Shown in pieces: positions 1 through 64,000 of a DNA stretch of 64,000 nt. Made by a program: the position numbers and the translations under genes. Source of the stretch: Omphalotus guepiniiformis (Eukaryota > Basidiomycota > Agaricomycetes > Agaricales > Omphalotaceae); NCBI GenBank assembly GCA_028554645.1, contig JAQOOI010000070.1:310001-374000 (forward strand), read 5' to 3'. The notes beneath the pieces are model-generated. The model was given only the letters and a program-made list of their open reading frames with translations, searched no databases and was not told where the DNA came from. How positions within the stretch are numbered: the stretch's first letter is position 1; every line of letters begins with the position of its first letter.

Positions 1-2255
1 CAGCTGGCTCTGATGGGCCAGTTGCTGTTGATCAGGCATGTAGTGTCAGATCCAGGTGCCTGCTCTGGCAGTGCTGCTGAGCATGCTCGAGGTCCAGGTT
101 CACACCTTACGCTCCTGGTAGCGTGAGTTGCTGTTGATCAGGTATTATTGCCAGATCCAGGCTCTGTCAAGAATGGAGCTGACACCTAGGTCCTAATTGA
201 TTGGGGGGGAGGGCGGAAGGGTACCCAGGCACTGCAGGCGTCTCTCAATGCCGACACGCTGAGGTCTTGCCAGGTGTCAGGCCCTGATGTAATGTCAACT
301 AGGATCAACGGCCAAACAGTGAAGGTGGCAAAGCAGGTGAGCACGTCCAACCACACTTAACCTACTGTCCTCACCTGCAACATTATAGACAATGTTGACG
401 CACCCGCACTCACGTCATTGAGGAAACCGGCTAGAGGTGCAATCTCATGTCACCTTTAGGCTCGGAAACACCTAGAATCACAGGGCCCAGTTAGTAAGTC
501 TTACCAACACCTCGAACGGCAGAGTTGTGGTTAACACCCGTATAAAGTTCCAGCTCTGGCTTTGTCTGTGATACGGCGATAGCAGTGGTGGGCGCATGTT
601 ACGCAGCAAGACGATGGAGTAATGGGCATGGCAGATTGCGGGCACACTATGGCTATGAGCATCACAATATCACTTGGCCAAGGCTCAGGGAGTGATAACT
701 CATCCTCGAGGTACGTTGTCCCCATTGCGACCAAAACACCGTTGACTGAGAGTCAAACAGCCAAAACTGTGTTTATCACTATCCCTGCAAAACTGCGTTA
801 AGGGACTCGGGCGTGTCTTTGGCTTGCCGGAGCGTAGCACTGGCCAAGGCCGATGCTCAACATTACTTGCTCAAGGTATGTTGGACGGTCTTTGAGAATG
901 CAACGCTTGTCTGATTTCAAACCAGTGCAGGCTAACGAGACCAGCATATATAAGGTGGATGGAATGTTTTTCGGTGTCGTACAAGTGGATGTCGGATGCA
1001 ACATAGACCTACAAGATCCTTGGGACACAGCCAAGCTATCTTGGAGAGTGCCTTGCTGGCCTCTTTCCCGCCGAGGTCCTAGACGCCAACACCACCCACC
1101 CTAATTGGTCCTGGAGCAACCCCCACACAACCCATCCACTATAGACCACAACCTCCCGCAACCTCCTACCATCACCACCTCTGTATGTCTGCCTCTCCGA
1201 AGGCCATCATCACCGGATGAGCTGCTGGTCTCCGCAGGGCAACAGACGGTATATCGAGTAGTCTATGTGAGCCTTTGGGCGTGCTCCTTTGAGACGGTGG
1301 CTGCAAACCAAAAACTAGGGTTCACAGCCCACCAAAGGCGCCAGTGCGTAGCCCGGTCGGGTGATGCACCTGACAACGGAAATCCTGGGTGGCCTTCACT
1401 GGTCCAAGTGTGATTTGGAGGTCGCTTCATTGCTGGATGCAGACATAGAGTTGGACATGAGCGCTTGCTGGATCTTATATAGTTCTTGATTGAGGGTGGA
1501 ATCTTGTTTCATTAAAGAACGGAACCATACAGTGTCGTAAAGGGTGTTATCACATTGAGACCTTTCGTTTGAACTGATATCCATAGACTGAGACAGACAG
1601 TGTAACCGCTCTCGTTCGTTCCTGGAGATCCAGTGTTTGATGTTCGGGAAGAATTTAAGAATCTCTTGGAAGAAAACTCATCCTCTATCTAATGCAGCTG
1701 CACCTCAACCTCATAGGGTGGTTTTCATGAGACACTTACCTTCACGGCCCCAGACTGAGAGATTAATGCCCCTGGGTAACATGTGCTCCGACACGTGCCC
1801 CAAGTACATTCAATCCAAAGTGGGGCATGGCACGTTTTTTTTCTCAAACACTTTCCCAACCTCACTGCCCTCAGCGATGCTGAAACTCATACTTTTTACC
1901 CTGCTATGTTTGCGTCTTTTCCGTGAACTTGCCTATCAAAATGTGGCCTGTAAGCTCCACATGTTCTTGCTTAGTTTTGTGGACTCACTTCGCCCTGCCT
2001 CACGCAGATACAGAAAATTTGCCCACAACGGTCCACAATAGTACCCCATCAAAAACCACCTACGGGTTAGGAGGCAAGTTATCTAGTCATGCTTCAATAT
2101 CCAGGAACTCATCATGCTTGCAACTCAGCTCTTCTTTGTCCATCCGTTCTTTCCCAGAACACAAGTCTACTCGGTGATGGTAGTCTGGCTGGTGAGCACT
2201 ATCTCCCTGGCCGATTATTTGTGTTGACCTTGATCAAACAGAAAGTGAAACAGGC
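1..2255. other. Unassigned left flank
   Basis: I see no recognisable coding region. Open frames here are short and show no domain, intron pattern or relation to the rest of the window. The first 180 bases carry an imperfect duplication: the string GTTGCTGTTGATCAGG occurs near 23 and again near 127, each followed by a related CAGATCCAGG. The segment lies upstream of the Helitron-type gene and may be degenerate transposon or intergenic DNA. Confidence 0.4.
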
Positions 2256-3730
2256 TTGTTATATCATCTGGTAGCAGGGTCTAGTGCAATACCATGGTGT
2301 AGGAAGCATAGAAAGGCTACATCTACTTCTTCACCATATCCTGCCGTTACTGGTTTGTCTGTGATTGCAGACTGCCAGTGGCGTGATGCCTGTTCCAAAG
2401 GCAGCCTCGAAAAGAGAATGACCTCTCGTGGGTTCTTCATTAGTGATTCCCTTGCACCGCGTCCTCTGCGACGTATGCCATACATGTTTTATGCACGCTA
2501 TTCAATTTCATTGGCTCGCTTATCTTGCGCACAACTCGGCCTGTCTACGTCAAAAAGCCTGCCATCAGTTGTTTACCTCACCTTAGTCTCTTTTGCAAGG
2601 TGGTCTGAACCAGGCCTTTCCTACCACGGGATATGCTTTGAACAACATCTCTGGTCTAGCTTTTGCTCAATAGCCGTTAAAATTTGGCAACTTCTTCAAC
2701 AGTTTGGCTCACTGTTCTCTGAATCGCGGTATGGTGAAATCTGCTGGTCTTATGTTCCACCTGTTACTGTTCAGACACGTGTACGGCTACTCTCCGTTCT
2801 TATAACCAGAGGCTCTATGCGCAAGATAGACTTTTGGGTCAGGCTGCGGAAATTCGCACCTAGCCGGTTTGAAGCGATCAATAAAGCTGATGATATGCTA
2901 GCCCGCCTCAAACGTCGTGGTGTCTTCCGCAAGCCTTTGAGTTACGCCAACTATATCCAGGTGCTAATGACTGCTGATTATCCACCGTCCATTGCTTCTT
3001 GTCTGCTGTACCGTAATTTCGCCAGCACTTGCCACGTCTTCTCTATGCTAGGTCAAGCTTTTATGACAGCAGTTCGTAGGCAGTTGTGGTTTCCATGTCC
3101 TAGAGGGACTTTTCGGCCCCTGGTACCTGGTCGTGTCCGGTCCTGCAATGTACATATGTTTCTAAAGAGACATGTCTTCAATAGGCACCCCATGTATAAG
3201 GTTCGTATACGCCATGCTTTGCGGGCATGGGCCCTGCTCAAAGCTTATCACCACAATGCTACGCGTGCGTTCAGCGGCATGCATGGCACTGCAGGCGCCA
3301 CTTCTGACAGCAAAGCAGGTGGCAGCAGTTCTAAAGTCTGTGGTAGCAAACAACACACCAAGGTGACGAACCAACAACGCGGAGGGTACTCACGCCCTGT
3401 TCTACCCTATGATTTATTTTGTGACCACATAGTTCACGGCCAGCGGCTTTTAAACACAGACTACTTAAGCTATTCCTTCACCTTCACCGCTCATGTTGGA
3501 CAAGAAAAGGTTGAAAGTTATTCTATCAAGAACCATATCATTACTCAGGTGCCCTTGCTTTCCCTTGTACCAGCTCTCTCCCTAACGGATGCGCGCCAGG
3601 TTGCAGCCATCCATGCCTTTAAACGTCGACGTGCTTCATGCTCAGATATCATGGAATACTTAAAGGCACATTCATGCTCCAGCTCTTGTTTATCAACATA
3701 CACAATTATCAATATTCAGCTCTCCAAGAA
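2256..3730 (+). pseudogene. Helitron-type protein, N-terminal part (frame 1 of 2)
   Basis: This long open frame has no clear start; the frame opens with TTG and no preferred ATG. Its last third, around the residues PLLSLVPALSLTDARQVAAI and KAHSCSSSC, resembles the poorly characterised region that precedes the cysteine-rich DUF6570-like domain in agaricomycete Helitron helicase proteins. That is recognition from memory, not a search. The middle is rich in basic residues and shows no catalytic motif. The protein continues in another frame near 3720, so an indel between about 3700 and 3740 breaks the gene. It is likely an inactive Helitron copy. The upstream two thirds could also be non-coding. 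Confidence 0.45.
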
Positions 3731-4073
3731 TGCAAAAAGAAAGAAAAACGATCAGCTGAGCAACAATTGGAGCCTTGGAATAACACAGCTTTTCCTTTTC
3801 CGCCTGATCCATTGGATCCTTCACTAACACACAAGGTTGTTAGTGCTGCTTGTGCGAAAATGGAGCAGGATAAAATAGAAGAAGCTGGATGTGCGGTCTG
3901 TGGTCAACTCACTCCTCGGTTTGCGCTATCCAGACTTAAATCGGTGGCAGGTCATTTAGATCTATTGTGTGTGGAAGGCGTAACCCGTTTGCCCAGGCAA
4001 TTGACCAAACAGCCTATCAAGGAAATGTCATCTCCTGTTATTGACCGCCAATGCGACCAGATATGCAATACGT
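3720..4073 (+). pseudogene. Helitron-type protein, DUF6570-like cysteine-rich segment, interrupted by element A
   Basis: The frame reads QECKKKEKRS, then a Pro-rich stretch, then MEQDKIEEAGCAVCGQLTP, a run containing GVTRLPRQ, and finally VIDRQCDQICNT. This order (CAVCG, GVTR, a P-I-x-E and DxxCxxIC) is what I know from the conserved domain before the Rep region of fungal Helitron helicases. The frame runs straight into the LTR of element A at 4074. The Rep (HUH) catalytic region that should follow is not found in this window, and the sequence after element A resumes only just before the helicase. The segment is therefore a broken gene. Confidence 0.65.
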
Positions 4074-5450
4074 TGATGAGAATGAATCGGGGAAATGAAC
4101 TGCTAAAGGGCTAATGAACAAAAACCCAAAAACAACCAAAACAACCAAGTCACTCGAAAGGTGCGAGTCTGAGGGGGCGTTGTCGAAGGTTCCGCACGAC
4201 CAAACTTATGGCTTCTTTATTAGAACTTTATATCTTTATCACAAGAACTTTATAGCTGAGCTTTTAAAATGCACTAAGGCAAAAAGTAGCACAAGACGGT
4301 TTTGAACAAGACAGGTGTTCACTGCACAATCACAACCAATTGACCACAAGATCAAACAACCAATTCCAATAACACAACCAGTTCAATTCAACCAACAATG
4401 ATCTTTATACAATATCGCAATAAACACCGGACTATAAACAGACCAGGGCAACTTTATGTTTTTGGTAGGATTTCCCTTCACAGGCACGATTCACGTTATA
4501 AAGACGATCCCCAGTGACCCTGTGACTCTATGGTACTCTCCTGGATTTTCTCTCTCCAGGTTACTGCCCTTTTATACATACTGCCAGTCCAAAATTAATA
4601 AAAACGGAAATTATAGCTAAACTGTCCTGTTTTATATATATACCTATATCCGGGTATGTAGGTTGTAAGTATCTGTGTCAAGTATGTCCATTATTACTTG
4701 TATAGATCTATTTTATGAGGCAAAACCTCAAAAATGCGTTTTAATTCCATTATTTTTATTATAGGCAATATTCAGCCCCTTTATTTCATTTTTACGGATT
4801 TCCTTGACATTTCTCGGGCATCCGGGTTCCATAGGATTAATCACCTGATAGAAATTATACCCCTCAAAGTATCACATTGTTTCGTTAAAGGAACTCCTTC
4901 AATTCAGTAGTATTCCGAGAAATTTTACTGATCGAGTTTTTACACCTCCTAACCGGTTTCTTGTCAAGCAATTTTCACCGGACAATTAATCGAAGCAAAT
5001 TTCCTCGATCAACTTTTGTTCCTGGCGATTAATTAAGGAGTAAATACCCCAAAACTATTCTAGATCCATTATTTCGACTCTATTTCGCGTTCCATCCATT
5101 TTTAGTTTCCGCCGGGTTTTTATTCTTTATTGACCGGAGGAAGATGTTCCCCTAATAGTTATATGATGCAATTGACGTTGTGATGTCAGAGTTCTCGTTA
5201 CGAGATTGGGTGAGTCTGATTCAACAGTGGATGGCTATTGAACAATTCTCTACATCACAACTGTACTGACTAGCCTAGAACCTTGATACACATGTTGTAC
5301 CGTAGGTAATAGAACATGCTTTATTACTCAAATCACAACACATTTTGATTGACAAGGCGGGCACCTTTCAACCCTCTAATACCTCACTGCAAATGCCTAA
5401 AATGATTAATCACCTGGCTTTTAATGCAGATGCCGAAAATCGGCGCATCA
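4074..5450 (-). repeat. 3' LTR of element A
   Basis: A direct repeat of 17398-18774 with the same 1377 bp length and TG...CA ends in element orientation. On the plus strand it starts TGATGAGAATG and ends CGGCGCATCA. It contains a TATAAAAG-type promoter box on the minus strand near 4568-4577. Any small open frames here (for example 4114-4305) are LTR sequence, since the same frame recurs in the solo LTR in element D. Confidence 0.95.
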
Positions 5451-5487
5451 TCTCCCCCAAACTAAAATCTTGACCGTCCCCGGTCAA
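5451..5487 (-). promoter_or_regulatory. 3' polypurine tract plus inverted repeat (element A)
   Basis: On the minus strand the run GTTTGGGGGAGA directly abuts the 3' LTR and is the plus-strand primer (PPT). Just upstream in sense direction is the perfect 7-bp inverted repeat TTGACCG/CGGTCAA (5470-5476 and 5481-5487) with a TCCC loop (GGGA on the sense strand). The same arrangement recurs in the middle of the element and in elements B, C and D. On the plus strand it lies upstream of antisense gene 1. Confidence 0.85.
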
Positions 5488-6003
5488 TTCTTCAGCCAAT
5501 CTACTGACTTTTATTTTATAGTACAGCAGTTGTTAAGAGTTCAATAACATTATTCATCCGGTCAATATTCCATTATTCAAACACCGGATCGAAAGCCGCT
5601 ATGGCACGATCACGTGACTTTTTGCCGAACTGCCGGAACTGAATACAAACAGCTTTGGCCTCACGAACTCAGAAGTGTGTTTTCCTAACTCGTTCATTTT
5701 AAAGTTTTTCTGGAATATCGGCCCTCAACACGAGCTGTTTCCCATCATAGGTGAGTCATTATTACCTTATACGTTGTCATGTCTTTTATTCACATCTTTT
5801 TGCTTTTCACGCCCGTCACTTCATTATATATGGGCTCAACTTCGCTTTTTCTTTCTTCCTATGATTCCTCTCCCTCCGACTCTCAAAATTTACAGAGCGA
5901 GCCGGAACTTCGTTCTTTCTCTTCTGACTTGTATTCTACTTCTTTTAATCGTTCTATTCTTCTTTTGTGTTGGCTTCATTCTCTCCCTTCTTCGTTTGCT
6001 CCA

Positions 6004-7912
6004 ATGGCTCCCAAACTACCAACAGACGACAAACGCGCGGTAGCAAAAAGACGGCCCCAACCGTCGAAGTAACAAGCTCTCGAAAACACGTCGCTAAATC
6101 GAAGAATCCTGTCCCTTCCTTCGAGCCAGTCTCTCTTCCCCTTGTTCGACACCATATGTTACAAAAGTCGTTAACAAAAATTCAGTCCCAACTTTCCGAA
6201 ATTTATATCGCCAACTTCGAATCTCCGGACTACGAGAACGATTATCCCAGTGCCCGTGTCCTGGAGGCTCTAACATACGCATACCTCGACTGGGTAAGAC
6301 ATTTTCTTTATTTTCTTTGTTCCTTATATTAATATTTTTATTTCTACCTTCTAGTCTCATTTCTTTGACGACTGGGCTAACGAGACGGATCTGCCTTATT
6401 ACGCCCGTTGCTTCTGGTGGTCTATTTCTCGTCTTGCTTGGTTACTTCGCGACAAGGAGTGTAAGGAGTACAAAGACTTCGAACCTCTCGTTATTCCAAA
6501 AGCGACTACGAAACGACTTCGCCAGCTGAAACTTTCGGTAGCTCCCTCATTATATTTCCCTTTTCTTTACTAATTCTCTTTATAGCCTTTTCCTCTTTCT
6601 CGACAATTACCGGACGTGGACTCTTACGACTTCAAGAACGAAGCCTCCTTCCAATTCGATTCCTTGCCTGAGTTTTCCGCTCCTCTCGATACTGAAACAT
6701 CTTCAGTTGCGCCTCCTGTGAAGGTTCTTACTGAAAATCCGCCGGTCGAGGATGAATACTCGCCTTCTTCCACCGACTCCGACGATTCCGAGCAGCTAGA
6801 CGAGCTCGCTTCCCCTCCTAAAAAGAAGGCGAAACGCGACCCTTCTCCTTCTACTTCCAAGATCGTCACGCGTTCTGCAACTAGGAAACCCGAGTCGGTT
6901 GCTCCTGCTCGCGGTCGTGGTAGACCCAAGAAGATTAAACCCGAGGTCCGTATTCTTTTTACTGCTCTTATTTTCCTTTTATTTATTTCATCTTTGTCTA
7001 GGCTACGGAAGCAAGTGCCGGTGAAGACGATGAAGTTGTCGACACTGTTACCGCCAATCCGTTCGAGATTACTTACGCTACTAACGCAGTAAGTATCGTT
7101 TCTTTCATCTTTCTTCCTTTTATTAACCTTTTAAAACAGCCTACTGGAAGCCGAAAATCGCTCACACGAGATTCACGTTTCGCCTCTGCCGCTGCCACTA
7201 TCCCTTTCCAATTCGTCGATCCCACCGGCTTGCGGCATAAATTCAAGGACCTCGTCTCTGTCAATCGGTCTCTCCAGGGTTACAGTCTCAACCCGATCTG
7301 CGCTGGCTGTTTAACCGGCAATTTGAGTCAACCGTGCGTCTGGCGCGGAGAGGATAATAAGTGCAGCGTCTGCGAGAAGTGGAAACGCCCATGTTTGTTC
7401 CAGTATTCCCTTGACAGCATGGCGAAGGTTCGGGACCTAGCATACCAAGAAGGGCGTCAACACCCTGCAGGTAAGTCCTCATCCTTTTCCTTTCATTATA
7501 TCTTTCTAATAACTTTCTAGTTATCAACTCGCACGTTTCCAATCTTCTACAGCTTCATACCGAGTTCGATAGTCTGGTTCGACAGTCGAATCAAGCACGC
7601 GAGTCTGCCAAACGGCTTAGTTCGTTAATCCACACCGAGCAGCAGCGTCTTCGCGATGCTTGCATCGATGCTCGTAGCGTCCTTCGTTCTCTCGAACCTG
7701 ACGCCAACTTCCTTGCGAACAAGACTCAGATGGAGCTATTGGCTGCCGCGCTCGGTTGGAAGGTTGACGACTTCCGTCTTCGCAGCGCCGTCGACGTCAA
7801 CGACCAAGGAGAACCGATCGCAGTGGATCAAGCGTACCTTGATAAGGCCAAAGAAAACGCTAATCAAAGTGCAGGCGTTGGGGAATCTGAGGAGGTAAGT
7901 CCAGAAGCTTAG
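6004..7912 (+). CDS. Antisense gene 1 of element A: zinc-cluster, AT-hook protein (spliced)
   Basis: I predict six exons: about 6004-6293, 6355-6537, 6586-6945, 7002-7088, 7140-7470 and 7521-7912, separated by short introns with GT/AG ends. The product has an N-terminal Trp-rich segment, an acidic Ser-rich stretch, the nuclear-type basic run PPKKKAKR and an AT-hook core GRGRPKK near 6910-6935. A six-cysteine cluster (C-x2-C-x8-C-x9-C-x2-C-x5-C) starts with ICAGC at about 7300. A Gln/Arg-rich likely coiled segment follows, and then ALGW at about 7749. Genes at the same place in B, C and D share the cluster. This suggests a nuclear DNA-binding protein (inference). The first exon is doubtful: the only good ATG (6004) is out of frame with downstream codons, so a small indel or a missed upstream exon is likely. 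Confidence 0.7.
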
Positions 7913-8402
7913 GCACTGGACTTTCTTCCTTCATTCATTATTTCGTGCCCCAGCGTCTTCTTTTGAATTACTTTCTTTACGCTTATCTCGACGGTCTCGT
8001 TTCTTTGTAGGTCGTGCTGCGTCGCATCGAACATTTATTTTACACCTTGTCATTACCTTATCGCTGCCTGTACCTAAGTTTAAGCTCTACCCATTGCTTG
8101 TAGACACTTAGTGTACAAAATTTATCATTTTTATTGTGTGCCTCTTCTTAATTATGAAGGATTTTACACCTTAAGACTCTAAGAAATCGAAATCACAGCT
8201 GACTTTCTAAAGTCCGGCTGAAATTCAAAATCGAAGGATTGTTACTCAGCGCTTAAATTCCATTTTAAGAAATGCCCACAACTTCGTTATTACATTCTTT
8301 TAGCTTTTATTATTCTTTTTATTCTTTATGTTTCTTTTAATTCGAAGGACGAATATACACCGGATAATAAATATATTGATAAGTTTTCCGGAACTTGTCA
8401 CC
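7913..8402. other. Spacer between antisense genes of element A
   Basis: An AT-rich non-coding interval. It holds a GTCCGGC at about 8212 and an ACCGGA at 8359-8364, copies of the CCGG-type motif recurrent in this element. The GAG/GTAAGT just before the gene 1 stop could be an alternative donor extending gene 1 into this region, but I see no conserved exon. Confidence 0.5.
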
Positions 8403-8440
8403 CTCTCCCCCAAACCAAAAATTTCAGCGCCCCCGCTGAA
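8403..8440 (-). promoter_or_regulatory. Central PPT plus inverted repeat (element A)
   Basis: This is a second copy of the 3' module. The minus strand reads GGTTTGGGGGAGAG (8403-8416), a PPT match, next to the 7-bp inverted repeat TTCAGCG/CGCTGAA (8423-8429 and 8434-8440) with a four-base C loop. It ends 166 nt before the gene 2 ATG and about 77 nt before its TATA box. It could be a central plus-strand primer, an upstream promoter element of gene 2, or both. Confidence 0.75.
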
Positions 8441-8517
8441 CATTATACCCCTAAGAGAATTTGAAGACGATTTTTCGACCTCAAAAATTTTCCGCCAGGT
8501 ACAATACATTTTTCAGC

Positions 8518-8525
8518 TATAAAAG
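8518..8525 (+). promoter_or_regulatory. TATA box of antisense gene 2 (element A)
   Basis: TATAAAAG lies 89 nt upstream of the predicted ATG. Gene 2 of elements B, C and D has an equivalent box at a similar distance, which supports it as the core promoter of an independent antisense transcript. Confidence 0.65.
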
Positions 8526-8606
8526 AACAAATGTAAGGATCGTAAATTGCATCGAACCAACATTCATTCGTTCTATAACTCGTTATCACAAGCTCTTACT
8601 TTCTCA

Positions 8607-9924
8607 ATGGCCCCTACTCCCTCTTTCATCAAAGAAGACTGGCTTGCTTTGCTGGAACTTCGTCGCGGCACCTTTGATCGTGCCCGTGCTCGTAACGTTC
8701 CTGATGGAGAGATGTTCCAATTCGCTAAGACACTTTGTGACTTCTTGGTACGTTATTTCATTTTTAATAATCGTCCGGCGTTTAATAATAATTCGAGTTT
8801 AAGGTTAAACCCCTCGATATGGCTACTACAGTTGCCGACGACGAACTCTTCAAGAAGTTTGAAGACAACGTCACTGCCCTGCAGGCGGTTATGGCGGCTC
8901 GTCCTCAAATGTCGCCTCTTCGTTCTGTAGCCGGACTTCAGAAACACCTTGACCGTATGGTTCAAGAACGTCTCAAGAATGCCGCTGCTGCTGCTGAAGC
9001 AGTTGCTAAGGCTAAGGAAGAAGGTAACAATCGGAAACGCAAGGTACGATTATCTACCGGACTTATATTCATTATCAAACTTTATTCCAGGGGAAGGAAA
9101 CTCCCAAGTCAAAGGCTGTTTGTGACGACGGCGACAATGTTGAAGTCATTATTACCCCTCCTCTCGACAAAACTGTCGCTGAAGCACTTGTAAGTAATTT
9201 CCACCCGGTAATTAATACTTTGTACTAACATTTTGGACACATTGTTCTTACAGATGACTGACGGTACCAAGGACTCTAGCAGTGCTAAAGAAGCTAGTGC
9301 CATCAAGAATCTTACTGTAAGTCACTCATTATTTTCAACCGGACCTATATTAAATCGTTACTAGTTCCGTAAAGCAGAACTTATCGCGAATCAACACGCC
9401 GTTGTAAGCATGCCATACTCAGCAGTTCCTGGATTGGATCAATCCTCTGGCGCGTACAGGAAGGCTAACCACTACATTTCGAAGGGCTTTGCGACATCCG
9501 GCCAAAAACGACTTAAGTTGGAAACAGCTGTTTCAAACCTTAGTGAAGAAACTGACTGTAAGTACACACTTAATAGTATTCAACATACATTCTGACATTA
9601 TTCTTTATAGTTGAGAAGGCCCTACGTGATATGGCTCACACCAGTGTTCTTAAGACACTCGCGTTCGTTCCATACTACGATTACGACCAGCTCACGCTCG
9701 AATCTCTTAAGGCTATACACAATTGCCTTCGTACGGAGTGTTCTACCCTCGCACACATCATTCAAACCAACGGTGCTCGTTATCGTGACATGCAGAAGCT
9801 AGCAGACAATCTTTCCTTAGTTATTAAGAAGAAGTCCATTAAAGGTAGTTCCGATGTGGATGGAGATGACTCCATGGACTCAGTAGACTCTACCTCTACC
9901 ACCGACATGACCACTGACGAGTAG
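8607..9924 (+). CDS. Antisense gene 2 of element A (spliced, conserved unknown)
   Basis: Six exons join in frame: 8607-8747, 8804-9043, 9091-9189, 9254-9316, 9365-9557 and 9611-9924, with introns of 47-64 nt. The protein begins MAPTPSFIKEDW. It has an Ala/Lys helical stretch and a basic RKRK at the second exon end. It then has a VPGLDQSS...YRKA region shared with gene 2 of element B, and a C-terminal segment (LTLESLKAIHNCLRTE...) shared with B and C. The acidic Ser/Asp tail ends at TAG. It converges on pol, whose stop lies 157 bp away. I know no family for it. Its exon 1 is 141 nt, exactly as in element D. The function is unknown, and the conservation across four elements argues for a real gene. 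Confidence 0.75.
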
Positions 9925-10080
9925 TTCCTTGGTACCACTTTATTTACAACGTTCTTTTTAAATGTCCGGCATATATTATATCTACCTAAACACTGTCCTT
10001 ACTATACCTTATGTTCATACTCAGAGTCGTGTAGTGACTAGATGACTTTGTAATGAAGGATACTAGTTGCAACTTCGAGT
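9925..10080. other. Convergent 3' ends of gene 2 and pol (element A)
   Basis: A 156-bp AT-rich spacer between the stop codons of antisense gene 2 and pol. It must contain the 3' end of the gene 2 transcript and be transcribed in the genomic sense transcript, so the two mRNAs probably overlap here. Confidence 0.6.
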
Positions 10081-13000
10081 TCACGTCTGTCTTTTTGACC
10101 TGGTTTTGACTCTTTCGTCCCAATCTGGTTCCTCATTGTCTTCTAAGTTGTCCCCAAGATCTGAATCACTGTCGTCTTCATCAGAATCGTCCCCTTCAAG
10201 CCTAAGATTGGGTATGGCATCAAAAATATAATCTGTATTTTTGACCAAGTCTGTATCTTCATCCTCAATCATAGCTTCCAATTGCTTACTATCCAAGTCT
10301 ATTAGTTCATGAATATTGTCTGGCAATTGTATAGGTTCGTATCTGGCTGCATGTGGTAGGACTCTAAATGCTGCAACTTTTTCTTTGAGCACTGACCCAT
10401 CCATTTCCGCAATAACATATGATCCACCCTTTGTCCTTCTGATTACAATCATGGGACCCTTATATCTTGGATACATCTTTCTGTCTAAACTCTTTTCAAT
10501 CTGAGTATTCCTGACTTGAACCAGAGTTCCTGGTTTAAAGTCATAGTCCTTTATAGTATTTCCATATTCTTGTTCAAACTTTATTAAAGCTTTTCTTTTA
10601 TTTTCATCTACTCTTTCTCTCATTTCATTCACATGAGTTCTATGCTTAGCTAGAGCTTGTGCTCTGAATCCAAGTAATTCTTCATGAGTCAGAATTCTGT
10701 CTGGAGGTTTAACCAACCAAGTTGATTCCACAATATCCAAAGGTAGTATTGGCTCTGCCCCAGTAACTATGAAGTATGGAGAACATCCAAGACCTCTTCT
10801 AACAGTCACTCTATCTGCCCAAAAGACATGTTTCAGAAACCAGTACCATCTCTTCAAATCTCCACCAGTTGCTTTTGCCAAAGCAGTTCTGATATCAAAA
10901 TGAGCTCTTTCTATCTTCCCATTGGCTTGAGAATTGTATGGAGATATAGTAATACCTTTTATACCATATTTCTCTTCTAACCATCTCAACATTGCTCTCA
11001 TAGCTGGGGCATTATCAGTGATAACCTCATCAGGGCAACCCCATCTACAGATAATGTCTTCAAAGAACCATTCACCCATTAACCTTGCTGTCTCTGATTT
11101 CAATGCTCTACCTTCTGACCAAGAAGACAATGCACATCTACCATGAACAACATTTGAACAGCCATTACTAGGTGGTGACACTTTAAACACATCTACATGA
11201 ACCTTTTGAAACAAAGAAGGTGTATAAGTAAGAGTGGGTGGTATTTTCAGAAGTTCCAACTTTCTATTCTGACAAGCCTGACATGATTGGACAAACCAAT
11301 TAATATCTTTCTCCATATCTGGCCACCAAAATCTCTTGTCTATGACAGCTTTAGTTGCAAACATCCCTTTATGACCCAAGTTGTCATGTGCAGCATGCAT
11401 CATGTACATTCTCTTTGCCTTAGATACAACCAACTTGTGTTGACCATCTAGTTCTTCATTCCTTCTATACATTTTACCATCTTTATCAACAAAGAACTTA
11501 ACAGCTTGTCTTAGAAAAGATCTCTTTTCAGTTTTATTCAAACTTTTAATAACAGCTGAGTTCTTGTCTAGATGCCAATCCTTTATTAAAGGTAGAAGAT
11601 CGTCCATCTTCTTTCCTTCATCCCTTCTATGTACCTCACTATAAGGATGAGAATTACTCCACTCTGGATCTCCTGGTGGAATTACTAAAGTTTGAGCAAA
11701 AGCACCCTTCACCATTCCATGAGCTTCTAAAACTCTAATCCTATAACATTCTGCAATTCTTTCTTCTTCTATGCATTCTTGCAAATCATCTTCAAAATCA
11801 TTTTCAGAGTTTGCCATTTCAAAAAGATAACCACCTCTATTGTCTATTTTATCTCTGAAAGACTCAAAGTCTAGTGGTATATCATCTTCTTCATTTTGCA
11901 TTCTAAACTGTAATGGTTCTCCATTATCTTCATCTACATAGTCTTCCTCATTTACAGGTGGTCTTTCAGTTGTTATACCTCCAGGACCCCTTCTAGATAG
12001 ACCATCTGGTCCATGTAAAGTTCCCTTAACATGTACCAATGTAAACTGATATTTCCTTATATCCTCTATCCACCTGTTTATAGTTGCATTAGGACCTGAA
12101 CTGGGATGATCCAACATGCCCTTTATATAGCTAGCATCTGTTTCCACAGTCAAATTCCTACACCCATAAATCAAGTAATAAGAAGCTTCTAAAGCTAATT
12201 TCAGACCATACAGCTCTCTTTTTGGTTGAGAAAACCTTGCTTCCCTTTCATTCAATGTAATTGAACCAAAGTAGTTAAAGTACTTCTTCTTAGGATCTTC
12301 TGGGTCAGTTTGGTATATATAATATCCAACTGCCATCCAAGAGGTATCTACAGCAAGTGTGATCCCATTTTCTGACATATAGTCTATAGGTCTCAAACAA
12401 GGTGCAACTCTGATAGCTTCCTTAAGAGCTACTACAGAATCCCATTGTTCAGCCTTCATCTCAAATGGAACATTTCTGGTCAAATATTGCAACGGTGCAG
12501 CAATTTTAGCATAGTCCTTTATAAATTGTCTAAGTTGGCCAGCAGTACCCAAGAAAGCCCTGACATCTGTCTTAGAGTCAAATCTTTGCCATGTAGTAAC
12601 CACTTCTGCTATCTTATTAGAAGGTGCTTGACCCTCATATAAACAACGGTGACCAACAACCATGCCTTCTTTTACACAAATGAATGCCTTTGTACCAGAA
12701 AATGTACCACCAACATATTTCATTCTTTGTATCACTCTATTCATATTTTGCATATGTTCCCATACAAATCTCCTTATACCATTGTTTTGAGGAATAGTTT
12801 CATATCTGCCATCTGGTAACTCATATCTTGTTGCTGGACCCCTTACAGGTACATCATCAACATAAGGTATAGTCACATGTGGGATTTCATCTCTTAGAAT
12901 GAAAGTAACATCATCATGAAAGATAGGTACTGAATTAGTCCAACCCATAGGCAGTTTTACTAGTCTATGTGGCCCAAATGGTGTTTGGAAGGTGGTTAAG

Positions 13001-14025
13001 TCTCTAGAATCATCATCTATCAACCTTTCATCATACCCAACAAAGATGTCCAGTGTTCCTAGACATGCTCTTCCTGCAAAGTTTCTAGCAACATCTGCAG
13101 TAGCTGGTGGAATTCCTGAATGTTGTATAGTAACTTTATTCAATGGTTCCAGACTATGCACCAATCTCAAACTTTTTCCATCTTTCTTTAAAACACAAAA
13201 CCATTTTGATCTATAAGAAGAACTTGAAGGTTCATAAACTCCAGAATCAATTTTTGCCTTTATAATTTTACACACATCATCAAATATACCAGGTGGTATT
13301 GGAATGTTTCTTTCAACCCAAGGTACATGTGGTAAGACTGGAAATTTCACAGGGGGAAAGAAATCTGTTCTAAAGTTTCCTCCTTCTGCAGGTTCCCAAG
13401 CAAAAGCTTTTTCTTGTTGTTTCATCAAATGATGAACTAACTTCATTTCTTCTGGCCATAAAAAGCCTTCATCATGATTTTTGTCTATGATATTCTTTCT
13501 TTCTTCATTGTATCTCTCACCCAGTGTGAACTCAGGTGGATTTGGAGATAATTCCGGCATTTCTGCTAACGGATCACCAAAAATATTCCTTTCTACACGA
13601 AACTCAGCCGGTAAAGTAGCTTTAACCGGTCTAACTTTATCCTTTACAGATTTGTACTTTCCATACACATCTACAAACTCTTTATTATTTTTCTCTTTCT
13701 CTATATTACAAGAATTCTCCTCTTGAAACATAGTATCCTTCTTTTCTTTCAACTCTTCTCTCCAACTACAGAACACTTGCTTGTCCTTTCCCCTACTCTT
13801 TATAGTAGTAGAGTTCATATAAGCATCTAGCACTTCTGCAGCTTCTTTATCTCTTTCCACATACTCTTTAGCAGCAAATACAAAAGTTTCTGCCAATTCT
13901 TCTTTCTTAAAAATTCCATCTTCATCAGGTAGTTTATACCCATCCACAAACAATTCACCATTTCCTTTCAGGCCAACTCTTAGAGCTACCTCTCCCTGAG
14001 GGCCAATCAGATCATAGAGGTCTGA
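10081..14025 (-). CDS. pol: pol of element A (RT, RNase H, integrase)
   Basis: About 1315 codons are read from the -1 frameshift site. The N-terminal linker contains DLIGPQGEVAL, shared with B, C and D. The reverse transcriptase has WVERNIPIPPG, LPMGWTNSVPIF and the catalytic YVDD in PYVDDVPV. RNase H has VDTSW, KRELYG and ETDASY. The H2C2 zinc motif is in LGHKGMFATK followed by CQACQ. The integrase has D in HVDVF, D in ITDNA and E in GKIERAH. A GPY/F-like module (YKGPMIVIRR) follows, then an acidic tail. I see no chromodomain. No in-frame ATG precedes the conserved start, which fits fusion with PR by frameshifting. All catalytic residues are intact. Confidence 0.93.
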   Translation of the reverse strand, partial: SDLYDLIGPQGEVALRVGLKGNGELFVDGYKLPDEDGIFKKEELAETFVFAAKEYVERDKEAAEVLDAYMNSTTIKSRGKDKQVFCSWREELKEKKDTMFQEENSCNIEKEKNNKEFVDVYGKYKSVKDKVRPVKATLPAEFRVERNIFGDPLAEMPELSPNPPEFTLGERYNEERKNIIDKNHDEGFLWPEEMKLVHHLMKQQEKAFAWEPAEGGNFRTDFFPPVKFPVLPHVPWVERNIPIPPGIFDDVCKIIKAKIDSGVYEPSSSSYRSKWFCVLKKDGKSLRLVHSLEPLNKVTIQHSGIPPATADVARNFAGRACLGTLDIFVGYDERLIDDDSRDLTTFQTPFGPHRLVKLPMGWTNSVPIFHDDVTFILRDEIPHVTIPYVDDVPVRGPATRYELPDGRYETIPQNNGIRRFVWEHMQNMNRVIQRMKYVGGTFSGTKAFICVKEGMVVGHRCLYEGQAPSNKIAEVVTTWQRFDSKTDVRAFLGTAGQLRQFIKDYAKIAAPLQYLTRNVPFEMKAEQWDSVVALKEAIRVAPCLRPIDYMSENGITLAVDTSWMAVGYYIYQTDPEDPKKKYFNYFGSITLNEREARFSQPKRELYGLKLALEASYYLIYGCRNLTVETDASYIKGMLDHPSSGPNATINRWIEDIRKYQFTLVHVKGTLHGPDGLSRRGPGGITTERPPVNEEDYVDEDNGEPLQFRMQNEEDDIPLDFESFRDKIDNRGGYLFEMANSENDFEDDLQECIEEERIAECYRIRVLEAHGMVKGAFAQTLVIPPGDPEWSNSHPYSEVHRRDEGKKMDDLLPLIKDWHLDKNSAVIKSLNKTEKRSFLRQAVKFFVDKDGKMYRRNEELDGQHKLVVSKAKRMYMMHAAHDNLGHKGMFATKAVIDKRFWWPDMEKDINWFVQSCQACQNRKLELLKIPPTLTYTPSLFQKVHVDVFKVSPPSNGCSNVVHGRCALSSWSEGRALKSETARLMGEWFFEDIICRWGCPDEVITDNAPAMRAMLRWLEEKYGIKGITISPYNSQANGKIERAHFDIRTALAKATGGDLKRWYWFLKHVFWADRVTVRRGLGCSPYFIVTGAEPILPLDIVESTWLVKPPDRILTHEELLGFRAQALAKHRTHVNEMRERVDENKRKALIKFEQEYGNTIKDYDFKPGTLVQVRNTQIEKSLDRKMYPRYKGPMIVIRRTKGGSYVIAEMDGSVLKEKVAAFRVLPHAARYEPIQLPDNIHELIDLDSKQLEAMIEDEDTDLVKNTDYIFDAIPNLRLEGDDSDEDDSDSDLGDNLEDNEEPDWDERVKTRSKRQT

Positions 14026-15401
14026 AAATTTACAACCCCTTCTTGTACATCTTTAGGTACCACAGGTGGAGGTCTACAAATCTCTTTAAGAGTAGATCCT
14101 TCTTTCTTCTGTTCAATTCTAACACCTCTTCCTCTCAGATAGGTTCCAATAGTACACTTGTAGCCAGAATTTAGATCAGTTATGGTTATCTCTTGACCTC
14201 CATCCTCAAAGTTCTTTATTATACTTTGGGTGTTTACATCAAAAGGTCTACCAAGTAAAACTTGATATGGAGCCTCTTCCACAATATGAACTTGCAAGTA
14301 GACTGTTAAGTCCCCAAATACAAAAGGTACATTTCTAGCCATACCCTTAGTAGGCTTTAAACTCCCATTTGCACTTTGCATGTGAATCACTACATCAGGA
14401 TCCCATGACATTCCAAGCCCCATTGCTACCATTTGATCCATTGATATGATCTGAGAACCACTATCTAGAACAGCTTCCACAGTTTCATCAGAGTTATTGA
14501 TTTTTGGGAATACCACTCTAAGTCCTTCTGACTCTCTAGCCACCAGTATAACTTTATCTTTCTTGTTAGGACCTAGATCTCTAAGGAATTGCTCAACTAC
14601 ATCTTGGTGAACAATAGTACCAGCTTTCAAATCACCAGTATCTTTTGTCAATGTAATGAAAGTCTCCTTTAAAGACCAAATATCCTCAACATTTACTTTC
14701 TTTATTGGTTCCACCTCAGAGTCCATTTGAATAGGATTCAAATCATTCTGATTAGGTTCTATCTGCAAGAAAGCCTTTTCTGCTCTCTCAACAACCCTTC
14801 TATTTCTAGCTTTTCTCAGTATAACAGCTCTAATGCCTGGAGATACAGCCATAAGGTCTCCAACTGGAACAGTAATATCCATATTGAAAATCTTTTCTGC
14901 CATTTCCTCTTCTAAACCTGGTTTAGATAAAGTAGAAGCATGTCTAAAATCTCCAATCTTTCTAGCTGTTTCTTTATAGACTATAGCATTCTCTTTATTA
15001 CTTTCTTTCTGAACATTTCTAACTTTTTCTACCACTTTATTTCTAACTTTGTTCAAAGCTTGGTTACTAGGAATAGGATCTCTTTGTAATGGTTCCACTC
15101 TATCAAATGGCCTTTCTTTAGCAGGTTCAACATTAATCTCTTTTTGACCTGGTTGAATTACCATATCCTTTATAGAAGGATCCATTATATCCTCTTGATC
15201 TCTTAGTAAAGCCTCTTCATTATCCTTTGTTTCTTTCTCTAACTCCTCCATTCTCAAGGGTGGAGGTACATACAACCTTTTATCAAACCCTTTAGGCCTT
15301 ATAATTTCTACTTCCATTCTCTTTTTAATACCAACTCTTTGTTTATCCTCAGGGACCTTCTTTGCGGTACTGTACACATTTCTAGTACTAGATCCCATCA
15401 T
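14007..15401 (-). CDS. PR frame of element A (aspartic protease)
   Basis: 464 codons. The basic, low-complexity N-terminal half has no known domain. The C-terminal half holds the retropepsin active site LDSGSQI, then MQSANG, NVPFVFG, and the partner motif VLLGRPF followed by DLNSGYKCTIGTY. It would process the Gag-PR-Pol polyprotein. The frame is -1 relative to gag, and pol is -1 relative to it. The ATG lies eight nt after the gag stop in all four elements, so it could be reached by frameshift at the gag end or by reinitiation. Confidence 0.88.
   Translation of the reverse strand: MMGSSTRNVYSTAKKVPEDKQRVGIKKRMEVEIIRPKGFDKRLYVPPPLRMEELEKETKDNEEALLRDQEDIMDPSIKDMVIQPGQKEINVEPAKERPFDRVEPLQRDPIPSNQALNKVRNKVVEKVRNVQKESNKENAIVYKETARKIGDFRHASTLSKPGLEEEMAEKIFNMDITVPVGDLMAVSPGIRAVILRKARNRRVVERAEKAFLQIEPNQNDLNPIQMDSEVEPIKKVNVEDIWSLKETFITLTKDTGDLKAGTIVHQDVVEQFLRDLGPNKKDKVILVARESEGLRVVFPKINNSDETVEAVLDSGSQIISMDQMVAMGLGMSWDPDVVIHMQSANGSLKPTKGMARNVPFVFGDLTVYLQVHIVEEAPYQVLLGRPFDVNTQSIIKNFEDGGQEITITDLNSGYKCTIGTYLRGRGVRIEQKKEGSTLKEICRPPPVVPKDVQEGVVNFQTSMI
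14025..14031 (-). promoter_or_regulatory. -1 frameshift heptamer at the PR/pol junction (element A)
   Basis: The minus-strand heptamer AAATTTT is in the PR frame as A-AAT-TTT, a canonical X-XXY-YYZ -1 slippery site. It lies six codons before the PR stop. Slipping leads directly into the pol frame. The identical heptamer is in the same place in elements B and C, and GGGTTTT in D. Confidence 0.8.
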
Positions 15402-15409
15402 CGGAACAC

Positions 15410-16873
15410 TTAGTTTCCCGACTGGTTCAAGTAAGAAGCCTGACCATTTGAAGTCTGGCTTTTATCCTGATTTTCAATTCTGTCCAATCTTTCTGAAATT
15501 TTCAACAATGTGTTGGTAAAGACTGACATATCAAAACTATTATGTTGAGATTCAGAAGGTCCACTAGGCATATTATATCCCATGTCACTTTCTTCTGCAA
15601 AGATGAAGGCATTTTTGCCAACTTCCTTATCCCAACCCTTTTGTTTAGCAATAGCTTCAATTTTGTCCTTTCTAGAAGAATTCATATCACCAGATGGAGC
15701 AACTTGTCCATCTTTCATGACTATCATTCCTCTTGCATTCCTAACTAAATATCCCTTCTCAAACTGTGATTTCTGGTGAGGACAATTTGTAGCAATATGC
15801 CCTTTCTCACCACAGAAATAACAAGAATATTCTGTAGGTCCTTGTGGGTTTGCATATCTATTACCACGGTTCTGACCCATAGCAATAGATTGCATGTGTG
15901 GTATATTCATACCATTGTTACCACCTAATGTTTCTGCAAGAACCTTTTGAACTTGAGAGATCAAGGTAGCTTGATTCTCTTCAAATCTAGATTGCACCTG
16001 TTTCAAGGCAACTTCATGCCTATCCATTGTATCAGCAATCTTTCTTTCAAATTCATTCTTCTCAACATTCTCCCTTTTAATATTAAAAGGTGTGTAACTC
16101 CTTTCTCTTTCTGTTTCAGAAGCTAGAGACATGCCAACTATTGCAAAACCATCATCCATGTTATTCTCACAGATGTGGGCAGCAGCAGCTATCACATCCT
16201 CAATAGGATACTTGTCTTCCCTTCTTCTAGGATTATCTGGAGTAGCTATATAAGTCTTTTCCAGTCTATCCTTTACTTTATCCCAGAAAGCAGGTTCTAA
16301 GGATCTGCCAAACAGAGTTACTGCCTCTAAGTTAGAGATAACAGCAGGTGGCTTTGCAGCTTTCTTATACTCATATTCAAACAGCCTTTTGAACTTGAAG
16401 AACTTATCAAAGTTCTTCAACGGAATATATGCATACTCTGAATTTAACTTTCTTAACTTGGTCAGAGAACCTCCTTCTTCTAAAGAAGACTCTGGAAAGT
16501 TTTGTTTCAAAGCATCTTTGAATGTTCCCCACTTTCTACTTTTTGTTTCAGGGTAAGCTTCAACCCTTTTCTTTGTATCATGAGTCATCCAGTCTGTAGC
16601 TAAGTAAATCTTTGCTGCATCATTTTTAATTCCCATTTTCAGGAATATTTCTTCCACTTGTTCCAACCAGCTTATCAAACTGCCAGGATCTACATGGTCA
16701 AAGATAGGTGCCATTTTTGATTTCTTAGGAAGCTTATCATTCTGGATTTCCTTCAATGCTTCTGGGGAAAGTTCATGAACTCCCACCAAAGTTGTCCTTG
16801 TATTATCATTGTTTCTGGGTATATCATCATCTCCTCTACTTGGACCAGCACCAGTAGTACTAGTAGCAGGCAT
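15410..16873 (-). CDS. gag: gag of element A
   Basis: 487 codons from the first ATG. The capsid-like region includes PIFDHVDPGSLISWLEQVEE and ends before a flexible segment. The nucleocapsid zinc knuckle is CYFCGEKGHIATNC (C-x2-C-x4-H-x4-C), starting near 15830. After it comes a Lys-rich stretch and a segment KIEAIAKQKGW that is shared with B and C. Gag would form the virus-like particle and bind the RNA. The frame is open further upstream without any ATG (see the extension entry), so the true N-terminus may be earlier. Confidence 0.9.
   Translation of the reverse strand: MPATSTTGAGPSRGDDDIPRNNDNTRTTLVGVHELSPEALKEIQNDKLPKKSKMAPIFDHVDPGSLISWLEQVEEIFLKMGIKNDAAKIYLATDWMTHDTKKRVEAYPETKSRKWGTFKDALKQNFPESSLEEGGSLTKLRKLNSEYAYIPLKNFDKFFKFKRLFEYEYKKAAKPPAVISNLEAVTLFGRSLEPAFWDKVKDRLEKTYIATPDNPRRREDKYPIEDVIAAAAHICENNMDDGFAIVGMSLASETERERSYTPFNIKRENVEKNEFERKIADTMDRHEVALKQVQSRFEENQATLISQVQKVLAETLGGNNGMNIPHMQSIAMGQNRGNRYANPQGPTEYSCYFCGEKGHIATNCPHQKSQFEKGYLVRNARGMIVMKDGQVAPSGDMNSSRKDKIEAIAKQKGWDKEVGKNAFIFAEESDMGYNMPSGPSESQHNSFDMSVFTNTLLKISERLDRIENQDKSQTSNGQASYLNQSGN
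15413..15419 (-). promoter_or_regulatory. -1 frameshift heptamer at the gag/PR junction (element A)
   Basis: The minus strand reads GGGAAAC as G-GGA-AAC in the gag frame, immediately followed by the gag TAA. This is a standard -1 slippery heptamer. The -1 frame is open and leads into the PR ATG. It is supported by D (GGGTTTT) and, more weakly, by B and C (GAAAAAC) at the same position. Confidence 0.7.
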
Positions 16874-17224
16874 AGTAGTAACTTCTCTGAAACTCTTTTT
16901 AGATTTTTGTGCTGAAGCAGGTAGCCTATAAGACTTTCCAAATCCAACAGTAGATTTAGGCGGACGTAAACGATCAAATTCACCGGGTATGAACTCCCGA
17001 TTATTGTCAGATGACAGAACAAAAGAACCAGGTAATACCGGATCAACACTTTCAGGCTCTGGTACTGATTTCCCTTTGCCCTTAGATGCGGAACTAGTAA
17101 CACTTCTTTCTCTTGTAGAAGATCTGGATTGAAAGTTTAAAACTTCTTCACCAGCTCTTTGGGAATTCTTTGTCTGACGTTTTGGTTTAGGTTTGCTAGG
17201 TCCACTAATTTTGACCAGTGAACT
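16874..17224 (-). CDS. ATG-less 5' extension of the gag frame (element A)
   Basis: The gag frame stays open for about 117 codons upstream of the ATG, back to a TGA at 17227-17225. It is Ser/Lys/Arg-rich. The residues SLVKISG, then TKNSQRAGEEVLNFQSRSST, align clearly with the equivalent upstream frame of element B (SLAKISD, then TRNSREAGQEELIFESRPPR). Protein-level conservation without an AUG suggests a spliced leader exon or non-AUG initiation. Confidence 0.6.
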
Positions 17225-17377
17225 TCACAATCCAAAATAAAGCAAAAGCTCTATGTAGCACTGTATAGAACAAAACAGTACTTTATTGCACAACACAAAT
17301 TTCCTTGTAATTCAAACGGTAAAATTCCGTTAGAAAGCCACGAATTCGTCCCTCACGAAGTCAATTTGTACTTTTGA

Positions 17378-17395
17378 CCCTCGCGGTGGGCTCCA
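17378..17395 (-). promoter_or_regulatory. Primer binding site of element A
   Basis: The minus strand reads TGGAGCCCACCGCGAGGG two nt after the LTR end. The reverse complement ends in CCA, as expected for a tRNA 3' end. The same 18 bases are in elements B and D at the same spacing. The base before CCA would be U73, which is common in tRNA-Cys; this tRNA identity is a guess. Confidence 0.85.
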
Positions 17396-17397
17396 GA

Positions 17398-18774
17398 TGA
17401 TGAGAATGAAACGGGGAAATGTACTGCTAAAGGGCTAATGAACAAAAACCCAAAAACAACCAAAACAACCAAGTCACTCGAAAGGTGCGAGTCTGAGGGG
17501 GCGTTGTCGAAGGTTCCGCACGACCAAACTTATGGCTTCTTTATTAGAACTTTATATCTTTATCACAAGAACTTTATAGCTGAGCTTTTTAAAATGCACT
17601 AAGGCAAAAAGTAGCACAAGACGGTTTTGAACAAGACAGGTGTTCACTGCACAATCACAACCAATTGACCACAAGATCAAACAACCAATTCCAATAACAC
17701 AACCAGTTCAATTCAACCAACAATGATCTTTATAAAATATCGCAATAAACACCGGACTATAAACAGACCAGGGCAACTTTATGTTTTTGGTAGGATTTCC
17801 CTTCACAGGCACGATTCACGTTATAAAGACGATCCCCAGTGACCCTGTGACTCTATGGTACTCTCCTGGATTTTCTCTCTCCAGGTTACTGCCCTTTTAT
17901 ACATACTGCCAGTCCAAAATTAATAAAAACGGAAATTATAGCTAAACTGTCCTGTTTTATATATATACCTATATCCGTGTATGTAGGTTGTAAGTATCTG
18001 TGCCAAGTATGTCCATTATTACTTGTATAGGTCTATTTTATGAGGCAAACCTCAAAAATGCGTTTTAATTCCATTATTTTTATTATAGGCAATATTCAGC
18101 CCCTTTATTTCATTTTTACGGATTTCCTTGACATTTCTCGGGCATCCGGGTTCCATAGGATTAATCACCTGATAGAAATTATACCCCTCAAAGTATCACA
18201 TTGTTTTGTTAAAGGAACTCCTTCAATTCAGTAGTATTCCGAGAAATTTTACTGATCGAGTTTTTACACCTCCTAACCGGTTTCTTGTCAAGCAATTTTC
18301 ACCGGACAATTAATCGAAGCAAATTTCCTCGATCAACTTTTGTTCCTGGCGATTAATTAAGGAGTAAATACCCCAAAACTATTCTAGATCCATTATTTCG
18401 ACTCTATTTCGCGTCCCATCCATTTTTAGTTTCCGCCGGGTTTTTATTCTTTATTGACCGGAGGAAGATGTTCCCCTAATAGTTATATGATGCAATTGAC
18501 GTTGTGATGTCAGAGTTCTCGTTACGAGATTGGGTGAGTCTGATTCAACAGTGGATGGCTATTGAACAATTCTCTACATCACAACTGTACTGACTAGCCT
18601 AGAACCTTGATACACATGTTGTACCGTAGGTAATAGAACATGCTTTATTACTCAAATCACAACACATTTTGATTGACAAGGCGGGCACCTTTCAACCCTC
18701 TAATACCTCACTGCAAATGCCTAAAATGACTAATCACCTGGCATTTAATGCAGGTGCCGAAAATCGGCGCATCA
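17398..18774 (-). repeat. 5' LTR of element A
   Basis: 1377 bp, matching 4074-5450 with about a dozen differences. A minus-strand TATA box (GTATAAAAGGGC, near 17893-17904) is the likely promoter of the genomic RNA. The right edge CGCATCA is followed by the flank ACGG. Confidence 0.95.
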
Positions 18775-21700
18775 ACGGCACTAAGCTTTGAACACAGCTC
18801 TGTGATCAGCCATGCTGAACGTGAGATTTCTTCGCGGATGACAGATTCTGAGTGGAGAAAGGTTGTTCTCAAAGCTCGTGAAGATGTATTGCAAGACAAG
18901 AATACCAATGTCCCGTCACAGCATCCTGACAATGCTACTGTCAATCAATCTTCACTTCCAGTCACAGATCAGGTGCGCGTTGTTGATAAGGCCTACTTGG
19001 AAAGAAGATTTCATGCTGGTGAGACACAAACATTCACGGATGAAACTGCTACCTTATTTAATCTAAACACAGAGCAGGATCGAGCTTTCCGCATTGTTGC
19101 CAATCATGCTTCAAGCCCGTACTCAGGTCAGTTAAAGATGTATATAGGTGGCATGGGTGGCACAGGTAAATCTCAAGTCCTAAAAGCATTATCACATTTC
19201 TTTGCCTGTAGAAATGAAACACATCGCTTCATTGTAGTAGCACCAACCGGAAGTGCAGCCTCCCTTCTAGGAGGATCAACCTATCATTCAGTTTTGAGTA
19301 TTTCAGAATACACCTCCAAAAGAACTTTGCCTCAAGTTCGTGACCGTCTGCGTGGTGTAGACTATATTTTCATTGATGAGGTCTCAATGGTATCAGCTCT
19401 GGAATTGTATCAAATTAGTAAGAGGCTGGCACTGTCTTTGGTTGAAGAAGGTACCGCTTTTGGTGGCATGAACATCATTGTGGCAGGTGACTTTGCCCAA
19501 TTGCCACCAGTGATGGGAGGTGAAGCTGGTGCTTTGTATAGTGATCTCATAGGTTGTAGTGGCGTATCACTCAAAAAGCAAGAAGAGGCTATCGGAAAAG
19601 CCCTGTGGCATGAGTTTAACACAGTGGTTATTTTGAGAAAGAATATGAGATGTCAGGGTTTAAGCAAGGATGACCGAAGGTTCCGCACGGCTTTGGAAAA
19701 TATGCGCTACAAAAAATGCAGCCAGGCTGACATAGCATTTCTCAATTCTAGAGTGGCACAATCGAGCAGTGTTGATGACACACCAACAATTGTACATAAG
19801 TCATTTCGCGATGTTCCCATTATAACAGCCCGTAACGCCCATAAGGATGAAATTAACAGACTTGGCTCACAACGATTTGCTGCTGAATCAGGACAAGATC
19901 TAATGAACTTCTATTCAGATGATGTTATTAAGCCACCAAAGAATATTGGTTCTCTTACCTCACGCATGAACCAGAAACAGAGGCAACCCAGAGAAATGAC
20001 AGACAAGTTACAGCAGCTTCTATGGAGTCAGACAGATAGCTCATCCGAGGACAACCTACCAGCTAAGCTCTCACTTTGTCTAGATATGCCAGTGATGATA
20101 CGGACCAATCTAGCTACAGAACTGTGCATTACTAAAGGTCAGGAGGCAACAGTCTATGCCTGGCAGGCCAAAAAGGGTTCAAGAGGTCAGAATACACTGG
20201 ATACTCTTTTTGTCAAACTCACAAACCCACCAAGAGAAGTCAAGATACCAGGTTTACCTGTCAATGTTGTTCCTTTATCACCTTCCACCAATACAATGTG
20301 GGTGACACTTCCTGATGACACTGCAGTGCATGTTGCAAGAACTCAAGTTGAAATTCTGCCCTGTTTTGCAATGACAGATTATGCATCCCAAGGTAAGACC
20401 AGACCGTTTAACCCAGTAGATCTACTCTACTGCAAAAACTTTCATGGCTACTATACAGCACTATCACGCAGTGCAGCAGCAGCCGGCACCGTAATTGTGC
20501 AGAGTTTTCATCCAGATAAGCTGGTGGGTGGTGCATCAAGAGCTCTGTGGCGTGAATATCGAGAGCTTGAACTCTTGGATGACATTACAAGACTGAAATT
20601 TGAAGGTAAATTGCATAAAAGTGTCACAGCAGACAGAAGAAACATACTTATCAAAGCCTTCCGCAAGTGGAAGGGTTCCTCTTATGTACCACAAGGCATG
20701 CACAGCACATTAAAATGGTCCACCAAAGATCCGTTAACAGAATTGGATATAGAAGAACTACAATGGCGTGTTATGAAACCAAATTCTCAACCAGCTCCGC
20801 TAACCCAGGCACCCTCAAGACTCAAAGCGGCACAGGGAAGTGTACCTTTACCAAGAACTCAGACAATTGACGCCACTGCACAAAATACTGCTCAAACTAC
20901 GCAAGAGTCAAGTCAGACTACGCTAATTAGTAGTCAGGACTCTGATTCCACGGCTGTTGAGTCTGACGGAGGTCTTAAAACTGTGTTGATAACCAGGCCA
21001 ATAAAAGGTGCCTTAAACAATAGCATCAATGGCCGAGCGTTTGTTAACAGAACTGGTCCAACTTGGAGTAACAATAGCTGTGCTTATGACACTGTAATAG
21101 CCATTCTGTTCAGCCTGTGGTCATCCGATCCTGACAGATGGGATATATCACTGAGACAGGTAAACAATGAACTGTTGGCAAACCTGTTGCAAGAGTTTGA
21201 ACGTTGTCGATTGCAATCAACCACCCTAGAGCAGGCAAGAGATCAACTGCGCCGATCACTGCATATCCTCAATAGACATGACTTTGGATGGGGTGAACTG
21301 GCATCTGTACCCTTGATTATGGATAAGCTCTTCAGCAGCCCTGGAGCTCAAACAGTTCGGGTTGAAAGGGTGTGTTGTAACGGCCACTTACATCGCGGAA
21401 TCCACTATCAGAACAGCCCTGTTTTTGAGAGAAATCACAACTCAACAAGGTCCGTTGCTGAGTGGCTAAAGAAACTTCAGCATGAAACAGCCTCTAAATG
21501 TGCCAGATGCGGTAGCACTGTAAGCTACCAGCAAACACTGCTAACCGCACCTCCTCTGATATCGTGTCACTTCGTACCAAACACCGCAGTCAACCCGACA
21601 TTCTACATTGACAGCACTGTGAGCCTCAACATTGCAGACGAAGAATATACGTACAAGCTTCGAGGTGTCATCTACTTGGGGGATCGACACTACATTTGCC

Positions 21701-21876
21701 GGATTATCAATTCAAATGCATCAGTGTGGAACCATGACGGTATTGGGGCCAATGGAAATAAGCTGGCCTATGCGGGTAGCCTTGATAGCAATCGATGTGT
21801 GAATATTCAGAAGTGCAAAGGCAAACTTGCGTACGGTGCGGTGTATGCTCTCGTGCGCCCCCTTGAAGCTCTGTGA
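18775..21876 (+). pseudogene. Helitron-type PIF1 helicase fused to a ubiquitin-protease-like domain (5' part lost)
   Basis: Real coding starts after the LTR with TALSFEHSS. Helicase motifs in order are Walker A GGMGGTGKS, Walker B FIDEVSM, AGDFAQLPP, RKNMRCQ, TDYASQGKT and YTALSRSA. A Gln/Thr-rich linker follows. The last 300 residues carry a likely USP/C19-type fold: the Cys box SNNSCAYDTVIAI and the His box HYICRIINSNASVWNHDG, with CCNGH and CARCG in between. These are the DNA-unwinding and deubiquitinase-like parts of a fungal Helitron protein. This frame is open, but the Rep domain and the start are missing, so the gene cannot make a full transposase. Confidence 0.85.
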
Positions 21877-22074
21877 ATGCTAAATACATCGCAACCTTTA
21901 ATGACTGAAAAATCCTGCAGCGCAGTAGAACCGTTATAACCTTCAAAAGTTCAATATTAGTCGTGAAAGTGGTGGCTCTCAGGACTGGTGTTGAGTAGGT
22001 GTTTCGGTGTATTCATATGAGTATGACAATGTGGAGCAGGTATTTACAAGCTATGTGGGTAATTCCGGTTGCGG
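21877..22074. other. Helitron 3' flank before element C
   Basis: About 200 bp with no coding. I do not see a clear Helitron terminal hairpin followed by CTRR. The last four bases, GCGG (22071-22074), are the left target-site bases of element C. Confidence 0.5.
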
Positions 22075-23920
22075 TGTAGTGACTATGAAATGAACGAGAG
22101 AGATACTCAAATGAGCACAATCCAACTCAAATCAAAATGATGTAGGGTGAGGTGTGACTGGCGTTGTCAGAGATTCCGCACAGTTAGACGCAACAATTGA
22201 ACTTCGAATCTGCAGGGTTACAGATGTCTTTATCTCAATCTGGGTGAAAAATGGCAGAGGGTATCTCAAAACACAAGATTCAGACAGAAGGTAAGGGTGG
22301 TTTTCAGGGTTCAGGAGGGATTCAGGACAATCAATCTCGATGTTTAAACTCGATCCAATGGTCAGACAATGCAGGAAACAGTCTCAGATGCAGCACAGAC
22401 AGTTTCAGCAGGCAGATTCAGCACAGACAGAACAGCAGTTTCAGCAAAGATTCAGTATCTCTTTCAATTTATCTGCCACAAGGGACTTTACAGAAGTTTT
22501 CACAACTGGATATTTCTCGAACTGAACTCTAAAGAGCCAGGCTATATTTCGTCTAAGAAGGGTTTCCTGCTTTGGCTTGTAGCTTTGGGCAGTACTTGCT
22601 TAAGAAAATCTAAATAGATACTCTGTAAGCTATATATACTAAATCATAAAATCAAACATATATCTCAAAATTAAAAGAGTAATCTGAACAGTAAATGAGT
22701 CAAAAGTAAGTAAGTATCAATTGAGCAGAGATTGGATTCTTTTTAGGTAGTTTTCTAGGTAATTTTCCAGTTAGATAGTCAAAATGTAGGAAATTTGGGT
22801 ATAGATTGGTATAAAAACAGAAATATATCGCTTTGTCCGCGTTCTAGGTGTGTTAGGGCGTACCCAGGGTATCTAAATAAAGGTCCAGAACATGTAAATA
22901 GCAACCAGTATCCTGACAGGTGACATTCTCCTCAGTGCATTGCAAATCTGGTCCCCTATAAGTTTCTCCAAAATTGGCATATTCTCCTCTACTAGGGCAG
23001 CATTAGGAGTTGTGTAGAAGCTCTAGAGCTTATCTAGACCATGCTTCATTGTTTCTATCAGCCACAGTAAGGTACAGTAACTGTTTATTTCAAGTTTTAC
23101 CCCTATACATCTCTTTTTGGTCAGATTTGTACTCAGGTTATATTTCTTGTTTAGGATAGCTCTCAGCTTCTCCTAGGACAGTATTCTATCCCATAGTTTC
23201 GTCTAAGACCTCCAATTAGAGTGCCTTTGTCTTTCATCAAGTTCAGAGGGTTACTGAATTTCAGAGAGATACTCAGACCCAGAGAGATACTCATTTTCAG
23301 TATCTAACTCCTTCCATCATGAGTATTGAGTATCTAACTCATTTGTGCAGATGTAACTTTGAATCTACTTCTCCATTATTACACAGATTGGCAGTTTCTC
23401 TTAGTGACATTATGTTCACATAGTACTCAATGTACAAATATTTCTCTGGTAATACAATCTTCAAGATTGCCCATATTCTCAGCATTCAATCTTATAGTGC
23501 CAACTTAGTTAGCAAGACCAGCTGGAACTTTTGATCAGTCCAAAGGACTTAGATAGTTGTTCAATTGAAGTGAAAATCCATCAACCCCTTGGATTACAGT
23601 CAACAACACTTGGTAGAGTCTCTAGTTATTAGAGGGTGGGTCTGACCAACTCAATCTGGTATGGAACATTGGAATTCCAACACATCTGGAGAGGCATAAC
23701 TAGTATCTCTTTGTATAACCCATTGGTCACAGTTGCTTAGTACCAGATTTAGTACTGTAGCAAACACTACACTTAGGTATTGTGAGTACAAGTATGTTTC
23801 ATGTCTTAACTAGCAGTCTGGGGTGACTCTAGTCCTTTATGTTCAGTTTCCAATGCTTGAACATTCCATTTTTACTTCAATCTGATAGATTTCAGTACTG
23901 AAAGGCTTTTTGACGCAACA
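22075..23920 (-). repeat. 3' LTR of element C (1846 bp)
   Basis: The boundaries come from the PPT at 23921 and TG...CA ends (TGTTGCGTC in element orientation, ending in ACTACA). Its end region matches the other LTRs: TTGTCAGAGATTCCGCAC near 22166 corresponds to the TTGTCGAAGGTTCCGCAC of element A. It carries GAGTATCTAACTC at 23328-23340 and a variant at 23298-23310. No second copy lies in the window to confirm the outer edge. Confidence 0.75.
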
Positions 23921-23954
23921 TTTCCCCCAAAGTAAAATAAGATCGTCCCCGATC
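23921..23954 (-). promoter_or_regulatory. 3' PPT plus inverted repeat (element C)
   Basis: The minus strand has CTTTGGGGGAAA adjoining the LTR, and the inverted repeat GATCG/CGATC (23941-23945 and 23950-23954) around a TCCC loop. It has the same layout as in A and B and lies 272 nt upstream of the gene 1 ATG. Confidence 0.8.
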
Positions 23955-24225
23955 GTACCAGATTGGCCAAAATCGAGTTAGATACAATTATTACTAGCAG
24001 GTTTGTCATAGAAGCACATTTCGTACTGTTCAATATCACAATATCACGTCTCGCGGACTGCCTTTAGGCAAAACCTTTCTCGATTGATCGCCAGTCAATA
24101 CATTTACATCGGCATGTGACGGCAATGTCAGACTTCGGCAAAACCCGCAATCTGCTTCTGTCAAAGTTTCGACTTAAACAGACAGTGATTCTCGTTTTTC
24201 TTTTCACATCTCACTTCGTCCCCCG

Positions 24226-26754
24226 ATGGATGACTTTTCAAGGCAATTGGCTTCCTCTATCACTCTCAGTAGGGAGCCTTCCGAGGTACCGGTAAGTCCT
24301 TTTTAATTCCTTTCTCTCACGCGCTGTTTTTCACAGTGTGTCACATATATATTTGAGAACCGTTCTCAATTGACGGCCTCTTTCTTTCCTTTTCTCCCTC
24401 ACAGCTCGCAGACATGAACGAAGAAGACTATAAATCGCTCTCCGCTATTGCTTCAAGACTAGGTGACTTGGACCGACGTCTACGGGACCAATCGTTCAAG
24501 GAATTTGGCAAGGGTCTTAGATTAAAAACCATTACATCCGCTTTCGACGATTTGAATCTCGCCTTGGTAGGCACCATTTTCTTTTCGTCTTTGTTATCGC
24601 TAACCTCATCTTTACAGACTCGCGTTGCTTTAACTTTCAATCGTTGCCAGAGAGCACATACACATCTCCCCGACTATTTCACTGGCTCCTTTCTTTCAGC
24701 CTGCAATCTCGCGCTATGGCTACATCAGGCAAAGCCAACGTCATTTATTGTGCCGCCCTGGGGGCTAAATCGCGCTAGGCTCGATTCTTTTTGTCTCAAA
24801 TATACAGTAAGTATCTTTCAGATCCTTTTCATTCCATATGCTAACTCTTTACAGCTTCGCAATTTGTGGGAGCCACTTCCTCCATTTCCCAAGCTTAAGC
24901 AAACTCCACAGCTCGAGGAAGACAACGATGACGACGAGATATTACTTCCGCCTCTTGCCACACTCGCTTCGTCTGCGAAGGCCGCTCGCGCTGGATCCTC
25001 GAAGATTTCGGCTCCTGTTTCCAAACCAAAGCCTCAGCCAAAGCCAAAGGCCAAGACCTCTGTAACGCCCTTACCGGGTCGTTCAGTAAGTCTTTTCTTT
25101 TGTTTGACATTTCTCGTTTCTCACTTTTATCGTTTTTAGATGAAACACAAGATTTCCAACGTTGAAGCGACCGCCGAATCAACTGAGCTGACCGACGATG
25201 ACGATGATGACACTGGCTTCGAGTCTGAGAGCTCAGAGCCTCCGGCCAAGAAGTCTCGCGTTTCTGAAGGTAAGAAGCCTGCAGTGGCAGCTTCAAAGGT
25301 ATATTTCTCTTTGTAGATTTACTTCTTCTGTTCTTATGTTTTCTTACACAGGGCAAGGGTAAACAGGCAGTCAAGCCACGACCGAAGATTTGGAAGATGC
25401 GAGTGGAAGAACCGGTTGATGAATCAGCGTCTCGAAAGACTCGCTCGAAAGCGACTCCAGTCACTGTACCAGCATCCAGCGACGAGGAAGAGGATAAGAA
25501 GGAAGAGGAGAGATTGGTCAAGACTGAGGGTTCCAAAGCCCCAGTCAATCTCAATGTCGACTTCGAGGCTCCTTTGTGGGCTTCTCGCGCCGATTTCGCA
25601 ACATCTTCTGTTTCTCTAGCCCCGGGCACCCGTCATGAGGCCCCAAATCTCCACGTAAGTCTCATCATTTCTTTTATTTCAGTTCTTATTACTGACAATG
25701 TCTTCCTTAGCGCTCAGATGGCCGTACGCCGCAGAATCGTGCCAAGGAGGACTTTGAGCAGGTACCTGGTAAGTATCCTTCACTTTCATTTTTCTAGTGT
25801 TTGTTTAACAGTTCTTTTACAGGCCGCGTTGTCTTTGGATGGCCTTATGGCCGTCCTGTTACTTTACAGCAACTCGTTTCAGTCAACCGCACATTCGACA
25901 GGGTGAGTATCTCTCTGACTCGAGAGAGATATTCACTAACATTTCTCTCTGTCCTTATCTAGTTCTTTGGTGATTCCATCTGCGCTTCGTGCGTAGGTGG
26001 GACACACACTGAAGGTAGGGAATGTCGCCCTCAACTTAATAGCAAGACCTTCGAGTGGCGCTGCGCTACCTGCACAAAGGACAACCACACCTGTAGCTGG
26101 TCGTACGGTTTGGAAGGCAGTGATCAGTTGCGATGCCTTTCATACACGTTGGCTCGCAGCGGCAGTGCAGGTAAGTATTTCTTTCATTTCTTTAAACATC
26201 TTTTATTAAAGATTCTTCGTTTCTTAGTTGTCGCTCAGGAAGCCGACCAACTCCAGATCTTGATTGACACCTACGAAGACATGCAAAACAGCGTCTCCGC
26301 GCAGATGCGAGCGATGGAAAGGGTACACCGAACGATCTTGCAGCGTCAAGATCATATCAAGGCTTCGTGTCGTGATCCTCGTCTCGTTTTACATCAAATT
26401 CAGACTGGCGACCCTTCTTTCAACTATTCCGACGAGCAGCTCAAGTTACTGGCTACCGCGCTCGGTTGGGACATCAATCTGGTGTCTCGGGCCAGTTACA
26501 TCGCTAGGAATGAAGCAGGTCGTTTCGTCGTGGTGGATCCAGAAGTCGAGCAGCAAGCCGGCCCTTCCAATATTCGCTCCACTCCCGTTGCTACAGCTGA
26601 CATTGACGAATCGCCTCAGGCGGTCAGTGCCTCGCAGATCACGGTCGAAGAGGACAAAGACAAGGAGGACGAGCTGGAGGAGGAGACAACAGGCAGGGTC
26701 TTAGTGCCAGAAAGCAGTCCACTAGCTGGGAGGGACGATCCCCTCTCAGAGTGA
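24226..26754 (+). CDS. Antisense gene 1 of element C: zinc-cluster protein (about 10 exons)
   Basis: The predicted start is MDDFSRQLASS. The first exon is 24226-24291 and the second 24405-24566. Further exons begin near 24618, 24856, 25141, 25352, 25711, 25824, 25964 and 26228, all with GTAAGT-like donors. Features in order: an N-terminal helical part, an acidic run, the Pro/Lys repeat KPKPQPKPKAK, a second acidic patch with PAKKSR, a segment LQQLVSVNRTFD (shared with gene 1 of A), and the six-cysteine cluster beginning ICASC near 25981. A Gln-rich coil follows, then DPSF...ALGWD, then an acidic tail. It is likely a nuclear DNA-binding protein. Its role is unknown. Confidence 0.75.
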
Positions 26755-27370
26755 CTTTCAAGGCTCGGGTGCGCACATAGTTCGTACCCCTTTATTCCTT
26801 TACTTTCTCCATCTCTCAGCCCGATTCTCACAGATCTGTCGTTCTCTTCGCTTGGCTGGGACCTGCCGTATCCGTTTGCATTTCGTCGCGGGTGACCTTG
26901 GTGTTCAACACACCAAGTTGCCCAAATATATAAAAAATTTTATACCTCGCTTTTTTTTTTTCTGTAGATACTCCCTGTACTTACTTTATAGTAGTATAGG
27001 TCGAAGTATCTTCATAGTAGTACTGAGCTTTCATGCTCAAAATATATGCTTCGTTTTTCTTGGTATGAATCTGGTGTGAAACATAAGAAATCAATTTGAG
27101 AGTCTCCTTCAAATTGAGTATCTAACTCGATTCGAGAGGGAAACAATTCTTTAAATGACTTAAGCCCACAATTTTCAATAAGTATCATTTCTTTTTTTGA
27201 GGATACATTGAATTTAATAAGTCCTTTCTGTCAAGGTTGAGAGCTTTCGATTACTCGGCAATGCTATCCGGCTAAGTCCTCTGCGGTCAAAGCTGTCTAG
27301 ATCTCCAGATTTGAGATATTTGAAATTTCAAAAATTCAAAATTTTTGGCCTTGTAAACTTTGTGTGCTCT
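26755..27370. other. Spacer between antisense genes of element C
   Basis: AT-rich and non-coding. It contains an exact GAGTATCTAACTC at 27116-27128, one of the copies dispersed through element C. Confidence 0.6.
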
Positions 27371-27408
27371 CTCCCCCCAAGTAAAATTAACTTCAACGTC
27401 CCCGTTGA
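27371..27408 (-). promoter_or_regulatory. Central PPT plus inverted repeat (element C)
   Basis: The plus strand has CTCCCCCCAAG, then the 6-bp inverted repeat TCAACG/CGTTGA (27393-27398 and 27403-27408) with loop TCCC. It ends 194 nt before the gene 2 ATG. The stem sequence differs from the 3' copy but both arms change together. Confidence 0.75.
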
Positions 27409-27499
27409 TCAATCTGCTACGCTGGCTAGGCCTCATTGTGCCTGTTTGAACAGCATAGGAGTAATGACCAACTTGCAGATTTAGACGGGGTAGACCAGA

Positions 27500-27507
27500 T
27501 ATAAAAG
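27500..27507 (+). promoter_or_regulatory. TATA box of antisense gene 2 (element C)
   Basis: TATAAAAG lies about 100 nt upstream of the ATG, in the same position as in elements A, B and D. Confidence 0.65.
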
Positions 27508-27602
27508 GTGCAGCGCAGATTCAGAACGACTCAGCACCATCTATCACTTGGTTCTACAACCCTTCCACTTTTATCATTTCTCTATCTCTATATTTTACAG
27601 TT

Positions 27603-27958
27603 ATGGCCCCTAAAGGTCCCAAGACTTGGCCTGAGCGTCCTGAGTGGGTTGCCACAACGCAACAATATCTTTCTCGAGCTACTGGAGCCATGGAGGCCAA
27701 GGATGCGGATACTGAACTGCTTGGGATGCTTATTACAGCCCTTGCAAGCCATCTTGTAAATGTTCAATCTTTGATCCCAGGTCCAATATCTAACTTAATT
27801 TCTTATTACAGAAGAAGTCTCTGCCTGCATATGCGGTTGCTAAGTCCGAGGAAGCGTTCACTTTGTTCGACAAAGGTGTCAATCTGGTTGCAGATGCAGT
27901 CAAGAAGTTCCCATCTGTAGGTGAACCTGACACTTTCTCCGCCATTATAGCTTTCCGG
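27603..27958 (+). pseudogene. Antisense gene 2 of element C, 5' part (split by element B)
   Basis: Exon 1 (27603-27755, 153 nt) encodes MAPKGPKTWPERPEW..., very like gene 2 of element B (MARGSNKTWPERDQW). After the intron 27756-27811, exon 2 runs to PDTFSAIIAF, where element B begins. The last bases CCGG are duplicated at 43386-43389. Joining the two sides after removing one copy gives ...IIAFRDDLAKRRE without a frame change. Confidence 0.85.
27955..27958. repeat. Target-site duplication of element B (left copy)
   Basis: CCGG, with the matching copy at 43386-43389. The four-base duplication has a central CG, like the other insertions in this window. Confidence 0.85.
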
Positions 27959-29188
27959 TGTTGCGCTGAAAACGCATACACACCTGAAATACCTTGAATT
28001 AAACGATTTCTACTGTGAATATGATGGGAATAAAGGGCTAGACTATGTCCCATAGTGCTAGCTAAAACATAGAACATGAATAGTTAAAGGCTCGAAGTGA
28101 AAGGACTACGATGTACGAGTATGCATCAAGACCTTATGGCTGATATGCCTCTAGACCTTCGGCGAAGTAACTACCTGCTGCGAGACTGTACAGTATGGTC
28201 AGACCCACCCTGCCTGGCAAAGAGCCCTTCGTCTGGAAGTCGCTATTCAAGTATCTGTGTAATCCACGGGACTTAGGAAGGAAGAAACTACACACACACA
28301 GGCATAATAGCCTCATGAGCCTAGATAACGTCGAAAGGACAAAGCTAGAGGTATCGCCGAGCCATCAAAATGGTTTGTTCAAACTTAGCCGACCTCCTAG
28401 AACCTGCAGATTGATGATATACTGGAGATAATGCTTTATGATCGGAAATATATGATCGACGATTCCGTTCCGAGATACTAGATGGTCAAAGCTATGAAAA
28501 TGATCAGTCTCGATGACTGTATAATAACTTATTATCAAAGTAATGACAGAATTGGCCTTCGAGCGCTGGATATTGGTATATCTACGAGGTGCTATGGGGT
28601 CTAGATGTTGAAATAGGAGAAAATACGGAAGCCCGACGGGATAAATGACTAGAAACTGCCCTCGGCGCCCCTATAAGTACACTGTAAAACAGTTACGAAG
28701 ATGAATAATAACGAAATGCATAGGAGTAGTTCGTTTAGAATGGCTCGAGCGCATGATAAGAAGGGTCTAGATGTACCAAAAACATCACTAAAACATAATA
28801 CTTACACATATATACCCAAGAACTGCACATAATTACCCTCTAGACGTGCCTACTTACCCAACTCAGTCATATTGTTTCTGTTTATATCCATTTTATACTC
28901 GATGTTATCCCTCTGTTCCTTTTAATTACTCCACTCAGTTTTCTATCTATTTATGAAATACTTACAAGCAGTAGAGTACATATACTGTCATGTATAGGGT
29001 CGAGCACCCCAGGTTACGACTGCCCGCCAAATTGGAGAACTTTACGTATCTTCTAGAGCGTTAAATCGCAGAAGGCCTCTTGATTGTGAACGTCAGGCCC
29101 CGGTTCTTCGAGCTGGTAGAGGCAGACTATTAGGAATTGCAGTGCTTTAATAGAGTGCTAAATATCTGAACATCTGTTGTGTTTGAAC

Positions 29189-29219
<31 letters not shown>

Positions 29220-29455
29220 GTCTGTCTGTCTGTGTCTGTCTGTCTGTGTCTGTCTGTTTGCTGTTTCTGGTACTCGTCGAAGGGTCTAGACGGTGATCTT
29301 ACAGTTCAGTTAGTCTTTCCAACAGTCTAGCTCGACTTTAGTCAGTTTTCTGCGTGCGGAATCTTTGCCAACGCCAGACTACACTCGCTTTTACAAGGCA
29401 ACCTTTGAGTTAAGACGAGTTCCTACGTCTTAGAGTGCTCATTTCGCTGCTATTA
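27959..29455 (+). repeat. 5' LTR of element B (1497 bp)
   Basis: Begins TGTTGCGCTGAAAACG and ends GCTGCTATTA, matching 41893-43385. The end in TA rather than CA is the same in both copies. It contains CTTCGGCGAAG at 28157-28167, the element's recurrent palindrome. Confidence 0.93.
29189..29260 (+). repeat. TCTG microsatellite in the LTR of element B
   Basis: A run of TCTG units with interspersed TGTC units. The matching stretch in the other LTR (about 43123-43190) is slightly shorter, which accounts for the different LTR lengths. Confidence 0.85.
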
Positions 29456-29457
29456 TC

Positions 29458-29475
29458 TGGAGCCCACCGCGAGGG
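29458..29475 (+). promoter_or_regulatory. Primer binding site of element B
   Basis: TGGAGCCCACCGCGAGGG, two nt after the LTR end. It is identical to the sites in A and D. Confidence 0.85.
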
Positions 29476-29611
29476 GTAGTTTCAGAAAACTATTATATCG
29501 AGTTTTACTCTTGAAAGACCTCTGTGTCTAAATATCGCTGTCTTTTGACCTCGGCGAATTGAATTGACGATTTGATTTGCCTCTCGAAGTGGAAATTGTA
29601 CATTTGCATAA

Positions 29612-29866
29612 CACTTCAAGGTATTCTACTTCGAATCCGAGTCTCTTGCAAAGATTAGTGACTCTAGCCGTCGTGGAAAACCTAGAACTACACGAAATTC
29701 CCGTGAGGCTGGACAAGAAGAATTAATATTCGAGTCTAGACCCCCTCGTCGTAGTAGAATCCCTGTTCGAAACAACTTGCCTCTGTCTAGAGAGAGGTAT
29801 AGAGGAACAAACGAAGTTATAGGAGATATAAGACTACCAAGTCCTGAATTCTCTGATTTTACAAAC
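29612..29866 (+). CDS. ATG-less 5' extension of the gag frame (element B)
   Basis: 85 codons are open in the gag frame after a TAA at 29609-29611, without ATG. The basic, Ser/Arg-rich product contains SLAKISD and then NSREAGQEELIFESR, which aligns with the matching extension in element A. Confidence 0.6.
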
Positions 29867-31444
29867 ATGCCTGATGAAGGAAATAATGCTACTGCTGGAC
29901 CTGCTGGTCAAGGGCAAAACCCACAGCAGCAGAGACAACCAAATATTGATGAGGCTGCGGCGAATCAAAATCCTGGAGGAAATTGGCCGCGCCGACCTCA
30001 ACAAACTGAAGTAGTAGATGCATACTTACGGGAGCTGCCTGCTGAGGTGCTCGCCGAAGTACAAAACGAGCAGTTACCGAAAGTCTCAAAGAAGGCACCC
30101 ATATTTGACAGAGATCGTCCTGAGAAACTTGCAGGATGGCTCGAGGACTTAGAGGAAATCTTTAGGACTTTAAATATCAGATCTGAGATGGCGAAGATCC
30201 ATCTAGCCTTGAAATACATGACTTATGAGACGAGAAAGGAGCTAGCTACGCTTGATGCAGCTTCAGGAAATGATTGGGAAACATTTAGAGTTGCCTTGCT
30301 TGACTGCTATCCGGATTCTAGTGATAAGGACGGATATGGCTCGAAGCAGAGGCTCATGAGTGTAATTGAAAAGTACATGCTAGTGCCATCTGGTCAACTA
30401 GAGAAGCTTTTGGCCTTCTCGAGGGCGTATCAGATTGAAGCAAAGAAGTTAATGAGTGGACATGCTGTCATCTCGAACTTCGAGGCAGTACAAGGATATC
30501 TAGCTGCTATAGAAGAACAGTTTAGAAAGAGAGTTATTCGAAAATTATCGACTAATGGTACTGGAGAAGGGGTTCGTCGAAGAGATGATCCTTGGACTCT
30601 AGAGCAAGTTGTAAAAGCTGCAAAAGCTGTATGTGCTATTCCTCCTGAGGAATTATATGATGTAGGAGCGAGTTGGAGCCTACCAGGTGTCATAAACACT
30701 GGAGCTAGACCCCTCTCGAGCCGACCATCTATAACTGACAGGTTAACTGCTATAAAGCAGGAAGAAGCACAGAATGAGTGGGAACGAAAGATTTCGTACA
30801 CAGTAGATGATAACGAGACAAAAATTAAGACCATTCACCAGAAGCTAGACACTATGACGAACCAGAATCAAGAGATGATGAAGTCCTTGATAAGGATGGT
30901 ACAAATGTCAAGTAGAAACACTGGAAATATGGGTCTAGCGTCTTCGACGAATGTTGGTATGTCGTCTATGCCTAACAGAGGACTTCTGGACACGAGTAGA
31001 GTTATGCCTGCCCGTGATCTAGCTTGTTTCATGTGTGGAGGCAGAGGACATGGTTCACAAGACTGTCCAGCTCAACATCACTTTGTAAGTAAGGGATGGA
31101 TGAAGCGAAATGCGAGGAATAGATGGGAACTAAAGGATGGTTCACCACTTCCTTGGATAAATGAAGGTGATAAAGAAACTAGAAAGGAAAAGATTGAGAA
31201 AATTGCAAAAGAGAAGGGATGGGATGTAGAAGTCCACCCAGATCAGTTCTTATATGAAGTAGAATCTATGCCAAATGTATACCAGGTGCAGCTGCACGAA
31301 GCTAGCCCCCTGGGAATGGAAAATAATGAAGTTGATACATTGGCTGTACAAGTACTTGAACAGCTAGAAAGGATGGGAGTTGAGTATAAGGCCTTGTCTG
31401 ATGGACAAGTGTCTATAAACACTCCTGGAGGTTCGAAAAACTAA
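29867..31444 (+). CDS. gag: gag of element B
   Basis: The first in-frame ATG gives MPDEGNNATAG; the gag proteins of A and D also start MP. The capsid-like region includes KAPIFDRDRPEKLAGWLEDL, and the zinc knuckle CFMCGGRGHGSQDC starts near 31024. After it come a Trp-rich stretch and KIEKIAKEKGW, as in A and C. The last codons TCG AAA AAC precede the TAA. Confidence 0.9.
   Translation: MPDEGNNATAGPAGQGQNPQQQRQPNIDEAAANQNPGGNWPRRPQQTEVVDAYLRELPAEVLAEVQNEQLPKVSKKAPIFDRDRPEKLAGWLEDLEEIFRTLNIRSEMAKIHLALKYMTYETRKELATLDAASGNDWETFRVALLDCYPDSSDKDGYGSKQRLMSVIEKYMLVPSGQLEKLLAFSRAYQIEAKKLMSGHAVISNFEAVQGYLAAIEEQFRKRVIRKLSTNGTGEGVRRRDDPWTLEQVVKAAKAVCAIPPEELYDVGASWSLPGVINTGARPLSSRPSITDRLTAIKQEEAQNEWERKISYTVDDNETKIKTIHQKLDTMTNQNQEMMKSLIRMVQMSSRNTGNMGLASSTNVGMSSMPNRGLLDTSRVMPARDLACFMCGGRGHGSQDCPAQHHFVSKGWMKRNARNRWELKDGSPLPWINEGDKETRKEKIEKIAKEKGWDVEVHPDQFLYEVESMPNVYQVQLHEASPLGMENNEVDTLAVQVLEQLERMGVEYKALSDGQVSINTPGGSKN
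31435..31441 (+). promoter_or_regulatory. Possible -1 frameshift heptamer at the gag/PR junction (element B)
   Basis: G-AAA-AAC in the gag frame, directly before the stop. It is weaker than the G-GGA-AAC of element A, because the P-site re-pairs imperfectly, but the position is the same and element C has the identical heptamer. Confidence 0.5.
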
Positions 31445-31452
31445 TACTTTCG

Positions 31453-32805
31453 ATGAAGGAGCTTAAACAGGTGCTAGTTGGTGCAAAGAAGTTACCTAGC
31501 CCTGTTCCCAGCAAAGCTCTGGAGGAAGATAATGCTGGAAAGACGTCTAGACGCCTCGAAGTGGTGCTAGAGCGTCCTAAGAACTTTAATCGACACTTGT
31601 ATAAACCCATAAACATGAGGGATGAGTCGTTGGAAACCCCTGAGCCCGAATTAGGCAAAGAGGCGCCCGCGCATAACGTCCCAGAAATGAAAAACTTAAA
31701 TAAAAGACCATTTGATAACATAAAGCCTATTGAGAGACGAATCCAACCACCAAAAGAGGGTCTAGAAACGTCCCCAGTGACCGCTAGAACACCTAGTGTG
31801 GATATAGAAGAGTCTCGAGGCTCGGCGAAGAAGAAAGTAACATTTGATCTGCCTAAGGGACCTGAATACAAACTACAAAGTGGCATGTACAGGCCTGGAG
31901 TTGCTGAAGAAGTTGCAACGAAGATATTAAAGAGTGAAATACCTATAAGTATGGAAGAAGTAATTGCTATTTCCCCTACTTTGCAGAAAATATTGAATAG
32001 AAAGACTAAGAATAGTCGAGTATATAAGAGGCCTCTAAAGGCATTTGTACAAGAGATTAGAGATGAGGAAAACCCAGAAGACACTGATCTACCTGAGGAT
32101 TCTATCTCTTTGCCATATGACACTCAAGTAGTGGATATTGATGATCTAGCATGGGGAGACTGCTTTGTACAGGTCCTCGAAGGCTCGAGCGGCTTGCAAA
32201 CAGGATCTTTAGTCCATGTAGATGTTGTAGAACAATATCTCGAAGATGTTCCGCCGTCTGAACGAGGAAAGATTATCATTGTAGCCAGACCAAGTGATAG
32301 TCTGCGAGTTATCTTTCCTGATATTAATAAACAAGGGCCAGTCGAGTGTATACTTGACAGTGGGTCTCAAATAGTATCAATGGACACGGATATAGCAATG
32401 GGACTAGGTCTAGCCTGGGATCCAAAGACTGTTATCCATATGCAAAGTGCTAGTGGACAGCTAAGCCCAACCAGGGGTCTAGCTAGGAACGTACCGTTTA
32501 CCTTTGGTGAAATAGTCGTTTATATGCAGATTCATGTGATGGATAAAGCTCCATATAAAGTTCTGTTGGGAAGACCCTTCGATGTTTTAACAGAAAGTAA
32601 TATTAAGACAAATAAGGATGGAAGTCAAGAATTAACGATTCGAGACCCTAATTCTGGCATGACCTGCACAATGGGAACATATGAACGAGGCAGAGGTATT
32701 GGACCAAAGCCTGAAGGAGAAGAAAAACTTACACCAGCTACCCAAAAAGCTGCAGAAGAGGAAAGAAGTCCACAAGATGGAAATTTTCAATCCTCGAAGA
32801 TCTGA
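31453..32805 (+). CDS. PR frame of element B (aspartic protease)
   Basis: 450 codons, starting eight nt after the gag stop. The N-terminal half is low-complexity. The protease region has LDSGSQIVSMD, MQSASG, NVPFTFG, VLLGRPF and DPNSGMTCTMGTY. Its last codons overlap the pol frame through the AAATTTT slippery site. Confidence 0.88.
   Translation: MKELKQVLVGAKKLPSPVPSKALEEDNAGKTSRRLEVVLERPKNFNRHLYKPINMRDESLETPEPELGKEAPAHNVPEMKNLNKRPFDNIKPIERRIQPPKEGLETSPVTARTPSVDIEESRGSAKKKVTFDLPKGPEYKLQSGMYRPGVAEEVATKILKSEIPISMEEVIAISPTLQKILNRKTKNSRVYKRPLKAFVQEIRDEENPEDTDLPEDSISLPYDTQVVDIDDLAWGDCFVQVLEGSSGLQTGSLVHVDVVEQYLEDVPPSERGKIIIVARPSDSLRVIFPDINKQGPVECILDSGSQIVSMDTDIAMGLGLAWDPKTVIHMQSASGQLSPTRGLARNVPFTFGEIVVYMQIHVMDKAPYKVLLGRPFDVLTESNIKTNKDGSQELTIRDPNSGMTCTMGTYERGRGIGPKPEGEEKLTPATQKAAEEERSPQDGNFQSSKI
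32781..32787 (+). promoter_or_regulatory. -1 frameshift heptamer at the PR/pol junction (element B)
   Basis: A-AAT-TTT in the PR frame, six codons before the PR stop TGA. The -1 frame continues into pol (EDLTGHQGEVAVSIGLGEDG). Confidence 0.8.
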
Positions 32806-35800
32806 CAGGCCATCAGGGAGAGGTTGCTGTAAGTATTGGCCTAGGAGAAGATGGTAGATATGAAATAACTGGGTATAGACTGCCTGATGAGGAGACATTC
32901 TCTGATAATGAGAAGGCTGAGGCATATGTATATGCATCTCGAGCTAGCATTGAAGAGAGTGATCCCAAGGCTGCCCTTATGCTTAAAAACTACATGAAGA
33001 AGGAAATAACCGAAGATAATTGCAAGGTATATTGTACTTGGCGTGAAGCTAAGATACAGGATGAGAAAGTACCTTCGAGACCTGTGTATGAGGGTCTCGA
33101 GGCAGCTACTGTACTCAATAATGCTGCTCGAACTGAGAAAATGGTTCGGCGAATGCCAAACTTACACTGTAGGATCCTACCTCGTGGAAGTAAGGCTAGA
33201 TTTCGAAAACCGTTTGCAGTATTTGGCAGTAAGTATAAACCTGTGGCAATAAAAGTGAAACCAGTAAAAACTACGCTTCCAGAAGAGTTCAGGATAGAAA
33301 GGCACATAACTGGTGACCCGCTAGAAGGGATGCCGACTTTGTCACCAAATCCACCGGACTTCACACCTGGAGAACGTTATAATGAAGAAAGAAAAGCTAT
33401 TATTGAGAAGAATCATGATGAAGACTTCTTATGGCCAGAAGAAATGAAGCTAGTACATCACTTAATGAAGGTACAAGAGAAAGGTTCTGCATGGGAAGCT
33501 TCGGAAGGGGGAACTTTCAAGACCGAGTTCTTTCCACCTGTTAAATTTCCTGTTATACCACATACTCCATGGGTCGAGAGGAATATACCTATTCCGCCCG
33601 GGATCTATGGAGATGTATGCAAAATAATTAAAGATAAGATTGATTCTGGGGTCTACGAACCCTCGAGCTCCTCTTATAGATCCAGATGGTTCTGTGTTTT
33701 GAAGAAAGATGGCAAAAGTTTACGGCTAGTACACAGTCTAGAACCGTTAAATAAGGTCACAATTCAACACTCAGGCATACCTCCTGCTACAGCTGATATA
33801 GCTAGAAGCTTTGCAGGCAGATCTTGTATTGGACTGCTAGATGTATTTGTAGGCTATGATAAAAGGCTCGTAGATGAGGGATCTAGGGATTTGACGACAT
33901 TTCAAACTCCTTTTGGCCCTCACCGACTTGTAAAACTACCAATGGGTTGGACTAACTCAGTACCAATCTATCATGATGATATCACTTATATATTGAAAGA
34001 AGAAATTCCACACATAACGAGACCCTATATAGATGATGTTCCAGTGAAAGGACCGTCTACTAGATATGAGCTCGAAGGTGGAGGATACGAAACAATTCCT
34101 GAGAACAGTGGAATTAGAAGATTTGTATGGGAACACATGCAAAATATGAATAGAATTGTTCAACGAATGAAACATGCTGGAGGAACCTTCTCAGGACCTA
34201 AAGCATTCATTTGCTGCGCAGAAGGAAATGTTGTGGGACATAGAGTCTCGTATGAGGGTGAATTACCTGAAGAAAAGATGGCTAAGACCATTTTGTCATG
34301 GGATGCAACTCAATGGACGAAGCGTACACACGTTAAATCATTCTTAGGAACTGCAGGACAACTCAGGATGTTCATTAAAGACTATGCAAAGAAGGCTAGA
34401 CCCCTCACGAGGTTAACTAGTTCACAAGTTCCCTTTGAGATAGGAGAAAAAGAGTTAGAAGCCGTCGAGCTATTAAAAGAAGGCATTAGAAATGCTCCTG
34501 CATTGAAACCAATTGATTATTCGTTGTCTAGCGGCATTACTCTAGCAGTGGATACATCATGGATGGCTGTAGGATATTATTTATACCAAAGAGATCCTAA
34601 TGATCCTAAGAAGAAGTTTTATAACTACTTTGGATCTATAACATTAAATGAACGAGAAGCAAGGTTCTCACAGCCTAAGAGAGAGTTATATGGGCTCAAG
34701 CTCGCGCTAGCCCATACTTACTACCAAACTTATGGTTGTAGGGATCTAACTGTAGAAACGGATGCTAGCTACATAAAAGGGATGTTAGATAACCCAAGTA
34801 GTGGCCCAAATGCAACTATTAATCGTTGGATTGAAGAAATAAGAAAGTATCACTTTGAATTGGTACATATCAAGGGGTCTATACATGGACCTGATGGACT
34901 ATCTAGACCACCACCGGGTAGTGAACCAACAGAGAGATTACCTGCTGAAGAGGAAGATTATCTAGATGAAGATGATGGGGAACCATTGCGATTTCGTCAG
35001 GAAGATGAGAATGAGCAGGGCCCTTATGACTTTGAAGACTTTAAGCATGAGATAGACTCTAGAGGTGGATACTTACAGGGTCTAGCCTTGTCAGTAGAAG
35101 ACTTTGAAGATGATATTCAAGAATTAATTGAAGAAGAGCGAAGATTCGCCTACTGGCGAGAACACATACTATTTGAACAAGGAAAGACTCTAGACCAGTT
35201 TGCACAGGTTCTAGTAGCTCCTGAATCGACAGAAGAATGGAAACATGATCATCCTTATATGGAGGAACATAGAACTACCATAGGGATTGAGCTAGATCGA
35301 TTGCTACCGAGAATAAAAGAGTTCTTAATGCATCCTGAATCGGATATGCTGGATGAGATGGATACTCGAGCTCGAAAGAAATTTCTTTCGAAGGTGTCTC
35401 GATACTTCATCGACAAGAAAGGACGTATGTATCGAAGAAATGATGAAGTTGGTGGACAACATCAGCTAATAGTTGAGAAAGAACGTCGTATGTATATCCT
35501 GCATAGTGCTCATGATCATTTGGGACACAAAGGAATGTATGCTACAAAGGCTGTGATAGAAAAGAGGTTCTGGTGGCCAGAACTGGAGCGAGATGTCAAC
35601 TGGTTCGTGAAAACGTGTCAGGCATGTCAAGATCGAGCTCTAGCGCTATTGAAAATACCACCTACCCTTACTCACACCCCTTCTCTGTTCCAGAAGGTAC
35701 ATGTGGATGTATTCAAAGTATCTCCGGCTAGTAATGGCTGTAAGAACGTTGTACATGGCCGATGTGCTTTATCTTCTTGGTCAGAGGGACGAGCAATCAG

Positions 35801-36854
35801 AGATGAGACAGCTCGAGCCTTAGGCGAATGGTTCTTTGAAGATATAATATGTAGATGGGGTTGCCCTCAAGAAGTGGTAACTGATAATGCTAGAAGCATG
35901 ATTGCAATGTTGAAATGGCTGGAAGAGAAGTATGGGATTAAAGGGATTCGTATCTCAGCCTATAATTCTCAAGCCAATGGAAAGATTGAAAGAGCACACT
36001 TTGATATCCGTCAAGCTTTAGTAAAGGCAACGGGAGGTGATCTTAAACGTTGGTACTGGTTTCTCAAACATGTGCTTTGGGCAGACAGAGTAACAACTAG
36101 AAGAGGATTTGGATGTTCTCCTTACTTCTTAGTAACTGGAGCAGAACCAATACTGCCTCTAGACCTTATAGAATCAACTTGGTTGGTAGAAGTACCAGAT
36201 AGAGTCCTTACTTACGAAGAATTGATCGGCTACAGGGCTAGAGCCTTGGCAAAGCATAGAACTCATGTTATGGACATGATTTCCAGGGTCGACGAAGAGA
36301 AAAGAAGAACTATGAAGAAGTTTGAACAAGATTATGAACATGTAATAAAAGACTATGATTTCAAACCTGGAACTCTAGTACAAGTTCGAAACACTCAAAT
36401 TGAGAAGAGCTTGGACAGGAAGATGTATCCAAGGTATAGAGGACCTATGATTGTCATCAGACGAACTAAGGGTGGTGCCTACATTATTGCTGAAATGGAT
36501 GGCTCTGTACTTAAAGAAAAGATTGCTGCCTTTCGCGTACTGCCGCATTTTGCAAGATATGAGCCTATAGACCTACCTACGAACGTGCTAGACCTCATAG
36601 ACCTTACTGCAGAACAGCTAGAACGTATGGTGAATGAAGATGAGGATACTTACGACGAACAAAGTCGAGATTACATTTTTGACTCCATTCCGAACTTAAG
36701 AATGCCTCGAGATGAGGAATATGAAGATGATTCTGATGAAGAAGATGATCATCCTTCTCCTGAGAGGGATTTAAGCGCAGAACCTGAAGAGATCACTGGA
36801 GTGCGAACTAGAAGCAATAAACAGTTTGTTCTATTGCGTCGAAGTGGTACTTAA
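32787..36854 (+). CDS. pol: pol of element B (RT, RNase H, integrase)
   Basis: About 1355 codons from the frameshift. RT has WVERNIPIPPG, LPMGWTNSVPIY and YIDD. RNase H has VDTSW, KRELYG and ETDASY. The zinc motif is LGHKGMYATK followed by CQACQ. The integrase has D in HVDVF, D in VTDNA and E in GKIERAH. A GPMIVIRR module and a strongly acidic tail follow. There is no premature stop. The nearest homologue in the window is the pol of C. Confidence 0.93.
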   Translation, partial: SILEDLTGHQGEVAVSIGLGEDGRYEITGYRLPDEETFSDNEKAEAYVYASRASIEESDPKAALMLKNYMKKEITEDNCKVYCTWREAKIQDEKVPSRPVYEGLEAATVLNNAARTEKMVRRMPNLHCRILPRGSKARFRKPFAVFGSKYKPVAIKVKPVKTTLPEEFRIERHITGDPLEGMPTLSPNPPDFTPGERYNEERKAIIEKNHDEDFLWPEEMKLVHHLMKVQEKGSAWEASEGGTFKTEFFPPVKFPVIPHTPWVERNIPIPPGIYGDVCKIIKDKIDSGVYEPSSSSYRSRWFCVLKKDGKSLRLVHSLEPLNKVTIQHSGIPPATADIARSFAGRSCIGLLDVFVGYDKRLVDEGSRDLTTFQTPFGPHRLVKLPMGWTNSVPIYHDDITYILKEEIPHITRPYIDDVPVKGPSTRYELEGGGYETIPENSGIRRFVWEHMQNMNRIVQRMKHAGGTFSGPKAFICCAEGNVVGHRVSYEGELPEEKMAKTILSWDATQWTKRTHVKSFLGTAGQLRMFIKDYAKKARPLTRLTSSQVPFEIGEKELEAVELLKEGIRNAPALKPIDYSLSSGITLAVDTSWMAVGYYLYQRDPNDPKKKFYNYFGSITLNEREARFSQPKRELYGLKLALAHTYYQTYGCRDLTVETDASYIKGMLDNPSSGPNATINRWIEEIRKYHFELVHIKGSIHGPDGLSRPPPGSEPTERLPAEEEDYLDEDDGEPLRFRQEDENEQGPYDFEDFKHEIDSRGGYLQGLALSVEDFEDDIQELIEEERRFAYWREHILFEQGKTLDQFAQVLVAPESTEEWKHDHPYMEEHRTTIGIELDRLLPRIKEFLMHPESDMLDEMDTRARKKFLSKVSRYFIDKKGRMYRRNDEVGGQHQLIVEKERRMYILHSAHDHLGHKGMYATKAVIEKRFWWPELERDVNWFVKTCQACQDRALALLKIPPTLTHTPSLFQKVHVDVFKVSPASNGCKNVVHGRCALSSWSEGRAIRDETARALGEWFFEDIICRWGCPQEVVTDNARSMIAMLKWLEEKYGIKGIRISAYNSQANGKIERAHFDIRQALVKATGGDLKRWYWFLKHVLWADRVTTRRGFGCSPYFLVTGAEPILPLDLIESTWLVEVPDRVLTYEELIGYRARALAKHRTHVMDMISRVDEEKRRTMKKFEQDYEHVIKDYDFKPGTLVQVRNTQIEKSLDRKMYPRYRGPMIVIRRTKGGAYIIAEMDGSVLKEKIAAFRVLPHFARYEPIDLPTNVLDLIDLTAEQLERMVNEDEDTYDEQSRDYIFDSIPNLRMPRDEEYEDDSDEEDDHPSPERDLSAEPEEITGVRTRSNKQFVLLRRSGT

Positions 36855-37041
36855 TCGATATTCTGAAGGCTCGAAGTAATGACAGTAATAAGAAACTCAA
36901 AAGAGTTATATGTACGAAGGTATATGAACTATATCATGAGTTGGGAGTGTAAAGTAGGTTGGAGACTCTGAATACAGGGTCTAGCGCCTATTCTCACAAC
37001 AACTCAGTTAGAAAGAACTAGATTATGGGGATCGACGAAAC
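36855..37041. other. Convergent 3' ends of pol and gene 2 (element B)
   Basis: A 187-bp non-coding spacer between two convergent stop codons, with one GCTCGAAG and one GGGTCTAG, strings that recur across element B. Confidence 0.6.
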
Positions 37042-38371
37042 TTACTTAGGCGCTGCTAGAGTTGGTAACTGTGGTATCAGCTGAGCTAGATCCAGCCTCC
37101 TCCATGGTAGCATCTTGAGGGGTCTCCGAAGATGAAGAATCAGCGGTTTGCTTGTCCTCGACTGAGAGACGACTAAATTGCTCTCGTTGAATGTTGTCCA
37201 TCTGTTTAACAACGAACTGGTACTGATTGGCATGGAAATGTACAGCATGCTGAAGAGTGACTTGTTCGGTACGAAGGAAATTGAGAACTGAGCGTAAAGC
37301 TTCGACGCTAAGCTTGGGCAGTTCGAGATATGGAGTGAGCGCGATATGGCGGAAAGTTGTAGCGATGGCGGCCTCTCGAAGGGTCTTATCCTCTGGTCAA
37401 TATGATCAGTAGGGTCGAGACAGGGAGAAACCATGCTTACTTACCCTCAATATCCTCACGAAGATCGGAAATGGGTTGCTCGAGGCGAATGCGCTTGCCA
37501 TTGGCAGCTGCAATGTTATCCTGAGCAACTGATAAGTAATACATGGCCTTGAGGTAGGAACGAGAACGTACATCCATTCCAGGTACATCGCCGAGGGCCA
37601 ATGAAAGAGTAGAAGAACGATTCGCGACGTCCTGAATGTTCGGCGAAGTTATAATATGATGGATAAGAAGACACCGCACTTACCCTGACCTTCTTGTTGA
37701 ACTTGAGGCAAAGGTGGAAGGCTTAATTCTTGAGAAGGGGCATGCATAGATGCAGAAAGACCCAATGCGGCTGCGAGTCCGGCTTTATAGTCCTAAACTT
37801 AGGTCAAGTCGGAGTCTCAACCTAAGAAATATGGATACTTACTGGAGTAGAAGCAATCCGACCTCCGACGAACTCGATCTCATCATCATCATCATTGTCT
37901 TCGATGATAAGAGGAGATTTAACGTTCTGCGAAGAGTGTAGAATGAAGCTTGTAAAGATTAATGAGGAAAGAGGAGAGTTACCTTGCGCTTACGAGTGGG
38001 CTGTCGAAGCACCTCGAGCTTGGCAAAGAACTCCTCAAGCCCATTTAGATGGTAGGGACGATTGACCCCATCAATCTCTGTAATAGCTATCACAGTGTTG
38101 AGTCCTTTCTGGAAGGTATCAAAGGCGATATCATCCTTGGCCACCACTTTGGCATTCAAAGGCTTTGACTACGAAGAAATATGAGCTCGACGAAGCCTGA
38201 AGAATATAATAGACAAACCATATGATCGGCTAGAGCCGTCACGACTGGTCCTAGAAGCTTGGGACTGGCTTTGGGGAAGGCTTGAACAGCTTGAGCGGCA
38301 GTAATGGCCTCTTGAGTCTCCTTTAACCATTGATCCCTCTCGGGCCAGGTCTTGTTGGATCCTCGAGCCAT
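37042..38371 (-). CDS. Antisense gene 2 of element B (spliced, conserved unknown)
   Basis: Predicted exons: 38371-38219 (153 nt), 38168-37983, 37926-37843, 37792-37684, then one from about 37632 to 37444 and a last one from about 37391 to 37042. The start MARGSNKTWPERDQW matches gene 2 of C. Middle parts are a basic TRKRK, a run of Asp (EDNDDDDEIEF), and LGLSASMHAP, shared with C. The C-terminal segment VPGMDVRS...LREDIE aligns with A, and LSVEALRSVLNFLRTE...HAVHFHANQYQF with A and C. The tail is Ser/Thr-rich. The phase at the fourth intron is unresolved by one base, so the acceptor may be misplaced or a small indel present. Confidence 0.72.
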
Positions 38372-38474
38372 GTGACGATGAGATATGAACGAGAAGAAGA
38401 CGAAAGTAAGGTCGAGAATGCAGGTTGAAGGTCTTAAAGTGTACTGATAACTTGGACCCACCTTCGGCGACCCT

Positions 38475-38482
38475 CCTTTATA
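38475..38482 (-). promoter_or_regulatory. TATA box of antisense gene 2 (element B)
   Basis: The minus strand reads TATAAAGG about 105 nt upstream of the ATG, equivalent to the boxes in A, C and D. Confidence 0.6.
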
Positions 38483-38581
38483 CTTTTCTGACTGAGAGCG
38501 GAACTCCTGGTCCCTTCGACGAAGTAACATGCCCAACTGATTAAGGCACCCTGGACTGAACTAAGGACTAGCCGAGATATG

Positions 38582-38620
38582 CAGCGGGGACGCTGAACTT
38601 CTTTTGGTTTGGGGGAGAGG
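38582..38620 (+). promoter_or_regulatory. Central inverted repeat plus PPT (element B)
   Basis: CAGCG-GGGA-CGCTG (38582-38595), followed after ten nt by the PPT-like TTGGTTTGGGGGAGAGG. It is the same module as at the 3' LTR, and lies 210 nt upstream of the gene 2 ATG on the other strand. Confidence 0.75.
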
Positions 38621-39129
38621 AGTCCATCTAGGACATAGAATTTTGAAATTTCTAAAGATTTCATAAAATCGAAACTTAAGTGTTTTAGATTTCAATAAAT
38701 CAACATCTAAGATTGGTTGAAACAAACAAATAAGTGCCTGAGGCACAGAAGTGATAAGTAAGGGCACGAGACTTATAAATAAAGGGGTCTAGTTACTACT
38801 TATTACCTTCGAGCTGGGATTTCTCTAAGTCGAGTCCATACTTACAGCCTCGACGAAGGCAATCTTAAAGATATTAAATTAAATTTGAACTTAACAATGG
38901 ATTCACACATAAAGAAAGAACATGAAAGCTTTTATTTGGCACTAAGGCCACGAGATTTCTATGTACATGGTACAAGAAATGAAAACAAAGATATTTGGGC
39001 CTCTATGAAGAGAACCCTTGCTAGATATAATGATTTTGGAGCTCTATAAAGAGACTCCTTGCTGCGATGTAATGAAAATATTATTTAAAGTCCGAAGACT
39101 GTAGGCTACGCCTCGACGAAGACCCCGAG
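38621..39129. other. Spacer between antisense genes of element B
   Basis: Non-coding and AT-rich. It contains CTCGACGAAGG at 38849-38859 and CTCGACGAAG at 39112-39121, half-variants of the element's CTTCGNCGAAG palindrome. Confidence 0.6.
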
Positions 39130-41051
39130 TCACCTCTCCGGACTGTCCTCTGCCAGGATCCGACCAACGCTTTCCTCCTCCACCGGGGAACGGGCGGTGT
39201 TGAGTGTCGTAATGGTAGGGAGGGAGGATGGAAAGGAAGAACCAGCCGACGCAGGTACCCGGGAAGATGAAGCATTCGCCGAAGAGCGAAGAGGCGCGAG
39301 AGCCGAGGTTACCATGCGCTCGATGGTGCTGCGAGTGTCGGATTTAGAGAAGTCGATGGGAAGGCGCGACGAAGTCGGTTGGATCTGAAAACCAGAGTCC
39401 GTCTTCACCAAGCTCGAGTCTCGATCCAAAACCGACATGTCCCAACCCAAGCCCGCGCCTATCATCTTCAAATCTTCGATTTCGTCCTTGAATGAAGGGT
39501 CGTTACGATGAAGAATGTTGAAAAGAAGGGTAGGATCGGTGACTGAACCACGAAGGTGCTCCTGGTCCCGCTCGATGGACTCGCGAAGCTTGTTGGCATT
39601 GTCGGCGAGGTCCAAGACGCTGCAGCGAAGTTGGTCGTATACAGAGATCTTCTCGACGAGACCAATAACTTCTGCGCCGAGGTCTGAATAAGGAGGGAAA
39701 TGAGAAAAGATGTTAAATAAAAAGAAATAAATGAATAACTTACTATGAGAACCTTGACGAGCCAACCCGTAGATCGTATTTCGCATCTCGAGGGCGCGAG
39801 CCGGTGTCAGGGTCCATGAACAAGGTTGCCTGCTTTTGAAGCAGACGGCGCATTTGTAGGAGGTGCTCTGTATTTCGGGCGGGACACACTTCTCTGCTGC
39901 GTGAGCTGCGGTACATCGCGTACATGGCAAGCTGCCAGTGAGCTATAAAAGATAAATGAAAGAGTAATAAAATAAATAAGAAAGAGACTTACTGCGTCGA
40001 TGGTTCGAGTTGCATGAAGCAAGTCGGCGAGGTTGAAGACCGTGTCGCTAGCAGGATGTGTGAAGAGGCCGGCCTCGAAGACCTGATGAGAAGGACCAGC
40101 CCTCGCTGATGAAGCAGGAGCAGGGGTCGGCGACCTTTCGCTAGCAACAGGAGATGGCTCTTTGGGAGTCGGGGCCTTTGCCTTAGGCTTGGGCTTCGGT
40201 TTGGGCTTCACTGCGCGAACGGGTGGACCAGTCTTGAGTGTTTTGGAAGGAGTGGACGCGCGAGGCTTCTTAAAAGAGAAGAGATCCATGTCGTCGTCGT
40301 CTTCTAGCAGCTCGAGCGCTCGCTTTTTCGAAGTCAGAACAGGCTAGAATATGAAAGGATATAAGAAAGAAATTTGAAGGGAATAGGAAGAAGAAAACGA
40401 ACCTCAGGCTTGACTTCGACGGACTCGTCGTCAGACTCGAGGACCTCATCCTCTGAGTTGCTCAGAACGGTATCGTCGTCGCCACAATCGTCGCCGAGGA
40501 TGGTATCGAAGTCGTGAAACTAGGAAATTATATTGAATAAGATTATAAAAGATTACGATGGAATAAGGACTTACAGGCTCGAGACTATGTTTCTCCTGTC
40601 GATCGTCCTTCGAAATATACCAACCAGTCTTGTGAAGAGATGGGAGTCGAGATTCGAGGGGGTTGCAAAGTCGCACTAGAGCTAGCCACACCGGGCGCAC
40701 ATGCGGACAGAAATCCTCGATGTCGAAGTCGACGTGCTCAAAGAGAGTATCCTAGAAGAGAAAATGTAAGAATAAAAGATTAAAACTATAAGAAATACAA
40801 CATACCATGAAGGGAGTGGCACTTTCCACGGCCTTGGTCATTTCTGAAACCTTGGGGGGATTCTTTCGTGGTTTATCAAAGTAACGACGATAGACGTCGA
40901 CGATACACGCGATGACTTCATTTGCTTGTTCGTGAGGGTTGATCTGCGCTGTCTTTCGACCAGCTCGAGTTTTCTTGGCCACTGCCGAAATTTGAGAAGA
41001 AGAGGCTGCCTTGCCCTTCCCTTTGGAAGATTTGCCGGTAGTTCGCGCCAT
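39130..41051 (-). CDS. Antisense gene 1 of element B: zinc-cluster protein (six exons)
   Basis: Predicted exons: 41051-40806, 40751-40575, 40519-40403, 40343-39993, 39942-39744 and 39683-39130, with clean GT/AG introns of about 50-60 nt. The start is MARTTGKSSKGKGKAA. Later parts are an acidic exon, the Pro/Lys repeat KPKPKPKPKAK as in element C, and NLADLLHATRTID, which matches the VSVNRT region of A and C. The six-cysteine cluster starts PCTRC and contains YKCAVC. A coil follows, then DPSF and AGLGWD, then a Ser-rich tail. It is the same architecture as gene 1 of A and C. DNA binding is inferred from the cluster and basic runs. Confidence 0.78.
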
Positions 41052-41523
41052 TAGAAGGAAAGAAAGAACAAGTATGTATAGAGAAAGACAGAGGGCTAGA
41101 GCCACTCTGAGTGAAAAATAGAGAGAAAGGAAGAATGGGCGTGAAAAAGTTGAAGTCCGTTTACTTATGGAACGACTCACCTGACCACGTTCCCACGGCG
41201 CACGGACCAGTGAAAGGCTGAGAGATGCGTGAAAAGAAAGAATAGAGAAGCAAGAAACTGAATAAGAAATGTGAAAGAGGAAAAGAGACGGAAAGTCACT
41301 TGCCTGAAAAGAACCTACGGCAATTGCCGAAGGCAAACAGCTGGCCGAGAGTATTTTGGTCGGAGTTTGAAATTGGATAATCGGCATAGACCGGCAAAAA
41401 GCAATGAACAGTGTACCACTGCTTCGGCGAACTCTGAGATGTGTGTGAATAAGTATTATATAATCAACAGGCTGTCTGCGAAGCTTTAGAATGTATCTTT
41501 GGCTGTATGACTGACCGATCACC
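41052..41523. other. Upstream region of gene 1 (element B)
   Basis: 472 bp between the gene 1 ATG and the 3' PPT-hairpin. On the minus strand there is a weak TATATAAT near 41456. An open frame on the same strand extends upstream of the ATG but shows nothing recognisable. Confidence 0.45.
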
Positions 41524-41558
41524 AGACCGGGGACGGTCTAGATTTGGTTTGGGGAAGA
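41524..41558 (+). promoter_or_regulatory. 3' inverted repeat plus PPT (element B)
   Basis: AGACCG-GGGA-CGGTCT (41524-41539), then TGGTTTGGGGAAGA (41545-41558) directly before a TGTTGCG LTR start at 41559. The LTR copy that follows the PPT is only 69 bp long; the full 3' LTR starts at 41893. Confidence 0.8.
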
Positions 41559-41627
41559 TGTTGCGCTGAAAACGCATACACACCTGAAATACCTTGAATT
41601 AAACGATTTCTACTGTGAATATGATGG
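41559..41627 (+). repeat. Partial LTR start of element B (first 69 bp)
   Basis: Matches the start of the 5' LTR (27959-28027) exactly as far as I can see, including CCTTGAATTAAACGATT. The full LTR at 41893 has CCTGAAATTAAACAATT at this place. It breaks off after GATGG. Confidence 0.85.
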
Positions 41628-41892
41628 TAAAGACAGACCAGACTCGGCTGTCATCTCGACTTCAATGTCACCTTTCGCTCTTTCAGGAGAACAGTATCAG
41701 CTGGGCCCAGCGTCCAAGCACAGAGGTTCACGAAGCCGATATTGAACAGTATTTGCGAGACAACCTCACTGCTCTCGATATTCCTCGAATCACCCTTCCT
41801 GACCTTTCGGAGCCTCTCGAGGACCATGCTGTTTGGGTCCTCACTCACGGCGACACTGAGTCACACCCTGGAGTTGTATGGACTCAGAGCGG
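41628..41892 (+). other. Foreign 265-bp segment between partial and full 3' LTR
   Basis: Not part of the LTR. It looks like the end of an intron (GTAAAG...TTTCAG, to about 41688) followed by coding-like sequence (ENSISWAQRPS, then DIEQYLRDNLTALDIPRITL, then DHAVWVLTHGD). I do not recognise the protein. It ends in GCGG directly before the full LTR, which fits the NCGG flank of every other insertion here. It is probably target DNA from another insertion of a B-type LTR. Confidence 0.6.
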
Positions 41893-43385
41893 TGTTGCGC
41901 TGAAAACGCATACACACCTGAAATACCTGAAATTAAACAATTTCTACTGTGAATATGATGGGAATAAAGGGCTAGACTATGTCCCATAGTGCTAGCTAAA
42001 ACATAGAACACGAATAGTTAAAGGCTCGAAGTGAAAGGACTACGATGTACGAGTATGCATCAAGACCTTATGGCTGATATGCCTCTAGACCTTCGGCGAA
42101 GTAACTACCTGCTGCGAGACTGTACAGTATGGTCAGACCCACCCTGCCTGGCAAAGAGCCCTTCGTCTGGAAGTCGCTATTCAAGTATCTGTGTAATCCA
42201 CGGGACTTAGGAAGGAAGAAACTACACACACACAGGCATAATAGCCTCATGAGCCTCGATAACGTCGAAAGGACAAAGCTAGAGGTATCGCCGAGCCATC
42301 AAAATGGTTTGTTCGAACTTAGCCGATCTCCTAGAACCTGCAGATTGATGATATACTGGAGATAACGCTTTATGATCGGAAATATATGATCGACGATTCC
42401 GTTCCGAGATACTAGATGGTCAAAGCTATGAAAATGATCAGTCTCAATGACTGTATAATAACTTATTAGTAAAGTAATGACAGAATTGACCTTCGAGCGC
42501 TGGATATTGGTATATCTACGAGGTGCTATGGGGTCTAGATGTTGAAATAGGAGAAAATACGGAAGCCCGACGGGATAAATGACTAGAAACTGCCCTCGGC
42601 GCCCCTATAAGTACACTGTAAAACAGTTACGAAGATGAATAATAACGAAATGCATAGGAGTAGTTCGTTTAGAATGGCTCGAGCGCATGATAAGAAGGGT
42701 CTAGATGTACCAAAAACATCACTAAAACATAATACTTACACATATATACCCAAGAACTGCACATAATTACCCTCTAGACGTGCCTACTTACCCAACTCAG
42801 TCATATTGTTTCTGTTTATATCCATTTTATACTCGATGTTATCCCTCTGTTCCTTTTAATTACTCCACTCAGTTTTCTATCTATTTATGAAATACTTACA
42901 AGCAGTAGAGTACATATACTGTCATGTATAGGGTCGAGCACCCCAGGTTACGACTGCCCGCCAAATTGGAGAACTTTACGTATCTTCTAGAGCGTTAAAT
43001 CGCAGAAGGCCTCTTGATTGTGAACGTCAGGCCCCGGTTCTTCGAGCTGGTAGAGGCAGACTATTAGGAATTGCAGTGCTTTAATAGAGTGCTAAATATC
43101 TGAACATCTGTTGTGTTTGAACTGTCTGTCTGTCTGTCTGTCTGTCTGTGTCTGTCTGTCTGTGTCTGTCTGTCTGTGTCTGTCTGTTTGCTGTTTCTGG
43201 TACTCGTCGAAGGGTCTAGACGGTGATCTTACAGTTCAGTTAGTCTTCCCAACAGTCTAGCTCGACTTTAGTCAGTTTTCTGCGTGCGGAATCTTTGCCA
43301 ACGCCAGACTACACTCGCTTTTACAAGGCAACCTTTGAGTTAAGACGAGTTCCTACGTCTTAGAGTGCTCATTTCGCTGCTATTA
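41893..43385 (+). repeat. 3' LTR of element B (1493 bp)
   Basis: Matches 27959-29455 apart from about a dozen substitutions and the TCTG run. It is followed by the CCGG duplication and then the rest of gene 2 of element C. Confidence 0.93.
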
Positions 43386-43389
43386 CCGG
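43386..43389. repeat. Target-site duplication of element B (right copy)
   Basis: CCGG, the partner of 27955-27958. Confidence 0.85.
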
Positions 43390-44434
43390 GACGACTTGGC
43401 AAAGCGCAGAGAGACTCTCAGTGGGTCTAAGAAGCGCAAAGTACGTTTTTATTGACCATCCCTCTCATTTCGAGTATCTAACTGCCTATCGGTGTGTAGC
43501 CAGCTAAAACTCCCAAACTTATTGAGGATGACGATGATGACGATGAAGAGATTGAGGTCATTACTGGTGACGGAGACGTTACTGTAAGTATCTAACTCCT
43601 TGGTTACTGAGTATCTAACTCAAATCCCACATGGTCTTTCTTTTCTCAGATGGCAGATGGACCTTCTCTTGGGCTCTCTGCGTCGATCCACGCTCCCAAT
43701 AAGGATAACAAGGACTCTAGCAAGGACAAGACCAAAGGTTCTTCCACTACTACCACAGTTCATAAGTCTTCCAAGGAAAAAGTAGTAATCACTTCTCCAA
43801 GGGTAAGCAGATTTATGTTCAGAACTGTTTATTCGTTTCTCTAGACTGATGTACCATGGTAACTTCGCAGGCTACCTCAGTTGGACCCAAAGATGTAAGT
43901 TTTTAGTTCCATCTGGAGATATTCATGCAGTTTCATGTACTGACTATAAATGTTCGTGTAGAATGAACCTATTCCTGAGCCCCACAAGGTGATTGTCATG
44001 AAGAAGCCTCGTATTGAGAACCCAATCGTCAACCTTAGAGAGGAGACAGACCGTGAGTAGTCACCCAATCTGCGGCTTTTTCGAGTATCTAACTCAACTA
44101 TCCTGCAGATGAGCGCAAACTCCGGGAGAGTGGAGAAGAGATTGTGACTCGTATCACTGCTCTGTTCCCTTTCATGGACTTGGACCACTTCTCTCCTGAG
44201 GTTCTTCAATCAATTTCCAACTTCTTGAAGACAGAACTCAGTGTTCATCAACATGCCATTCAGTATCATCATTCTCAGTACAGATTTGCCTACAAGGAGT
44301 TTTCCCGTCTGGAATTGCTCCGAAGACAGAAGGAGAAGGCTTACAGGGCCAACCAGAGTCCCTTGGAGTCTGGTCCAGGTACTGCTGATGATCCAGCTCC
44401 TTTCCATGCATTTCCATCTGCAGACATTCTCTGA
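43390..44434 (+). pseudogene. Antisense gene 2 of element C, 3' part
   Basis: This continues exon 2 (GACGACTTGGCAAAGCGC, to 43440). Later exons are 43500-43583, 43650-43802, 43871-43894, 43962-44052 and 44109-44434. It has an acidic run (EDDDDDDEEIE), LGLSASIHAP, a Ser/Lys/Thr stretch, then KKPRIENPIVNLREETD and the conserved C-terminus (FSPEVLQSISNFLKTE...HAIQYHHSQYRF). Three of the introns carry GAGTATCTAAC-type motifs. It is convergent with pol, whose stop is 201 bp away. It is separated from its promoter by element B and so is non-functional now. Confidence 0.8.
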
Positions 44435-44635
44435 CTTTAATGTTACATCTGGACATCTCAGTATCATTTATGGGCAGTTTACACGGTATTGGTACACCGT
44501 ATAGGACATCCTCAGACACCCTTTATGTTTATCTTAGTAGTGCATACTACTGTTACCCACTTTTTACTTTCATCTGCAGTTAGGTAGTCACTTTTCAGTG
44601 TCTATCTCTTACTTTGTTCAAATATAGTGTGTTTA

Positions 44636-47600
44636 TCATTTATTTTGTGAAGATTGAGACCTGGTCTGGACTGGAGCGTCCCAATCTGGTTCTTCTTCAT
44701 CTGCATCGTTTGCAGATTGTAGTTCTTCATCACTGGACTCATCAAGATCTTCATCTTCAGCAGGAATTCTCAGTTGAGGAATACTGTCAAAGATGTAATC
44801 TCTCTCAAGTTCAGGGTCTAACTCAAAGTTATCATTGACCATCTCTTCTAGTTGTTCACTAGTTAGGTCTATAAGTTCATGAATGTTCTCAGGCAGTTCA
44901 ATTGGTTCATATCTAGCTACATGGGGTAGCACTCTGAAGGCAGCAACCTTTTCTCTGAGCACTGTACCATCCATCTGGGCCACAATGTAGGATTCCCCTT
45001 TGGTTCTCCTTATTACAATCATGGGTCCCAGGTATCTAGGATACATCTTTCTGTCCAAGTTCTTCTCAACTTGTGTATTTCTGACTTGTATAAGTGTACC
45101 AGGTTTGAAATCAAAGTCTCTGATAACATTTCTGTATTCTTCTTCATATTGTCTAAGAGTCTCTTTCTTGGTTGTATCAATTCTAGATATCATTTCCTGC
45201 ACATGGGTTCTATGCTTAGCTAGAGCTTGTGCCCTATAGCCAATAAGTTCCTCATATGTCAAGATTCTATCTGGAAGTTTTACTAACCATGTAGATTCAA
45301 CAATATCCAAGGGTAGGATAGGTTCAGCTCCAGTAACAAGGAAGTATGGTGAACATCCAAGTCCTTTTCTAGCTGTAATTCTATCTGCCCAGAAGACATG
45401 TTTGAGAAACCACCACCATCTCTTTAGATCTCCACCTGTAGCTTTTGCCAAGGCAGTTCTAATGTCAAAGTGGGCTCTCTCAATCTTGCCATTTGCTTGG
45501 GAATTGTAAGGAGATATAGTAATTCCTTTAATTCCATATTTATCTTCTAGCCATTTAAGCATAGCTCGCATCTGGGGTGCATTATCAGTTACTACTTCAT
45601 CAGGACATCCCCATCTGCATATAATATCATCAAAGAACCATTCTCCCAATGATCTAGCATTGTCTGATCTTAAGGCTCTTCCTTCAGACCAGGATGAGAG
45701 TGCACATCTGCCATGTACAACATCCTTGCAACCATTACTTGGAGGTGATACTTTGAATACATCCACATGAATCTTCTGAAACAGGGAGGGAGTGTGTGTA
45801 AGAGTGGGAGAAATCTTCAACAATTCTAATTTTCGGTTCTGGCAGATTTGGCAGGATTTGACAAACCAATTGACATCTCCATTCAAATCTGGCCACCAAA
45901 AACGCTTCTCTATGAGAGCTTTTGTTGCAAACATTCCTTTATGTCCCAGATGGTCATGAGCAGCATGCATCATGTACATCCTTTTCTCTTTAGGCACAAC
46001 CAGTCTATGCTGGCCTCCTGTATCATCATTCCTTCTATAGAGTCTACCATCTCTGTCTACAAAGAACTTTACAGCCCTGGAAATGAACTTTTTCATAGCA
46101 GTCTCACCTAGGTGAGCTAGAGGCTGATTGCCCTGCAGGTACCAATCTTTGATTAGGTCTAGTTGTTCATCCAGTTCCTTTGTAGATGCAGATCTGTGAT
46201 CCTCTCTATATGGGTGTTCATGTCTCCATTCAGTACCTCCTTCAGGTATAACCAAGGTCTGTGCAAACTGCAACATCGAGTTAGATACTGGATGTTGAAT
46301 TGCTAACAGCTCTCTAATGGAATTCAAGTGACGTTCTTCTTCAAGAGCTTCTTGCAAATCGTCCTCAAAGTCGTCTATTGACTTTGCAACTTCCTGCAAG
46401 TAACCACCTCGAGTATCTATTTCATCTTTAAAGGCTTCAAAATCAAAGGGTACCTCAGATTCACCATCTCCCATTCTGAATTTCACTGGCAGACCATCAT
46501 CTTCATCAACAAATGAATCCGGATCTCTAGATGCCGCTCTTTCAGTTGGTATGGTTCCTCTAGGTGGTCTAGATAGTCCATCTGGTCCCTTATGTTCAGT
46601 GCCCTTGATGTGTACCAAGGTGAAGTGGAACTTCCTTATTTCTTCAATCCATCTGTTTATAGTTGCATTGGGACCACTACTGGGTTTGTCAAGCATTCCT
46701 TTAATATAGCTTGCATCTGTTTCCACAGTAAGATCCCTACATCCATATGTCTGGTAATATGTTTGTTGTAAGGCCAACATCAAGCCATATAGTTCTCTCT
46801 TGGGTTGAGAAAACCTTGCTTCTCTTTCATTTAAAGTAATGGAACCCATCCAGTTGTAGAACTTTTTCTTTGAATCTGCAGGGTCTCTCTGATATAGTTG
46901 GAAACCTACTGCCATCCAGGAAGTATCTACTGAAAGGGTGATTCCAGTACTTAAATCATAGTCAATAGGACGAAGTGCCGGAGCATTTCTGATCCCATCT
47001 TTAATCATTTCTACAGCTTCCAGTTCTGCAGGACCCATTTGAAAAGGCACATCCCCAGTTAAGATTGTCAAAGGTTTTGCTTTCTTGGCATAGTCCTTTA
47101 TGAACATTCTCATCTGACCAGCAGTGCCCAAAAATGACCGGATATCTTTCTTCTCAGACCATTTTGATGCATCACAAGTCAGGACAACTTCAGCTAGCCT
47201 TTCAACTGGCTTTTCTCCTTCATAACTGACATGATGTCCAACAACATCACCTTCAGCTACACAGATGAAAGCTTTGGTCCCTGCAAAGGTACCACCAGCA
47301 TGTTTCATTCTTTGCACAATTCTGTTCATATTCTGCAGATGCTCCCACACAAATCTTCTGATGCCAGAATTTTCAGGGATAGTTTCATAACCTCCATCTG
47401 CAGTTTCATATCTGCTGACAGGCCCTTTTACTGGTACATCATCAATGTAAGGTTTAGTTACATGTGGAATTTCATCTCTGAAGATGTATGTAACATCATC
47501 ATGGTAGATTGGTACAGAATTTGTCCAACCCATAGGTAACTTTACTAATCTATGTGGGCCAAAAGGTGTTTGGAAGGTTGTAAGATCTCTTGAACTTTCA

Positions 47601-48736
47601 TCAACCAGCCTCTCATCATAACCAACAAAGATATCCAGTAATCCCAAACATGCTCTTCCAGAGAAGCTTCTAGCTATATCTGCAGTTGCAGGAGGAATTC
47701 CTGAATGTTGAATAGTCACTTTATTGAGTGGTTCTAAACTATGGACCAATCTTAAGCTTTTTCCATCTTTCTTTAAGACACAGAACCATCTGGATCTATA
47801 GGATGAACTAGAAGGCTCATATACACCAGCATCTATTTTGTCCTTAATCATTTTACACACTTGATCATAGATCCCTGGAGGTATAGGAATATTCCTTTCT
47901 ACCCAAGGGGTGTGTGGTAACACTGGAAACTTTACTGGAGGAAAGAACTCTGTATTAAAGGTTCCTCCTTCAGATGCTTCCCATGCAAATGCTTTCTCTT
48001 GGACTTTCATAAGATGGTGTACAAGCTTCAGCTCTTCAGGCCATAAGAATCCTTCATTATGATTCTTGTCTACAATTTCTTTTCTTTCTTGAGAGTACCT
48101 CTCACCAGGAGTGAAATCTGGAGGATGAGTAGGTAACTCAGGCATATCTTTTAACGGATCTCCAATTATTTTTCTTTCAATCCGGAACTCCGCAGGTAAG
48201 GTAGCTTTAACAGGTTTGACCTTAATAGCAACTGGTTTGTACTTTCTAGAAGCCAAAACAGTCACCAATCTGGCCGTTTTGTTGCCATTCTTATCTCTAC
48301 TCCATCTGGGTCTTGAAGATTGGACTGGTTTAGGTTCTCTTTTGACCGTTTTACCCTTATCCATCCTCTTTTCAGTTCCAGATGCAGGTTCCGAAGTGTG
48401 ATTAAGTACCGTGCAAGTATCTAAGTCTGAATTCTGAGTATCTAAGTGCTCTTTTGAATTCAAATTTAAATTTTCTCGCCAGGTACAGAACACTTGTTTC
48501 TTTTCTGAGTCTACAGACCGATTTAAATACGATCTAACCGAGTCTGCAGCGGCTATATCTTTTTCTCTTATGCTGGACTCAGCTGCAAACACAAATGCCT
48601 CAGCCTTTTCAGGTTCTGAAAACAATTCATTGTCTGGCAGCTTATATCCAGCAATTGTGGCATTGCCATCTTCATCCATTTCAATACAAACAGCTACCTC
48701 TCCCTGATCTCTTATCAGTTCATTGAGGTCCGATGA
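44636..48736 (-). CDS. pol: pol of element C (RT, RNase H, integrase)
   Basis: About 1365 codons from the frameshift site; the first internal ATG is at 48679. RT has WVERNIPIPPG, LPMGWTNSVPIY and YIDD. RNase H has VDTSW, KRELYG and ETDASY. The zinc motif is LGHKGMFATK followed by CQICQ. The integrase has D in HVDVF, D in VTDNA and E in GKIERAH. A YLGPMIVIRR module and an acidic tail follow. The frame is open throughout. It contains GAGTTAGATACT at 46278-46289, the reverse complement of the element C motif, within coding sequence. Confidence 0.92.
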   Translation of the reverse strand, partial: SSDLNELIRDQGEVAVCIEMDEDGNATIAGYKLPDNELFSEPEKAEAFVFAAESSIREKDIAAADSVRSYLNRSVDSEKKQVFCTWRENLNLNSKEHLDTQNSDLDTCTVLNHTSEPASGTEKRMDKGKTVKREPKPVQSSRPRWSRDKNGNKTARLVTVLASRKYKPVAIKVKPVKATLPAEFRIERKIIGDPLKDMPELPTHPPDFTPGERYSQERKEIVDKNHNEGFLWPEELKLVHHLMKVQEKAFAWEASEGGTFNTEFFPPVKFPVLPHTPWVERNIPIPPGIYDQVCKMIKDKIDAGVYEPSSSSYRSRWFCVLKKDGKSLRLVHSLEPLNKVTIQHSGIPPATADIARSFSGRACLGLLDIFVGYDERLVDESSRDLTTFQTPFGPHRLVKLPMGWTNSVPIYHDDVTYIFRDEIPHVTKPYIDDVPVKGPVSRYETADGGYETIPENSGIRRFVWEHLQNMNRIVQRMKHAGGTFAGTKAFICVAEGDVVGHHVSYEGEKPVERLAEVVLTCDASKWSEKKDIRSFLGTAGQMRMFIKDYAKKAKPLTILTGDVPFQMGPAELEAVEMIKDGIRNAPALRPIDYDLSTGITLSVDTSWMAVGFQLYQRDPADSKKKFYNWMGSITLNEREARFSQPKRELYGLMLALQQTYYQTYGCRDLTVETDASYIKGMLDKPSSGPNATINRWIEEIRKFHFTLVHIKGTEHKGPDGLSRPPRGTIPTERAASRDPDSFVDEDDGLPVKFRMGDGESEVPFDFEAFKDEIDTRGGYLQEVAKSIDDFEDDLQEALEEERHLNSIRELLAIQHPVSNSMLQFAQTLVIPEGGTEWRHEHPYREDHRSASTKELDEQLDLIKDWYLQGNQPLAHLGETAMKKFISRAVKFFVDRDGRLYRRNDDTGGQHRLVVPKEKRMYMMHAAHDHLGHKGMFATKALIEKRFWWPDLNGDVNWFVKSCQICQNRKLELLKISPTLTHTPSLFQKIHVDVFKVSPPSNGCKDVVHGRCALSSWSEGRALRSDNARSLGEWFFDDIICRWGCPDEVVTDNAPQMRAMLKWLEDKYGIKGITISPYNSQANGKIERAHFDIRTALAKATGGDLKRWWWFLKHVFWADRITARKGLGCSPYFLVTGAEPILPLDIVESTWLVKLPDRILTYEELIGYRAQALAKHRTHVQEMISRIDTTKKETLRQYEEEYRNVIRDFDFKPGTLIQVRNTQVEKNLDRKMYPRYLGPMIVIRRTKGESYIVAQMDGTVLREKVAAFRVLPHVARYEPIELPENIHELIDLTSEQLEEMVNDNFELDPELERDYIFDSIPQLRIPAEDEDLDESSDEELQSANDADEEEPDWDAPVQTRSQSSQNK

Positions 48737-50112
48737 AAATTTTGAGAGTCTCCCTTATTTTTCACAGGGACACTCGCAGATTTCTGTGTTTCAGGGACAA
48801 GCTTTGGTTCACCAGGAATAGGTTTAACCTTAATTCCTCTACCTCTGTCATATGTTCCCATTGTACACTTCATTCCACTGTTTGGATCTGTAATGGTGAT
48901 CTCTTGTTCTCCAGTTTCAAAGTTTCTGACTACACTGCTTGTTAACACATCAAATGGTCTTCCCAAAAGAACATCATAAGGCACTTTATCTATTATGTGA
49001 ATCTGCATATAGATAGTTATTTCTCCAAAGGTAAATGGTACATTTCTTGCTAGTCCCCTAGTAGCCTGTAATTGACCATTTGCACTTTGCATATGGATCA
49101 CAGTCTCTGGGTCCCATCTTAAACCAAGTCCAATAGCTACTCTTGTATCCATGGACACGATTTGAGAACCACTATCAACTACTGTCTCAACTTGTTGATC
49201 AGAGTGATTAATCTTTGGGTAGATTGCCTTTAGACTGTCAGTCTGGCTGGCTACTATAATGATCTTATCCCTCTCATCTGGAGGTACATCTTTCTGATAC
49301 TGGTCCACAACATCCTTGTGTACCACTGAGCCTTTCTTAAGGTCATCTGTGTCTTCATCTAGGACAATAAACACATCTTCCCTTTCATAGGCCATATCTT
49401 CAATAAAGACCATATAATTTGCCTGTACCAGATTGACATCTTCTTCTGATAGAATACCATCAGGATCATCTTCATCCCTTTCTTCATGAACAAAAGCCTT
49501 TACAGGACGCTTATACACCCTGTTGTTCTTCAATTTTCTCTGCATAATCTTCTGAAGTGCCGGAGATATAGCAATGAGGTCCCCACTACTTATATCTATC
49601 TCAGATCTAAAGATTTTGTCTGCAATTTCTTCTGCTAGACCCGGTTTGAATAGTGAGTTTCTAAGCTTGAAATCGGGCTCAGATTTACGCGGAGGCTTTG
49701 TGTATACAATAGCATTCCTTGTATCATTACTCATTCCATCTTTAGTTCCAGATTGAGCTCCTTCAGTCTCATTTGACTTGTTCTGGCTTCCTACAGGCAT
49801 TTCCTTTGGTATAGGTGGCCTATCTATTGCCTTTACATGATCAAACGGACGGTTAGATACTCTCCATGCAACATTGTTGTTATTTTCAGAGGGAGATTCG
49901 CTCTCCTCAGTGTCAGAATCAACGGGTAGTTCAAAACGAACAGGCTCTTTTCTCATAGCAGGGGGTCTGTATTTCTCCCTTTCAGATGGCTTCAGTGTAG
50001 GTAGTAACACTTCAACTCTCTTTTTCTTTACAAGTTTACTTTCCTCAGGAGATTGACCTGTTTTGTGAGAAGGATTCTGAGTATATACAGCTTCTTCACC
50101 AATCTCCTTCAT
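48715..50112 (-). CDS. PR frame of element C (aspartic protease)
   Basis: 465 codons, with the ATG eight nt after the gag stop. Protease motifs are VDSGSQIVSMD, MQSANG, NVPFTFG, VLLGRPF and DPNSGMKCTMGTY. The N-terminal half is basic and low-complexity. The frame is open. Confidence 0.88.
   Translation of the reverse strand: MKEIGEEAVYTQNPSHKTGQSPEESKLVKKKRVEVLLPTLKPSEREKYRPPAMRKEPVRFELPVDSDTEESESPSENNNNVAWRVSNRPFDHVKAIDRPPIPKEMPVGSQNKSNETEGAQSGTKDGMSNDTRNAIVYTKPPRKSEPDFKLRNSLFKPGLAEEIADKIFRSEIDISSGDLIAISPALQKIMQRKLKNNRVYKRPVKAFVHEERDEDDPDGILSEEDVNLVQANYMVFIEDMAYEREDVFIVLDEDTDDLKKGSVVHKDVVDQYQKDVPPDERDKIIIVASQTDSLKAIYPKINHSDQQVETVVDSGSQIVSMDTRVAIGLGLRWDPETVIHMQSANGQLQATRGLARNVPFTFGEITIYMQIHIIDKVPYDVLLGRPFDVLTSSVVRNFETGEQEITITDPNSGMKCTMGTYDRGRGIKVKPIPGEPKLVPETQKSASVPVKNKGDSQNFHRTSMN
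48736..48742 (-). promoter_or_regulatory. -1 frameshift heptamer at the PR/pol junction (element C)
   Basis: The minus strand reads AAATTTT as A-AAT-TTT in the PR frame, seven codons before the PR stop. It is the same heptamer as in A and B. Confidence 0.8.
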
Positions 50113-50120
50113 TGGAAACT

Positions 50121-51384
50121 CTAGTTTTTCGACTCAGAGTTGTTTTCTCGTTTCAAAATCTGCTTAGTTTCAGATTTAGCTGCTGGTGCCAGATTCTGCA
50201 AAGTATTGCAAACCTGACTGAATTGAGCAACAAGGCTGTTGATAGCATCTAATGAACTACTTTGAGAGGGACCTGCTATAGCAGAATCCTCATCTTCAAA
50301 AGCATACAAGTTCTGGTCAACATGAGAGGAAGGTTGTTCCCACCCATGTCTTTTGGCAATTTCCTCAATCTTCTCTTTCTTAGACCGAGTATCAGATGGA
50401 TCAGCTCTTGGCCAATATACTCCATCTTTCAATGCCCATTTACCAGCACTATTTTTGATCATCCACCCCAACCTGATAAATCTAAGTTGATGTGGACAGT
50501 CCATAGATCTATGTCCAGGCTCATCACACATATAGCAATTGGAGTCAGCATGAGTATTATTATTCACAGATGACATCTGGGACGATCTTTGTACACTATT
50601 GGGTCCATTAGAGTTCATTCCAGGTCCAGATTGGGAATTTGGAGCGTTCATGTTCATCCTAACTGAGCTAGAAGTTGCTTGGGTCATTTTTGCCAAGTTA
50701 GCAACTGTCTCAGATAGCTTTGCAAGAGCTGCCAGATTCGTTTCCTGGGCTTGTCTAATCTGGTTAAACTGGTTCTGGTGACTATCCACTGTTGCAGACA
50801 ATTTCATTGCCCACTGATCTGGTTCTGACTTCACAGTAGATGCTACTTGGTAAGGATCATATAACTTCCTTGTAGCACTCTGCTCAGTTGTTGGGAGTAT
50901 CCTAGAGTATCCTTCTGCCAGATTTGGACCATTCAAGAATAAACCAAAGTTGTATCCCCCTGCTCTTTTTACAGAACAGAGTTTTTCAGCCTCAGACATT
51001 ACATCTTTCAGAGTAAAAGGATCATCCTCTCTCTGAACTTGTAAGTGGCCATTGATCACTTTGTTTTCCAAACGGTCCAGAAGTTTTCTTCTGAAGGGTT
51101 CATCTAGTGCACTCAAGAAACCAGCTACAGCTTCTGAGTTTGATACTGCAGGTGTAGTACCAGAAGATAGTTTCTCATACTCAATCTCATACTCTCTTTT
51201 AAATGCCATCAGTTTCTGAATAGCACCAAGCACTATGAGTTTATATGCATCTATGATAGCATACAATCTTTGTCTAGATCCCAGTCCTCTATCTGCAGAT
51301 TCAGGGAAATTTTTCATTAATGCCTCTTTAAAAGCATCCCAATCCAAATCTTTAACAGCTTGAAGCCGTTGAAACTCTTCACGG
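50121..51384 (-). pseudogene. gag: gag of element C, N-terminus cut off by element D
   Basis: The homologous sequence starts at REEFQRLQAVKDLDWDAFKEA, which aligns with the middle of the A and B capsid regions. The zinc knuckle CYMCDEPGHRSMDC is near 50530. The terminal part KIEEIAKRHGW is shared with A and B. Upstream of 51384 the open frame is D's LTR, not gag. The missing N-terminal half should lie beyond element D. Confidence 0.88.
50124..50130 (-). promoter_or_regulatory. Possible -1 frameshift heptamer at the gag/PR junction (element C)
   Basis: The minus strand reads G-AAA-AAC immediately before the gag TAG, identical to element B. Confidence 0.5.
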
Positions 51385-52624
51385 TGATACGACCGCGGGA
51401 ATACCACTACCATTTTCGGCCTCGCAGGATTGATCACTCCAGTACAAACCTACTAAGTACACTGTATAGTCCTAAGTTCCGCGGTGTATTACGCACATTC
51501 AACCACTAGTATATGTGTACAAAGGTGTGCAAGACTGTAGAACGGCACTAAATGGGTCTTCTCAGTGTAGGTATTACCTAAGTATGCACTCAAGTAAAGC
51601 GTCGCGGCACTTGTTCTAAGGTCCGACGTGTATAACTTGATGGCCCCAATACTGTATAAACCAACGCGTAGGTAACAAAGTACCGCGGCACTACTCAGAA
51701 GGCCAGACTTAGAAACCAGGTAGCAGTAGCTCCGTGCACTAGTCATATCTAATGACCATGGTTGAGCCACAGAAGGGTCTAGACGTACGATGTAACACGA
51801 AGTACTTCCGACGACGCGGAAGTAGAACACGTAAGGAGACACAGTGTTAGCGAACTACCGCGATACTTTCTAAAAGCGGCAAGATTATAACCCAATATAG
51901 GATACCCTGTTACCGCGTACTATACTTCATCCCTACCTTACGCGGTGCACCATATGCACCATATATCTCATAACTGTCAAGTATCACGACATTTGTTTGT
52001 ACTATGTAAATAGAAATACTGTATATAAGAAATAGAACCTGGGCAAGGAAGGACAGGTTCCCGAGCCCCCCCATAGAGCTAATAGCATTTGTGTGTGGAA
52101 AAGCTTAAGTCCCTCTGAGTGGTTAGAAGTTTTAAAGTTTAACCGTCGCGTTAGTTCATAAGTCAGTGTGCCTAAGTGTTTACAAGCGGGGTCGTCTGGT
52201 ACCGCGGAGCCTATGTGTGTAGTGTGAATAAGAGTGGATCGTCTGGTCACTCGTTGAACTCGTCGTCTGGCAGTTCTGAAATACTCCTATACCCAACTCC
52301 ACTAAAGTGAGAAGTCGTCTGGCATCTCCCAACAATCGTCTGGTTGTTGTATCGTTTGTAGTCACTGGTCGCGGTGATTTGTTAAAGTTACGCGTTAGTT
52401 CGTTTGAGTGGTGTGTAGCATAGAGTTATCTGTGCCGCGTTGGTTTTGACTGTGTCTCCGAGCTCCTCTTACAACAACCTTATTCGCTTCACAGCGTTTG
52501 TTAGTCCCCCAAACCCCACGAACTTAAAAGTCTTTGTGTGTTGTGTGTGTGTTTTGAGTGCTTGATAGATTCATTCGAGTTAGTTAGCACTTCTTCTCAT
52601 TCATACCCCATACCAAGCACATCA
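51385..52624 (+). repeat. 5' LTR of element D (1240 bp)
   Basis: The left edge TGATACG matches the TGNTNCG start of the other LTRs and sits exactly where homology of gag C stops. The right edge CACATCA is followed by TC and the PBS. It has many CGCG sites. The 3' partner is outside the window, so the edges rest on context. Confidence 0.8.
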
Positions 52625-52626
52625 TC

Positions 52627-52644
52627 TGGAGCCCACCGCGAGGG
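52627..52644 (+). promoter_or_regulatory. Primer binding site of element D
   Basis: TGGAGCCCACCGCGAGGG, identical to A and B, two nt after the LTR. Confidence 0.85.
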
Positions 52645-52705
52645 GTTTCTGATTAATAAACTAAGTGAAGTGTTTTAGGTTTCGTACGAGACCGAAGAGT
52701 TATAG

Positions 52706-53131
52706 TCGCGGTTGTCTAACCAACAATCAGACAAAACGTCTAGACGAAGTTCACGGCCTTCAACGGTAGAGAATACCAGAGAGTCGTTAGCACGTGCAAA
52801 GGCAATCAAAAGAGTTAGTAGCTACAGGAAGTCACATCCTGAAGTTGTTGCTCAACCCCGAGAATCGATTAACGTAGTTGACGCGGAAGATTCGAGTATT
52901 AGACAGTCGCGGAACTTTGACGAAGAACTATCTGATTACGGAGAAGGTACTTCAATTCAATTTCCTAGGCCAGACCCACCGTCGCGTCGAAACTCAGTAG
53001 TCCCACCAACTATTGATAGACATTCTCATTCGGACGAGGAACTATCCGAAGTCCACACACTTCTATTTGATTTACATATTTCACCGAACTCTGCACCTAT
53101 TTTACCTATAATTCAAGAAAATATCATAAAA
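52706..53131 (+). CDS. ATG-less 5' extension of the gag frame (element D)
   Basis: 142 codons are open in the gag frame after a TAG at 52703-52705, without ATG. The product is Ser/Arg-rich (SDKTSRRSSRPSTVENTRES) and then acidic. The composition is like the extensions of A and B, but alignment is weak. The TATAG just before the frame could be a splice acceptor. Confidence 0.5.
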
Positions 53132-54475
53132 ATGCCGGCTATGGATAAGATTCCGAGGAGAAGAGAACGTGGAGCACCAGATTTGCGTTGCGATCATGAT
53201 GTAGATGACGTCAGAGACTATCTGGGGGAAATTGAGGATATTATCCAAGATTTCAAAATAGAGGAAGAAGTGGATAAGAAATCAGTCGTGTTGCGTTACC
53301 TACCCGCAACCATAAGAGAACAATGGAAGGCGTTGCCTACGTATGAGAAAGAGGAAGGGACGTTTATCGAGTTCTGCGACGAGATTTTGAAGAGTTATGA
53401 TGGAGGATCGGACGAGGGAACTTTCTCCTTCGCAAAATTCGAAAGAGCCGCGAAGAAGTATAAGAATATAACGATGGAAGATCTCGAAGATGTATTAAGA
53501 ATGAGGAATACCCTAAGGCCGTTCCTTAAGCACTACACTACGACCGCGTTGTATACTAACAGAGAAATTGTCAGAGTCCTCCGTGGAATGTTTGAAGATG
53601 AATTTTGGAGATCCATCACGTTGACTTTGAAGTTACAAAAACGTGCGAACCCACCTGCAGAAGCTAGACCGAGAGATGATGCCTATACAGCAGAAGAGAT
53701 TCTGGACGAGGCAGAATTTAACGCGAGATCTCAGGTTGAGGAAGTAATTAGTCTTGGGAACGTAAGGTCCGCGAAGGAAGATAGAGGAAAGAAAGTAGAA
53801 AAAGTGAAGCATGAGCAAACGGAAGGATGGGTGGCGGAATTGAAAGATCTAATCACGATCCAAACAAAGAACCTTACCCAGAGAGCCGCAAGAGAAGAAG
53901 AAATGATGGGTAAACTGCTAGAGCAATTAAAGCTCACGGCACCTGGAACGAGTAGCGGTACCAGGCATCCAGAACGTATACCCTATATGGCGCCGCGGGA
54001 CTATGGGAGAACCGCGTTGAATGACAACCGTCCCGACTACTTTCGAGCCGCGACGTGTTGGTTCTGTGGCTTAAACGGACATATGGCAGGGCAATGTATG
54101 GTACGCAAGCAGTACGTAGATGATGGAAAGATCATTTTGAAAGAAGTGATCACTTGTATGCCAGATGGAGAGCCAGTAGCACAGAAAGCTCCAAATGGGC
54201 CTCCTCAGAAAGACTTTGTGGACCGAAGACTGTCTGAAAAGAAAGTACAAGCTTCTCAGGTTGAGGTACTACAGATGCAACTAGAGGAGGTCGAGTCGTA
54301 CAATAAACAGTACACTAGAGTTTGGCAAGAATATGAAGAGGCGAAGCGTGCTCAAGAAAGGGTGTTAGAATCCAATCTCAGCGCGGCCTATATTCGAGGG
54401 TCGGCAAGAGATTCAATAAGTAACGTGGCAGTTGGTAACAATGAGAAAGGAAGGTTCGAGGAGGGTTTTCGGTAA
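53132..54475 (+). CDS. gag: gag of element D
   Basis: From the first ATG (MPAMDKIPRRRERG). The capsid-like region has YLGEIEDIIQDFKI. The zinc knuckle CWFCGLNGHMAGQC starts near 54058, followed by a Gln/Glu coil. The gag end carries G-GGT-TTT three codons before the TAA. Confidence 0.85.
   Translation: MPAMDKIPRRRERGAPDLRCDHDVDDVRDYLGEIEDIIQDFKIEEEVDKKSVVLRYLPATIREQWKALPTYEKEEGTFIEFCDEILKSYDGGSDEGTFSFAKFERAAKKYKNITMEDLEDVLRMRNTLRPFLKHYTTTALYTNREIVRVLRGMFEDEFWRSITLTLKLQKRANPPAEARPRDDAYTAEEILDEAEFNARSQVEEVISLGNVRSAKEDRGKKVEKVKHEQTEGWVAELKDLITIQTKNLTQRAAREEEMMGKLLEQLKLTAPGTSSGTRHPERIPYMAPRDYGRTALNDNRPDYFRAATCWFCGLNGHMAGQCMVRKQYVDDGKIILKEVITCMPDGEPVAQKAPNGPPQKDFVDRRLSEKKVQASQVEVLQMQLEEVESYNKQYTRVWQEYEEAKRAQERVLESNLSAAYIRGSARDSISNVAVGNNEKGRFEEGFR
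54463..54469 (+). promoter_or_regulatory. -1 frameshift heptamer at the gag/PR junction (element D)
   Basis: GGGTTTT read as G-GGT-TTT in the gag frame, a canonical -1 site. The -1 frame is open into the PR ATG eight nt after the stop. Confidence 0.7.
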
Positions 54476-54483
54476 GTTCGAGG

Positions 54484-55689
54484 ATGGAAAGCCAGGCCCC
54501 TACAAAAGAGAAAAATCCTGTTAGGGCCGCGGCACCTGAGAATGATACTGAAAACAAGGGTAATGAACGACGGTTGTGGAAAGAAAAGGACGCGGAACCT
54601 GAGAAGGACGCGAGCCTAGAGAAAGATAAGTATAAGGAGTTGGTCAAGAGGGAAAAACATTTGAGATTCGATGGTGTCGAGATGCCTCCGCTACCTACAG
54701 TAGTGAAGAAGAGCCGCGTACCAGAGGTTCCTTACGCAAACGTACCTGATGTGTCGTATTCGCCAACTGAGCAAGAAAAACTAAAAGCTCAAAAAGAGCG
54801 GTTAGAGAACCAGAGGGGGATAATTTGGAAGACGAGGAATGAGAAGGCCGCGGAGTCTCCTGTTATTCCGTTAACCAAACATCCTGACGCGGAAGAAACA
54901 GTAGTGGAATCAGAAATTTCACTCAGAGGAACGATCAAGTCAAGAGTCAAATTGAAGCCTGAAGAGACCGCGGGAGGTTTGAGAGAGATACTAGCCAAAA
55001 GCCCCCTATTACCTTTTAGCGAGGAAAATGTAGGAGAGGTTCACGTAACAACAAATACAGTCGCGTTAGCTGACCTTAATGTCACCGCGGAAGTTTTTGT
55101 TCTGAAACAGGCGGAAGGAGATCTTCCAGCAGGAGCGGTTGTGATTAGCGATCCAGTTGAACAGTACGTGGAAAGCCTGGGAAGCAAAGATAACCCAATT
55201 CAGATCTACGTGGCAAGAGATTCAGAGTCGCTTTGATGCGTGTATCCTTTAGTAAATGGTACCGCGAAGATCGAAAGTCTACTAGACTCGGGTTCGCAGA
55301 TTATCTCTACATCGGAGAAAAGAGCTCGCGAAGCAGGTTTATCGTGGGACCCGGACATAGTAATCTTTATGCAATCGGCTAACAAGGGTGTTGAGAAGTC
55401 TTTGGGATTGGCGCGTAATGTACCATTCTTACTAGGCGGAATCACCGTGTACTTACAAGTACATGTAATTCGAGACCCCGCGTATGAATTGCTACTGGGA
55501 TGGCCTTTTGACACGATCACGGAGAGTTTAGTGGATAATCATGCAGATGGAACACAGGACCTCGTTATTCAAGACCCTAACACTAAGAAGCGAGCTGTTG
55601 TACCCACCTATGAGCGAGGGAAAGGTTCTGTACCTATAAGCAAAGACAAGGAACAGACTCAGGGTTTTTCAGCAGCTTCGAGGAATTGA
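54484..55689 (+). pseudogene. PR frame of element D, with a premature TGA
   Basis: The frame reads to ...DSESL, meets TGA at 55234-55236, and continues in frame with CVYPLVN and the protease site LLDSGSQIIST, then MQSANKG, NVPFLLG and LLLGWPF. Elements A and B have Arg at the stop position (SEGLRVV, SDSLRVI), so one C-to-T change in a CGA codon would explain it. The active-site part lies after the stop, so PR and pol could be made only by readthrough. Confidence 0.85.
55662..55668 (+). promoter_or_regulatory. -1 frameshift heptamer at the PR/pol junction (element D)
   Basis: GGGTTTT as G-GGT-TTT in the PR frame, six codons before the stop. It replaces the AAATTTT of the other elements but is equally slippery. 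Confidence 0.75.
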
Positions 55690-58600
55690 TCCCAGATCAA
55701 GGAGAAGCCGCGGTGGTTTTTGAATTAAATGACGAAGGTATTCCCATTGGCATAAGTGATGTAGTATTTGCAGATATAAACGAAGAGCAAAAATCAAAGT
55801 TTGAGAAGCGAGAGTTACGTGATCTATACTTATCTGCCGCGGAGAAGTATATTGATCTAAAGAGTGATAAAGAAACGATGAGACCCGTATTGAGATCCTA
55901 TTTGAGTTCGGTGATGCGCCGATTTTCGGCATCTGCATTAAAAGCCAGGTGATTAATCATTTTAGGCATTTGCAGTGAGGTATTAGAGGGTTGAAAGGTG
56001 CCCGCCTTGTCAATCAAAATGTGTTGTGATTTGAGTAATAAAGCATGTTCTATTACCTACGGTACAACATGTGTATCAAGGTTCTAGGCTAGTCAGTACA
56101 GTTGTGATGTAGAGAATTGTTCAATAGCCATCCACTGTTGAATCAGACTCACCCAATCTCGTAACGAGAACTCTGACATCACAACGTCAATTGCATCATA
56201 TAACTATTAGGGGAACATCTTCCTCCGGTCAATAAAGAATAAAAACCCGGCGGAAACTAAAAATGGATGGGACGCGAAATAGAGTCGAAATAATGGATCT
56301 AGAATAGTTTTGGGGAATTTACTCCTTAATTAATCGCCAGGAACAAAAGTTGATCGAGGAAATTTGCTTCGATTAATTGTCCGGTGAAAATTGCTTGACA
56401 AGAAACCGGTTAGGAGGTGTAAAAACTCGATCAGTAAAATTTCTCGGAATACTACTGAATTGAAGGAGTTCCTTTAACAAAACAATGTGATACTTTGAGG
56501 GGTATAATTTCTATCAGGTGATTAATCCTATGGAACCCGGATGCCCGAGAAATGTCAAGGAAATCCGTAAAAATGAAATAAAGGGGCTGAATATTGACTA
56601 TAATAAAAATAATGGAATTAAAACGCATTTTTGAGGTTTTGCCTCATAAAATAGATCTATACAAGTAATAATGGACATACTTGACACAGATACTTACAAC
56701 CTACATACCCGGATATAGGTATATATATAAAACAGGACAGTTTAGCTATAATTTCCGTTTTTATTAATTTTGGACTGGCAGTATGTATAAAAGGGCAGTA
56801 ACCTGGAGAGAGAAAATCCAGGAGAGTACCATAGAGTCACAGGGTCACTGGGGATCGTCTTTATAACGTGAATCGTGCCTGTGAAGGGAAATCCTACCAA
56901 AAACATAAAGTTGCCCTGGTCTGTTTATAGTCCGGTGTTTATTGCGATATTGTATAAAGATCATTGTTGGTTGAATTGAACTGGTTGTGTTATTGGAATT
57001 GGTTGTTTGATCTTGTGGTCAATTGGTTGTGATTGTGCAGTGAACACCTGTCTTGTTCAAAACCGTCTTGTGCTACTTTTTGCCTTAGTGCATTTTAAAA
57101 GCTCAGCTATAAAGTTCTTGTGATAAAGATATAAAGTTCTAATAAAGAAGCCATAAGTTTGGTCGTGCGGAACCTTCGACAACGCCCCCTCAGACTCGCA
57201 CCTTTCGAGTGACTTGGTTGTTTTGGTTGTTTTTGGGTTTTTGTTCATTAGCCCTTTAGCAGTTCATTTCCCCGATTCATTCTCATCATCGGTGTATGGA
57301 GCGCAAAATCCTGCTGCGTACTCTCAAGCAAATTTCACGGTGCAAGAAGTAGAGCTAGAAGACGGCATAGAAGAGTTGCAGCAAATTCCCCTGTTTGATG
57401 TAAGGAGCATCGCGATGCTTGATGTATCCCCTGATATGAAAGATCAAGTGAGGAGGCACGCGTTGCGGCTGTGGAAGGAACGTTACGAACCAGTTAGTAT
57501 CTTGGCAGGGAAGAAATACAAACCTGTCGCGTTGAAAACACGCCCTGTTCTAGGAGATTTACCATCGAAGTTTAGAATCATAAGAGATATAAAAGGAGAT
57601 CCATTGGCTGATATGCCGCAGCTTTCGCCTAATCCTCCAGAATTCACGCCGACTGGTAGGTATACTCAGGAACGTAAAGAGATAATAGACGAGATACATA
57701 AGGAAGAGTTCCTTTGGCCAGAAGAACGGAAGTTGATGCATTATATGATGATGCAGCAAGAGAAAGGATTCGCGTGGGACGACAGTGAACGCGGAAGATT
57801 CAGAACAGATTTCTTTCCTTCTGTAGAGATGCCAGTGATACCTCATACACCTTGGGTTGAGAGGAACATTCCTATTCCCCCTGGTATCTTTAATGAAGTA
57901 TGCGCGGCAGTTAGACGAAAGATTGACGCGGGAGTTTACGAACCATCGAACTCGTCTTACCGATTGAAGTGGTTCGCGGTGTTAAAGAAAGATGGAAAAA
58001 GTATTCGACTAGTACATAGTTTGGAGCCGTTGAACGCGGTAACAATAGCACATTCTGGTATACCACCTGCTACTGAAGAGCTCGCGGAGAAATTTTGTGG
58101 TAGAGCTTGTGGAGGAATTCTAGATTTATATGTTGGCTATGATGAAAGAGAGTTGGCAATAGCATCGCGAGACTTAACTACGTTCCAGACTCCCTTTGGA
58201 GCCCTGAGGTTAGTAACGCTACCGATGGGATGGACAAATTCAGTACCAATCTTCCACGATGATGTAACACACATATTACAAGAAGAGATCCCGGAGTTTA
58301 CGCAACCATACATCGATGATGTTCCTGTACGCGGTCCTGAAACGACTTATCAAAGTGAAGATGGCACGTACGAGACCATTCCTGGTAATGATGGGATACG
58401 GAGGTTTATTTGGGAACATTTCATCAATATGAATCGGCTCATTCAAAAAATGAAGTACTGTGGTGGGACTTTCTCGGGCCCCAAAGCTGTATTGTGTAAA
58501 AGCGAGATTACAGTGGTCGGACATAGGTGTACACGAGAAGGAAGAGAGATCGACCCGGAACGAGCAAAAACTATTACCAACTGGGGTGGACCTGAGAATA

Positions 58601-61014
58601 TCCTAGAAGAGAAGGATATAAGACCATTCTTAGGCACCGTGGGACTAGTAAGAATGTTCGTCAAAGACTATGCAAAGATCGCGGAGCCTTTAACCCGATT
58701 TACGTGTAAAGATATTCCGTTCGAATGGCGACAAGAGCAAAGTGACGCGTTGGCAAAGTTGAAAGAGGCAGTAAAGAATAGCAAGGCATTACGACCACTG
58801 AAGTATGATGTGGAAGATCCTGTTATATTGGCGGTAGATACGTCGTGGAAAGCTGTTGGGTTCTATATTTGTCAAGTGGATCCAGAGAATCCGCGACGAA
58901 GGTTCTACTCCAGATTCGGTTCGATTACACTAAGTGATCGCGAAGCTAGGTTTTCACAGCCGAAACGGGAGTTGTTTGGTTTGTACCGCGCGTTACGAGC
59001 GTGCCAGTATTGGTTGTTTGGTATTTGCAACCTTATAATCGAAACTGACGCGAAGTACATTAAAGGCATGTTAGAGCACCCTGATCAAATGCCGAACGCC
59101 GCGATAAATAGGTGGATAGAGTCGATCATGATGTTTCATTTTAAACTGAAGCACGTACCAGGCAAGGTTCACGGACCTGATGGACTATCACGGTGGGATA
59201 AGCAAGTAGGTGATGATGAGTATGATAATCCTGAAGATGGTGAAGTTCAAGAACCCTATAAATTAGAGGAGTTTGTAGATAAGATCGACTCTAAGCATGG
59301 TTACGCGCAAGTATTAGTTGATGAGAAAGAGGAATGGAAAAGTAATTATATGACTGGTTTAGCCGCGTCAGTAGACGACTTTAAGGAAGAATTGACGTGT
59401 GCTTACGAGCAAGAACGAGAGTTCCGCGACATACCAGAGGTAAAACAGTTTGTAGCCGCGAACTTGGCTAGTGGAGTACCAGAACTCGAGGAGCCACCAG
59501 AGCATATTGACGAAACAGAGTATGATGAGTCTAAGCGATCGAAGGGAGCGATAAACCAAGATAAAACAGTCGCGGAGGTTTTCAAATGGCTAACAGACAC
59601 TTCTAAGAGGCCTGTAGGCTATGAGAATAACAAACGCTTCAAGAACTTTTTAAGGTTAGCGCGGAACTTCTTTATACAAGACGGAAAACTCTATCGACGT
59701 GGAATCGAGGCAAAACATAAGCTGGTAGTTGAGAAGTCGCGTCGCGTCGCCATGATCCATGCTTGTCATGATAGTCTAGGGCACCGCGGCTTCTTCGCTA
59801 CTAAATCCTTACTTATGGAACACTTTTGGTGGCCTGAAATGGAGAAAGACATCTATGAGTATGTGAAGACCTGTCATACGTGCCAAGTAAGACAAAAGAC
59901 AAAGATCAGGATTCCTCCTACCGAGACGAAGACACCGTCAATCTTTCAGAAAATTCACGCTGACACCATGTATATGCCGGCGTCGAATGGCTACAAGCTG
60001 ATTGTGCATGGTAGGTGCGCGTTAACCGGCTGGATGGAAGGAAGACCGTTGAAAGCAGAGTCCGCAAGAGCGATTGGGCAGTGGTTATGGGAAGAAATTA
60101 TCTGCCGCTGGGGCTGTCTTATAGAGATAGTTACAGATAATGGCGGACCTTTTCTAAAGGCGTTAGACTGGTTGGAGAAGAAATATGGCGTACGCAGTAT
60201 TCACATATCACCTTATAACTCCCAAGCCAACGGTATCGTGGAACACGCACATTATGATGTGCGACACAGTCTCATAAAGGCCGCGGGAGGTGCCGATTCA
60301 AAATGGTTTTACTATTTCTACTTAGTAATGTGGGCTGATAGGTGTACCATAAGAAAGAGATTTGGTTGCTCCCCATTCTTTGCAGTAACTGGTGCGCACC
60401 CCTCGCTACCTTTTGATATCGTTGAGGCAACATGGCTTGTAGAATATCCTGATCATTTCATAAGTGACGCGGAACTAATTGGACTACGAGCGAAAGCATT
60501 GGCTAAGCACGCGAAGCACATAGTTGAATTACGGGAACGTGTAACACGTGAGAAAAGGTCACGGTTGTTGAAGTTCAAAAAAGAGTATAAGTATGTTATT
60601 AAAGACTACGCGTTTAAGCCAGGTAGTTTGGTATTAGTTAGGAATACTCAGATTGAAAAATCTTTGAACTCTAAAACAAAGCCGCGCTACTTAGGACCTA
60701 TGGTAGTACTCAGGCGTACCACAGGTGGCAGTTACATTGTGGCAGACCTGAATGGTGCGGTGTTCCAGAATAAAATTGGAGCTTTCCGCGTAATTCCATA
60801 TTGGCCAAGGTCGCACATTGAACTCCCTGAGAACCTAAGTGAGCTGATTGGTTTGTCAGAAGATGGCTTGTTGAGAATTGAACAAGGTCTAGAAGAAGAA
60901 GAAGAAGATTTATCCGTAGAACACGATCAAGCGGACCTAGATGGTGAAATTCACGCGGACGTTTCAGTATACGACGCGAAGCACTGGATATCGAAGCCGA
61001 AGATCTTTCAGTAA
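55668..61014 (+). pseudogene. pol: pol of element D, split by a solo LTR
   Basis: The 5' part (55668-55911) has EELIPDQGEAAVVFE. The 3' part resumes at 57293. Removing the LTR and one TCGG gives ...LSSVYGAQNP without a frame change. RT has WVERNIPIPPG, LPMGWTNSVPIF and YIDD. RNase H has VDTSW, KRELFG and ETDAKY. The zinc motif is LGHRGFFATK followed by CHTCQ. The integrase has D in HADTM, D in VTDNG and E in GIVEHAH. A YLGPMVVLRR module and an acidic tail follow. Apart from the insertion all catalytic residues remain. Confidence 0.9.
55912..57288 (+). mobile_element. Solo LTR of the element A family inside pol of D
   Basis: Exactly 1377 bp with TGATGCG...CATCA ends, nearly identical to both LTRs of element A, in the opposite genomic orientation to A. 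It is flanked by a perfect TCGG duplication (55908-55911 and 57289-57292). It arose from a full insertion followed by LTR-LTR recombination. The LTR promoter TATAAAAG is at 56786-56793. Confidence 0.93.
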
Positions 61015-61232
61015 ATCACTCAAGAGATAGGGCCACATGGCAGTTTATTATAAAAACGAGTGTATGATCTGTACGTGTTATGTTGAAATATACGCAACAA
61101 ATTGGAAATAAATAAGTTACGCGGTAGTTGAATACAAGTGTGGAAGGGAAACGGAAAGTTACGCGGTACCTCTATTCACGACAAGAAGATTAAAAAGTGT
61201 CGCGGAAGTATGAGAAAAGTTCACGGAGCAGT
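61015..61232. other. Convergent 3' ends of pol and gene 2 (element D)
   Basis: A 218-bp spacer between convergent stop codons, with several CGCGG copies. Confidence 0.6.
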
Positions 61233-62670
61233 TCAAGTATCAGTCACGGAGGGCATATCTTCGTCACCAGTCATATTGATAAGGGGAACGTTGGTTTTAT
61301 TAACCAGCTCCTTCTGCTGCGACGCGATGCTCTGGTAGCTCTTCATCAGCAAATCCCGCATTTGGAGCTGGAGACTGATCTGATGGTTGACCGCGATAAG
61401 TTTAGAGCGAGTCTCGAACTCCAGCATGGTGAGGCTACGATCGGTAGGCCCACTAACAGGTTCGAGCACCGCGAGATTGGCACGATCAACGAGTGACTGC
61501 ACAACTGAGTTAGAGAAAGTGGAGACAGGGTCTACCAAAAGATAGGTTAGTTGAAAAGTCGCTAGCAGCAGTACGAAGACGTGACACGTACTAGGAGGTG
61601 CCAGAGGTGGATCGAGCATAGAGAAGTTGTGCGCCCAAGTAGGAGGAGCTGCCGCGACACTAACCACCTCCATCTTAGCTTTCTTGGCAGGAGGATTGAG
61701 GGTACTCTTATCCACCGTGGCAACTGCCTTAAGGTATTGCCGAGAAGTAATAAGCATGCGTGGTATCTCTGAAAAGTGGAGATATCTTACGGGGTGATTG
61801 GTCGACGAGTGAGACTATAAAAGGAGTGTTTAAGTCAGTATAGCGTTGGGAGAAAGAGTTGTGGTCGTACCCTTTTAACCACCGCGACACTAGGGTCAAT
61901 CTTCGGAGTAAAGGGAGCAACCCGTGTAACTTCTTCAACTGCCGCGAGGTCGAGAGTCTGAAGCGAGGTACATAGTTTTAGCAACAGAGCAAGATTGTTC
62001 GGGATAGTGTGGCGACCTACCGTGGTGTTAGTAGTGGAATCTGCAATAGAGGGGGATTCATCGTCACCCATAGCAATATCGCTACCCGCCGCGTCATCGT
62101 CAACCTCCTCGTCACTACTATCAATACGAGCTTGGGATGCAATACGCTTGCGAATCTAAGAAAAGTTTAGTACTGGCGATTATTCAAGAAAAAGAACTGA
62201 TTACTTACGCGGCAGCTAGTACAAACGCGACCTTTGCCTTTGACGGGCACTGGGGTTACAGCGGTTGGAACAGGAGCAGCCGCGGTGACTTTAGGAACCT
62301 CCTTGGGTTTACCAAACTGAACACATTTACCGCGGTACGGACCAAGTAAATGATGAGTTGGTGTATACTTCGCGGTAACTGGATCACGCGGCAGTTGTTC
62401 AAAGAAGAACAGAGTGAAAGTACGAATGTCAGTGTTAGCCAACGCGGCATCAGGGTGAGCTTTCCAGAGCTCGAGCTAAAAAGAGTGAAGTAAGGCGCGG
62501 GAAGGGAGTCAGCGCAGTAGAAAACTTACGAGTTTTTGTGCACAAGACATCGCGACGCGATTAGCATCGTCAGCACCACGTTTGGCTCGACGCTCGCTAA
62601 ACGACTTATAAAGAGGTGCTACCTCTTCCACGAGAAACTGGACGTCAACAGAAGAAGTATCAGTAGACAT
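61233..62670 (-). CDS. Antisense gene 2 of element D (spliced, conserved unknown)
   Basis: Exons: 62670-62530 (141 nt, the same length as in A), 62475-62209, 62155-62021, 61957-61871, then one starting near 61770, and a last one from about 61530 to 61233. The ATG at 62670 is chosen because the TATA box lies upstream at 62708-62716; an in-frame ATG at 62733 lies before that box. The product begins MSTDTSSVDVQF. It has VKGKGRVCTSCR, an acidic stretch, PAKKAKM and a C-terminal helical part (MLEFETRSKLIAVNHQISLQ) that fits the position of the A, B and C C-terminus but is diverged. Function is unknown. Confidence 0.68.
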
Positions 62671-62707
62671 AAGTGAATCCGATAGGAAGAACTTAGGGTT
62701 TGGAGGG

Positions 62708-62716
62708 CCTTTTATA
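62708..62716 (-). promoter_or_regulatory. TATA box of antisense gene 2 (element D)
   Basis: The minus strand reads TATAAAAGG, 38 nt upstream of the chosen ATG. Confidence 0.6.
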
Positions 62717-62846
62717 CCAGGCCAGGCAGTCATGACTACGGGGAAACTTGTCAGTGGAGAATTCTAAGTCCGCGATACTTACTGTCTTTCAAAAGTTGAC
62801 GCAGCAGACCATATGGTATTTTACCAAAGGACACGAGTGTTCAAGA

Positions 62847-62884
62847 CAACTGGGGACAGTTGCAATTTCAAAGATGGGGAAGGG
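62847..62884 (+). promoter_or_regulatory. Central inverted repeat plus PPT (element D)
   Basis: CAACTG-GGGA-CAGTTG (62847-62862), then after nine nt a purine run AGATGGGGAAGGG (62872-62884). It is the same layout as in A, B and C, with a third type of stem sequence. It lies 176 nt upstream of the gene 2 ATG on the other strand. Confidence 0.75.
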
Positions 62885-63113
62885 TCACAGGAGTAGAAAA
62901 GTACCGCGGTTAAGTAACACGTAGAATGGTTTAAAATTCACAATTTCGCATAACGCGGGAAATGTTACACAGCTTAAAAGTCATTCTCAAGGAAACAGAA
63001 AGCTAATAACATTGCCGGGTTGTCAAAAATAAGGAAAACAAAGTCTCGCGATACTAAAAGCTTTTACTTCCGCGGGACCCGAACAAGAAAAGAGCGACAA
63101 AAGGCAGGGACCA

Positions 63114-64000
63114 CTAGTTCTGATATGCCTGATGTTCAGAAGACACGTTGATCGATTTGAGCTCCCCAGCCTCGATGGCGGGAAGGATCTTCTCATCTAC
63201 AATCAACTGAGCGAGGTCTCCACTAAGGCGGACCTGTGTCAAGTAATCCCGGCCAAAGTTGTAGTAGCCCTGTACTAAAACATCTGCGAGTTCGTCGATC
63301 TTGGCTTGAGCCATCTGCTGAATGCCGTGCATAGCGGCAACTTGTTCATTCAGGCGATCGGTTAACGCGGAGGCCTCAATTTGCAATGACATGGCATCTA
63401 AAAAGAGGGTAAGACGAAAAGAAGAAGTGGAAGAAAGAAGGACATACGGCGAGCCGAAAAGAGTCCGCGGTTGTGGAAAGCTTCATCCTCCAACGCGATC
63501 TTGCGGATTCCATAGCGAAAGGTACATGCAGAGTCCTTCTTGCTAAGACACTCATTGCACGACTCTCCCGCCTTGACGAAGACGCAGGGTTTGCCATGAA
63601 TGATGCAAGACCCGCAGCGGATAGAGGGCTAAGAGGCAATGTAAGAAAAATAAGGGAGAAAAAGCACCGCGGAACTTACCAGGTTCACGGAGGAGGCCAC
63701 AATCTGGCGAAGGCGAATATGGCTAGTCATTAGAGGGGGCACCATGCCCGGCAAATCGTAATTAATGAAACCGTTCGCAGGAATATTGTTGGCAGTATAC
63801 CAGCGAACTCCGCCTTCGTAAGATCTGCCCACTGTAGTAGGTACCGCGGTGGCTTTGTCACCCTTCTCGATGGGATGAAGGTTATGAGGGATAAAAGCAC
63901 CAAAGTGTTCCGCGGCAGGAAAGACCTTGTCATACCAATATTGGGGGTATCCTCCGACTTCGCGAAGAAACCGACGTCTTGTCTCGAGGTCTCCAGGACG
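63114..64000 (-). CDS. Antisense gene 1 of element D: zinc-cluster protein (5' part outside window)
   Basis: The visible exons, in minus-strand order, are one running from the window edge to about 63680, about 63629-63450, and about 63398-63114. The first contains HIRLRQIVASSVNL, matching the VSVNR region of the other gene 1 proteins. The second has the cysteine cluster (RCGSC, then C-x7-C, SCNECLSK, SACTF). The last begins AMSLQIEASALTDRLNEQ, a likely coil, and ends at TAG. The LGW motif of A, B and C is not evident here, so the C-terminus has diverged. Confidence 0.7.

Follow-up and report, generated by a model that had tools for sequence, protein, structure and literature searches.

LTR retrotransposons of five families (A to E), most of them represented in the window (the whole stretch of 64,000 nucleotides analysed here), carry the same module twice per element. 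It consists of an inverted repeat, a U-rich spacer and a polypurine tract (PPT), always in this order and at near-fixed spacing, and its arms are constrained to pair. Judged from the sequence, we give a probability of about 0.55 to the module being a structured plus-strand priming unit (hairpin, U-box spacer, PPT) at the 3' LTR, probably employed again as an internal PPT; its use in reverse transcription is what we infer.

Elements and modules in the window

Element A lies on the minus strand, with its 3' LTR at 4074..5450 and the 5' counterpart at 17398-18774. Its pol frame (10084..13953, minus strand) matches the Pfam RNase H and integrase zinc-binding domains, and the domain order of the element is zinc knuckle, aspartyl protease, RNase H and integrase zinc-binding; the Pfam RT palm and integrase core models gave no match in A at 0.001. 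Element B (27959..43391, plus strand; LTRs 27959-29461 and 41893-43391; pol 32979-36851) is flanked by the pol frame (44639..48679, minus strand) and the central module of C and is read as nested in C, for which no LTR pair was found within the window. The pol frame of D is located at 57214..61011 (plus strand), its listed start overlapping a solo A-type LTR. The LTR pairs of A and B, the gag/pol order in A and a putative PBS (TGGAGCCCACCGCGAGGG) after the 5' LTR in A, B and D identify Ty3/gypsy LTR retrotransposons.

The hairpins are written here with the loop in square brackets. At the 3' end of A, TTGACCG[GGGA]CGGTCAA (5470..5487, minus strand) is followed by the PPT GGGGGAGA (5451..5458), with the LTR directly after it (5450, TGATGCG). 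The central hairpin of A, TTCAGCG[GGGG]CGCTGAA (8423..8440, minus strand; identical sequence at loci L074 and L075), precedes the PPT GGGGGAGA (8404..8411), behind which no LTR starts. C, also on the minus strand, has GATCG[GGGA]CGATC (23941..23954) and the PPT GGGGGAAA (23921..23928), adjoining the LTR start TGTTGCG, at its 3' end, and TCAACG[GGGA]CGTTGA (27393..27408; identical at loci L077-L080) with GGGGGGAGA (27370..27378) in the centre. On the plus strand, the central module of B combines CAGCG[GGGA]CGCTG (38582..38595) with GGGGGAGA (38611..38618), its 3' module AGACCG[GGGA]CGGTCT (41524..41539) with GGGGAAGA (41551..41558), which adjoins the LTR start TGTTGCG, and the central module of D CAACTG[GGGA]CAGTTG (62847..62862) with GGGGAAGGG (62876..62884). 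The 3' end of D, beyond the window, has its own hairpin ahead of the PPT, and family E has both central and 3' modules. The seven inverted repeats listed by the first-pass annotation, with their loops and purine tracts, are thereby all confirmed at the given coordinates, as is its assignment of one copy to the 3' PPT, the 3' copy sitting at the PPT/LTR junction.

Across the central and 3' modules of A-E, ten at family level, the hairpin is invariably 5' of the PPT in the same orientation and the stem closes with a G-C pair. The U-rich spacer (U-box) between hairpin and PPT measures 11-15 nt, and from the stem base to the PPT end there are 19-20 nt in 3' modules and ~19-23 nt in central ones. 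All five families have a second, 3'-PPT-like purine tract in an internal position, where the central copy precedes the 3' copy by 2942-3454 nt; the 100 of 183 genome-wide matches listed (see below) include 15 B central modules, and for 14 of these a B 3' module is found 2902-2966 nt further downstream. In three of the ten modules the loop does not fit GNRA (GGGG, GGA, AGGT). A perfect repeat with a GGGA (once GGGG) loop, as originally described, holds for the seven modules of the window; loops vary more widely beyond these (GGA in D 3', AGGT in E 3', GGAA and AGGA in single copies), and among 48 distinct copy sequences, the variants of which were partly chosen deliberately, 11 lack one or two pairs.

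The two modules of A bound an antisense region (gene 1; 5488..8422, plus strand) with frame matches to B, C and E. The suggestion that the module pair brackets gene 1 agrees with a distance of ~2.9-3.5 kb between the modules in five families, and the antisense intermodule frames of A, B, C and E match one another at ~25-32% aa; those of D are not recognisably related to these. The gene 1 frame of B, used as a query, gave no homologues. An origin of genes 1 and 2 as duplicates was rejected, as blastp between their frames gave no match at 1e-3.

Chance expectation and pairing constraint

Both strands of the window were scanned for a Watson-Crick stem of at least 5 bp with a GGGA or GGGG loop and a GGGG-holding purine tract 6-26 nt later. 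The scan finds exactly the seven claimed modules, against a mean of 0.003 and a maximum of 1 in 300 dinucleotide shuffles, so the claim withstands a shuffled-sequence control. When any 4-nt loop is allowed, there are 10 occurrences (the seven and three others) vs a mean of 1.45 and a maximum of 3 in 20 shuffles. Genome-wide, the loop core plus PPT with the 5' arm unconstrained yields 183 matches vs 22 with the reversed pattern. Of the 100 listed among these 183, seven do not belong to the element families; two of these seven, L011 and L058, were inspected and form stems of 2 bp and 1 bp, respectively. Family E was discovered through a pattern that fixes the loop core, and families with other loop cores would therefore escape detection.

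In the ten modules, 90% of stem cells are paired vs 64.7% in shuffled alignments, and the covariation score of 0.654 (0.182 shuffled) was reached by 0 of 500 shuffles; slid registers pair at most 45% of cells. Stem pair 3 shows all four Watson-Crick types (C-G, G-C, T-A and A-T). For two of the five covariation measures, many shuffles reached the observed value: 105 of 500 for pairs with changes on both sides and 177 of 500 for further pair types. When the right arms were dealt randomly among the ten modules, none of 100000 deals reached the observed stem total; with the eight modules without E, 2 of 40320 did, one being the true order and the other an exchange between the central arms of A and B, which are identical. 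The arm-dealing test and the covariation score support selection on pairing, as had been proposed. Such compensatory stem changes are those of a structured RNA, and a DNA palindrome would show the same. Letters that change while pairing is kept point to a working part, the mechanism of which we infer.

No G-U pairs occur in the ten family-level modules (one-sided changes 0); they are present only in single copies. For an RNA stem, their lack is odd. One E copy (C27) has an open pol frame, yet its central stem is mismatched, and folding energy is unremarkable in several modules (z of -0.2 for D central and of 0.7 for E 3'). Two candidate extensions of the module were rejected, namely an outer helix between 5' flank and U-box (own flanks sum to -42.8 kcal/mol, swapped flanks average -46.7) and an LTR-side hairpin (at least 5 bp near the LTR start only in A and C of five).

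A structured plus-strand origin and competing readings

As a priming unit, the 3' copy would generate the primer adjoining the LTR, and the central copy, plausible as an internal plus-strand primer on its sequence, would probably start a second plus-strand segment downstream of pol. During minus-strand synthesis, RT would reach the hairpin right after copying the PPT and then pause, and the paused enzyme would keep its RNase H near the PPT end, aiding the cut that releases the primer. The polymerase and RNase H sites of Ty3 RT are ~13 bp apart (PMC5371799), a separation at which an RT stop a few nt before the stem would place RNase H near the PPT end; with the stem base ~19-23 nt before that end, a stalled RT could set the cut there. 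Positioning of the RNase H cut by an RT pause at the hairpin is the likeliest step, put forward tentatively. More doubtful still is the general form of the proposal, in which a template hairpin one RT footprint ahead of the PPT would be an origin element at which RT stalls and RNase H is thereby made to cut at the end of the PPT, with two origins per element and recurrence in separate mushroom Ty3/gypsy lineages.

Two related other gypsy families (chromovirus-like) have ACGATG[GGGA]CATCGT 4 nt before the PPT, with the LTR start verified by a second LTR. The ten degenerate pol codons that cover this hairpin and the stretch immediately ahead of it are identical (p = 0.0011; in 410 codons elsewhere, no run exceeds 5), and the hairpin is retained in 11 of 12 further copies and lost in L094; the palindrome is largely dictated by R-W-G-H-R codons. 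The GGGA-type hairpin is absent from five of seven other gypsy regions, among which the PPT was not located in L071 and L072 and is putative in three.

The first-pass annotation offered a primer, a dyad binding site or both, and it is the dyad that is weakened. A DNA operator or promoter dyad upstream of both antisense genes, with one module 5' of each, might be bound by a homodimer, perhaps of an element-encoded protein. Stems that are strictly Watson-Crick would suit it, as would the palindromic CGG-CCG boxes of Sireviruses, interpreted as regulatory motifs (PMC2829016), and the candidate open-frame antisense ATGs, whose distance to the central module is 166 nt in A, 210 nt in B, 194 nt in C and 176 nt in D; these distances fit the 167-211 nt first given for gene 2, although ATGs at 51 (B) and 113 (D) compete. 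The distance to the gene 1 ATG, however, is inconsistent (first exons are uncertain), the orientation is always the same, and half-sites differ between one element's two modules (GACCG vs CAGCG in A and B). Kept most are the asymmetric GGGA spacer and the PPT distance, whereas half-site letters vary, the reverse of the usual dyad, and the chromovirus-like families also place a GGGA hairpin before the PPT. A promoter dyad thus accounts less well than a priming unit for kept loop, variable arms and near-fixed spacing, and we consider it unlikely.

Strict Watson-Crick pairing would also leave both strands foldable, and both strands of the A 3' hairpin do fold as DNA (-6.8 and -6.4 kcal/mol). The hairpin might then act in single-stranded minus-strand cDNA as a terminator for each origin, where a plus strand arriving from upstream would halt instead of displacing the strand primed at the PPT; such a stop would be useful with two origins per element. 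It is the PPT strand, however, that keeps the G-rich loop, and the number of A-tracts within 200 nt past the central PPT varies from family to family (6, 1, 3, 5 and 1 in A-E), which leaves this reading quite improbable.

Protein-bound hairpins typically combine a kept loop with a stem that varies but stays paired, and in some retroviruses repeats flank an accessory gene. An RNA signal of another role (packaging, export, Gag binding) located at the PPT by chance would nevertheless leave the near-fixed PPT distance at both places unexplained, and Rfam gave 0 matches above gathering threshold within the window; we rate it as very improbable.

In A, B, C and E, but not in D, a module is nearest to the same-position module of another family; the doubling is therefore older than these families. 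Within the pol-to-LTR region, the module pair is the best blastn match for A-B, A-D, A-E and B-E (A-B: central/central 39 nt, 90%, 2e-8; 3'/3' 35 nt, 89%, 3e-6). For A-C and B-C a non-module match is better than the module match, C-E modules fall inside long matches, and B-D, C-D and D-E gave no module match. Were the central copy a functionless relic, left when the 3' end underwent segmental duplication, an element's two modules would be alike and no LTR would start behind the central PPT, as is seen; central modules nevertheless retain pairing through compensated changes and are the region's best match for A-B, A-E and B-E, and we give a relic almost no credence. Pol scans of viral and genome contigs found no relatives; as proteins, 1315 pol relatives were obtained, and a few among the best 120 of these are named Lentinula or Armillaria.

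Comparison with known systems

In 2009, a review described the set-up of PPT-primed initiation as largely unknown in molecular detail (PMC3185511). A hairpin kept at near-fixed distance from the PPT would be a structural cue, testable in vitro, and Ty3-type elements would gain an internal PPT if the priming reading is true. Extra PPTs have been reported for HIV-1, Ty1, Athila4/Calypso and Sireviruses (PMC2829016), which narrows the original claim of novelty: extra PPTs and U-boxes are already known, and it is the doubled hairpin-PPT module of which full-text literature searches found no description.

HIV-1 and Ty1, with their central PPT, and Athila4/Calypso, with an extra PPT, resemble the present case in that the 3' PPT is preceded by another purine tract; that of Athila4/Calypso lies in the pol-LTR linker, which here bears antisense genes, and a hairpin before both tracts, present here, is not described for these elements in the available portion of that source (PMC2829016). 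The U-box of several retroviruses and Ty1 is a T-rich stretch upstream of the PPT, here found between hairpin and PPT; unlike in our modules, no hairpin is named in the accessible description (PMC10085805). Antisense accessory genes are known from plant Grande, RIRE2 and Retand and fungal Boty-like brtn, for which excerpted accounts mention no doubled PPT module. A hairpin is likewise conserved in another fungal LTR element, the copia element GalEa, whose Conserved Hairpin Site lies behind the 5' LTR in PBS-less elements (PMC5445492), whereas A, B and D have a putative PBS.

Sireviruses also have several PPTs (AGGGGGAG; here GGGGGAGA), and at the terminal one an inverted repeat is precisely positioned (PMC2829016). 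A repeat of their type, enclosing the PPT, was not found here in a rough test without shuffle control (at five 3' ends, ungapped matches reached at best 9-13 of 20). In Sireviruses, the repeat encloses the PPT with its right arm inside the LTR, and upstream PPTs are without a repeat (PMC2829016), whereas in the modules described here the hairpin lies entirely 5' of the PPT, at both copies.

Hairpin modules in the window and beyond

The source genome (42.5 Mb) carries many more element copies with open pol frames than the four Ty3/gypsy elements of the window, whose families are mutually related. Element A lies on the minus strand (LTRs 4074-5450 and 17398-18774), element B (27959-43391, plus strand) is situated within the minus-strand element C, and the plus-strand element D extends past the window end. 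Element D contains a solo A-type LTR (55912-57291) that overlaps the start of the listed pol frame. A PIF1-like helicase reading frame of 1042 aa occupies 18748-21876. In element B, the interval 41559-41892, between the 3' polypurine tract (PPT) and the complete LTR, consists of the LTR's initial 72 nt and then 262 nt of different sequence, which may reflect fragment capture or a template switch. Among the best 120 of 1315 pol relatives, some are predicted proteins named Lentinula or Armillaria and many are metagenomic.

All seven hairpins with purine tracts described for the window in the first-pass annotation are present. A search of both strands (stem of at least 5 bp, GGGA or GGGG loop, purine tract with GGGG 6-26 nt later) finds exactly these 7, and the shuffled-sequence control that the annotation had asked for averaged 0.003 hits and never exceeded 1 over 300 dinucleotide shuffles. 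Genome-wide, a pattern with loop core and PPT fixed and the 5' arm free matched 183 times, versus 22 for the reversed pattern. Seven among the 100 of 183 matches listed lie outside the element families; the stems of the two inspected are 2 and 1 bp long.

Beyond the window, the 3' end of D reads CGACTG[GGA]CAGTCG, spacer, GGGGGAGA and then the LTR start. A fifth family, E (copy on C17), has a pol 73% like that of A at the amino acid level and a pol-to-LTR region that aligns with that of C. Its hairpins are TTCAACG[GGGA]CGTTGAA (central) and GATCG[AGGT]CGATC (3'); because E was located with a pattern that fixed the loop core, only the 5' arm and the 3' module are independent tests. Further copies show 91-92% amino acid likeness to C and are candidate members of the same family.

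Stem pairing and the age of the doubling

Across the ten family-level modules, pairs 1 (G-C) and 4 (A-T) are invariant and pair 3 takes all four Watson-Crick types, while pair 5 is G-C in every 3' module and C-G (A, B, C, E) or A-T (D) in the central ones. At pair 3, the left arms of the 3' and central modules carry complementary letters in A, B, C and E (C/G, C/G, T/A, T/A) and not in D (C/C). Paired cells, two-sided-change cells and the covariation score lie above 500/500 shuffles and every slid register, in a small sample of ten modules from five related families, with arms common to C and E. The count of pairs with two-sided change (5; reached by 105/500 shuffles) and the further pair types (177/500) are not outstanding. 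When arms were permuted without E, 2 of 40320 orders reached the observed total, true order included; the fractions were 1/24 for the 3' modules alone and 2/24 for the central ones alone, the least possible. The earlier statement that the arms always pair holds for 37 of 48 distinct copy sequences, a sample biased toward deliberately chosen variants; the other 11 lack one or two pairs, and we read CpG changes behind 10 of them. The pairing evidence is independent of the duplication-age claim, the family-pair matches and the control regions.

The accessory frames of A and B share only about 25-35% amino acid identity, and the two best DNA matches in this region are the two modules. A module pair likewise gives the top match for A-D, A-E and B-E; another stretch scores higher in A-C and B-C, the modules are contained in long matches in C-E, and the region comparison gave no module match in B-D, C-D or D-E. 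When modules were compared with each other, each of the eight from A, B, C and E was nearest to the same-position module of another family, so the doubling is, as judged from sequence, older than the split of these four families. The D modules are placed weakly, the 3' one nearest to the central module of C and the central one nearest to the D 3' module. An outer helix around the module was considered and is unsupported.

Other Ty3/gypsy lineages and LTR starts

Two of seven further Ty3/gypsy 3' regions, from related families with a putative chromodomain judged by a motif in the translation, carry a GGGA hairpin immediately upstream of the PPT. The hairpin is located in the last pol codons and kept in 11/12 further copies. 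At this hairpin, ten consecutive degenerate codons are identical (p = 0.0011; the longest such run elsewhere, over 410 codons, is 5), which suggests nucleotide-level constraint. Most of the palindrome is, however, already dictated by the encoded residues R-W-G-H-R, and the identity could also stem from local recombination between these families. The remaining five regions contain no GGGA-type hairpin of at least 5 bp. As controls they are weak: the PPT assignment is putative in L067, L069 and L073, and in L071 and L072 no PPT was located.

Two of these families, L067 and L069, share 44 nt at 100% identity across PPT and putative LTR start (4842-4885 and 4626-4669, respectively), although identity in the alignable stretch at the end of pol is 75.6%; in L067 the end of the pol frame and the shared segment are about 3.7 kb apart. 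The LTR of A (start 5450, downward) begins GCCGA-TTT-TCGGC, and that of C (start 23920, downward) has the palindrome TTTCAGTACTGAAA; no nearby repeat of at least 5 bp like these was found at the LTR starts of B, D and E.

A proposed plus-strand priming unit and its known relatives

The order hairpin, U-rich spacer, PPT is kept at both sites, and so is the separation of stem base and PPT end, about 19-23 nt. We read the module as a plus-strand priming unit, probably used twice per element. The absence of G-U pairs leaves room for a hairpin acting in the cDNA or for a DNA dyad. In the priming unit, reverse transcriptase would pause at the hairpin, a step that rests on the stem-PPT distance and on the spacing of the Ty3 active sites, about 13 bp, a figure that its source labels preliminary (PMC5371799).

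The first-pass annotation knew of no description of a doubled module. In the full-text literature searched, mostly without subscription papers, the doubled hairpin-PPT module was indeed not found, but extra PPTs had already been described. U-boxes and antisense genes are likewise known, as is an inverted repeat enclosing the PPT of Sireviruses.
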